Assembly (NCBI GenBank): GCA_016179965.1
Contig: JACPCF010000021.1
Location: 1-36,144 of the forward strand
Direction: 5' to 3'
Origin: Candidatus Rokuibacteriota bacterium
GTDB taxonomy: Bacteria > Methylomirabilota > Methylomirabilia > Rokubacteriales > CSP1-6
Length of the DNA stretch: 36,144 bases
Part shown: one piece after another, positions 1 to 36,144 of the stretch
How positions within the stretch are numbered: position 1 is the first letter of the stretch
Layout of the letters: the number at the start of each line of letters is the position of its first letter
Made by a program: the position numbers and the translations under genes
Notes under the pieces: model-generated
Seen by the model: the letters and a program-made list of their open reading frames with translations, nothing else
The model's database searches: none
Told to the model about the DNA's origin: nothing

Positions 1-1
1 A

Positions 2-436
2 GGGGCCGACGTCTTCATCGGGCTCTCGGGGCCCGGCGTGGTGACCCTGAAGGACATCAAGCGGATGGCGCGGGACCCGATCGTCTTCGCGATGGCCAAC
101 CCCGTGCCGGAGATCATGCCCGAGGAGGCGGGCCGGCACGTCCGCGTCATGGCCACGGGGCGCTCCGACTATCCGAACCAGATCAACAACGTGTGCGGCT
201 TCCCGGGGATCTTCCGGGGGCTCCTCGACGTCCGGGCCCGGACCTTCAACGACGAGATGAAGATCGCCGCAGCCCACGCCGTCGCCAACATCGTGTCGAA
301 GTCGGAGCTGAACCCCGAGTACATCACCCCGTCGGTGTTCGACAAGCGCGTGGTGGAGGCGGTGGCCTCGGCGGTCGCCCAGGCGGCCTACGAGACGGGC
401 GTGGCCCGCCGCAAGCGCAAGGTCGTGGCGGTGTAG
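2..436 (+). CDS. Malic enzyme, C-terminal part (5' end outside window)
   Basis: This is the C-terminal third of an NAD(P)-dependent malic enzyme, which oxidatively decarboxylates malate to pyruvate in the cytoplasm. The frame is open from base 2 and begins with GADVFIGLSGPG, part of the NAD(P)-binding domain. It continues with FAMANPVPEIMPEEA, the characteristic ANP-x-PEI loop, and then GRSDYPNQINNV with the conserved Asn residues of the active-site region. The protein stops after a basic tail (ARRKRKVVAV), so it is a short stand-alone malic enzyme without the phosphotransacetylase-like domain of MaeB-type hybrids, unless that domain lies elsewhere. Its TAG stop overlaps the GTG start of the next gene by one base, indicating translational coupling. 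Only about 144 residues are visible, so cofactor preference cannot be judged. Confidence 0.93.
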   Translation, partial: GADVFIGLSGPGVVTLKDIKRMARDPIVFAMANPVPEIMPEEAGRHVRVMATGRSDYPNQINNVCGFPGIFRGLLDVRARTFNDEMKIAAAHAVANIVSKSELNPEYITPSVFDKRVVEAVASAVAQAAYETGVARRKRKVVAV

Positions 437-726
437 TGGCGACGTACTGGGTGATCTGCTGGAAGGGGATTCCCTCCCTGGTGGAGGCTCAGGACGGCGA
501 CCGGACGGCGCGTGTGCTCCTCTCCCAGCGCTTCCAGGACCTGATTGACGCCGTGGCGATGCGCCAGGGGGCCTCGGAGAGCGAGGTGTACCTGGTAGGG
601 TGGCAGAGGGGGTCGGCCGGCGAGCGGCCGGGGAGCCCGGAGGCCGTGGCCCAAGTCGTCGCCGCCGAGCTCGAAGCCTCGTTCGAGGAGCATCTCAGGA
701 GAAACCTTCTGGCTCCGTCCCCCTGA
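436..726 (+). CDS. Small 'virulence factor'-family protein (PF13769-like)
   Basis: A 96-residue soluble protein starting at a GTG that shares its G with the TAG stop of the malic enzyme gene. The N-terminal half, with YWVICWKGIPSLVEA, RFQDLIDAVAMRQGA and VYLVGW, matches from memory the small conserved family annotated as virulence factor (PF13769), which is found mainly in non-pathogens and has no established biochemical role. The C-terminal part is Ala/Glu-rich and helical (AQVVAAELEASFEEHLRR), as in the family. There is no signal peptide or membrane segment. The coupling to malic enzyme may only reflect shared transcription. The family name should not be taken as evidence of virulence. Confidence 0.72.
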   Translation: MATYWVICWKGIPSLVEAQDGDRTARVLLSQRFQDLIDAVAMRQGASESEVYLVGWQRGSAGERPGSPEAVAQVVAAELEASFEEHLRRNLLAPSP

Positions 727-874
727 CCGGACCCGCCACTCGGTGGTCAAAATTTAACAACCCCGGGGGCGGATTGTCCCAATTTGCCCGCTCCAATTCG
801 CCTCTGCATCCCCCTTCTGGCATCTATCTATTCGATTTGTAAGGATATTCCAGGTACCCCTCTCGGATTGAATC

Positions 875-891
875 GCGGCATGGCCATTGCA
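875..891 (+). promoter_or_regulatory. Candidate sigma-54 (-24/-12) promoter
   Basis: The sequence GCGGCATGGCCATTGCA has GG at 877-878 and GC at 889-890 separated by exactly ten bases. It agrees with the RpoN consensus TGGCACG-N4-TTGCW except for T to C and C to T in the -24 element. It ends 23 bases before the ribosome binding site of the zinc-finger gene, so a transcript starting near 902 would have a leader of about 28 bases. The rest of the 727-923 gap is AT-richer than its surroundings but shows no other recognisable element. Confidence 0.5.
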
Positions 892-929
892 CGTCAAAAG
901 GCAGGAACGCCCCAAAGGAGGGGATGGTC

Positions 930-1337
930 ATGGACGAGGTTCGAGAGAGAATTCAAAAAGAACTGGGGAGCGTGATGGATCGGCTCCGCCAGCTTGGAGG
1001 CGCCGTGGTCATCGAAGAGTTCCCCGGGGCTCTGGGGGACAACAGCCCGTTTGCCGACCCGACGGAAGAGATCCAGGTGCATGGGGAGCGGGAGGTCAGC
1101 TTCGCCACCCGAAGCCTCCTCGTGGAGCGTGCCAACCGCTTGGCCGAGGCTCTGGAGCGGCTGCGCGAGGGGGAGTACGGCACCTGCGAGGAGTGCGGGG
1201 AGCCCATCGCCCCGGCCCGGCTCAAGGCGATGCCCGAAGTGACCACCTGCGTCCGCTGCCAGGACAAACTGGAGCGGTCGGCCCGGCGGCTCGAGCCCGC
1301 CGGTGTCCTCTTCGGCGAGCCCGAGGAAGAGGACTAG
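930..1337 (+). CDS. TraR/DksA-family C4 zinc-finger protein
   Basis: A 135-residue member of the DksA/TraR family, proteins that bind the secondary channel of RNA polymerase and modulate initiation with ppGpp, or act as small regulators. The N-terminal half is a helical coiled-coil segment (RERIQKELGSVMDRLRQL, then LLVERANRLAEALERL). The C-terminal finger has four cysteines in CEEC-x17-CVRC arrangement, the canonical spacing. An AAAGGAGG ribosome binding site at 914-921 lies only two bases before an ATG at 924 but eight before the ATG at 930, so 930 is preferred; starting at 924 adds Met-Val. The DxxDA tip of true DksA is not evident, so this is a family member rather than a proven DksA. A candidate sigma-54 promoter precedes it and a strong terminator follows. 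Confidence 0.88.
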   Translation: MDEVRERIQKELGSVMDRLRQLGGAVVIEEFPGALGDNSPFADPTEEIQVHGEREVSFATRSLLVERANRLAEALERLREGEYGTCEECGEPIAPARLKAMPEVTTCVRCQDKLERSARRLEPAGVLFGEPEEED

Positions 1338-1370
1338 CCCTCCGAGCCGATCCCGATCTCGACAGAACCG

Positions 1371-1400
1371 AGCCGCGACCTCCGGTTGCGGCTTTTTTTT
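1371..1400 (+). terminator. Rho-independent terminator
   Basis: AGCCGCGACC and GGTTGCGGCT form a ten-pair stem (one G-U) around a three-base loop, followed directly by eight T residues. It lies 33 bases after the stop of the zinc-finger gene and closes that transcription unit. Confidence 0.93.
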
Positions 1401-1414
1401 CGCCGTGTAAGAAT
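1386..1414 (+). promoter_or_regulatory. Candidate promoter, leaderless type, for the acyltransferase
   Basis: TTGCGG (1386-1391), a 17-base spacer and AAGAAT (1409-1414), followed after six bases by the GTG start at 1421. It overlaps the descending arm of the preceding terminator. No Shine-Dalgarno sequence is present. Confidence 0.45.
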
Positions 1415-1420
1415 CGGGCC

Positions 1421-2050
1421 GTGCGCCTGTTTGGGCCCGAAATCTTTGTTCCGGCCGTCTGGCTCCTGGGGCGCGCTTACTTCGGCGTCCGCTTCGAGGG
1501 GGTCGAGAATATCCCGAAAGCGGGGCCGCTCATCATCGCGCCAAACCACGTGACCTACGCCGATCCGCCGCTGGTCACGCTGCCCATGCCTCGCCAGGTC
1601 TACTTCATGGCCTGGAACCGGCTGTTCGACGTGCCGCTCTTCGGGCGGGTGATCCGCTTTTTCCGCGCCTTCCCACTGGAGACCGAGAGCGCCGACCCGA
1701 CGGCGGTCCGGGGAGCCGCGCGCCTGCTCAAGGCCGGCCAGGCGGTCATGATCTTCCCCGAGGGCAGGCGAACCCCGGATGGTCGCCTCCTGCGGTTCAA
1801 GCCGGGGGCGTTTCGGCTCGCGTGCTCTCTCGGAGCCCCGATCGTGCCCGTGACGATCGTGGGGGGCCACGAAGCCTGGCCGCCGCAGCGCACCTTTCCC
1901 CGACCGGGCCGCATCACGATCGTGTACCATCCGCCGGTCATGCCCGCGGCCGGCATGCCGCCGCGTATCGCAGCGCCCGAACTCGCCCGTCGCGTGCGCG
2001 CCGCCATCGCCTCCCGGCTGCCGCCCCACCAGCAGCCCGACCCATCCTAA
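1421..2050 (+). CDS. PlsC-type 1-acylglycerol-3-phosphate acyltransferase
   Basis: A 209-residue lysophospholipid acyltransferase (LPLAT/PlsC), transferring an acyl chain to lysophosphatidic acid or a similar acceptor at the inner face of the membrane. The catalytic HX4D motif is NHVTYADP near residue 46, and the substrate-binding block FPEGRR lies near residue 112, followed by PIVPVTIVGG. An N-terminal hydrophobic stretch (FVPAVWLLGRAYF) may associate with the membrane. The open frame extends far upstream, but it crosses the zinc-finger gene and a terminator, so the GTG at 1421 just before the conserved region is chosen; length then fits the family. An 8-bp inverted repeat (2040-2060) straddles the stop codon. 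Acceptor specificity cannot be read from sequence. Confidence 0.88.
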   Translation: MRLFGPEIFVPAVWLLGRAYFGVRFEGVENIPKAGPLIIAPNHVTYADPPLVTLPMPRQVYFMAWNRLFDVPLFGRVIRFFRAFPLETESADPTAVRGAARLLKAGQAVMIFPEGRRTPDGRLLRFKPGAFRLACSLGAPIVPVTIVGGHEAWPPQRTFPRPGRITIVYHPPVMPAAGMPPRIAAPELARRVRAAIASRLPPHQQPDPS

Positions 2051-2133
2051 ACGGATGGGTGCCGCGACCCGCCTTCGGCGGGTGCCCGCAAAGGAGCGGC
2101 TCCGCCGTCTTGAGGGCTCGCCTTCGCTCGCGC
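2040..2133 (+). repeat. Modular palindromic GC-rich repeat, copy 1
   Basis: Successive small hairpins: ACCCATCC/GGATGGGT across the acyltransferase stop, then ACCCGCC-TTC-GGCGGGT (2067-2083), then a GGGTGCCCGCAAAGGA segment and GGCTCGCCTTCGCTCGCGC (2115-2133). The last two segments recur nearly identically at 5004-5019 and 5090-5108, so this is a dispersed intergenic repeat family rather than a simple terminator. Confidence 0.75.
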
Positions 2134-2141
2134 TTGCGGCT

Positions 2142-2552
2142 CTAGGGGGCGGCAGGGCGGAACTTGTAGAGGGTGATGTCGGGGGAGGCGTCCTCGAAGA
2201 CGACTTCGACTGGCATCCCGACCTCCGCCTCATCGGGCGGGCAGCCGATCAGGTTGGACATGAGCCGGACTCCCTCGGCCAGATCCACCAGGGCGACGAT
2301 GTAGGGGACATCGGCCGCGAAGGCCTCGCCGGCGGGGCGATAGCAGACTGTGTAGGAGTAGACCGTCCCCTTGCCGGCGGTCACGACCCACTCAAACTCC
2401 CCCGAGAGGCAGTGGGGGCAGACGGCGCGCGGATAGAAGCGGAAGCGCCGGCAGGCTCGGCACCTCTGGAGCCTCAACTGGCGCGCCTTCACGCCCTCCC
2501 AGAACTCCCGGCTCTCGGCGTCCGGTTGGGGCAGGGGCTTGGTCGGAGTCAT
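2142..2552 (-). CDS. Zn-ribbon/OB-fold protein (DUF35) partner of thiolase-like protein
   Basis: A 136-residue DUF35-type protein. The N-terminal rubredoxin-like zinc ribbon has CRAC and CPHC pairs (residues about 37-54), and the C-terminal OB fold follows (GTVYSYTVCYRP, VPYIVALVDL, EVVFEDA). DUF35 proteins form stable complexes with thiolase-superfamily enzymes and are thought to help channel or bind acyl-CoA in beta-oxidation-like or sterol side-chain pathways. The ATG at 2552 shares one base with the TGA stop of the thiolase-like gene just upstream in transcription, the usual coupled arrangement. A longer in-frame extension to 2651 overlaps the thiolase coding sequence and lacks family similarity, so it is not used. 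Confidence 0.92.
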   Translation of the reverse strand: MTPTKPLPQPDAESREFWEGVKARQLRLQRCRACRRFRFYPRAVCPHCLSGEFEWVVTAGKGTVYSYTVCYRPAGEAFAADVPYIVALVDLAEGVRLMSNLIGCPPDEAEVGMPVEVVFEDASPDITLYKFRPAAP

Positions 2553-3709
2553 CAGATTCTCCCGAGGATGGCGGTTCCCGACGACGACAGGACCCCGCCG
2601 GTGCCGTGGCAGAGGGCTACCTCCGCGTCCTCGACCTGTCGCGCCCCGCATTCTCCCCTCAGCTGGCGTGCCCCCTCGATCAGCGTGAAGATGCCAAAGA
2701 CCCCCGGGTGGCAGTAGGAGAGGCCGCCCCCCTGGGTGTTCAGCGGAAACTCGCCGCCCGGAGCGGTGCGCTGGCCAGAGACGAAGGCGCCGCCCTCCCC
2801 CTTCTTGCAGAAGCCCAGGTCCTCGAGCGTCAGGAGGACGGTGATCGTGAAGGAATCGTAGATCTCCGCCACGTCCACGTCGCTGGGGGCGAGCCCCGCC
2901 ATCGCAAATGCACGAGGGCCCGTGAGAGCGGCGCCGGTCACGGTGAGGTCGGGCATCTGGCTGATGATCTGGTGGGTGTGGGTCTCCGCGGTGCCCAGGA
3001 CCACAACGGGCGCCTTTTTAAGGTCGCGGGCGCGCTCGAGCGGGGTCAGCACCACGGCCCCGCCCCCGTCGGTCACGAGGCAGCAGTCCAGGAGGTGCAG
3101 GGGGGAGGCGATGAGCCGGGAGTTGAGCACGTCCTCGATGGTGATCGGCTCGCGCATCATCGCCACGGGGTTGAGCTGGGCCCACTGGCGCGTCGCCACG
3201 GCGATCTCGGCCAGTTGCTCCGAGGTGGTGCCATAGACGCCCATGTGACGCGTGGCGGCCAGCGCGTAGGCGCCGAGCGGCAGGGGGAGGCCGAAGGGGC
3301 GCTCGTACTGGGAGTTCGGGAGGCGCGGATCTTCGGGATGCCCGCTGAAGCGCCGGGCGGCGTCGGAGGCCTGAGTGCTCCCGTAGGCGACGAGGGCGAC
3401 CGAGCAGAGCCCGGCGCTGATGGCCGCGGCGGCGTGCTCGACGAAGGCCACGGGCGTCGAGCCGCCCATCATGCTCGAGTCGGAGTAGCGGGGCTGGATC
3501 TGGAGGTACTCGCCGAACTGGACGGCTCCCATCCGGCCGAAGCCGAAGGCGAAAAGCCCGTCCACGTCTGACTTCTTGAGGCCGGCGTCTTCGAGCGCCC
3601 CTCGGGAGGCCTCGGCGGCCAGCTGGATCGCCGTCTTGTGGGGCACTTTCCCAAGATCGGACTCCGCGACTCCCACGAAAGCGATCTGCTGGACTGGGTG
3701 TGGACTCAC
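2552..3709 (-). CDS. Thiolase-superfamily acyl-CoA acetyltransferase / lipid-transfer protein
   Basis: A 385-residue protein of the SCP2-type thiolase group. It opens with QQIAFVGVAESDLGK, typical of these proteins, and contains GGSTPVAFVEHAAAAI where classical thiolases carry the nucleophilic Cys region; here the position reads Ser-Met-Met-Gly-Gly-Ser without Cys. The C-terminal part keeps AEIYDSF, NTQGGGLSYCHPG and LCHGTGG, including the His-Pro-Gly and Cys-His-Gly active-site segments. Like many DUF35-paired homologues it may be a hydrolase, aldolase or non-classical thiolase. The GTG start at 3709 overlaps the stop of the threonine ammonia-lyase gene by a GTGA and begins immediately before the conserved region. 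Threonine ammonia-lyase, this protein and DUF35 form one operon; a physiological link between 2-oxobutyrate and acyl-CoA turnover is only an inference. Confidence 0.9.
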   Translation of the reverse strand: MSPHPVQQIAFVGVAESDLGKVPHKTAIQLAAEASRGALEDAGLKKSDVDGLFAFGFGRMGAVQFGEYLQIQPRYSDSSMMGGSTPVAFVEHAAAAISAGLCSVALVAYGSTQASDAARRFSGHPEDPRLPNSQYERPFGLPLPLGAYALAATRHMGVYGTTSEQLAEIAVATRQWAQLNPVAMMREPITIEDVLNSRLIASPLHLLDCCLVTDGGGAVVLTPLERARDLKKAPVVVLGTAETHTHQIISQMPDLTVTGAALTGPRAFAMAGLAPSDVDVAEIYDSFTITVLLTLEDLGFCKKGEGGAFVSGQRTAPGGEFPLNTQGGGLSYCHPGVFGIFTLIEGARQLRGECGARQVEDAEVALCHGTGGVLSSSGTAILGRI

Positions 3710-4923
3710 AGGCGCGCGTCTACCTCCCGGACGCGGTAGCCGGCCTCGCCCAGGCGCTGCTTGACCGCCTCGATCTGCTCCCGCCCCGAGGTCTCCAGGG
3801 TCACCTCCACCTCGGTCTCCCCGATCCGCGCGTGAGAGAAGGCCCGGTCGTGACTGATGTGGAGGACGTTGGCCCGGGATTCGGCGATGAGCGCCGTGAG
3901 CCGCGCCAGCGCGCCGGGGCGGTCCTGGAGCAGGACGGAGAGGCGCACCAGGCGGCCGTCCTTCACCAGGCCACGCTCGATGATCCGCGCGATGACGTTG
4001 ACGTCGATGTTCCCTCCCGACAGCACCAGGACCACGGTCTTTCCCTCGAGGGCGACCCTCTTGTTCACCACCGCGGCGAGCGTGGTCGCCCCGGCTCCCT
4101 CCACGACGGTCTTCTCGATCTCCAGGAGCAGCAGGATCGCGTTGGCGATCTCTTCCTCGTTGACCGTGACCACCGCGTCCACGTGCTTCTTCGCCAGCTC
4201 GAAGGTGAGCTCGCCGACCTCGCGGACGGCGATGCCGTCGGCGATGGTGGCGGCGGCCGGCAGCGTCAGGCGCTTGCCGCCCCAGAGCGACGCCTGCATC
4301 GACGCGATCTCTTCGGCCTGGACGCCGATCACCCTCACCTTGGGGTTCTTCGCCTTGATCGCGAGAGCCACACCCGCGATCAGCCCGCCGCCTCCCACCG
4401 GGACGATGACAGCGTCCAGATCGGGGCACTGCTCCAGCAGCTCGAGCCCCAGCGTGCCCTGGCCGGCGATCACCTGCGGGTCGTCGAAAGGATGGATGAA
4501 GGTCAGCCCGCGCTCGGCTTCGATCTTCCGGGCGTGGCCGTAGGCCTCATCGTAGTTGGCCCCGGCCAGCACGACCTCCGCCTCATGGTAGCGCGCGGAG
4601 GTCACCTTGATGAGCGGAGCCCACTCGGGCATCACGATCACCGAGCGGATCCCCAGGCGCTGGCAGTGGAAGGCGATGGCCAGTCCGTGGTTGCCGGCGC
4701 TCGCTGCCACGACCCCTCGGGCCCGCTCCGCCTCGGAGAGGGTGAGCAGCTTGTTGGCGGCCCCGCGCTCTTTGAAGGAGCCCGTCATCTGGAGGTTTTC
4801 GAGCTTGACGAACGAGCGGCTGCCGGTCAGGCGGGAGAGCGTCTCGGAGTAGGCGCACGGCGTGGCGTAGATCGCCTTACTGAGGCGCTGGCGGGCGGCC
4901 TCGACGTCGGAGAGGGACAGCAC
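3706..4923 (-). CDS. ilvA: Threonine ammonia-lyase (PLP-dependent, ACT domain)
   Basis: A 405-residue threonine dehydratase converting L-threonine to 2-oxobutyrate and ammonia. The PLP lysine lies in GSFKERGA near residue 56, the Gly-rich phosphate-binding loop is VGGGGLIAG near residue 180, and SAGNHGLA is also conserved. The last 75 residues form an ACT domain (LSVLLQDRPGALARLTALI) as in the roughly 400-residue short forms, so amino-acid regulation is likely. The frame is open to an upstream ATG at 4977, but the GTG at 4923 fits the family length and sits seven bases after the -10 box of a strong promoter. It leads the thiolase/DUF35 operon with a GTGA overlap. The biosynthetic versus catabolic role is not settled by sequence, so the symbol is by family. 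Confidence 0.92.
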   Translation of the reverse strand: MLSLSDVEAARQRLSKAIYATPCAYSETLSRLTGSRSFVKLENLQMTGSFKERGAANKLLTLSEAERARGVVAASAGNHGLAIAFHCQRLGIRSVIVMPEWAPLIKVTSARYHEAEVVLAGANYDEAYGHARKIEAERGLTFIHPFDDPQVIAGQGTLGLELLEQCPDLDAVIVPVGGGGLIAGVALAIKAKNPKVRVIGVQAEEIASMQASLWGGKRLTLPAAATIADGIAVREVGELTFELAKKHVDAVVTVNEEEIANAILLLLEIEKTVVEGAGATTLAAVVNKRVALEGKTVVLVLSGGNIDVNVIARIIERGLVKDGRLVRLSVLLQDRPGALARLTALIAESRANVLHISHDRAFSHARIGETEVEVTLETSGREQIEAVKQRLGEAGYRVREVDARL

Positions 4924-4930
4924 GCCCCGC

Positions 4931-4959
4931 ACCTTATCCAATGACCTCGGGGGTGTCAA
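4931..4959 (-). promoter_or_regulatory. Sigma-70-type promoter, leaderless, for ilvA operon
   Basis: On the minus strand TTGACA (4959-4954), a 17-base spacer and TAAGGT (4936-4931) are followed after seven bases by GTG at 4923. Transcription should begin at or within a base or two of the start codon. The AAGG inside the -10 box is the only Shine-Dalgarno-like sequence. Confidence 0.75.
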
Positions 4960-4960
4960 G

Positions 4961-5109
4961 GCGCGACCCAGCCGCAAGGGCTGGGTGCCACGACCCGCTT
5001 CGCGGGTGCCCGCAAAGGATGGGCTTCGCCCGTTATCTCCTCGCTGCGCTCGCGCGACCCAGCCGCAAGGGCTGGGTGCCCGTAAAGGTGGCTCGCCTTC
5101 GCTCGCGCA
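4961..5109. repeat. Modular palindromic GC-rich repeat, copy 2 with internal direct repeat
   Basis: A 29-base unit containing the hairpin ACCCAGCC/GGCTGGGT occurs exactly at 4961-4989 and again at 5052-5080. Between and after them are ACCCGC-TTC-GCGGGT, GGGTGCCCGCAAAGGA and GGCTCGCCTTCGCTCGCGC, the modules also seen at 2067-2133. The block fills the space between the ilvA promoter and the 3' end of the asparaginase gene. Confidence 0.85.
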
Positions 5110-5122
5110 TCCGATGAGGAGG

Positions 5123-5992
5123 CTAGAAGGGGATGACGGGGCCGGGCTGGGCCGGCGAGATCCAGCCCACGGGCATGAGCGGGGTGGAGTGGGCCCAGCC
5201 TACGCGCCCGCGCCAGTCGAGCAGGACGAGCCCGCCCTGGCCCCCGCCCTCCTGGACGAGGACGTCCACCGCCCCTTGAGCCGCGTGCTCCGGGTCGGCC
5301 AGCGCCTTCAGGATGTCTAGGGCCCGCCGCCCCAGCACCACGCGGATGATCGCCTCGCCGTCGCCCGTGCAGGACACGCCCCCGAGCGTGCTCTCCGCGT
5401 ACGTGCCGCAGCCGATCAGGGCGGAGTCCCCGACGCGGCCGGGGAGTTTGCCGGCGGTGCCTCCGGTGGAGGTGGCAGCGGCGATCGTGCCGCGGAGATC
5501 GAGGGCGACGGCGCCAACCGTCCCCCGGGCCGCGCGCTCCAGGTAGCGGGTCCGCTGGCGCTCGGTGATCAGCTCGGCGGGGTCGCATTCAGGGATGCCA
5601 GCCTGGCGGGCGAAGGCGAGGGCGCCGTCCCCGACCAGAAGCACGTGGCGGCCGTCCTCCAGAATTTTCCGCGCGAGAGTGACGGGGTGGGCGATTCGCG
5701 TCACCGCTCCCACCGCCCCGCAGCGGAGTCGGTCGCCTTCCATGATCGAGGCGTCCAGCTCGATCCCCCCGGCGGCGTTGAGCACGGCGCCCCGGCCCGC
5801 GTTGAAGCGCGGATGAGCCTCCAGACTCCTCACCGCGGACTCCACCGCATCCAGCGCCGTCCCGCCCGTAGTCAGCGCGGCCCAGCCGGCGAGCACCGCT
5901 TCCCGGATGCCGTTCCTGAGCTCGTCTCGCCCCTCAGCGGGATCGGCCCCGGCCCCGCCGTGAACGATGAGCGTCGGGACCCGTGCCGTCAT
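5123..5992 (-). CDS. Isoaspartyl peptidase / plant-type L-asparaginase (Ntn hydrolase)
   Basis: A 289-residue member of the asparaginase 2 family, which hydrolyses isoaspartyl dipeptides and L-asparagine and is activated by self-cleavage. The nucleophile is Thr158 in GTVGAVALD, preceded by the linker where autocleavage occurs. Conserved substrate-binding parts include HGGAG at residues 11-15, RFNAGRGAVLN (62-72), and GGTAGKLPGRVGDS (177-190) followed by LIGCGTYA. There is no signal peptide, so it is cytoplasmic. It is a single-gene unit with its own promoter and divergent from the LivG-type ATPase gene. IaaA/EcAIII enzymes have this architecture, but asparaginase versus isoaspartyl preference is not readable. 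The start ATG lies seven bases after the -10 box. Confidence 0.93.
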   Translation of the reverse strand: MTARVPTLIVHGGAGADPAEGRDELRNGIREAVLAGWAALTTGGTALDAVESAVRSLEAHPRFNAGRGAVLNAAGGIELDASIMEGDRLRCGAVGAVTRIAHPVTLARKILEDGRHVLLVGDGALAFARQAGIPECDPAELITERQRTRYLERAARGTVGAVALDLRGTIAAATSTGGTAGKLPGRVGDSALIGCGTYAESTLGGVSCTGDGEAIIRVVLGRRALDILKALADPEHAAQGAVDVLVQEGGGQGGLVLLDWRGRVGWAHSTPLMPVGWISPAQPGPVIPF

Positions 5993-5999
5993 CGTGGCG

Positions 6000-6029
6000 A
6001 GGTTAGGCGGGGGCCGGGGGGACTGTCAA
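6000..6029 (-). promoter_or_regulatory. Sigma-70-type promoter, leaderless, for asparaginase
   Basis: On the minus strand TTGACA (6029-6024), an 18-base spacer and TAACCT (6005-6000), then seven bases to ATG at 5992. No Shine-Dalgarno sequence is present. Confidence 0.7.
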
Positions 6030-6104
6030 GACGAAGGAAGGCTCTGACGCCGGCGTCAGGGAACGGACGTCGGTCGGACCTCCGGGCCGCCGCGGGCAGT
6101 GTGA

Positions 6105-6110
6105 TATCAT
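6105..6110 (+). promoter_or_regulatory. Candidate -10 box for LivG-type ATPase
   Basis: TATCAT followed after nine bases by ATG at 6120, with no Shine-Dalgarno sequence and no clear -35 hexamer. It resembles the other near-leaderless starts in the window. Confidence 0.4.
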
Positions 6111-6119
6111 CTGCCCGCC

Positions 6120-6845
<726 letters not shown>

Positions 6846-6849
6846 CGCC

Positions 6850-7533
6850 ATGGCCTCGCTCCGGACTCTCAGGGAGCAGATCGTCGCCTGCCACCGCTGT
6901 CCCCGGCTGGTCGCCCACCGCGAAGCCGTGGCCCAGGAGCCCCCCAAGCGCTTCCAGGGACAGGTCTACTGGGCCCGCCCGCTCCCCGGCTTCGGCGACC
7001 CGAAGGCGCGCCTCCTGATTGTGGGGCTGGCGCCGGCGGCTCACGGCGGCAACCGCACCGGGCGGATGTTCACGGGAGACGGGAGCGGGGAGTGGCTCAT
7101 GGAGGCCCTCCACGCCGCGCGCTTCGCCACCCAGCCGACCTCCACCCACGCGCGCGACGCGCTCCGGCTGCGCGGTGCCTACATCACCGCGCCGGTCCGC
7201 TGCGCCCCTCCCGCCAACCGGCCGACGCCGCAGGAGCTGGAGGCCTGCCTGCCGTTTCTCGTCCGCGAGCTGGAGCTGCTGCCAGAGGTGCGCGTGGTCG
7301 TGGCGCTGGGGAAGTTCGGCTTCGACGCCTACCTCCGGGCCCGGGAGATCGCGGGAAAGCCGGTGCCGAAGCCCCGCCCCCGCTTCCGCCACGGCGGCGT
7401 CACGCGCTTCCCCGACGGCGTGCGGCTCCTCGCCTCCTACCACCCGAGCCAGCAGAACACCTTCACGGGCAAGCTCACGCGCGGGATGCTCCGCACCATC
7501 TTCCGCCGCGCCCGCGAGATCGTCCGGGACTGA
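6850..7533 (+). CDS. Family 5 uracil-DNA glycosylase (UdgB-like)
   Basis: A 227-residue uracil-DNA glycosylase that excises uracil and some other deaminated bases. Motif 1 is GLAPAAHGGNRTGRMFTG (residues about 58-75), which lacks the usual catalytic Asp/Asn of families 1-4 and is typical of family 5. Motif 2 is HPSQQNTFTGKLT near residue 198. Cysteines in CHRC (14-17) and at CAPPANRPTPQELEAC match the four-Cys 4Fe-4S set of these enzymes. It follows the LivG-type gene by four bases, so it is probably cotranscribed, with no evident functional link. Family 5 enzymes are common in high-GC and thermophilic lineages, where repair of deaminated cytosine matters. Confidence 0.93.
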   Translation: MASLRTLREQIVACHRCPRLVAHREAVAQEPPKRFQGQVYWARPLPGFGDPKARLLIVGLAPAAHGGNRTGRMFTGDGSGEWLMEALHAARFATQPTSTHARDALRLRGAYITAPVRCAPPANRPTPQELEACLPFLVRELELLPEVRVVVALGKFGFDAYLRAREIAGKPVPKPRPRFRHGGVTRFPDGVRLLASYHPSQQNTFTGKLTRGMLRTIFRRAREIVRD

Positions 7534-7580
7534 CCCTCACCCTCCCTCTCCCCAGCGGGGAGAGGGAGAAGAGGGGAGGG
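7534..7580. repeat. CCCTCACCC-type dispersed palindrome, copy 1
   Basis: CCCTCTCCCC and GGGGAGAGGG pair around AGC, preceded by CCCTCACCCT. It fills the gap between the convergent UDG gene and LivM remnant. Related copies lie at 12776-12810 and 18241-18282. Confidence 0.85.
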
Positions 7581-7583
7581 GCA

Positions 7584-8042
7584 TCATCGGCGGCGGAGGC
7601 GCATGAGGCCGCCGGGGATGAAGAGCCCAACCAGGATCAGCATGATGCCGTAAACCGTGAGCGCGAGGTACTGGGTCTTGAGCCGTAGGAATTCGCGGAT
7701 CACCTCGATCAAGAGCGCCCCGACGAGCGGTCCCAGGACGGTCCCGGATCCTCCGATCATGGCGATCACGACGGGGCCGACGGCCTTCTCCAGGCTGAAG
7801 ATGTCGCCCGGCGTGATGTAGGTGACCTGCCACGTATAAACGGCGCCCACGAGCCCCGCGACCGCCGCGCTGACCGTGAGCGTCCCGCACTTGAACCGGA
7901 ACGGCGCGACCCCGTAGGCGCCGACCGCGTCCTCGTCCTCCCGGATCGCCACGAGCGCCAGGCCCACGCGGGAGCGTGACAGCCACCAGGTGGCCAGCGT
8001 GAGCCCCGCGCATGGCGCGCATGAGCCAGATACTGCACCCAT
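7584..8042 (-). pseudogene. LivM-type permease remnant (C-terminal half only)
   Basis: The reading frame encodes the C-terminal part, about 140 residues, of a branched-chain amino acid ABC permease of the LivM group. It includes SRVGLALVAIREDEDAVGAYG, the cytoplasmic loop that contacts the ATPase, then the last membrane helices (VAGLVGAVYTW, VVIAMIGGSGTVLGP, YGIMLILVGLFIPGGL). Intact LivM proteins are about 300-350 residues, so roughly the N-terminal half is missing. Recognisable similarity begins near 8007, about 80 bases before the promoter and start of the divergent MFS gene, and the in-frame ATG at 8042 is preceded by unrelated sequence. The frame stays open further upstream only because it runs antisense to the MFS gene. 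It is probably nonfunctional, although a truncated product could still be made. Confidence 0.85.
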
Positions 8043-8050
8043 TTGGCTAT

Positions 8051-8078
8051 TTGCCACTCCCTGGCGCTGCCGTATACT
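8051..8078 (+). promoter_or_regulatory. Sigma-70-type promoter, leaderless, for MFS gene
   Basis: TTGCCA (8051-8056), a 16-base spacer and TATACT (8073-8078) are followed after six bases by GTG at 8085. No Shine-Dalgarno sequence is present. Confidence 0.65.
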
Positions 8079-8084
8079 CCGGCA

Positions 8085-9299
8085 GTGCCTTCTGCCTACC
8101 TCGTCTGGGGTCTCCTGATCTACGCATGGGTCGGCAACTACATGATCCGCATGGCGCTCTCCTCCCTCCTGCCGCCCATCATGACCGAACTGGGGCTCTC
8201 CTACACGCGGGCCGGCTTCCTCGCCACGGCCTTCTTCTACGCCTATATGGCGATGCAGCTGCCGGCGGGATTCCTCGGCGACCGGCTGGGCCGCCGGCGC
8301 GTCGTCCTCGGGGGAATTCTCCTGGGCGTCCTGGCCTCGCTCTTCACGGGACTCGCGGGCTCGTTCGCGGCGCTCTTCGCGGCGCGGCTCCTCACCGGGC
8401 TCGGCCAGGGATGCGTCTTCTCGAACGACCGCGTCATCATCACTGCCTACACGCCCAAGGAGAAGATGGCGATGGGGCAGGGGGTCTCCTTCTCCGGCCC
8501 CGGGGTCGGCACGACCCTCGGCCTCGTGCTGGCCGGCGCCCTCGGAGAGGTGATGCCGTGGCGCGGCGTGTTCTTCCTCTTTGCCCTGGCGCCGCTCCTG
8601 GCCGCGTTTCTCCTCTGGCGGCTCGTCCCTGAGCCCCCGAGCCCGTCCGTGGCGGACGCCGCCGGGTGGACCTTCCGCCGTGTGGCCGCCACCCCCGCTC
8701 TCTGGATCCTGGGCCTCGCGGGGATCATGCCGGTGTACCTCCAGTTCGTCCTCGCCACCTGGGGCCCGCTCTTTTTCTCCGAGGTCGGCGTCGGCGACCT
8801 CGGGCGCTCGGCGCTCTACGCGAGCTTCCAGGGCGTGGCGGCGCCGTTCGGCCTCTTCGCCATGGGCTGGCTCGCCGACCGCGCCCAGGAGCGCGGCGTC
8901 TCGCGCAAGGTCGTCATCGCGCTCACGATTCTCCTGGCCGGCGCGTCGATCGCGGGCATGGGGAGCGCCCTCCAGACGAACGGATCGGCGGCCCTCGTCG
9001 CGTTCTTCATGATGGCCACGAGCTTCTTCGTCTGGGGGACGTGGGGGCCTGCCTACGCCCTCATGGCCGAGCGCTTCCCGCCCGGCGTCCTCGGAAGCGC
9101 CTTCGGTCTTCTGAACACGATCTGCTTCATCGGCTCGGTCGTGGGCCCGTTCCTCACCGGCTGGATCAAGGACGTGACGGGCTCCTTCGCCGGGGGGTGC
9201 TACGGGGCGGCGGCGGCGGCGGGGCTGGGAGCGGCGGCGGCCCTGGCATTTCCCCAGGCGCTCCGCACGAAGCGCGCCCCCTCCCCTTCCACGGTATAA
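8085..9299 (+). CDS. Major facilitator superfamily transporter
   Basis: A 404-residue secondary transporter with about twelve predicted transmembrane segments. The conserved loop 2-3 motif is GDRLGRRRVVLGG near residue 67, and a second copy with GWLADRAQERGVSRK lies in the central loop between helices 8 and 9. The protein resembles anion:cation symporter-like MFS proteins (organic acid uptake), but no substrate-defining residue is visible. The GTG at 8085 is chosen because it lies six bases after a TATACT -10 box and directly precedes the first helix (AYLVWGLLIYAWVGNYM); an upstream in-frame ATG at 8043 would overlap the promoter. It is a single-gene unit, probably inserted next to the truncated LivM. 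Confidence 0.88.
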   Translation: MPSAYLVWGLLIYAWVGNYMIRMALSSLLPPIMTELGLSYTRAGFLATAFFYAYMAMQLPAGFLGDRLGRRRVVLGGILLGVLASLFTGLAGSFAALFAARLLTGLGQGCVFSNDRVIITAYTPKEKMAMGQGVSFSGPGVGTTLGLVLAGALGEVMPWRGVFFLFALAPLLAAFLLWRLVPEPPSPSVADAAGWTFRRVAATPALWILGLAGIMPVYLQFVLATWGPLFFSEVGVGDLGRSALYASFQGVAAPFGLFAMGWLADRAQERGVSRKVVIALTILLAGASIAGMGSALQTNGSAALVAFFMMATSFFVWGTWGPAYALMAERFPPGVLGSAFGLLNTICFIGSVVGPFLTGWIKDVTGSFAGGCYGAAAAAGLGAAAALAFPQALRTKRAPSPSTV

Positions 9300-9300
9300 T
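9295..9300 (+). promoter_or_regulatory. -10 box (consensus TATAAT) for M16 peptidase
   Basis: A perfect TATAAT six bases before GTG at 9307, lying across the MFS stop codon. No recognisable -35 hexamer or Shine-Dalgarno sequence is present. Confidence 0.6.
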
Positions 9301-9306
9301 CGATAC

Positions 9307-10644
9307 GTGAAAATTCTCTTGCGATTCGCTCTCTGTTTCGTCCTTTTTGTCGCCCTGACGGCAGCGGCCGCTCCGGCGGCCGACGGGGTCCTGGAGGCCA
9401 CGCTCGACAACGGTCTTCGGGTATTGCTCCTCGAGGATCATCGCAGCCCGGTCGTGTCGTTGCTGGTCTGGTACCGGGTCGGCTCGCGCAACGACCGCGC
9501 CGGCGCCACCGGCCTCGCCCACCTCCTGGAGCACATGATGTTCAAGGGGACGCCGACCTATGGTCCGCGGATGTTTTCCGGTCTCATCGAGCAGAACGGC
9601 GGCCAGGACAACGCCTTCACAAGCCAGGATCACACCTCCTACTTCGTGAACATCGCTGCGGATAAGCTCGACCTCGTTGTCGCGCTTGAGGCGGACCGGA
9701 TGAGGAACCTGCTGCTCGACGCCAAAGAATTCGAATCCGAGCGCCAGGTCGTCATGGAGGAACGGCGCAGCCGGACCGAGGACGACCCGGAGGGGTTCCT
9801 CGGCGAGGAACTGTCGGCGATCGCCTTCGTGGCGCACCCCTACCGCTCGCCGATCGTGGGCTGGATGGAGGACATTCGCGGGCTCACCGTCGAGGACGCG
9901 CGGGCGTTCTACCGCACCTACTACGTCCCCAACAACGCCCTGGTGGTGGCCGCGGGCGATTTCAAGGCCTCCGTGCTCCTCGAGAGCATCCGCCGGGCCT
10001 TCGGCCCCATCCCGCGGGCCGCCGATCCGTCACCCGTGAAGGTGGTGGAACCCAAGCAGAATGGAGAACGCAGAGTCACGGTCAGGAAAGAAGCCCAGCT
10101 CCCGCTGGTCTTCATCGGTTACCCGGTGCCGAACTTCCGCGCGCCTGACGCGCCGGCGCTCGAGCTGCTCTCCACGATCCTGTCGGAGGGGCGGAGCTCC
10201 CGGCTCTACCGCCGGCTGGTGTACGAGCAGCAGATCGCGCTGAACGCCGGGGGCGATTACTCCTACTTCTCCGCCGACCCGAACCTCTTCTGGTTCTTCG
10301 CCACCGCCCTGCCCGGCCAGGCCCCCGAGGCGCTGGAGCGGGCCCTTCTCCAGGAGGTGGAGCGGCTCAAGACCGAGCCGGTGTCGGCGACGGAGCTGGA
10401 GCGCGCGAAGAACCAGATCGAGGCGTCCTTCGTGTTCCAGCAGGACTCGGTGTACAGCCGCGCCTCGCTGCTGGCCCGCTTCGAGCTGATCGGCGGCTGG
10501 CGGCTCCGGGACCAGTTCGTCCCGGCGATTCGCGCGGTGACCGCCGTGGATCTCCAGCGGGCGGCGCGTGCCTACTTCCCCGACGAGCGGCGCAACGTGG
10601 GGGTCCTGCTTCCGATCCCTCCAGGAGAATCGAAGAGGCCCTGA
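9307..10644 (+). CDS. M16 family zinc peptidase, catalytic subunit
   Basis: A 445-residue pitrilysin-family (M16B) metalloprotease with an N-terminal signal peptide (MKILLRFALCFVLFVALTAAAA), so periplasmic or secreted. The inverted zinc motif HxxEH is HLLEH at residues 72-76 (AHLLEHMMFKG), and the Glu-Glu pair at 151-152 (VVMEERR) supplies the third zinc ligand. The C-terminal M16 domain (RLYRRLVYEQQIALNAGG) has diverged from the substrate-binding R/Y pattern, which the second M16 gene at 13957 retains. Such active/inactive pairs usually form heterodimers. It is followed five bases later by the HlyD-like gene. The role (signal-peptide or peptide degradation, or maturation of a secreted peptide) is unknown. 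Confidence 0.92.
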   Translation: MKILLRFALCFVLFVALTAAAAPAADGVLEATLDNGLRVLLLEDHRSPVVSLLVWYRVGSRNDRAGATGLAHLLEHMMFKGTPTYGPRMFSGLIEQNGGQDNAFTSQDHTSYFVNIAADKLDLVVALEADRMRNLLLDAKEFESERQVVMEERRSRTEDDPEGFLGEELSAIAFVAHPYRSPIVGWMEDIRGLTVEDARAFYRTYYVPNNALVVAAGDFKASVLLESIRRAFGPIPRAADPSPVKVVEPKQNGERRVTVRKEAQLPLVFIGYPVPNFRAPDAPALELLSTILSEGRSSRLYRRLVYEQQIALNAGGDYSYFSADPNLFWFFATALPGQAPEALERALLQEVERLKTEPVSATELERAKNQIEASFVFQQDSVYSRASLLARFELIGGWRLRDQFVPAIRAVTAVDLQRAARAYFPDERRNVGVLLPIPPGESKRP

Positions 10645-10648
10645 GCGC

Positions 10649-11809
10649 GTGCACCCCTCGACTCGATCCCGCCTCCTCCGCACCGCCGCCGTGCTGCTCG
10701 TCGTGGCCGCCCTCGGCATCGGGGGCCCGCTTGTGTCGCGGATCCTCAACTCCCGCGGGGTCCCCACCATCCAGGTGACCGGGAACATGGAGGCGACGCA
10801 GGTCGATGTGAGCGCCAAGATCGCGGGCCGGATCCTGTCCGTGCGCGTCCGGGAGGGCGACCGGGTGACCGAGGGGCAGCCGCTGGTGCGGCTGGACGAC
10901 GCCGAGCTCAGGGCCGAGGTGGAGCGCGCGGAGGCGGCGCTCAAGAGCGCGGAGGCCCAGCTCCAGGACCTGCTGGCGGGCGCGCGCCGGCAAGAAATCG
11001 AGGAAGCCCGCGCCACCGTGGCCCGGGCTCAGTCGCAGCTGAACGACCTGCTGGCCGGGTCGCGCCGGGAGGAGATCGAGCAGGCGCGCGAGGCTGTCCG
11101 GAGCGCGGAGGTCACCCGCGTGTGGACGGAGCGCGATTTACGGCGAGCCGAGGAGCTGTTCAAGAAGGAGCTGATCGCGGCTCAGGAAGTGGACCGCGCC
11201 CGGCAGGCGTACGAGGTCGCGCTGGCCCAGGAGCGCTCGGTCCGCGCGAACCTCCAGATGGTGGAGGCAGGGCCGCGCCGCGACCAGGTCGAGGCGGCCC
11301 GGGCCCAGCTCAAAGCCGCCCAGGATCGCCTCGACCTGCTCCTGGCGGGGCCCCGCCCGTTCCAGGTCGAAGCGGCGCGCGGCCAGGTCACGCAGGCCAG
11401 GGCGGCGCTGGATCTCGCCGGGAGCCGGCTGCGCGAAACCACCATCGTGTCGCCGATCAACGGCGTGTGCCTCCGGAAGAACCTCGAAGTGGGGGAGATG
11501 GCCAACCCCGGCGTGTCCATCCTCACCCTGGTGGACCCGACGGACATCTGGCTCCGCGCCTACGTGCCCGAGACGGACATCGGCCGGATCAAGATCGGCA
11601 TGGCCGCGCGGATCACGATTGACGCGTTCAAGGACCGGACCTTCACCGGGAAGATCACGGAGATTGCCTCCGAGGCGGAGTTCACCCCGAAGAACGTCCA
11701 GACGAAGAAGGAGCGGGTCAACCTCGTCTTCCGGATCAAGATCGCCCTGGACAACCCCGAGGGGCTCCTCAAACCGGGGATGCCCGCCGACGCCGACATC
11801 CTTTTGTGA
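10649..11809 (+). CDS. HlyD-family membrane fusion (adaptor) protein
   Basis: A 386-residue periplasmic adaptor of an ABC-type efflux pump, YbhG/EmrA-like. One N-terminal membrane anchor (LLRTAAVLLVVAALGIGGPL) is followed by the first half of the lipoyl domain (QVDVSAKIAGRILSVRVREGDRV), a long coiled-coil hairpin, the second lipoyl half (TTIVSPINGVCLRKNLEVGE) and a beta-barrel. The hairpin carries four imperfect repeats of a LLAGxRxxxIExAR block, near residues 109, 130, 211 and 232. The GTG at 10649 is five bases after the M16 stop; an earlier in-frame start lies inside the M16 gene. It overlaps the ATPase start by one base (TGATG). No outer-membrane TolC-type gene is present nearby. Confidence 0.93.
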   Translation: MHPSTRSRLLRTAAVLLVVAALGIGGPLVSRILNSRGVPTIQVTGNMEATQVDVSAKIAGRILSVRVREGDRVTEGQPLVRLDDAELRAEVERAEAALKSAEAQLQDLLAGARRQEIEEARATVARAQSQLNDLLAGSRREEIEQAREAVRSAEVTRVWTERDLRRAEELFKKELIAAQEVDRARQAYEVALAQERSVRANLQMVEAGPRRDQVEAARAQLKAAQDRLDLLLAGPRPFQVEAARGQVTQARAALDLAGSRLRETTIVSPINGVCLRKNLEVGEMANPGVSILTLVDPTDIWLRAYVPETDIGRIKIGMAARITIDAFKDRTFTGKITEIASEAEFTPKNVQTKKERVNLVFRIKIALDNPEGLLKPGMPADADILL

Positions 11810-12768
11810 TGGCATACGCGGTAGTCACGGAGGGGCTGACGCGGCGATTCGGCAAGCTCGTCGCCGTGGACCACTTGAGCCTCCACGTCCGGACGGGGGA
11901 GCTCTACGGGTTCCTCGGCCCCAACGGCGCGGGGAAGTCCACCACCCTCCGGATGCTCTGCGGGATCCTCGAGCCGACCGAGGGGCGGGGGACGGTGCTG
12001 GGCATCGATCTCATCCGCGAGCCCGAGCGCGTGAAGTCGGCCATCGGCTACATGTCCCAGAAGTTCTCCCTCTACGACGACCTGACCGCCGAGGAGAACC
12101 TGACCTTCTACGCCCGCGTGTACATGGTCCCACGGGCTGAGCGGGCGGAGCGGATCACTCGCATGATCCGGCTCGCCGACCTGACCGGCCAGGAAACCAA
12201 GCGCGCCGCCTACCTCTCCGGCGGCTACCGGCAACGGCTCGCGCTGGCCTGCGCCCTGGTCCACGGGCCGCGCCTCCTCTTCCTCGACGAGCCGACCGCC
12301 GGCGTGGATCCGGTGTCGCGCCGGAACTTCTGGGGCCTGATCCGGCGCCTCGTGGAAGAAGGGATCACGGCTGTCGTCACGACCCACTACATGGACGAGG
12401 CCGAGCTGTGCGACACGCTGGGCTTCATCTACCAGGGGCGATTGATCGCCCAGGGCACCCCGGCCTCCATCAAGAGCGAGACTTTCCGGAAACCGGTGGT
12501 CGAGATCGAGACCGACGATCTCCGCCGGGCGACCGACCTGCTGGCCGAGTGGGAGGCGGTGGAGGATGTGACGCGCGTGGGGGTCCGGCTCCATCTCGTC
12601 CTGGCCGACGCGCGGGGCACGGCCGAGGACGTCGCCGCACATCTCAAGCGCCACGGCCTCTCCGTGGCGTGGGCCCGCGAGGTGGAGCCGTCGGTGGAGG
12701 ACCTGTTCGTCTCCTTCGTGGACAAGGAGCGGAAGGCCCGGCTGCGCGAGCAGCTAAGGGCAGTGTAG
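11809..12768 (+). CDS. ABC-2 type efflux transporter ATPase
   Basis: A 319-residue ATP-binding subunit of the drug/lipid exporter class (YbhF/NodI/DrrA-like). Walker A is GPNGAGKST (residues about 39-47), the signature is LSGGYRQRLALA, and Walker B is LLFLDEPTAGVDP followed by the H-loop VTTHYMDEAE. The C-terminal 80 residues after the nucleotide-binding domain are the accessory domain of this class. The ATG shares one base with the HlyD stop; a GTG three bases upstream is an alternative start. With the adaptor and permease it forms a tripartite exporter of unknown substrate. Confidence 0.94.
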   Translation: MAYAVVTEGLTRRFGKLVAVDHLSLHVRTGELYGFLGPNGAGKSTTLRMLCGILEPTEGRGTVLGIDLIREPERVKSAIGYMSQKFSLYDDLTAEENLTFYARVYMVPRAERAERITRMIRLADLTGQETKRAAYLSGGYRQRLALACALVHGPRLLFLDEPTAGVDPVSRRNFWGLIRRLVEEGITAVVTTHYMDEAELCDTLGFIYQGRLIAQGTPASIKSETFRKPVVEIETDDLRRATDLLAEWEAVEDVTRVGVRLHLVLADARGTAEDVAAHLKRHGLSVAWAREVEPSVEDLFVSFVDKERKARLREQLRAV

Positions 12769-12775
12769 GAACGGC

Positions 12776-12810
12776 CCCTCACCCTGCCTCTTCCCAGAGG
12801 GGAGAGGAGA
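12776..12810. repeat. CCCTCACCC-type dispersed palindrome, copy 2
   Basis: CCCCTCACCCTGCCTCTTCCCAG followed by AGGGGAGAGGAGA form an imperfect hairpin in the 61-base gap between the ATPase and permease genes. Here the repeat lies inside an operon, so it may be transcribed into the mRNA as a stem-loop. Confidence 0.75.
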
Positions 12811-12829
12811 CAAGGAAAGGAGCATCAGC

Positions 12830-13957
12830 TTGGGATCCAGGCTGCTGGGCATGATCGGCAAGGAGTTCATCCACCTCCGCCGCGACCCGCTCGCGGTCAC
12901 GCTGGCCCTGTTCGTCCCGGTCGCCATGCTCTTCATCTTCGGCTGGGCCATCAACACCGACGTCAAGCACATCCCCACTGCGGTCTTCGACCAGTCCGGG
13001 AGCGTCGAGGCGCGCACGCTCCTGGAGTCGCTGGAGAACAGCCAGTACTTCACTATCCACCACTGGGTCCGGAGCCAGACGGAGTTGACGCGCTTGATCG
13101 ATAGGGGGAACGCCAAGGTCGGGGTGGTGATCCCCCCCGACTACGCCAAGCGCCTCTCCCGACAGGCCGCCGAGATCCAGGTGATCGTGGACGCCTCCGA
13201 TCCGATGGTGGCGACCTCCGCGATCAACTCCGCCAGCTCCCTCGGCGCCCAGCTCTCGCTCCGCATCCTGACCCGGAACCTGGAGGGCACGCCCCTCTTG
13301 CGGCGGGACGACCCGCCGGTGGACTTCCGGGTGCGCGCCTGGTACAACCCCGATCTGGTGAGCGCGATCTTCATCGTCCCCGGGCTCATCGGGGCGCTGC
13401 TCATGCAGACGACGATCACCGCCATGGCCGTGACCGTGGTGCGCGAGCGGGAAAAGGGGACCCTGGAAGCCCTCATCGTGAGCCCCATCCGGCGCTGGGA
13501 GCTGATGCTGGGGAAGATCATCCCGAACCTGCTGGTCGCGTACGGCCAGATGACGATGGCGCTCCTGGTGGCCCGCTTCGTCTTCGACGTGCCGATCCGG
13601 GGGAGCCTCGTGCTCCTCTACGTTCTGTCGCTGGTCTACATGATGGGGACGCTGGGGATCGGGATCTACGTCTCCACCGCGGCGAAGACCGTGCCCCAGG
13701 CCATGCAGATGTCCTTCCTCACCTTCCTGCCGTCGGTGTACCTCTCCGGGCTCCTCTTCCCCATCGAGGGGATGCCCGAGGCCGCGCAGTACCTGGCGCA
13801 CGTGATCCCGCTCACCTACTACCTCAGGATCGTGCGCGGCATCATCCTCAAGGGCGTGGGGCTCGATTACCTCTGGCCTCACCTCTTGCCGCTCGTGGCC
13901 TTCGGGGCGGTGGTCTTCACGCTCTCGGTCCTCCGCTTCAGGAAGTCGCTCGACTGA
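12830..13957 (+). CDS. ABC-2 type efflux transporter permease
   Basis: A 375-residue membrane subunit (YhhJ/YbhS-like). One N-terminal helix (VTLALFVPVAMLFIFGWA) precedes a large extracytoplasmic domain of about 150 residues, then five to six helices including GLIGALLMQTTITAMAVTVVRE and the ABC-2 motif EREKGTLEALIVSPI near residue 205. The TTG at 12830 is preferred: AAAGGAG (12816-12822) precedes it by seven bases. The ATG at 12851 would lose the conserved N-terminus. Only one permease gene is present, so the transporter would use a homodimer, unlike YbhSR-type pairs. The stop overlaps the second M16 gene by one base. Confidence 0.93.
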   Translation: MGSRLLGMIGKEFIHLRRDPLAVTLALFVPVAMLFIFGWAINTDVKHIPTAVFDQSGSVEARTLLESLENSQYFTIHHWVRSQTELTRLIDRGNAKVGVVIPPDYAKRLSRQAAEIQVIVDASDPMVATSAINSASSLGAQLSLRILTRNLEGTPLLRRDDPPVDFRVRAWYNPDLVSAIFIVPGLIGALLMQTTITAMAVTVVREREKGTLEALIVSPIRRWELMLGKIIPNLLVAYGQMTMALLVARFVFDVPIRGSLVLLYVLSLVYMMGTLGIGIYVSTAAKTVPQAMQMSFLTFLPSVYLSGLLFPIEGMPEAAQYLAHVIPLTYYLRIVRGIILKGVGLDYLWPHLLPLVAFGAVVFTLSVLRFRKSLD

Positions 13958-15261
13958 TGCGGCGGTTTGTCGCGGCATTCCTCGCGGTCCTCCTCGCGCT
14001 GCCCGCCCTCGCGGCCGAGCCCCTCGCCGCGCAGCGCCAGGGGCTGCCCAACGGCGCGGTGCTCCTGGTGGCCGAGCGGCCGGCGATCCCCATCGTGGTG
14101 CTCCGCGTGTATCTGCCCGCGGGATCGGCGTTCGATCCGCCCCAGGCCCCGGGGCTCGCCAACCTCACCGCCGAGCTGCTCAGCCGCGGGACCGCCCGGC
14201 GGGCCGGTCCCGCGCTCGACGAAGCCATCGAGTTCGTCGGCGGCAGCCTGGAGGCCTCCGCGGGCCGCGACGGCGCCACGGTGTCGCTCGCCGTGCTCAA
14301 GAAGGACCTCGGGCTCGGACTCGATCTCCTCTCCGAGGTGCTGACCCAGCCCACCTTCCCCGCAGACGAGCTCGCGCGCAAGGTGAAGGAGATCCAGGCG
14401 GCGATCCGCCGCTCGGAGGAGAACCCCGAGAGCGTCGCCTCCCGCGCGCTGGGGGAGCTCCTGTACCCGGGGCATCCCTACGGCCACCCGGTGACGGGCA
14501 CGGTGGAGTCCGTCGGCAAACTCACGCGCGAGCAGGTGCTGGCGTTTTACCGGGCGCACTACCGCCCTGACCGCGCCATCCTGGTTGTCGCGGGCGACGT
14601 CAAGGCCGACGAGATCAGGCAGGAGCTCCTCCACCGGCTCGCGTCGTGGTCGGCTGGTGGCGCCCCGTCCCGCCCGCCCCAGGCCCCCGCCGGCCCGCCC
14701 GCCCGATCCCGAACGATCAAGCGCGAGCTCACCCAGGTCACGATCCTTCTCGGTCGTCCGGCCGTCGGCCACGCCCATCCCGACTACTACCCGCTCGTCG
14801 TGGCCAGTTACATCCTGGGCGGCGGGTCGGCCTCCCGCCTCTACACCCGGGTGCGCGAAGAGCAGGGGCTGGCGTACGACGTGTCGAGCCACCTCGCCGT
14901 GGGACGCTACGGCGCCACGTTGCTGATCAGCCTCCAGACGCGGACCGACGGCGTGGCCGAAGCCAGCCGCCTGGTTCGCGAGGAGATAGCCCGCCTGGGG
15001 AAGGAGCCGGTGCCGGACGCGGATCTGGCCAGGGCGAAGGCCTACCTGATCGGGAGCTTCCCCCTCCGCATGGACACGACGGCGAAGGTGGCGGGCCTGC
15101 TCCAGACCGTGGAGGAGTACGGGCTCGGCCTGGACTATCCGGCGCGGTACCGCCAGGCGATTGGGAAGGTGCGGGCCGCCGATATCCAGCGGGTGGCGCG
15201 GCGATACCTCGACCCATCAGGGTTTTCCTCCGTGACTGTCGGAAATCTCCCGTCACCTTAA
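13957..15261 (+). CDS. M16 family peptidase-like protein, non-catalytic subunit
   Basis: A 434-residue periplasmic protein with a signal peptide (MRRFVAAFLAVLLALPALAA) and two M16 domains. Where the active subunit has AHLLEH, this one has ANLTAELLSRG, so the zinc-binding HxxEH motif is lost. It keeps SRLYTRVREEQGLAYDV in the second domain, the R/Y region that binds substrate in M16B heterodimers. It therefore most likely pairs with the catalytic M16 protein encoded at 9307. The start codon overlaps the exporter permease stop (TGATG), so all five genes from 9307 to 15261 are probably one operon. The Pro-rich linker between its domains is near residues 233-250. Confidence 0.92.
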   Translation: MRRFVAAFLAVLLALPALAAEPLAAQRQGLPNGAVLLVAERPAIPIVVLRVYLPAGSAFDPPQAPGLANLTAELLSRGTARRAGPALDEAIEFVGGSLEASAGRDGATVSLAVLKKDLGLGLDLLSEVLTQPTFPADELARKVKEIQAAIRRSEENPESVASRALGELLYPGHPYGHPVTGTVESVGKLTREQVLAFYRAHYRPDRAILVVAGDVKADEIRQELLHRLASWSAGGAPSRPPQAPAGPPARSRTIKRELTQVTILLGRPAVGHAHPDYYPLVVASYILGGGSASRLYTRVREEQGLAYDVSSHLAVGRYGATLLISLQTRTDGVAEASRLVREEIARLGKEPVPDADLARAKAYLIGSFPLRMDTTAKVAGLLQTVEEYGLGLDYPARYRQAIGKVRAADIQRVARRYLDPSGFSSVTVGNLPSP

Positions 15262-15282
15262 TCGTCCTCCCCGCCCCCATGG

Positions 15283-15288
15283 TAGAAT
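15283..15288 (+). promoter_or_regulatory. Candidate -10 box for secreted unknown
   Basis: TAGAAT, followed after nine bases by ATG at 15298. No Shine-Dalgarno sequence and no clear -35 hexamer are seen. Confidence 0.45.
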
Positions 15289-15297
15289 GGGCGCCAC

Positions 15298-15876
15298 ATG
15301 CGGCGCGGCTCGCTCGTTTGCGTCCTCTTCCTGGGCTGCCTCCTCGGCGGCGCTCCCCTGTCCGCGGCCTCCTTCTCCCTCACCCCGCGCGAGACCCAGG
15401 AGGCGATCCGCTTCGGCCAGCGGAGCGTGGTCAACGAGGATTTCGGCCGCGAGTGGAGGACGACCAACGCGTCAGGGGAAACCCTGACCGTCGTCACCCC
15501 GTTCTTTCGCCTGGCTCAAGCGGCGCGCAACGCGGCGTTCAAGCAGGAGATCTTGAAGCGGCGGGACATCGACTCCCTCCTCAAGGAGCATCAGGGCCGG
15601 CTGGGGTTCTGGGCCCACCTCCGAGGCAGTCGCGAGGATTTCGCCCGTTGGTACCAGCCCGTGCTGCTGGTGCAGGGCAAGGGAGAGATCAAGCCGTCGT
15701 TCGTCCAGAACGAGCGGACGGCCCTCCGCCAAGCGGACGGGCGCTTTCTCTCGCGCTCGCTCTACGCCTTTCCGGCGAACGACCTGGACGGCAAGAGCCG
15801 GGTGACCCTCCTGGTCCGGGACAGCGACGACAAGGAAGTGGCCCGATTCGTGGTGGACCTTTCGGCAATGCGCTAA
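15298..15876 (+). CDS. Secreted protein of unknown function
   Basis: A 192-residue protein with a clear signal peptide (RRGSLVCVLFLGCLLGGAPLSAA) and no other membrane segment. I do not recognise the family. The mature part starts with FSLTPRETQEAIRFGQRSV, has conserved-looking aromatic blocks (LGFWAHLRGSREDFARWY) and ends in a beta-rich region (SRVTLLVRDSDDKEVARFVVDL). A Cys is present only in the signal region, and the LGC-LLGG context does not make a good lipobox. It is followed after ten bases by the thioredoxin-like gene, with a GGAGA ribosome binding site between them, suggesting cotranscription. Confidence 0.75.
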   Translation: MRRGSLVCVLFLGCLLGGAPLSAASFSLTPRETQEAIRFGQRSVVNEDFGREWRTTNASGETLTVVTPFFRLAQAARNAAFKQEILKRRDIDSLLKEHQGRLGFWAHLRGSREDFARWYQPVLLVQGKGEIKPSFVQNERTALRQADGRFLSRSLYAFPANDLDGKSRVTLLVRDSDDKEVARFVVDLSAMR

Positions 15877-15886
15877 GGAGAGACAC

Positions 15887-16390
15887 ATGGTGACGAAAGA
15901 GCGATTCCTGCAGGGGATGACCTTCCAGCAGTACCTGGACCAGATGGGGACCAACAAGGAGAAGTTCGTCGAGTTCCTCAAGGAGATCAAGATCAAGCCG
16001 GAGGACCGCGAGGCGCTCAAGAAGCTCGGCAAGAAGCTCAACGTGCTGGTCATCACCGAGGACTGGTGCGGCGACGCGCTGTACAACGTCCCCGTCCTCG
16101 CCAAGCTGGTGGAGGGCAATCCCACCGTCGAGATGCGCGTCTTCCTCCGCGACAAGAACCCGGACCTCATGGACCCGTACCTGAACCAGGGGATCTACCG
16201 CTCCATCCCGGTGTTCGCCTTCTTCGACGCGGACATGAACGAGATCGCCCGCTTCATCGAGCGCCCACCCAAGGTCACGGAGGTCATCGACAAGAGGATG
16301 CTCGAGGTGCGGCGGGCCCTCCGGGCCGAGCACCTGGAGGAGTGGCGGCAAGCCGTGGTGGACGAGGTGCGCGGGCTGCTGAAAGCCTGA
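15887..16390 (+). CDS. Thioredoxin-fold protein with a single active-site Cys
   Basis: A 167-residue cytoplasmic protein of the Thioredoxin_9 type. The active-site segment is ITEDWCGDALYNVP: Cys61 is present but the second Cys of the WCGDC motif found in many relatives is Ala64, so it cannot form the usual CxxC disulfide. The cis-proline loop is RSIPVFAFFD near residue 107. A helical N-terminal extension (residues 1-48) and C-terminal helices (EVRRALRAEHLEEWRQAV) flank the domain. AAGGAGA precedes the ATG by about six bases. It might act as a monothiol reductant, bind a ligand, or have lost redox function. Confidence 0.85.
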   Translation: MVTKERFLQGMTFQQYLDQMGTNKEKFVEFLKEIKIKPEDREALKKLGKKLNVLVITEDWCGDALYNVPVLAKLVEGNPTVEMRVFLRDKNPDLMDPYLNQGIYRSIPVFAFFDADMNEIARFIERPPKVTEVIDKRMLEVRRALRAEHLEEWRQAVVDEVRGLLKA

Positions 16391-16405
16391 GGGGACGGCG
16401 CGCCG

Positions 16406-17239
16406 GTGACGGCCCACGGCTGGGTCGGGCTCCTCATCATCGGCGCGGCGGAGGCCCTGCTCTTCGCGGGACAGCGTCCCGTCGGCGAATGGTTTACGCC
16501 CCTCGTCTGGACGGGCTACATCCTCTTCGTTGACGGGTGGGTCCGGGCGCGGACCGGCCACTCTTATCTCACGACGCGCCGCCGCGAGCTGGTCGGGGTC
16601 GCCACCGCCTCGGTCGGATGCTGGTGGCTCTTCGAGCTCTACAACGCCCCGCGCTTCTGGAGGGGCGGGGGCGACCTCCAGGGGCTCTGGTGGCAATACC
16701 AGAACCTCGAGCCCAATTTCTCCCTCCGCCTGGTCGGCTACACGTGGGCTTTCGCCACGATCTTCCCCGCGCTCTTCCTCACCGCCGAGGCGCTGCGCGC
16801 GTCCGTCCTCGCCGGGCTGAGGGGCCGGCGCCCGTTCAGGCTGCCGCCGTGGGGGCTGGCGGCGTCCATCTGGCTCGGGGCCGTCGCGGTGACGCTGCCT
16901 TTCCTGGTTGTGTCCCGTTGGCTGGTGCCGCTGGTCTGGCTCGGCTACGCGCTCCTCCTCGAGCCGATCAACTACCGGCGCGGCGCCCTCTCCTGGCTCC
17001 GCGAGGTCGAGGCCGGCGATTACCGGACCCTGGCCGCGCTCCTCGCGAGCGGGCTCTGCTGCGGGGTGCTCTGGGAGTTCTGGAATTTCTGGGCGCTCAC
17101 GAAGTGGACCTACACGCTCCCCTACGGGGGGGAGTGGAAGCTCTTCGAGATGCCGGTGCTGGGGTACCTGGGGTTCTTGCCGTTCGCGCTGGAGGCCTTC
17201 GCCATGTATAATTTCCTCCGCTCCCTCGTCAAACAATGA
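16406..17239 (+). CDS. Polytopic membrane protein of unknown function
   Basis: A 277-residue integral membrane protein with about seven or eight hydrophobic helices and many Trp and aromatic residues. I do not recognise the family with certainty. Notable charged residues inside or next to helices are [14 protein letters not shown] near residue 15, [10 protein letters not shown] near 72, [10 protein letters not shown] near 186, [13 protein letters not shown] near 223 and [14 protein letters not shown] near the end. The Pro-Glu and Asn-Trp pattern recalls carotenoid or lycopene-cyclase-like membrane proteins only loosely. The start is a GTG 15 bases after the thioredoxin-like stop, and the next gene follows by 19 bases, so it probably belongs to the same transcription unit. 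Confidence 0.75.
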
Positions 17240-17258
17240 ACCCTCAGGAGGAGACGGC

Positions 17259-18227
17259 ATGAAAGCGATCCGCGTCAAGACCGTTGGCGGGCCAGACGTG
17301 CTTACCCTGGAGGACGTTCCCGATCCGAAGCCGGGCCCAGGCGAAGCGGTGGTGAAGCTCGAGGCGGCGGGCCTCAACTACATCGACGTGTACTACCGCA
17401 CCGGCCTCTACAAGACCCAACTGCCGTTCACGCTCGGCCTCGAGGGCGGGGGCGTCGTGACGGAGGTGGGCCCGAACGTGACCGAGGTGAAGGTGGGCGA
17501 CCGGGTGGCCTACACGGGGGTGCCGGGCGCCTACGCCCAGTCCGCCGCCGTCCCCGCCGCCCGCCTGGTGAAGCTCCCCGACGGCCTGGACGGGAAGACC
17601 GGCGCGGCGGCGATGCTCCAGGGGATGACTGCCCACTACCTCTCGCACACGACCTACCCGCTGAAGTCGGGGGACTGGTGCCTAGTCCACGCCGCGGCCG
17701 GTGGGGTGGGGCTCCTCCTCTGCCAGATGGCGAAGATGCGCGGCGCCCGCGTGATCGGCACGGTGTCCACCGACGCGAAGGCCAAGCTGGCCCGCGAGGC
17801 CGGCGCCGACGAGATCATCCTGTACACCAAGCAGGACTTCGAGGCTGAGGTGAAGCGCATCACCGGCGGCGCCGGAGTCCGGGTCGTCTACGACTCGGTG
17901 GGGAAGACCACCTTCGACAAGAGCCTTGGCTGCCTGGCCCTCCGCGGGATGGTGGCACTCTTTGGCCAGTCGAGCGGCCCCGTGACGTCCTTCGATCCGG
18001 CCGTGCTGAACCAGAAGGGCTCGCTCTTCCTCACGCGCCCGAGCCTCTTCCACTACACGGCCACGCGCGAGGAATTGCTCCAGCGGGCCGGCGACGTCCT
18101 CGGCTGGATCAAGGCCGGGAAGCTCAAGCTGAGAATCGACCTCACGCTGCCGCTGGCCCAGGCGGCGGAGGCCCACCGCCAACTCGAAGGGCGCCAGACC
18201 ACGGGCAAGGTCCTCCTGATCCCCTGA
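17259..18227 (+). CDS. qor: Zinc-independent quinone oxidoreductase (QOR family MDR)
   Basis: A 322-residue NADPH:quinone oxidoreductase of the medium-chain dehydrogenase/reductase superfamily. It has the QOR features [18 protein letters not shown] (residues about 38-55), GLEGGGVV, and the NADPH-binding loop [16 protein letters not shown] near residue 148. No structural or catalytic zinc cysteines are present, and the C-terminal [15 protein letters not shown] block is typical. GGAGGAG precedes the ATG at 17259 by six bases; longer in-frame extensions overlap the membrane-protein gene. It reduces quinones or other unsaturated carbonyl compounds in the cytoplasm. Confidence 0.93.
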
Positions 18228-18240
18228 TGATGCCTGTATA

Positions 18241-18282
18241 CCTCTTCTCCTCTCCCCGTGGGGGAGAGGTAGGGTGAGGGGG
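18241..18282. repeat. CCCTCACCC-type dispersed palindrome, copy 3 (inverted)
   Basis: CCTCTTCTCCTCTCCCC and GGGGAGAGGTAGGGTGAGGG pair around GTG. It lies between the quinone oxidoreductase stop and the acyl-CoA synthetase stub, in the opposite orientation to copies 1 and 2. Confidence 0.85.
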
Positions 18283-18287
18283 TCCGC

Positions 18288-18362
18288 GTGAACGTCGCCC
18301 AGTTGCTCGAGCAGTCGGCCTTCTATTTCGCCGATCGCCCCGCCCTCCGGGGTCAACGGTGA
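18288..18362 (+). pseudogene. Stub of an AMP-forming acyl-CoA synthetase N-terminus (24 codons)
   Basis: A GTG-initiated frame reads VNVAQLLEQSAFYFADRPAL and then RGQR before a TGA. This is the typical opening of AMP-binding acyl-CoA synthetases (MNVAxLLxxSAxxxPDRPAL). In an intact protein about 480 more residues would follow; here the frame ends and merges by a GTGA overlap into the AsmA-like gene. It is either a deletion scar or an upstream peptide that now couples translation of the next gene. Confidence 0.6.
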
Positions 18363-19981
18363 AGTGGATCCTGATCGTCGTCGGGGCGCTGATCGTCCTG
18401 GCGATCGTCCTGCTGGCCGCGATCCCCTACCTCGTTGACCTTCCTCAGCTCCGAGCGTATGTGGCCCAATCGGCGGCACACGCTTTGGGTCGCCCGGTCA
18501 AGTTTTCGGAGCTGTCGCTCTCTGTCCTGCCGCTGCCCGCCGTCGTCCTGAAGGATCTTGAGATCGCGGAGGATCCGCGATTCGGGGACACGCCGTTTCT
18601 CAAAGTGGGAGAGGGGCGCTTCCGGCTGGGCCTCGCCCCCCTCCTGTCGCGGCGCATCGAGTTCACCGAGCTCGCGCTGGAGCGGCCACGCGTGGAGCTG
18701 ATCCAGGACGGGTCCGGGCGGTGGAACGTGGCGAGCCTCGGCGCGGCTGCGGAGGGTGGGCCGGCAACCTCGAGAGCGCCTGGGCGCCCCGCCGGGGCGG
18801 GGGCGGCCGCGCCGCTCCCCGTGATCTCGCGCCTTCGGATCGTGGACGGCGCGCTCCACTACCAGGTCCGCCCGGCGAAGGGGCCGGCGACCGACTATCG
18901 CGTGGAGGGAATGAAGCTCACGCTGCAGGGGCTCGGCAGCGGCGCGCCCGTCGGGATCGAGGGGGAGGCGCAGGTCAATCCGGGCGCCGTGTCCGTCAAG
19001 CTGGACGGCACGCTGAGCCCGCCTCCCGGCGCGGGGACGCTGACCGCCGCCCCCCTGAAGGCGGACATCTCGCTCGACGCCAAGGACATGAGCAACTTGA
19101 CAGGTTTCCTCCTGGGTTCCTCGCCGGCACTGTCAGGCCCCGTCAAAGGAAAGCTCGCCCTCACCGGCACCCTCGGCCGCCTCGCGCTCGCGGGCCAGCT
19201 CGACTCGGGGCGCCTCACGCTGACCGAGCGGCGGCCGGATTGCCCGCCGCCCGAGACGCGGCGGCTGACCCTCGAGTCGGTCCGCTTTCCGTTGAGCTAC
19301 GATCCGGCGCGGCTTCAGAGCGCGCCGCTCCGGGCCAATCTGTCGGGCGGGAGCATCGCGGTCTCCCTCAACCTCGCCTTTGAGCCGACCCCGCTCCTGT
19401 CCCTGAAGGAGATCACGCTCAAAGCGCTCCCGCTGGCGCCGCTCCTGGTGGACTACCTCTGCCAGGGATATGCCGTAAGTGGCCCCCTGGATCTGACCGG
19501 CGAGCTCTCGGCCCGCCCCGCTAACTTTCTGAGCACGATGAACGGGCAGGGGCAGCTGAAGATCGGCGCCGGGAAGGTGGTCGGGCCGGCGGCGCTCAGG
19601 CTCCTCGGAGGCGTCGTGCGGGTGGGGGGCGCGCTCTCCTCGGTCCTGAACGTGGATCTGCCCCTCTCGCTCTCCTCCTCGCCGCTCGATTTTCAGTCCA
19701 TCACGGCGAGCTACCGGATCACCGACGGGCGCCTCACCACCCAGGACTTCCTCTACACGAGCGAGCGCATGAAAGTGGCCGCGGCGGGGGAGTACGGGCT
19801 GGCGGACGGGCGGATGAACTTCGACCTGACGATGACGCACGGCCGGGGCGAGGTCAAGGCCAAGGTGACCGGCACCGGCGACTCGCCGTCCATCCGCGTG
19901 CTCCCGGGGACGATCCTCAGGACCGACCCTGAAAAGGTTCCCGGCCGCCTCAAGAAGTTCCTCGAAGGCCTCTCGAAGTAG
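18359..19981 (+). CDS. AsmA-family envelope protein
   Basis: A 540-residue protein with one N-terminal membrane anchor (ILIVVGALIVLAIVLLAAIPYLV) and a long periplasmic beta-rich region. ALGRPVKFSELSLSVLPLPAVVLKDLEIAEDP (cut here only for its pattern: SLSVLPxPAVxLxDLxIxEDP) is the hallmark of the AsmA N-terminal repeat, and the C-terminal part with LTTQDFLYTSERMKVAAAG matches the AsmA_2 domain. AsmA-like proteins are related to bridge-type lipid transport and affect outer-membrane homeostasis. A Gly/Ala/Pro-rich linker lies near residues 133-160. The start is a GTG overlapping the stub described at 18288; no good ribosome binding site precedes it, so coupling to the stub could matter. Confidence 0.88.
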   Translation: MKWILIVVGALIVLAIVLLAAIPYLVDLPQLRAYVAQSAAHALGRPVKFSELSLSVLPLPAVVLKDLEIAEDPRFGDTPFLKVGEGRFRLGLAPLLSRRIEFTELALERPRVELIQDGSGRWNVASLGAAAEGGPATSRAPGRPAGAGAAAPLPVISRLRIVDGALHYQVRPAKGPATDYRVEGMKLTLQGLGSGAPVGIEGEAQVNPGAVSVKLDGTLSPPPGAGTLTAAPLKADISLDAKDMSNLTGFLLGSSPALSGPVKGKLALTGTLGRLALAGQLDSGRLTLTERRPDCPPPETRRLTLESVRFPLSYDPARLQSAPLRANLSGGSIAVSLNLAFEPTPLLSLKEITLKALPLAPLLVDYLCQGYAVSGPLDLTGELSARPANFLSTMNGQGQLKIGAGKVVGPAALRLLGGVVRVGGALSSVLNVDLPLSLSSSPLDFQSITASYRITDGRLTTQDFLYTSERMKVAAAGEYGLADGRMNFDLTMTHGRGEVKAKVTGTGDSPSIRVLPGTILRTDPEKVPGRLKKFLEGLSK

Positions 19982-19987
19982 GCAGGG

Positions 19988-20383
19988 CTAACGGCGGATC
20001 CGCTGCTCGAGCTCGTTGATGCGGGCCTGGAGGACCGCGACCTGCTCCTTCAACTCTTGGAGGCTCCGCTCCAACACCTCGCGCCGGCCAATCTCATCGG
20101 CCAGGAGACCCTCGATCCGCCGCAGCGCCTGGACGATCGTATAATACTCCTGCTCCAGACGATCCAGTCGCCGATAGATCTCATCGAAATGACCAAAGAC
20201 TTCCCGGAATTTCTCGTCGATGGTGTCGAACCGCTGGTCGATCGCATCGAAGCGGTGGTCACTAGCGAGGAACCGCTGATCGATGGCGTCGAATCGCCGG
20301 TCTATGGTGGTGAAGCGGCCGTCGATGGCGGTGAACTGGCGCCCGAGAAACTCGACGAACTCCTGGTATTCACCCTTGGTCAT
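19988..20383 (-). CDS. Heptad-repeat coiled-coil protein
   Basis: A 131-residue soluble protein dominated by nine consecutive seven-residue repeats of the form RFxxIDx (residues 16-78: QFTAIDG, RFTTIDR, RFDAIDQ, RFLASDH, RFDAIDQ, RFDTIDE, KFREVFG, HFDEIYR, RLDRLEQ). A conventional coiled coil follows (LEQEYYTIVQALRRIEGLL, LQELKEQVAVLQARINELEQRI). Similar small repeat proteins are widespread in bacteria and annotated as hypothetical; none has a firm function. No signal peptide or membrane anchor is present. A TTGACA-17-TAGAGG promoter lies 36 bases upstream of the ATG. The stop converges on the AsmA-like gene with a six-base gap. Confidence 0.82.
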   Translation of the reverse strand: MTKGEYQEFVEFLGRQFTAIDGRFTTIDRRFDAIDQRFLASDHRFDAIDQRFDTIDEKFREVFGHFDEIYRRLDRLEQEYYTIVQALRRIEGLLADEIGRREVLERSLQELKEQVAVLQARINELEQRIRR

Positions 20384-20419
20384 ACTCTTAGGTCCGCCGG
20401 CCCGGGATGGTGGCCTTTA

Positions 20420-20448
20420 CCTCTACCTGACCCGCGCGCCTCTGTCAA
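20420..20448 (-). promoter_or_regulatory. Candidate promoter for heptad-repeat gene
   Basis: TTGACA (20448-20443 on the minus strand), a 17-base spacer and TAGAGG (20425-20420); the start codon is 36 bases further on. The -35 is perfect and the -10 weak. Confidence 0.45.
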
Positions 20449-20479
20449 GCGCCTCGATTCGGATACGCCAAACGGCCGC

Positions 20480-20851
20480 TGGATTAGGCCGAGCGGGTCA
20501 TATTCGTCGTAATGCGCCTGTCCGAAGCGGGCCACCGTGTCGGCCTCGAGGCTCCGGTACATCCGGAGCCGCTCTCGCAGGATCCGCCGCCACCAGTCGC
20601 TCAGATCCTCGGCCGCGATGGCCTCGAAGCCGGCTCGGGCGAGGAGGCGCCGGTACCCCTCGAGGCTTTCCACGCCGGTGGCAGCCATCCACCCACCGCT
20701 CCAGCCCCCCGTAGTGGTCCTGGTCCAGGTCGAACAGGTCCTCGGGGGTGAGGGCGGAGAGGGCCTTTCCCCGACGGGCCAGGGCGGCCAGGATCTGGCT
20801 CTCGTTGATCGGGTGCCGGTCGTAGAAATCCACGACCTGGACCAATCCCAT
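20480..20851 (-). pseudogene. SAM-dependent methyltransferase remnant with core deleted
   Basis: One frame from the ATG at 20851 reads VDFYDRHPINESQILAALAR followed by LSALTPEDLFDLDQDHYGG, which looks like the N-terminus of a class I methyltransferase. Near 20690 it shifts into a second frame reading LEGYRRLLARAGFEAIAAED, then LSDWWRRILRERLRMYRSL and ADTVARFGQAHYDEYDPLG, which looks like its C-terminus. The Rossmann core with the SAM-binding GxGxG (about 150 residues) is absent. The two halves together are only about 120 residues, against about 280 in intact relatives. The simplest reading is an internal out-of-frame deletion. The 3' boundary is approximate. The promoter of citrate synthase overlaps its first codons on the other strand. 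Confidence 0.72.
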
Positions 20852-20857
20852 GGCGCC

Positions 20858-20886
20858 TTGAACATCCCGGGGCCCTGTGGCAGAAT
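20858..20886 (+). promoter_or_regulatory. Sigma-70-type promoter, leaderless, for citrate synthase
   Basis: TTGAAC (20858-20863), a 17-base spacer and CAGAAT (20881-20886), followed after seven bases by ATG at 20894. No convincing Shine-Dalgarno sequence is present. Confidence 0.65.
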
Positions 20887-20893
20887 TCAGGCG

Positions 20894-22018
20894 ATGACCA
20901 ACCTCGTCAAAGCCGGCCTGGAAGACGTCGTCATTTCCACTTCCGAGATCTGTTTCATCGATGGCCAGCAAGGGCGGTTGCTCTATCGGGGGTATGACAT
21001 CGACGACCTCGCCGGCCAGTCCACCTTCGAGGAGGTCATGTACCTCCTGTTGTACGGCGCCCTGCCGAGCAGGAAAGAGCTCGACGCCCATCTCAAGGCG
21101 CTGGCCGGGGCAAGGCGGCTCCCCCCGCGCATCATCGCGATCCTGAAAGACCTCCCGCGGAAGACCGTCCCCATGGAGGTCTTGCGCACGGGGGTCTCGG
21201 CGCTCTCCGCCTTCGACCCGGACGAGCGGGATAACTCCCGCGAGGCCACGCTCCGCAAAGCGATCCGCCTGGCGGCCCAGATGCCGACGCTCGTTGCCGC
21301 CTGGGAGCGGATCCGCCGGGGCAAGGAGCCTGTGGCCCCGAACCCGCGCCTGCGCCATGCGGCCAACTTCCTCTCCATGCTGTCCGGCAGGAAGCCCACC
21401 GATCTGGCGGCGCGGACCTTCGACGTGGCGCTGATCCTCCATGCCGACCACGAGTACAACGCCTCGACCTTCGCCGCCCGCGTGACGGCGGCGACGCTCT
21501 CCGACCTGCACTCGGCGGTGACCTCGGCCATCGGCGCCCTCAAAGGGCCGCTGCACGGCGGCGCCAACGAGCAGGTCATGCTGATGGTGGATCAGATCAA
21601 GGAGCCCGCCCGCGCCGAGGCCTGGATCCGGAAGGCCCTCGCCGACAAGGCGCGCATCATGGGATTCGGCCACCGGGTGTACCGCGTGGAGGATCCGCGG
21701 GCCAAGCACCTCCGGCGCCTCGCCACCGAGCTGGGGCAACAGGCGGGAAACACGTCCTACGTGGAGATCCTGGACACGGTGGGGCGCATGGTGACGGCGG
21801 AGAAGCACATCTACCCCAACGTGGACCTGTACTCCGGCGCCGCCTACGCGACCATGGGGATCCCCGCCGATCAGTTCACGCCGATCTTCGCCTTGAGCCG
21901 GATCGCGGGATGGGCCGCTCACGTCCTCGAGCAGCACGCCCACAACCGGCTCATCCGGCCGCGGGCGGAGTACACCGGCCCGACGCACGCCACGTATATC
22001 CCCATCGACCGCCGGTAA
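20894..22018 (+). CDS. gltA: Citrate synthase (short, dimeric type)
   Basis: A 374-residue citrate/2-methylcitrate synthase condensing oxaloacetate with acetyl-CoA (or propionyl-CoA). Catalytic residues are His221 in PLHGGANE, His260 in GFGHRVYR and Asp311 in YPNVDLYSG; HADHEYNAS (183-191) is also conserved. The length and lack of the N-terminal extension of the E. coli NADH-sensitive hexamer place it with the short dimeric type of Gram-positives and archaea. Methylcitrate activity cannot be excluded, so the symbol is by family. It has its own near-leaderless promoter and is followed ten bases later by the glycosyltransferase gene. Confidence 0.93.
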   Translation: MTNLVKAGLEDVVISTSEICFIDGQQGRLLYRGYDIDDLAGQSTFEEVMYLLLYGALPSRKELDAHLKALAGARRLPPRIIAILKDLPRKTVPMEVLRTGVSALSAFDPDERDNSREATLRKAIRLAAQMPTLVAAWERIRRGKEPVAPNPRLRHAANFLSMLSGRKPTDLAARTFDVALILHADHEYNASTFAARVTAATLSDLHSAVTSAIGALKGPLHGGANEQVMLMVDQIKEPARAEAWIRKALADKARIMGFGHRVYRVEDPRAKHLRRLATELGQQAGNTSYVEILDTVGRMVTAEKHIYPNVDLYSGAAYATMGIPADQFTPIFALSRIAGWAAHVLEQHAHNRLIRPRAEYTGPTHATYIPIDRR

Positions 22019-22028
22019 GAACGGGCTC

Positions 22029-22820
22029 ATGACCCGGGTGAGCCTGGTGATGGCCGTCTTCAACCAGCTCCCCCTGACCCGGGCGTGTCTCGAGAGCCTC
22101 CGGCCGACCACGGTGCCCTTCGAGCTTGTGGTCGTGGACAACGGCTCCACCGACGGCACCGCGGAGTTCGTGCGGCAATTCCCGTACCCCTTTCCCTTCC
22201 GCCATCACCGCAATGGGGAGAATCTCGGCGTCATTCGGGCGCTGAACCAGGGGTGGCGGCTCGCCCCGGGCGAGGTGGTCTGCTTCCTCCACAACGACAC
22301 CGAGATGCGCGAGCCCCGCTGGCTCGAGCGGCTCATCGCCGCGCTGGCCGGGGACCGGGGGGCCGGGCTCGCGGGCTTATACGGAGCGAGGCGGCTGCGA
22401 CGCGACGGCCGGTATGTGGGGCGAACCATCGTCCACTGTCTGGCGGACGGGCCGACGCTGCGGGGGCCCGAGGTCGAGGTGGCGGCCGTGGACGGTGTGT
22501 GCCTCTGCCTCAAGCGGAGCGTCCTCGAGCGCCTCGGCGGCTTCGACGAGGCGTACGGATTCTTCCACGGCTACGACCGCGACCTGTCCTTTGCGGTGAG
22601 GGAAGCGGGGGGCCGGTGCGTGGTGGTCAACGCCCCCTTCGTTCACCGGGGAGCGGGCACGCGGACGTCCGTCGCGACGGAGGGGCCGCTCAGCGACGAT
22701 CTGGCTCAGCGTCGCGCGGCGCTCGCGCGCTTCGCGGCCAAGTGGCGGCACCGTCTGCCGTCGGATGTCAGGCGCCCCGCCGAGCGTATCCGAGACTGGC
22801 TGAGCTCCCGGGCGTCGTGA
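22029..22820 (+). CDS. Family 2 glycosyltransferase
   Basis: A 263-residue GT-A fold glycosyltransferase. The nucleotide-sugar region shows SLVMAVFNQLPLTRACLESL and VVVDNGSTDGTAEF (residues about 35-48), and a metal-binding HNDTEM occupies the DxD position near residue 89. The downstream acceptor region has GVCLCLKRSVLERLGGFDE and a FFHGYDRDLSFAVREAGG block typical of rhamnosyl- or galactosyl-transferases. No transmembrane segment is seen, so it acts at the cytoplasmic membrane face. The product (cell-surface glycan) is not identifiable. Its TGA overlaps a GTG that could start the next gene. Confidence 0.9.
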   Translation: MTRVSLVMAVFNQLPLTRACLESLRPTTVPFELVVVDNGSTDGTAEFVRQFPYPFPFRHHRNGENLGVIRALNQGWRLAPGEVVCFLHNDTEMREPRWLERLIAALAGDRGAGLAGLYGARRLRRDGRYVGRTIVHCLADGPTLRGPEVEVAAVDGVCLCLKRSVLERLGGFDEAYGFFHGYDRDLSFAVREAGGRCVVVNAPFVHRGAGTRTSVATEGPLSDDLAQRRAALARFAAKWRHRLPSDVRRPAERIRDWLSSRAS

Positions 22821-22825
22821 AGGCC

Positions 22826-23701
22826 ATGGTTCCGTTCGTCAAGGGGCACGGCCTCGGCAACGACTACCTGGTGCTCGAGGGAAAGGATCTGGACTTCCCC
22901 CTGACGCCGCAGGCCATCCGGCGTGTCTGCCACCGGAACTGGGGGATCGGCTCCGACGGCATTCTCCTCCTGGTCGAATCGCCCAACGCCGACTTCGGCC
23001 TGCGCATCTTCAACCCCGACGGCAGCGAGGCTGAAAAGTCCGGCAACGGCCTCCGGATCTTCGCCAAGTACCTCTACGACCACGGCCGCACCCGGAAGAC
23101 GGTGTTCACCGTCGAGACGAAAGGCGGCGTGGTCGAATGCCGCTGCCACCTGGCCGGCGGGCGGGTCGCCGCGGTGACCGTGGAGATGGGGCGGGCGACG
23201 TTCCGCGCCCCCGACATTCCCATGCTCGGGCCCGACCGCGAAGTGGTGGGTGTGCGGCTCCAGGTGAACGACCACTTTCTCAAGGTGACGGCCGTCTCCG
23301 TCGGGAACCCCCACTGCGTCGTCTTCACCGACCGGCTGGACGAAGCCGAGATCAAGCGGGTGGGCCCGCTGATCGAGCATCATCCGGCGTTCCCGAACCG
23401 GACCAACGTCCAGTTCGCCAAAGTGCTGGGGCGGGATCGGCTTCAGATCCTGATCTGGGAGCGGGGCGCCGGCTATACCCTCGCCTCCGGCTCTTCCTCC
23501 TGCGGGGCGGCGTGCGCGGCGGTGAAGAACGGCCTCTGCGACTACGGGCCCGTGACCGTGGCGATGCCGGGAGGGGAGCTGACGATCGAGGTCCGTCCGG
23601 ACTGGTCGCTCCGCCTCCAGGGCCCGGTGGAAGAAGTCTGCTCCGGAACCTTCAGCCCCGACCTCCTCGCGGCCCTCAAGGCGGGCGCCTCGAATCAGTG
23701 A
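22826..23701 (+). CDS. DapF-like diaminopimelate epimerase family protein, Ser variant
   Basis: A 291-residue protein with the two-lobed DapF fold pattern: KGHGLGNDYLV at the N-terminus, GIGSDGILLL, FNPDGSEAEKSGNGLR, SVGNPHCVVF and WERGAGYTLASGSSSCGAAC. Classical enzymes epimerise LL- to meso-diaminopimelate with a Cys pair in CGNGxR and ACGTG. Here both aligned positions are Ser (Ser72 and Ser221), while Cys226 and Cys230 lie just downstream of the second. The rest is so well conserved that the protein is surely folded and used, either as an epimerase that uses Cys226 or as a related isomerase. The ATG at 22826 gives the usual N-terminus; a GTG at 22817 overlapping the glycosyltransferase stop is an alternative. 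From memory this Ser variant recurs in other phyla. Confidence 0.85.
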   Translation: MVPFVKGHGLGNDYLVLEGKDLDFPLTPQAIRRVCHRNWGIGSDGILLLVESPNADFGLRIFNPDGSEAEKSGNGLRIFAKYLYDHGRTRKTVFTVETKGGVVECRCHLAGGRVAAVTVEMGRATFRAPDIPMLGPDREVVGVRLQVNDHFLKVTAVSVGNPHCVVFTDRLDEAEIKRVGPLIEHHPAFPNRTNVQFAKVLGRDRLQILIWERGAGYTLASGSSSCGAACAAVKNGLCDYGPVTVAMPGGELTIEVRPDWSLRLQGPVEEVCSGTFSPDLLAALKAGASNQ

Positions 23702-23880
23702 TTGGGGGTCGCCTCGGCCCCGTGCGGGAGGCCGCGCGGCCGGACGGGCTCGTCGAGTCTGGACACCTCGTGCGCGCTCTGGCCGGCGTGGATTTCGATC
23801 CACACCTCCAGCGCCGCAAAGGTGATGGCGGCCAGCAGCAGGGCTGCCAGGCTGATCGAGAAGAGTCCTTTCAGCATCAT
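23695..23880 (-). CDS. Small single-span membrane protein
   Basis: About 61 residues with one N-terminal transmembrane helix (LFSISLAALLLAAITFAALEVWI) and a hydrophilic tail rich in Arg, His and Pro. The family is not recognised. GGAGG (23889-23885) precedes two tandem ATGs; the first, at 23880, overlaps the upstream gene's TGA as ATGA, so translation is probably coupled. Its stop overlaps the end of the convergent DapF-like gene. Confidence 0.65.
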   Translation of the reverse strand: MMLKGLFSISLAALLLAAITFAALEVWIEIHAGQSAHEVSRLDEPVRPRGLPHGAEATPNH

Positions 23881-24392
23881 CGTTCCTCCCATTTCATGGC
23901 CGCCAGCTGCGCCTTGAAGGCGCTCACGCGGCTCCAGGCCTTGGCGCTGTGCGCCTCTTTGGCGAGGCTCTCGGCGATTCGGAGGTAGTGCTCGGCCACG
24001 TCGCGGTCGCCCAGGGCGGCGAACGCGACGGCCGCTCGCAGGACGCCGTCCACCGACGCCAGTTGACGAGCGCGGGAGAACCCGGCCAGGTAGGCCCGGC
24101 GCGCCGTGGCTTCGGCGGCCTCGGGAAACCCCGCGGCGGCGCCGATCCGGAGCGAGGCATCGCCGACCTCAACCATCCCCTGCCAGAGCCGACTTCCGAC
24201 GGCCGCAAGGTACGCGTCGTGCCAGGCCCGTTTCGCCGCATTGAGGTTCTTACTGGCCAGCGCTTGGTCCACCTCCCGAATGTGGGCCGCCCAGGGGGCG
24301 GTTGGCGCCACCAGGGGGTTGACGTGACTCGCCGCCGCTTCGGAAGCGGCCAGCATGGCGAGCGCAACTATGGTGGCGATCCGGGTTTTCAT
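23877..24392 (-). CDS. Secreted helical protein of unknown function
   Basis: A 171-residue protein with a signal peptide (KTRIATIVALAMLAASEAAA) and an all-helical mature part. Alternating Ala-rich helices (VDQALASKNLNAAKRAWHDAY, ATARRAYLAGFSRARQLA, AVAFAALGDRDVAEHYLRIA) are TPR- or Sel1-like in spacing, but no clear TPR consensus is met. The family is not recognised. GGAGG lies five bases before the ATG at 24392; an ATG three bases earlier is less well spaced. It forms a two-gene unit with the small membrane protein (ATGA overlap). The upstream 180 bases include an AT-rich patch (24440-24470) that may hold its promoter. Confidence 0.7.
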   Translation of the reverse strand: MKTRIATIVALAMLAASEAAASHVNPLVAPTAPWAAHIREVDQALASKNLNAAKRAWHDAYLAAVGSRLWQGMVEVGDASLRIGAAAGFPEAAEATARRAYLAGFSRARQLASVDGVLRAAVAFAALGDRDVAEHYLRIAESLAKEAHSAKAWSRVSAFKAQLAAMKWEER

Positions 24393-24575
24393 CATTCCCT
24401 CCTGGCCTAGTCCAGAGGGCAACCCCAGTGCCAATCGGTAGATGTATTAGAAAATAGACACTTATGAGATTGGTGCCTCCGTTGGAGCGGGGGTGGTGGT
24501 GGTGGAAAGCTGAGCACTAACGGGTAGTTCCGGGGGCGACTCGAGCCGCCGCCGGGCCGCTGATTGGGAGGCGGC

Positions 24576-25607
24576 CTACAGGCCGGATTTGGCGGCGAGG
24601 GTGAGGGCGGCCTGGGCGAGGGCTTCCACGCGGGGGCCCATCCCGGCGAAGCGCTCGTCCTTGGTCTGGCCCCGCTTCCATCGGATGTAGATCTGCTGGA
24701 CGACGACCGCGGTCTTGTAGATGGCGAAGATCTCGTAGAAGGCGATCTTCGAAACGTCCCGCCCGGTCTTCTCGGCGTAGCGCGCCACGATCTGCTCCCG
24801 CGTGTAGAAGCCCGGCAGCGTCGTGACCTGAACCACCGACTCCCGGCGGGGATAGGGGTCGCCGGTTTCCGCCCAGTAGCAGAGCAGCTGGCCCAGGTCC
24901 ACGAGTGGGTCGCCCGTCGTGCACATCTCCCAGTCCAGCACCGCCACGACGCCCCCGGGGTCGGTCGCGTCGAGCATGACGTTGTCGAGCTTCAGATCGC
25001 CGTGGACCAGGGTGGCGTCGGTCGGCTTCGGGATGCGCTCGGCGAGCCAGCGCGCGAGATCGGTGATGGCCTGGACCTCGCGGTCCTTGGCCCGCTCCCA
25101 GCGTTCCGCCCAGCCCTTGACCTGGCGCTGGACGAAGCCGTCCGGCTTGCCGAGCGTTCCCAGGCCGGCGGCGGCGTAATCCACCGCGTGGAGGGCGGCC
25201 ATGACGTCCACCATGGCCTCGCTGGCCTTGCGGCGGGTGGCCGGATCGTCGCCCAGCTCCTTGGGCCACTCGCGGCGGATGACGATCCCGCGCCGCCGCT
25301 CCACGGACGGATCCTCGCAAAGGAGGTAGGGGCGGGGCGCCGGCGGGAACTCGCGCCAGAGGGCGTTCAGCGCCCGGTGCCCGCGGGTCATGTCGTGGGC
25401 CGTCGGCGCCACGGGCCCGACGGGCGGCCGGCGCATGACGAACTCGCGCTCGCCGTAGCGGAGGAGGGAGGTGAGGTTCGAGTGACCCCCGGGGAACTGC
25501 TCCACGACGAGCGGCCCCGTCGCCTCGGGGAGCCGGCTGCGCAGGTAGCGGTCGAGGGCGGCTACGTCGAACTGCTCGTCGGGACGGACGGGCGCGGTAT
25601 CACGCAT
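24576..25607 (-). CDS. APH-family phosphotransferase (ACAD10/11 N-domain-like)
   Basis: A 343-residue kinase-fold protein of the aminoglycoside phosphotransferase superfamily. The catalytic loop is LVHGDLKLDNVML (residues about 198-210), with the magnesium Asp in VVAVLDWEMCTTGDPLVDLG. The N-lobe has a Gly-rich FPGGHSNLTSLLRYG and a Lys/Arg-type ERREFVMRRPP region. This subgroup is related to the N-terminal domain of mammalian ACAD10/11, which phosphorylates 4-hydroxyacyl-CoAs, and is frequent in acyl-CoA-degrading bacteria; antibiotic resistance is unlikely. The ATG at 25607 overlaps the membrane-protein gene by eight bases; a longer frame upstream runs through that gene and is rejected. Confidence 0.88.
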   Translation of the reverse strand: MRDTAPVRPDEQFDVAALDRYLRSRLPEATGPLVVEQFPGGHSNLTSLLRYGEREFVMRRPPVGPVAPTAHDMTRGHRALNALWREFPPAPRPYLLCEDPSVERRRGIVIRREWPKELGDDPATRRKASEAMVDVMAALHAVDYAAAGLGTLGKPDGFVQRQVKGWAERWERAKDREVQAITDLARWLAERIPKPTDATLVHGDLKLDNVMLDATDPGGVVAVLDWEMCTTGDPLVDLGQLLCYWAETGDPYPRRESVVQVTTLPGFYTREQIVARYAEKTGRDVSKIAFYEIFAIYKTAVVVQQIYIRWKRGQTKDERFAGMGPRVEALAQAALTLAAKSGL

Positions 25608-26748
25608 TGCCCGGCGGATTGGGGGCGAGCGCGGCGAGCGACGAGCCGAGTCGCCGCCCGCTGACGCCGCCGGCGACTGCCGCGGCGAGAACGAGGGCCA
25701 GGCCGATGGCGATCTGAGAGGCGGTGGGCAGGCCGGGCCGAAGCGCGGGAAACCGGGAGAGGCTCCAGCTTGTGATGGCCACGTAGACGAGGGCGAACGC
25801 CAGGCTTCCCAGCACCGGCCGGCGGCGGGCACCGACGAGGCAGAGCGCCATGGCGGGCGGAAGGGCCCACAGCACGGACAGCACCCGGCCGGTGTACGAG
25901 ACCACCGGCCCTCGGTTCTCTCGGGCCATCTGGTGGGCCTTGGCGACCGGCGAAGCCGGGTCCCGCGCGATGGCCTCCTGGATCGCCGGCTCGGGCTGGA
26001 GCAGGGTGAAACCCGCCTTCGCGACTCCGCCCCCGATCAGCGACAGGAGCGCGGCCAGAATCACCGTGACGGCGGCGGTCCAGCGCTTGGGCCAGAGGCG
26101 GGCGACGGGGAGGAGCGTCGCCGGCAGCAGAAGCGCTCCCAGGATCGGATAGTAGAAGAAGGCCAGGCCGCCCTGCTCGTAGGCCCAGAGGATGCTCGTG
26201 GCCAGCAGCAGGTGGAAGGTGCCGAAGAAGAGCGCGCCTCCCAGCAGGAGCGCCGCGATCCGCGGCCGCCTCCCCGCGGGGTACGCCTCGACGGCGAGGA
26301 GAAGGCATCCCACGGAGTTCACCTGGCTGCCGAGAAGGCCGAGGAGATGCGGGGGGCTCCAGAGCGTGACGTCCAGGCCGAAGAGGCGATGCCAGAGGTC
26401 GTCGATGGGCGCCGCGAGGACCGTGATGAGGATCCCCCACAAGGCCAGGTGGGTCCCGCGTGTTCCCACGAGCCCGAAGACGCGTATGCTCCCGGGTGGA
26501 GGAGAACCGCGCAACGCCGGCAGGGTCTCACGGGCGAGGGTGGCCAGGGAGAGGATAACCACGGCCGTCACGCCGGAGTAGGTCATCAGGTGGGGCGGGA
26601 TCCAGAACGAGTCGCGGCCGATCAGGAGGTGCCAGTGGATGTCCCAGGTGACCCCCCAGCCCCCCCAGAGCTTGGCGGCCAGCATTCCCCAGAGCGCGCC
26701 TCGCCGGAGCGCCTGAACGTCGGCTGTCGGCCCAGCCGTGACCAGCAT
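25600..26748 (-). CDS. Membrane protein with duplicated D-WH-G-D-W-PPH motif
   Basis: A 382-residue integral membrane protein with about nine hydrophobic segments. I do not recognise the family. The striking feature is a motif that occurs twice, about 80 residues apart: WDIHWHLLIGRDSFWIPPH (residues 35-53) and IDDLWHRLFGLDVTLWSPPH (115-134). The shared pattern is D-x2-W-H-x3-G-x-D-x(2-3)-W-x-P-P-H, with His40, His53, His120 and His134 lying next to membrane helices, which suggests a metal or heme site formed by an internal duplication. The middle has FFGTFHLLLATSILWAYEQGG. It starts with TAATG, overlapping the FKBP stop, and overlaps the phosphotransferase start, so the three genes are an operon. 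Confidence 0.78.
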   Translation of the reverse strand: MLVTAGPTADVQALRRGALWGMLAAKLWGGWGVTWDIHWHLLIGRDSFWIPPHLMTYSGVTAVVILSLATLARETLPALRGSPPPGSIRVFGLVGTRGTHLALWGILITVLAAPIDDLWHRLFGLDVTLWSPPHLLGLLGSQVNSVGCLLLAVEAYPAGRRPRIAALLLGGALFFGTFHLLLATSILWAYEQGGLAFFYYPILGALLLPATLLPVARLWPKRWTAAVTVILAALLSLIGGGVAKAGFTLLQPEPAIQEAIARDPASPVAKAHQMARENRGPVVSYTGRVLSVLWALPPAMALCLVGARRRPVLGSLAFALVYVAITSWSLSRFPALRPGLPTASQIAIGLALVLAAAVAGGVSGRRLGSSLAALAPNPPGNA

Positions 26749-27266
26749 TACTTCTTCGGTGGCTCGACGCCCAGCACCTTCACGTCGAAGAAGAGGGTCT
26801 TGCCCGCCAGGGGATGGTTCAGGTCAATCACCACGGTCTTTTCCTTGACCTCTTTGACGCGGACGATCCTTCTGCCGCCGCCCTGGCTCTGAGCCACCAG
26901 CTCGGTCCCGACGGTCAGCGCGTCCGGCGGGAGCATGTCCTTCGGGACTTCGGTGAGGGCTCGCGGATCCACCTCGCCGTACGCGTCCGCAGGCTTCACC
27001 GTCACCTTCTTCTCGTCGCCCGCCCGCATCCCGTTCAGAGCCTTCTCCAAGCCGGGGATGATCTGCTGCTGCCCCTGCGTGTACATGAGGGGCTCCTGGC
27101 CCCTGTTCGAGTCCAGCACCTTGCCGCCATCGTCTTTCAGCGTGTATTCGAGCTGGACCTTCGAGCCATTCTCGATGGCGGGACTCCTGCCCTGCTCCTG
27201 TGGTTGAGCCTCCGCGACGCCGAGCGCCAGCCCGAGCGTGAGAGCGATCACCCCCGCGGTTTTCAT
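26748..27266 (-). CDS. Periplasmic FKBP-type peptidyl-prolyl isomerase (SlyD-like)
   Basis: A 172-residue peptidyl-prolyl cis-trans isomerase/chaperone. A signal peptide (KTAGVIALTLGLALGVAEA) is followed by the FKBP half (KVQLEYTLKDDGGKVLDS, QQQIIPGLEKALNGM, AYGEVDP), the inserted-flap domain (TEVPKDMLPPDALTVGTEL) and the SlyD hallmark DLNHPLAGKTLFFDV. The His-rich metal-binding tail of E. coli SlyD is missing. Export is unusual for SlyD types, so it may fold periplasmic or membrane partners such as the next gene product. GGAGG precedes the ATG at 27266 by five bases; the frame extends upstream without family similarity. Confidence 0.92.
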   Translation of the reverse strand: MKTAGVIALTLGLALGVAEAQPQEQGRSPAIENGSKVQLEYTLKDDGGKVLDSNRGQEPLMYTQGQQQIIPGLEKALNGMRAGDEKKVTVKPADAYGEVDPRALTEVPKDMLPPDALTVGTELVAQSQGGGRRIVRVKEVKEKTVVIDLNHPLAGKTLFFDVKVLGVEPPKK

Positions 27267-27426
27267 CGCGCCTCCCATTTGCCGGGCGAAATGGCCCCGG
27301 CACATGCGTTGGAGTCTACACCGGCGCGGCGAGGTGGCGCAATCTGCCCGTATCAGAATCGAGCCGTTGGATGTTCCGGGGGCAAGAGAGTGACGAGGCG
27401 ATCGGAACAAATAGCCCGGCGGGCTC

Positions 27427-27690
27427 TTACGGGGTCAGGTCCAGCGCCTCGACGATCCGTGAGAAGGGGATCTGCGCGGTGTTGTTCAGCTCCTTGACGA
27501 GCTCCGGGGTCGTGGCCTCGAAGAGGCACATGCAGCGTGACTCCCCCGGGACGAAGGTGCTGCGGATGTAGCGGACGTTCTTCCCCTCCGCCGTGAGCCG
27601 CTGGCCGGTCTCGATCGCCCGCTTCTGAGCCGCGGCGAGCTGATCCATCGTGATGCCCTTCAGATCGCGCTCCACCATGTAAACCGCCAT
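27427..27690 (-). CDS. DUF4242 small protein (nickel-binding SCO4226-like)
   Basis: An 87-residue cytoplasmic protein of the DUF4242 family (ferredoxin-like fold): AVYMVERDLKGITMDQLAAA, VRYIRSTFVPGESRCMCLFEA, and a C-terminal ALDL. The Streptomyces member SCO4226 binds nickel, but a general function is not known. The CMCLFEA segment with two Cys is conserved in the family. GGAGG is eight bases before the ATG. It appears to be a single-gene unit with its own promoter at 27715-27743. Confidence 0.85.
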   Translation of the reverse strand: MAVYMVERDLKGITMDQLAAAQKRAIETGQRLTAEGKNVRYIRSTFVPGESRCMCLFEATTPELVKELNNTAQIPFSRIVEALDLTP

Positions 27691-27714
27691 AGCCGTCCCT
27701 CCTTGTGTCTTCCG

Positions 27715-27743
27715 ATACTGCTCCCCGCCTCAGGTGATGTCAA
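27715..27743 (-). promoter_or_regulatory. Candidate promoter for DUF4242 gene
   Basis: On the minus strand a perfect TTGACA (27743-27738), a 17-base spacer and CAGTAT (27720-27715). It overlaps the stop of the cyclase gene. A leader of about 18 bases with a good ribosome binding site would follow. Confidence 0.5.
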
Positions 27744-30700
27744 GGCGCACCGCCCACCTTCGCCAGCATCGCCTCCGCCCGGTCCAGCCAGAACGCCATT
27801 TCCATAGAGCCGAACAGCCGGATCGCGGTTGACAGCGCGGCCCGCGCCGCCTCCGCCCTTCCCAGCCGCGCGTGGAGCCCGCCGAGACCGAGGTGGCAGT
27901 GAGCCAGGAGGGGGCGCATGCCCAGCTCTTCGGCCAGCGCCCGGGCCTGGCGATAGGCGTCTTCGGCCTCCTCGATCTGGGGGGAATCGTGATGCGAGGC
28001 GATCTCGCCGAGGAGCCGGAGCACGTACGCCTGGTGTCCCCGTTCCTTGTGTTTCCGGCAGAGATCCAGGGCCTGTGCCGCGAGCCGGGCCGCGTCATCC
28101 GGTCGTTCGGCCAGCAGAAAAGCTTCGCTCAGATGGGCCATGCGAAGCGCGTGGCCCACCCGTCTCAGCAGCATCGTCTCCTCGACGGCCCGCTCGAGAA
28201 GCGGAATGGCTTCGCCCAGGCGCCCGGAGAGCGCGTAGGCGTAGCCCAAGGGGGACGCAATGGCCGGGGACCACAGCACGAGGTCTCCGATCCGGCAGAG
28301 CGGCAGGCTCCGTTCGAGCGCCGGGATGGCCTTGTGGAAATCCCCCTTTCGAAGGTGGAGAAGACCCATCCCGAGATATGCGACGAGACGCTCGAATGGT
28401 TGATCGACGGCCTCGGCGACCCGAACGGTCTCCTCGCCGATCGTCGTCCCTTCGGCGAACTCTCCGAGCTCGGCGAGCCACCACGCCAGCCACGTGCTGG
28501 AGAGCACCAGACGGGCGGACTGGTCGAAGCCCTCGCGCCGCGGATCACTCCGCAGGGACTGGACGAACGTCCGGATGGAGGCGACCGCGCGCCGATACTC
28601 CCCCAGGCTCGCGTAGACCTGTCCCAGGTGGAAATTCGTGACGAGCTCGAGGTTGACGTCGTTGAGGTCGTTGGCGATGGCCAGCGCGCGCTGGCCCGAT
28701 TCGAGAGCCCGGTCGTGTTCGGCCGTGGCGAGGTAGTAGTTGATGAGGTGGGAGTAGACCTGCCCGAGCCGCGGCTGATCGTCGATCGTCCTGGCGAGGG
28801 TCTCGGCTTCGCGCAGGTGGCCGAGGATCCGCCCGAACTCTCCCAGCCGGAAGAGCGATGCGCGAAGGCTGAACCTGAGATCGATGGCCTGCTGGAGCCT
28901 GTCGCGACTGTCGGGAAGATGCGTGAGGGTGTCCAGCGCCTGCTCGAACCACGCCACCGCCTCCCGGTCGGCCGAGCGCGCCACGGCCTTGGCGCCGGCC
29001 TGGCGAAGGTAGGTGAGGGCCTTGTCCCAGACCTCGCCCCGGTGGGCGTGGTACGAGAGCTGCTCGACTCGCTCCGCCAGGGCGTCGGCATAGAGCGCTT
29101 CGATGACCTCCACGATCCGCGCGTGCAGGCCCCTCCGTCGCTCCTGGAGCAGGCTCCCGTAGGCAACGTCATGCGTGAGCGCGTGCTTGAAGGTGTATTC
29201 GACCTCGGGGAAGAGGCGGGCTTCGTAGAGAAACTCCGCGGCCTGGAGGTGCGCGAGGCCCGGCCGGAGCGCGTCCTCGGGCAGCCCTGCGACGGCCTGG
29301 AGGATGGCGATCGGCACATCCTTGCCGATGACCGCCGCGGTCTGGAGGAGGCCCTTTTCCTCGGGCGGAAGCCGGTCGATCCGGGCGGCCAGGACCGCCT
29401 GGACGGTGGCCGGCACCTGGATGCCGGAAGGCGCCATGGCCATGCGATAGGCACCGCGCTCGCCGACCAGCACCCGGGTCTCGACCAGAGTGCGGACACT
29501 CTCCTCGAGGAAGAAGGGATTCCCCTCGGTCCGCTCGATCAAGAGTCGTTTGAGAGGCTGGACATCCGCGCCGTTTCCGACCAGCGCGTGAAGCAGCGCC
29601 TCGCAGCTCTCGGGCGGCAATGGGTCGATCCTGAGCTGCGTGTAGTAGCCCTTGGTTCCCCAGCGGTGCTGGTACTCGGGGCGGTAGTTGACGAGGAGGA
29701 GCACCCGGGCGGCGGGGAGGCTCTCGGTCAGGCTGTCGAGCAGAGCCTGGGTCTCGGAGTCGATCCAGTGGAGATCCTCGACGACCAAGAGCACCGGCTG
29801 ACCCTGGCTCTCCCGGAGCAGCAGGCGCTTGAGCGCGTCGAGCGTGTGCTGGCGCCGCTGCGCGGGGGTGATTGCCCGGAACGGGTGTTCCTGCGGGAGG
29901 GCCTCCAGCAGGGCCAGCACCGCCAGGACCACATCCTCGAGCGACCGGTCCAGCGTCATCACCTTGCCGGTCACCTTTTCCTGGATGGTGCGGGAGTCAT
30001 CGCGGTCCTCGATCTTGAAATAGCCTTTGAGCAGGTCGAGCACCGGGGAATAGGCCGTCGCCTTTCCGTAAGAGACGGCTGCGCCTTGGAGGAGGAGCCA
30101 GCCGTCGGTCCGGTAGGAATGGGCGAACTCCCAGAAGAGGCGCGACTTGCCGACGCCGGGTTCCCCCACGAGCGCAACCACCTGGCCGTGGCCCTTCTCC
30201 GTCTGCTCGAGCGCCCGCTGCAGCTGTTCGAGCTCACCATCGCGGCCGACGAACGGGCTGAGTCCCCGAGCGGCGCCGACCTGCAGCCGGGAGCGGGCGG
30301 ACCCGGCGCCCGCGACCTCGTAGACGTCAATCGGAGCCTCGAGCCCTTTGACCGCCACCGGGCCGAGCGGCTTCACATGGATGTACCCTTCGGCCAGCCG
30401 GAGGGTGACAGCCGTGACCAGGACGGAGCCGGGCCTCGCCATCTGCTCCATCCTGGCCGCCAGGTGGGTCGTCTGGCCCACCGCCGTATAGTCCATGCGG
30501 AGATCGCTGCCGATGGAGCGCACGACCACTTCGCCGGAGTTCAGCCCGACCCGGATCTGCACGGGGACGCCGTGCGCGCGCTGGATCTCGTCGCCGTACC
30601 GGTTCACGCTCTCCTGCATCCGGAGCGCCGCGTAGCAGGCCCGGACCGCGTGGTCTTCGTGGGCCACGGGCGCGCCGAAGAGCGCCATGATGCCGTCGCC

Positions 30701-31105
30701 CATCACCTGGTTGACCGTCCCCTCGTAGCGATGGACGGCCTCCATCATGCGCTCCAGCACGGGATCCAGGAGCTTTCGCGCCTCCTCGGCATCACGGTCG
30801 GCTAGGAGCTCCATGGACCCCTTCAGGTCGGCAAAGAGGACGGTGACCTGCTTGCGCTCCCCTTCGAGCGCGCTCTTGGAGGACAGGATCTTCTCGGCGA
30901 GATGCGGAGGCGTGTAAGCCTGGGGGAAGGCAAATCGGGCCCCCGGAGCCGTGGACGTCAGGGGCTGGCCGCAGCGCTTGCAGAATTTGTGGATGGGGGC
31001 GTTGGCGGTGCCGCAGGAAGGGCACGCGATCTCGAGCCGGGCGCCGCACTCAGGGCAGAACGTCGCGTCGGGCGGCGACTCGCTCTGGCATCGCGGGCAC
31101 TGCAT
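27740..31105 (-). CDS. Zinc-ribbon / class III adenylate cyclase / AAA ATPase / TPR protein
   Basis: A 1121-residue soluble multidomain protein. Residues 3-45 form two zinc ribbons (CPRC, FCPEC, ACPSC, FCKRC). A class III nucleotide cyclase domain follows (TVLFADLKGSMELL, then NQVMGDGIMALFGAP, with the metal Asp and GDG turn; about residues 83-260). An AAA_16/STAND ATPase module comes next (PFVGRDGELEQL, Walker A GEPGVGKS, Walker B VLLVVEDLHWID), and then about 500 residues of TPR-like repeats (RALAIANDLNDVNLELV, ARLAAQALDLCRKHKERG). Such proteins act as ATP-dependent sensors or scaffolds. The cyclase may be active, but its substrate-specifying residues were not checked. The gene starts seven bases after the nitrile hydratase alpha stop, so it is in that operon. 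Confidence 0.92.
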   Translation of the reverse strand: MQCPRCQSESPPDATFCPECGARLEIACPSCGTANAPIHKFCKRCGQPLTSTAPGARFAFPQAYTPPHLAEKILSSKSALEGERKQVTVLFADLKGSMELLADRDAEEARKLLDPVLERMMEAVHRYEGTVNQVMGDGIMALFGAPVAHEDHAVRACYAALRMQESVNRYGDEIQRAHGVPVQIRVGLNSGEVVVRSIGSDLRMDYTAVGQTTHLAARMEQMARPGSVLVTAVTLRLAEGYIHVKPLGPVAVKGLEAPIDVYEVAGAGSARSRLQVGAARGLSPFVGRDGELEQLQRALEQTEKGHGQVVALVGEPGVGKSRLFWEFAHSYRTDGWLLLQGAAVSYGKATAYSPVLDLLKGYFKIEDRDDSRTIQEKVTGKVMTLDRSLEDVVLAVLALLEALPQEHPFRAITPAQRRQHTLDALKRLLLRESQGQPVLLVVEDLHWIDSETQALLDSLTESLPAARVLLLVNYRPEYQHRWGTKGYYTQLRIDPLPPESCEALLHALVGNGADVQPLKRLLIERTEGNPFFLEESVRTLVETRVLVGERGAYRMAMAPSGIQVPATVQAVLAARIDRLPPEEKGLLQTAAVIGKDVPIAILQAVAGLPEDALRPGLAHLQAAEFLYEARLFPEVEYTFKHALTHDVAYGSLLQERRRGLHARIVEVIEALYADALAERVEQLSYHAHRGEVWDKALTYLRQAGAKAVARSADREAVAWFEQALDTLTHLPDSRDRLQQAIDLRFSLRASLFRLGEFGRILGHLREAETLARTIDDQPRLGQVYSHLINYYLATAEHDRALESGQRALAIANDLNDVNLELVTNFHLGQVYASLGEYRRAVASIRTFVQSLRSDPRREGFDQSARLVLSSTWLAWWLAELGEFAEGTTIGEETVRVAEAVDQPFERLVAYLGMGLLHLRKGDFHKAIPALERSLPLCRIGDLVLWSPAIASPLGYAYALSGRLGEAIPLLERAVEETMLLRRVGHALRMAHLSEAFLLAERPDDAARLAAQALDLCRKHKERGHQAYVLRLLGEIASHHDSPQIEEAEDAYRQARALAEELGMRPLLAHCHLGLGGLHARLGRAEAARAALSTAIRLFGSMEMAFWLDRAEAMLAKVGGAP

Positions 31106-31112
31106 GAGCGCC

Positions 31113-31745
31113 CTAGCGCAGCGCCGGGGTGCGCGCCTGGGCCACGCCGATCATGCTGTCCCGCGTGACCAGTTCCGCCAGTTCCGCTTCGCTCGTACCC
31201 TCCGTACCCGCCGGCCGGGCGGGGATCACGAGGTAGCGCATATCGGCGGTGCTGTCGAGGACCCGCACCTCCACGTCCGGCGGGGGCTCCGTCCCGAACT
31301 CCTTCAGCACCCCGCGCGGGTCCACCACCACGCGCGAGCGGTAGTTCAGGCTCTTGTACCAGTCGGGCGGATAGCCGAGGAGGCCGCGCGGGTAGCAGGA
31401 GCAGAGGGTGCACACGACGACGTGGTGCACCTTCTGGGTGTTCTCGACGGCCACGAGCGCCGCCTCCTGCGTGAACTCGATCCCGAGCTCGGCGATCGCC
31501 GCCTTGGCGTCCGCGAGCAGGCGCGCCTTGAACGCGGGGTCCACCCAGGCCCGGGCGATGACCTTGGCCCCCAGGGTAGGGGAGCGCGAGTCCATCTCCT
31601 CCACCCTTCGCCGCACCTGGTCGGCCGTGATGAGGCCTTTCTCGATCAGGAGCGTCTGGACGGCGTCCACCCGACGCTCGAACTCGGTCATCGGGTGATC
31701 ACGGGCGACGGGGGCGTGGGGATTATCGGGGTGATCGTCGTGCAT
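31113..31745 (-). CDS. nthA: Nitrile hydratase alpha subunit (cobalt-type signature)
   Basis: A 210-residue alpha subunit, hydrating nitriles to amides (or, in relatives, thiocyanate to COS and ammonia). The metal-binding motif is VCTLCSCYPR with Cys112, Cys115 and Cys117; Thr at the second position of CTLCSC is the cobalt-type signature, whereas iron enzymes have Ser. Conserved VVVDPRGVLKEFG and VRVLDSTADMRYLVIP complete the family. GGAGGGA precedes the ATG by about four bases. It is the third gene after two split beta-subunit genes. No p14K/NhlE-type cobalt activator is visible nearby, unless the N-terminal beta-like protein serves this role. Confidence 0.95.
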   Translation of the reverse strand: MHDDHPDNPHAPVARDHPMTEFERRVDAVQTLLIEKGLITADQVRRRVEEMDSRSPTLGAKVIARAWVDPAFKARLLADAKAAIAELGIEFTQEAALVAVENTQKVHHVVVCTLCSCYPRGLLGYPPDWYKSLNYRSRVVVDPRGVLKEFGTEPPPDVEVRVLDSTADMRYLVIPARPAGTEGTSEAELAELVTRDSMIGVAQARTPALR

Positions 31746-31762
31746 GGCTCCCTCCTGCCGTG

Positions 31763-32047
31763 TCAGGCCGGTTCCAGCCAGTGCTCGTAGATGTCGATCA
31801 ACAGTTGGTCCCGAGGCGGCCCCGGGTATTTCCCCCAGACGTGCGGCTGGGCGAAGCGGACCCGATAGAGCGGCTGCTTGGGGAGGCCGTCGCCGCCGTG
31901 GGCGAGCGACTCAGGGTTGCGGTAGGTGCCGTGGAGGCGCTCGACTGTGCCGATCTTGCCCTGGATATACGTGGGTGTCCGGAAGTGCCGCGGGGGAGAC
32001 CCGAGCCGGACCTTGACCCGGTCCCCGGCCTTGAACCTGGCGCTCAT
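31763..32047 (-). CDS. Nitrile hydratase beta subunit, C-terminal (SH3-like) half as separate gene
   Basis: A 94-residue protein equal to the SH3-like C-terminal domain of the nitrile hydratase beta subunit: FKAGDRVKVRLGSPPRHFRT (residues 5-24), then GKIGTVERLHGTYRNPE and LYRVRFAQPHVWG. It ends with IDIYEHWLEPA, as in fused beta chains. It starts with ATGA, overlapping the stop of the upstream N-terminal half by four bases. The split recalls thiocyanate hydrolase (three subunits) and toyocamycin nitrile hydratase, where beta is also in two pieces. Confidence 0.93.
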   Translation of the reverse strand: MSARFKAGDRVKVRLGSPPRHFRTPTYIQGKIGTVERLHGTYRNPESLAHGGDGLPKQPLYRVRFAQPHVWGKYPGPPRDQLLIDIYEHWLEPA

Positions 32048-32349
32048 CGGCGTGCTGCCAGCTCCTTGACCTTCCGCTCGATCTCCTCGCGCGTCAGGAC
32101 GCCTTTTTCCACCATGATCGTCTCGACGGCGTGGAGCCACCGCTCGTAGTACTTGGACTTCTCGTACGCCGCCGGCTCCATGCTCTCGATCGCCCGGCGC
32201 AGCTCGTCCACCCTCATCACGCGCTTCTGGGGGCTCATCAGGAGCATGGCGATCGCGTCGGTCCGCTTCTCCCACCAGGACAGGTCGTGTTCGGACTTGT
32301 CCACCGGGCCCGCGCCGGGCCGGCCTCCTCGATCGTGCACCCGCGACAT
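32044..32349 (-). CDS. Nitrile hydratase beta subunit, N-terminal half as separate gene
   Basis: A 101-residue helical protein matching the N-terminal domain of nitrile hydratase beta. It begins with RVHDRGGRPGAGPV (the HDxGGxxGxGPV block), then WWEKRTDAIAMLLMS, and has YYERWLHAVETIMVEKGVLT, also typical of beta chains. Nitrile hydratase activators resemble this domain too, but the HDxGG block favours a structural subunit. AAAGGAG precedes the ATG by six bases. First gene of the operon, downstream of a promoter and a palindromic operator. Confidence 0.9.
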   Translation of the reverse strand: MSRVHDRGGRPGAGPVDKSEHDLSWWEKRTDAIAMLLMSPQKRVMRVDELRRAIESMEPAAYEKSKYYERWLHAVETIMVEKGVLTREEIERKVKELAARR

Positions 32350-32361
32350 CGGCGTCTCCTT

Positions 32362-32384
32362 TGTTCACCTGCTTCGGGTGAACA
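32362..32384 (-). promoter_or_regulatory. Palindromic operator at the nitrile hydratase transcription start
   Basis: TGTTCACC and GGTGAACA form a perfect 8-bp inverted repeat around seven bases. It begins one base after the -10 box of the leftward promoter, so it spans the expected transcription start and lies just before the AAAGGAG ribosome binding site. It could be a repressor operator, or a 5' UTR hairpin next to the ribosome binding site. It is 51 bases from the -10 box of the divergent radical SAM gene, and its regulator is unknown. Confidence 0.7.
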
Positions 32385-32385
32385 C

Positions 32386-32413
32386 ATACTACCCGTCCAC
32401 GTCGGCATGTCAA
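32386..32413 (-). promoter_or_regulatory. Sigma-70-type promoter of nitrile hydratase operon
   Basis: On the minus strand TTGACA (32413-32408), a 16-base spacer and TAGTAT (32391-32386). The -35 is perfect. The palindrome immediately follows the -10 box. Confidence 0.72.
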
Positions 32414-32434
32414 CCTCGCCTGGCCGCCCGCTGG

Positions 32435-32440
32435 TATAAT
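32435..32440 (+). promoter_or_regulatory. -10 box (TATAAT) for radical SAM gene
   Basis: A perfect TATAAT six bases before GTG at 32447. No Shine-Dalgarno sequence and no recognisable -35 element. Confidence 0.55.
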
Positions 32441-32446
32441 CTGGCC

Positions 32447-33445
32447 GTGCTCGCCGAGACGGCTTTCAGCGTCAGGGCGCGGGAGTTCGAGCCGGCCTAC
32501 TTCAGGCTCGGCGTCGCCGAGATCGAGCGCCGGGCGGCGGAGGCCGTGGCCGCCCTGGCCTCCTGCCAGGTCTGCCCCCGCAACTGCCGGGTGGACCGCC
32601 TCCACGACAAGACGGCCGTCTGCAGGTCGGGGCGCTACGCGCTGGTGAGCTCCCACTTCCCCCATTTCGGCGAGGAGGACTGCCTCCGCGGCTGGAAGGG
32701 CTCGGGCACGATCTTCTTCTCCTGGTGTAATTTGCGCTGCATTTTTTGTCAGAATTGGGACGTCAGCCAGAAGGGAGAGGGGGCGGTGGTGACCCCGGAG
32801 CGGCTGGCGGACATGATGCTGGAGCTCCAGGCCATCGGCTGCCACAACATCAACTTCGTCACGCCCGAGCACGTGGTGCCCCAGATCCTGGAGGCCCTGC
32901 CGCTGGCGATCCGGGGCGGCCTCCGCCTCCCCATCGTGTACAACACGAGCGCCTACGACAGCCTGGAGAGCATCCGGTGGATGGACGGCATCGTGGACAT
33001 CTACATGCCGGACTTCAAGGTGTGGGACGGCGTGGTGGCCAAGCGGTACTTGAAAGCGCCAGATTATCCGGCAGCCGCACAGAAGGCCATCAGCGAGATG
33101 CACGAGCAGGTGGGGCCGCTGGTCATGGACGAGCACGGGCTCGCCAAGCGCGGGCTCCTGGTCCGCCACCTGGTGATGCCGGGCATGCTGGAAGAGACGC
33201 GGCAGATCATGACCTGGCTCGCCCGCGAGCTCTCGCCCGACACCTACGTCAACGTGATGGCGCAGTATTATCCGGCCGGGGTCGTCTCCGACGAGAAGTA
33301 CCCGGAGATCAACCGGCGGCTCTTCACCGGGGAGTACGCCGAGGCCGTGACGATCGCCCGTGAGGCCGGGCTCTGGCGCCTGGACGAGCGCCGTCCCCGC
33401 CTGCCCCTTCTTCGGCTGACGGTCACTGGCCCTAGAACACGGTGA
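32447..33445 (+). CDS. Radical SAM protein (PflX/COG1313-like)
   Basis: A 332-residue radical SAM protein of the COG1313 group. The cluster motif is CNLRCIFCQNWDVS (CxxxCxxC), preceded by the family's GWKGSGTIFFSWC. An N-terminal Cys-rich part, CQVCPRNCRVDR, also typical of the group, may bind a second cluster. The C-terminus has GILLVRHLVMPG-like and VNVMAQYYPAG blocks. The group resembles pyruvate-formate-lyase activases but has no confirmed substrate. The GTG at 32447 lies six bases after a perfect TATAAT; a longer in-frame extension to 32153 crosses the nitrile hydratase genes and is rejected. It is divergent from the nitrile hydratase operon. Confidence 0.9.
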   Translation: MLAETAFSVRAREFEPAYFRLGVAEIERRAAEAVAALASCQVCPRNCRVDRLHDKTAVCRSGRYALVSSHFPHFGEEDCLRGWKGSGTIFFSWCNLRCIFCQNWDVSQKGEGAVVTPERLADMMLELQAIGCHNINFVTPEHVVPQILEALPLAIRGGLRLPIVYNTSAYDSLESIRWMDGIVDIYMPDFKVWDGVVAKRYLKAPDYPAAAQKAISEMHEQVGPLVMDEHGLAKRGLLVRHLVMPGMLEETRQIMTWLARELSPDTYVNVMAQYYPAGVVSDEKYPEINRRLFTGEYAEAVTIAREAGLWRLDERRPRLPLLRLTVTGPRTR

Positions 33446-33500
33446 TCTGGGAATTTAGAAAGGGCTTGAAGTGTGCGTTACGTGGCCGGGAGGTACAGGT

Positions 33501-34400
33501 ATGAGTACCGAAACGACTGATCTGCGATCGATTCGAGCAGGCACGGTTGTCGCCCTCTGGCGCTATCCGGTGAAGTCGATGATGGGGGAGGAGCTGAACG
33601 CCTCGCACGCCGAGGTTCGGGGGCTCGTGGGAGACCGCGCCTATGCTGTTGTCGACGAGGCTACTGGGAAAGTCGCCAGCGCGAAGAACCCGAGGCTTTG
33701 GGCCCGATTGTTCGACTGCCGCGCAGCGGTCGTCGAGCCGCCCGAGCCTGGCCACCCTCTGCCGCCGGTCCGCATCACCCTCCCCGATGGACGGACCGTC
33801 CGGAGCGACGAACCCGGCGTCGATAAGGCGCTCTCGGAGGTGCTGGGGCGGCGAGTGTGTCTGGCGGCGAGCGCTCCGGAGGGCGCCCGCTTGGAGGAGT
33901 ACTTCCCGGACCTTGAGGGGCTCTCGCCCGAGGGGTACCGCGATACGGTAACCGAGCTCCCCCTGGCGGAGGCGGCGCCGGGGGGGACCTTCTTCGACCT
34001 CGCGGCCTTCCACCTCCTCACGGCGCAGACGATCGATGCCCTGCGGCGAGCGTACCCGGACGGGCGGGTCGAGCCGCGCCGTTTCCGGCCGAACGTCGTC
34101 ATCCGCGCCGAGGGCAGCTCGGAGGGCTTCGTCGAGAACGATTGGGTGGGGCGTGTGCTCGGGATCGGATCCAGCCTTAAGATCAAGGTTCTGATTCCGA
34201 CGATGCGATGCGTGATGACGACCCTCGCTCAGGATGACCTGCCCGCCGATCCGGGGATCCTGCGGGCAACCGTCCGCGCGAACCCCGTTCTGGTCCGCGA
34301 CCGAGGCAGGTACCCGTGCATAGGCGTCTATGGGAGCCTTGCGCGCCGGTTGTCTTCCGGCGGCGAGATCCGCCGCGGTGACCCAGTGACCCTCGAGTAG
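33501..34400 (+). CDS. MOSC domain protein (YcbX/mARC-like)
   Basis: A 299-residue protein with an N-terminal MOSC beta-barrel (ALWRYPVKSMMGEEL, ASHAEVRGLVGDRAYAVVD) and a MOSC core (RFRPNVVIRAEG, IPTMRCVMTTLAQ, GVYGSLARRL, GGEIRRGDPVTLE). The Cys in MRCVMTTLAQ matches the molybdenum-ligating Cys of mARC/YcbX, which reduce N-hydroxylated compounds. GGGAGG at 33488-33493 is seven bases before the ATG at 33501; an upstream GTG at 33471 would add ten atypical residues. No ferredoxin domain is attached, so an external electron donor is needed. Confidence 0.9.
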   Translation: MSTETTDLRSIRAGTVVALWRYPVKSMMGEELNASHAEVRGLVGDRAYAVVDEATGKVASAKNPRLWARLFDCRAAVVEPPEPGHPLPPVRITLPDGRTVRSDEPGVDKALSEVLGRRVCLAASAPEGARLEEYFPDLEGLSPEGYRDTVTELPLAEAAPGGTFFDLAAFHLLTAQTIDALRRAYPDGRVEPRRFRPNVVIRAEGSSEGFVENDWVGRVLGIGSSLKIKVLIPTMRCVMTTLAQDDLPADPGILRATVRANPVLVRDRGRYPCIGVYGSLARRLSSGGEIRRGDPVTLE

Positions 34401-34800
34401 GGTAAAATGCTCGCCCTGCCTCGTGTAGCGTCCAGGGCGGGCTTGTGGCACCGCCCCGAGCGTCCTGAAGGAGCTCAACGACCCGTCGACGATCAGCGCT
34501 GATGGGCACTTTGCCGATGGCTTTTCGGAAGAGTCACAGTTGTTCAAGGAAAGCACGAGTGGCGGGGCGCTTTTCTTCAATTCTGAAAAGTAAGTGATCC
34601 AGGAACAGGCCGGGCAGCTCACTAAAGGTAGACCTTGACTTTTAGGGCAACTGCATATCATTGGGGCGCAGGAGTTCGGCGCCGGGCTGGAAGTTGGCGG
34701 AAGACAAGGAGGTACGCGAGAGGCATGAAGTGGTGCGATTTCGGGATAGGCTGCGGTAGGCGGCAAGGTTTGCCGTGTTAGGCTCTTCCGCCTAATCCGC
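34401..34800. other. Lower-GC intergenic island with possible gene fragment
   Basis: About 400 bases without a credible gene. An open frame without start codon (34429-34593) reads VLKELNDPSTISADGHFADG and continues FSEESQLFKESTSGGALFF before a TAA, a coherent-looking peptide end that I cannot identify. From about 34540 to 34720 the DNA is visibly AT-richer than the chromosome. Near the right end (34753-34807) lie short inverted repeats (CGGCAA/TTGCCG, TTAGGC/GCCTAA) leading to GTTAGAGC. Confidence 0.45.
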
Positions 34801-34824
34801 GTTAGAGCTCAACGGAGGGAAGCT

Positions 34825-35214
34825 ATGGATCAAAACCAAGCGGTCTCGGTCGAAACATTGAAGGCAATCGCCAATGCATTCAATGCCCACGATCTGGACG
34901 CCATCATGGAGTTCTTTGCCGACGATTGTTCGCTGGACATGCCCCGTGGGCCGGAACCCTGGGGACAGCGCTTTATAGGCAAAGCGGCCGTGCGCGAGGG
35001 GTTAGCGACACGCTTCAAAGGCCTCCCAGACGTGCACTACGGTGATGACCGACACTGGGTTAGTGGCAATATGGGCGTCTCTGAGTGGCTACTGACCGGT
35101 ACGACGCCTGACGGACGCCAAGTGCGCGTACGCGGATGCGACCACTGGGAGTTTCGAGACGGGAAGGTCATTAGGAAGGACTCGTATTGGAAGATCGTTG
35201 AGAAACCGGCATGA
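34825..35214 (+). CDS. SnoaL/NTF2-like protein, candidate integron cassette gene
   Basis: A 129-residue alpha+beta barrel protein of the SnoaL_2/NTF2 superfamily: LKAIANAFNAHDLDAIMEFF, DCSLDMPRGPEPWGQRFIG, a central GLPDVHYGDDRHWV, and a C-terminal DHWEFRDGKVIRKDSYW. Members are small hydrolases, isomerases or ligand binders; the substrate is unknown. GGAGGGA lies six bases before the ATG. Codon use is less GC-rich (about 54% by eye) than the neighbours, which suggests acquisition. An attC-like element starts directly after its stop codon and GTTAGAGC lies 24 bases upstream, the layout of a one-gene integron cassette. Confidence 0.85.
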   Translation: MDQNQAVSVETLKAIANAFNAHDLDAIMEFFADDCSLDMPRGPEPWGQRFIGKAAVREGLATRFKGLPDVHYGDDRHWVSGNMGVSEWLLTGTTPDGRQVRVRGCDHWEFRDGKVIRKDSYWKIVEKPA

Positions 35215-35283
35215 CGTTCCCGCGCTAACTGCGGGTCGGAGCCGACGGGCTACCGCGCGCGGCTCATCCCAGCGTTTAGGCGA
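35215..35283 (+). repeat. attC-like recombination site (59-base element)
   Basis: Outer arms GCGCTAAC (35222-35229) and GTTTAGGCG (35274-35282) are near-complementary R''/R' sites. Inner arms GGGTCGGAGCCG (35233-35244) and CGGCTCATCCC (35260-35270) pair (GAGCCG with CGGCTC, GGG with CCC) with one extra base on the left arm, like the extrahelical base that orients IntI binding. The variable loop is only about 15 bases. The element begins eight bases after the SnoaL stop, and it closely resembles the aadA-type attC (AAGCCGACG...GCGGCTTAACTC). R' departs from GTTRRRY by T at position 4 and G at position 7, so it may be degenerate. Confidence 0.62.
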
Positions 35284-35947
35284 CGATGACATGCTCGTGC
35301 GTGAGGATGAAGGGAGGCCGGCCCGGGGCCAGGAAGTTCGGCTCGTCGGCCAGGAGCCGCGAGAAGTCCTCAGACGCCGTCCAGGCACGTATGGCGTCGG
35401 TCGAATCGAACCAGGCGATCGCCGCGCCGTCCCAGGGCGGCGTCCGGCCGGCCTCATAGATCGAGCGCCGTGTGTGGCTCTGCACCAGGCGGCGCACGAA
35501 GGGGCTCTGCGCGGCCAGGGGGCCGTGGACCTCGCGCCAGTAGCGCTGGAAGTCGTCGACAGCCATGCCGGGCTTCCGCCGGGCGAACCCAATGCTCTTT
35601 ACCGCGTCCGCCGGGATTGGCCCGTCCTTGATCAAGCGCTCCTCGGTGATAATGGACAGGGTGTTGGCCGCGTCCAGGAAGTTCGTTTCGTCTGCCCGCA
35701 CAGCATCGAGTTCGGGCGTCCCGGCCAGGGCGCGCAGGGCGTCGGTCGTGTCGAACCAGTCCTCGGCGACACCGTCGTAGACAGGTTCGCCCTTCCGATA
35801 GCTGCCTGGCCGGGTGTGAGACTGGACGTAGCGGCGGAGGCCGGGGAGCCGCATCACCACGTCGGAATGGCGTACACGCCAGTATCGCTGGAAGTCCTCC
35901 ACCGACATCCCGGGCTTGCGCTTGAGCAGCACCATCAACTTGACCAT
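35276..35947 (-). CDS. Tandem EthD-domain protein
   Basis: A 223-residue protein made of two EthD/Dabb-like ferredoxin folds. The first repeat (residues about 1-100) has KLMVLLKRKPGMSVEDFQRYW and the second (about 113-215) KSIGFARRKPGMAVDDFQRYW, each followed by RRYVQSHTR/RRLVQSHTR and an AEDWFDTTDALRAL/AIAWFDSTDAIRAW block. EthD proteins are associated with cytochrome P450-dependent ether degradation or act as small oxygenase-like folds; no P450 is nearby. GGAGG precedes the ATG at 35947 by four bases. The TAA stop lies inside the R' arm of the attC-like site. Confidence 0.88.
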   Translation of the reverse strand: MVKLMVLLKRKPGMSVEDFQRYWRVRHSDVVMRLPGLRRYVQSHTRPGSYRKGEPVYDGVAEDWFDTTDALRALAGTPELDAVRADETNFLDAANTLSIITEERLIKDGPIPADAVKSIGFARRKPGMAVDDFQRYWREVHGPLAAQSPFVRRLVQSHTRRSIYEAGRTPPWDGAAIAWFDSTDAIRAWTASEDFSRLLADEPNFLAPGRPPFILTHEHVIVA

Positions 35948-36070
35948 CGGTCCTCCCCCCTCGGGCCTGGACCTTCCAGACGACGTATGATATCTCGTAT
36001 CCAAGGCGTCCAGCGAGTGGGGCCGCTGACGCACAACTTTAGGCATCTGAGCGGCCGAAGGTCGCGATGA

Positions 36071-36144
36071 CCACGCCGGCACGAAACGTTCGGGACTATC
36101 CGCCCGGCTGTAGCGCTCTTGGTTTTCCCTGGAACAGACCGATC
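36071..36144. other. Right window edge, nothing assignable
   Basis: The last bases contain no start, RNA or repeat that can be supported. Positions 35948-36070 are the leader of the tandem EthD gene, with an AT-rich CGTATGATATCTCGTAT (35985-36001), a direct repeat of CGTAT around GATATC that may be part of its promoter. Confidence 0.3.

What the first reader, a model, noticed from the sequence alone, without database searches (positions are those of the whole stretch)
1386..32449. Widespread leaderless (or near-leaderless) promoter architecture
At nine gene starts a -10-like hexamer lies only 6-9 bases before the start codon with no Shine-Dalgarno sequence: acyltransferase (1421), ilvA (4923), asparaginase (5992), LivG-type ATPase (6120), MFS (8085), M16 (9307), secreted unknown (15298), citrate synthase (20894) and radical SAM (32447). 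Six are GTG or ATG starts exactly 6-7 bases after the box, and five also have a TTGNNN -35-like hexamer at 16-18 bases. Genes inside operons instead use stop/start overlaps or real ribosome binding sites. A sigma-70 transcript would begin at the start codon, so leaderless translation seems to be a regular mode for first genes here. Leaderless mRNAs are known in actinobacteria and Deinococcus. I am not aware of them being described for this lineage.
Basis: partly seen in the sequence, partly recalled or inferred. Interest (0 to 1): 0.72.

Follow-up and report, generated by a model that had tools for sequence, protein, structure and literature searches.

The report
Leaderless genes in a Rokubacteria genome
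In this uncultured soil/groundwater bacterium many genes have their promoter placed so close to the coding sequence that the mRNA should begin exactly at the start codon, a mode known from other bacteria that, as far as I could find, had not been described for this lineage.

Summary
A motif-blind gene caller on 768 kb of the same genome (Rokubacteria, Methylomirabilota) finds TANNNT 6-9 nt before 41 of 275 first-gene starts against 6.5 expected (P about 1e-19). Two relatives show the same, a Deinococcus control is positive, an E. coli control negative (6 against 6.4). Boxed genes lack Shine-Dalgarno sites (4/47 against 111/308), and their TTG -35 sits at exactly 17 bp. All 33 aligned M16 peptidase orthologues keep a box 6-10 nt before an in-frame start, mostly TATAAT at 6-7 nt. 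I read these as sigma-70 promoters making leaderless, or at most about 3-nt-leader, mRNAs. RNA ends are unmapped, so transcription start and translation remain inferred. The mechanism is known: surveys predict leaderless transcription in about a fifth of bacterial species. So this is a new lineage for a known kind. The strict motif accounts for roughly one first gene in eight, an underestimate. The freshest by-product: divergent pairs whose 18-40 nt intergenic DNA is two overlapping or back-to-back -10 boxes.

The parts
1386..1391 (+). -35-like TTGCGG of the acyltransferase gene (lies inside the preceding terminator-like hairpin)
   Evidence: direct reading
1409..1414 (+). -10-like AAGAAT (extended -10, TGT before it), 6 nt before GTG 1421
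   Evidence: direct reading
1421..2050 (+). acyltransferase gene (PF01553), proposed leaderless
   Evidence: start also chosen by motif-blind caller; Pfam
4931..4936 (-). -10 TAAGGT, 7 nt before GTG 4923; TTGACA -35 at 4954-4959 (17 bp)
   Evidence: -35, -10 and spacing kept in G036, G037, G049, similar in G043, G046
3706..4923 (-). ilvA-type threonine dehydratase (PALP + ACT), proposed leaderless
6000..6005 (-). weak -10 TAACCT, 7 nt before ATG 5992; TTGACA -35 at 6024-6029 (18 bp)
   Evidence: not conserved at the same codon in orthologues
5123..5992 (-). isoaspartyl peptidase/asparaginase (PF01112), proposed leaderless
6105..6110 (+). -10 TATCAT, 9 nt before ATG 6120
   Evidence: TATCAT-9-ATG also in G037 locus L334
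6120..6845 (+). LivG-type ABC ATPase, proposed leaderless
8073..8078 (+). -10 TATACT, 6 nt before GTG 8085; TTGCCA -35 at 8051-8056 (16 bp)
   Evidence: TATACT-6-GTG also in G037 locus L333
8085..9299 (+). MFS transporter, proposed leaderless
9295..9300 (+). -10 TATAAT, 6 nt before GTG 9307; contains the stop codon of the MFS gene
   Evidence: box at 6-10 nt before an in-frame RTG in 33/33 orthologues
9307..10644 (+). M16 peptidase, proposed leaderless; signal peptide begins at this codon
15283..15288 (+). -10 TAGAAT, 9 nt before ATG 15298
   Evidence: TAGAAT/TACAAT at 8-10 nt in 13 of 29 aligned orthologues
15298..15876 (+). secreted protein without Pfam family, proposed leaderless
20881..20886 (+). 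-10 CAGAAT, 7 nt before ATG 20894; TTGAAC -35 at 20858-20863 (17 bp)
   Evidence: kept in both congeners; other genera have a long SD-bearing leader instead
20894..22018 (+). citrate synthase, proposed leaderless in this genus only
32435..32440 (+). -10 TATAAT, 6 nt before GTG 32447
   Evidence: CATACT/CATAAT-6-ATG in L062/L063, TATTAT-7-ATG in G043
32447..33445 (+). radical SAM protein, proposed leaderless

Best explanation
These are primary sigma-factor promoters (-35 TTGACA-like in part, about 17 bp, often an extended -10, TATAAT) placed so that the transcription start, 7-10 nt downstream of the -10 hexamer, falls on the A or G of the ATG/GTG start codon. The mRNA therefore has no leader, or at most about 3 nt, and no Shine-Dalgarno site. 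The ribosome must start on a 5'-terminal start codon, as on leaderless mRNAs of actinobacteria and Deinococcota. Shown here: the box, its position, the -35 geometry, absence of SD, enrichment at first genes, and conservation of box and spacing across orthologues. Inferred: the exact RNA 5' end and the mode of initiation (70S/IF2 type, by analogy from general knowledge). The same genome also uses SD-led initiation.
For: Genome-wide enrichment 41 versus 6.5 in this genome, 14 versus 2.4 in congener G037, 24 versus 2.2 in G044; D. deserti plasmid control 8 versus 2.1; E. coli control 6 versus 6.4. EM finds TATAAT at gap 6-9 in this genome's first genes and GAGGAG in its internal genes. SD in 4/47 boxed versus 111/308 unboxed first genes, P 8e-5. 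TTG at spacer 17 in 17 of 110 boxed genes of three genomes, 18 in 6, 16 in 3, any other spacer at most 3; extended -10 TGn in 34 of 110; pyrimidine at -1 in 57/77 versus 613/1099, P 0.002. TATAAT-N6-RTG 328 versus TATAAT-N15-RTG 111 in 45 Rokubacteriales genomes, 44 of 45 genomes in that direction. Orthologues: M16 33/33, unknown secreted 13/29, ilvA 6 genomes, citrate synthase 3 congeners.
Against: No transcript ends are mapped. Asparaginase has a weak box that is not kept at the same codon, and the acyltransferase box has no TA..T. At gaps of 9 nt a leader of 1-3 nt is as likely as none. At least one promoter of the same look in the window (TAGACT at 27313-27318, before the FKBP gene) probably serves a leadered mRNA, because an SD-preceded ATG follows at 27266, so a box alone does not prove leaderless translation.
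Confidence: 0.9

Rival explanations
1. The boxes are real promoters but the start codons are misassigned: the mRNA begins at the supposed start and translation begins at a downstream SD-led start, so the mRNAs have ordinary leaders.
For: The FKBP gene in the window fits this (TAGACT 27313-27318, SD and ATGAAAACC at 27266). Misannotation of this kind is discussed for Deinococcus (PMC12340547).
Against: Only 2 of 57 boxed genes have an in-frame SD-led start within 75 nt, against 36 of 674 others. In M16 and the secreted protein the signal peptide begins at the proposed codon, and box-to-start spacing is held while sequence around it changes.
Confidence: 0.06
2. The A+T-rich hexamers are not promoters but a non-SD ribosome-binding or open-structure signal.
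For: Non-SD, AT-rich upstream signals exist in other phyla (GeneMarkS-2 classes quoted in PMC9581028).
Against: A -35 TTG at exactly 17 bp, the extended -10, rarity inside operons and exact TATAAT consensus are promoter features.
Confidence: 0.02
3. Chance: a reader looking for boxes upstream of 40 genes picked the ones that fit.
For: Nine sites were chosen by eye; two of them are weak.
Against: Motif-blind genome-wide test P about 1e-19, replicated in two other genomes and by orthologue footprints.
Confidence: 0.01

Closest known systems
Leaderless genes with a -10 motif next to the ORF in Deinococcota (TANNNT; Zhong 2025 PMC12340547; Zheng 2011 PMC3160421)
   Same: TANNNT/TATAAT a few nt before the start codon, no SD, optional -35 at about 17 bp, coexistence with SD-led genes; same kind of signal over background with the same script on a D. 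deserti plasmid
   Different: Different phylum; transcripts not mapped here; bS21 is present (two genes) whereas the Thermus and Deinobacterium control genomes had no match
Leaderless mRNAs of actinobacteria (Mycobacterium; PMC3898074, PMC4633059)
   Same: High-GC genome, ATG/GTG starts at the predicted +1, -10 immediately upstream
   Different: No RNA-seq or proteomics for this organism; strict-motif share estimated at about 12% of first genes
Predicted leaderless genes in Acidobacteria and delta-proteobacteria (Zheng 2011 table: 13.3% and 15.8% on average)
   Same: Same kind of computational signal at a similar level
   Different: The text of that survey, as far as I could search it, does not mention Methylomirabilis or NC10

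Membership tests
leaderless genes of bacteria | -10-like element at a fixed short distance (about 6-10 nt) before the start codon, enriched over background | tested here: met
   41 vs 6.5, 14 vs 2.4, 24 vs 2.2; controls behave
leaderless genes of bacteria | no Shine-Dalgarno site before the start codon | tested here: met
   4/47 boxed vs 111/308 unboxed first genes
leaderless genes of bacteria | position held in orthologues | tested here: met
   M16 33/33; secreted protein 13/29; ilvA 6 genomes; citrate synthase 3; asparaginase not at the same codon
leaderless genes of bacteria | RNA 5' end at the first base of the start codon | not testable with these tools
   no transcriptome available; geometry predicts it
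leaderless genes of bacteria | translation initiates on the 5'-terminal codon | not testable with these tools
   indirect only: no downstream SD-led start in 55/57; signal peptides begin there
sigma-70 promoter | -35 TTGACA-like element 16-18 bp upstream of the -10 | tested here: met
   TTG at 17 bp in 17/110, at 16-18 in 26/110, other spacers at most 3 each; many have no clear -35
sigma-70 promoter | extended -10 (TGn) as partial substitute for the -35 | tested here: inconclusive
   34 of 110 boxed genes have TGn, far more than base composition suggests, but no separate background count was made

The most novel reading that the evidence does not exclude
In Rokubacteriales, leaderless promoters are paired back to back into minimal divergent units: a symmetric or overlapping -10 element (as in TAGAATA, TATAATA) fills an intergenic region as short as 18 nt and starts two mRNAs in opposite directions, each beginning on its own start codon, and one such unit is conserved across many genera.
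Probability: 0.5. Interest if true: 0.6.

Novelty: new member of a known kind. Interest (0 to 1): 0.42.

Why it matters
It adds Rokubacteria, an uncultured soil and groundwater lineage, to those with leaderless transcription. It means that gene starts in these MAGs should be called with promoter models as well as SD models. It also supplies natural experiments: M16 is leaderless across the family, while citrate synthase is leaderless in one genus and has a long SD-bearing leader in the others, so the gain and loss of leaders can be dated gene by gene. The very short divergent pairs would be among the most compact bacterial promoter layouts if both transcripts are confirmed.

Tried and rejected
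A third relative (G004) and the Methylomirabilis-like genomes could therefore be examined only by pattern counts. First gene calls for G044 were poor (297 genes in 382 kb) and were redone with the window genome's codon model (359 genes). EM on the smaller control sets went to SD or weak motifs, so it is not used as evidence there. FKBP (27266/27305) was first counted as a tenth leaderless gene, then rejected because of an SD-led start downstream. The idea that lack of bS21 allows leaderless translation was rejected: two bS21 genes are present. A difference in GTG use between boxed and other genes was not significant (P 0.14). A search for the own-genome copy of the conserved divergent pair found nothing in the DNA held. 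Rfam and tRNA scans of the window gave nothing.

Full report
What the window is. The window is contig C137 of a 2.99-Mb MAG, 92% complete, 68% GC over the part sampled. Its radical SAM protein is 85% identical to proteins of 'Candidatus Rokuibacteriota' MAGs and 73% identical to proteins of 'Candidatus Methylomirabilota' MAGs, so the lineage is Rokubacteria within Methylomirabilota.

Checking the nine sites. All nine hexamers and starts are as described (coordinates under parts). Five have TTGNNN at 16-18 bp, two of them a perfect TTGACA (ilvA, asparaginase). The weakest boxes are those of asparaginase (TAACCT) and the acyltransferase (AAGAAT, rescued by an extended -10). A gene caller I wrote, which uses codon usage and start-codon type but no upstream motif, chose the claimed start in seven of nine cases.

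Is it more than chance? On 768 kb of the same genome the caller gave 776 genes. TANNNT ends 6-9 nt before the start in 41 of 275 first genes (divergent, or more than 80 nt from the previous gene), against 6.5 expected from positions 20-99 upstream; in operon-internal genes it is 11 of 342 against 1.1 (Poisson P 1e-19 for first genes). If every in-frame start within 60 nt is allowed, 49 first genes have a box at 6-9 nt against a mean of 14.9 and a maximum of 22 in 21 shifted windows, the same excess of about 12% of first genes. With the same script a congener (G037) gives 14 versus 2.4, another genus of the family (G044) 24 versus 2.2, 150 kb of a Deinococcus deserti plasmid 8 versus 2.1, and 150 kb of E. 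coli K-12 6 versus 6.4. Published shares for Deinococcota are about 30-39% of genes or ORFs (PMC12340547, PMC3160421), so my strict test probably undercounts severalfold.

Are the boxes promoters? Unsupervised EM, seeded with TATAAT, keeps TATAAT with gaps concentrated at 6-9 in this genome's first genes, but drifts to the SD motif GAGGAG in its internal genes and to SD motifs in E. coli. In the 110 boxed genes of the three Rokubacteria genomes a TTG stands 17 bp upstream in 17, 18 bp in 6, 16 bp in 3, and at any other spacer at most 3 times; 34 have an extended -10; the base before the start is a pyrimidine in 74% of genes with gap 8 or less against 56% elsewhere, as expected if the start codon is the transcription start. 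SD-like tetramers are found in 4 of 47 boxed and 111 of 308 unboxed first genes. Only 2 of 57 boxed genes have an SD-led in-frame start shortly downstream.

Orthologue footprints. In all 33 M16 peptidase orthologues with an aligned N-terminus (66-100% identity) a TATAAT, CATAAT or TACACT lies 6-10 nt before an in-frame ATG/GTG, most of them at 6 or 7, while the rest of the upstream DNA is unlike. The secreted protein keeps TAGAAT/TACAAT at 8-10 nt in 13 of 29 (in many others the upstream gene abuts). ilvA keeps TTGACA-17-TAAGGT-7-GTG in five genomes or nearly so and a TAATGT version in a sixth; elsewhere it is mostly operonic. Citrate synthase is leaderless in the three members of this genus only; by eye about 24 of the other 27 aligned orthologues have a TATGATA-type box about 40-50 nt upstream, and nearly all of them a GAGG-type SD: a leadered version of the same gene. 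The radical SAM gene has CATACT/CATAAT-6-ATG in two Methylomirabilota MAGs against TATAAT-6-GTG here, so the start codon changes but the spacing does not.

Phylum. TATAAT-N6-RTG occurs 328 times in 45 Rokubacteriales genomes against 111 for TATAAT-N15-RTG and 22 for the backwards pattern; 44 of 45 genomes go the same way. Family f4 of the same class shows a weaker excess, 145 versus 84, P 3e-5, and f7 42 versus 22; single-genome families are not informative.

Mechanism. The likely course is: the primary sigma factor binds; RNA starts on the first base of the start codon (gap 6-8) or 1-3 nt before it (gap 9-10); the ribosome initiates on a 5'-terminal start codon without SD pairing. The first step is strongly supported by sequence; the last two are inference from other bacteria. 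Two bS21 genes are present, so loss of bS21 is not a requirement.

Counter-example. The FKBP gene has TAGACT 7 nt before an in-frame ATG (27305), but the signal-peptide ATG at 27266 has its own SD (direct reading); that mRNA probably has a leader of about 40 nt. A box alone therefore does not prove leaderless translation.

Known or new. Leaderless genes have been predicted in 207 of 953 bacterial genomes (PMC3160421) and, by GeneMarkS-2, in 21.6% of bacterial species (quoted in PMC9581028), with experiments in Deinococcota (PMC12340547) and mycobacteria (PMC3898074, PMC4633059). No paper in the held library combines leaderless with Rokubacteria, Methylomirabilis or Nitrospirae; subscription papers were not searchable. 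I file it as a new lineage of a known kind.

By-product. Of 17 divergent gene pairs less than 60 nt apart in the three genomes, 6 have a box 6-10 nt before both starts and 9 more before one; shifted controls rarely give a double. The shortest is 18 nt (G044: glycosyltransferase/dioxygenase-like, gaagcgTAGAATaccatc), others are 27 and 28 nt, all with Pfam-supported genes. A pattern for that 18-nt geometry has 57 matches in 60 genomes against 26 for the backwards control, and about 20 of them are one recurring sequence, CATGSCGCGTATAATAYCGCCATG, in many genera. I could not fetch its flanks, so gene identity and both-sided expression remain open. This is the part I would pursue.

Noticed in passing
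L347 5078-5095, L347 9265-9291, L352 12137-12164, L345 11684-11709 (G044); L010 4176-4215 (own genome); L334 about 4624-4650 (G037): Divergent gene pairs 18-40 nt apart whose intergenic DNA consists of overlapping or back-to-back -10 boxes, each about 6-9 nt from its own start codon; a related 24-mer CATGSCGCGTATAATAYCGCCATG recurs in about 20 family genomes.
   Followed up: partly
L088 2697-4199, L149 1483-3426 (-), L166 1429-3318, L152 3-1778 (-); window 32447-33445 is free of it: In several relatives the radical SAM gene carries an in-frame intein-like insert just before the third Cys of the CxxxCxxC Fe-S motif (CNLRCVF/C...GN/CQN), in a mini form and a form with a LAGLIDADG-type endonuclease.
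   Followed up: partly
window 20858-20894 and L197-L226: Citrate synthase has switched architecture: leaderless in this genus, but with a 40-50 nt SD-bearing leader and a conserved TATGATAAAAGC box in most other genera of the family.
   Followed up: partly
window 1366-1420: The terminator-like hairpin after the zinc-finger gene (gccgcgacctccggttgcggc + T8) contains the -35 of the next gene's promoter.
   Followed up: no
window 9295-9300: The TATAAT box of the M16 gene contains the stop codon of the preceding MFS gene; in congeners the upstream DNA is different but the box is kept.
   Followed up: yes
window 27266-27342: Promoter TTGCGC-18-TAGACT before the FKBP gene has an in-frame ATG 7 nt downstream that looks leaderless, but an SD-led signal-peptide start follows 39 nt later.
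   Followed up: yes
G000:C32:5468-5629, G000:C80:5909-6067: Two bS21 genes in this genome and in most relatives; the Thermus and Deinobacterium control genomes have none.
   Followed up: no
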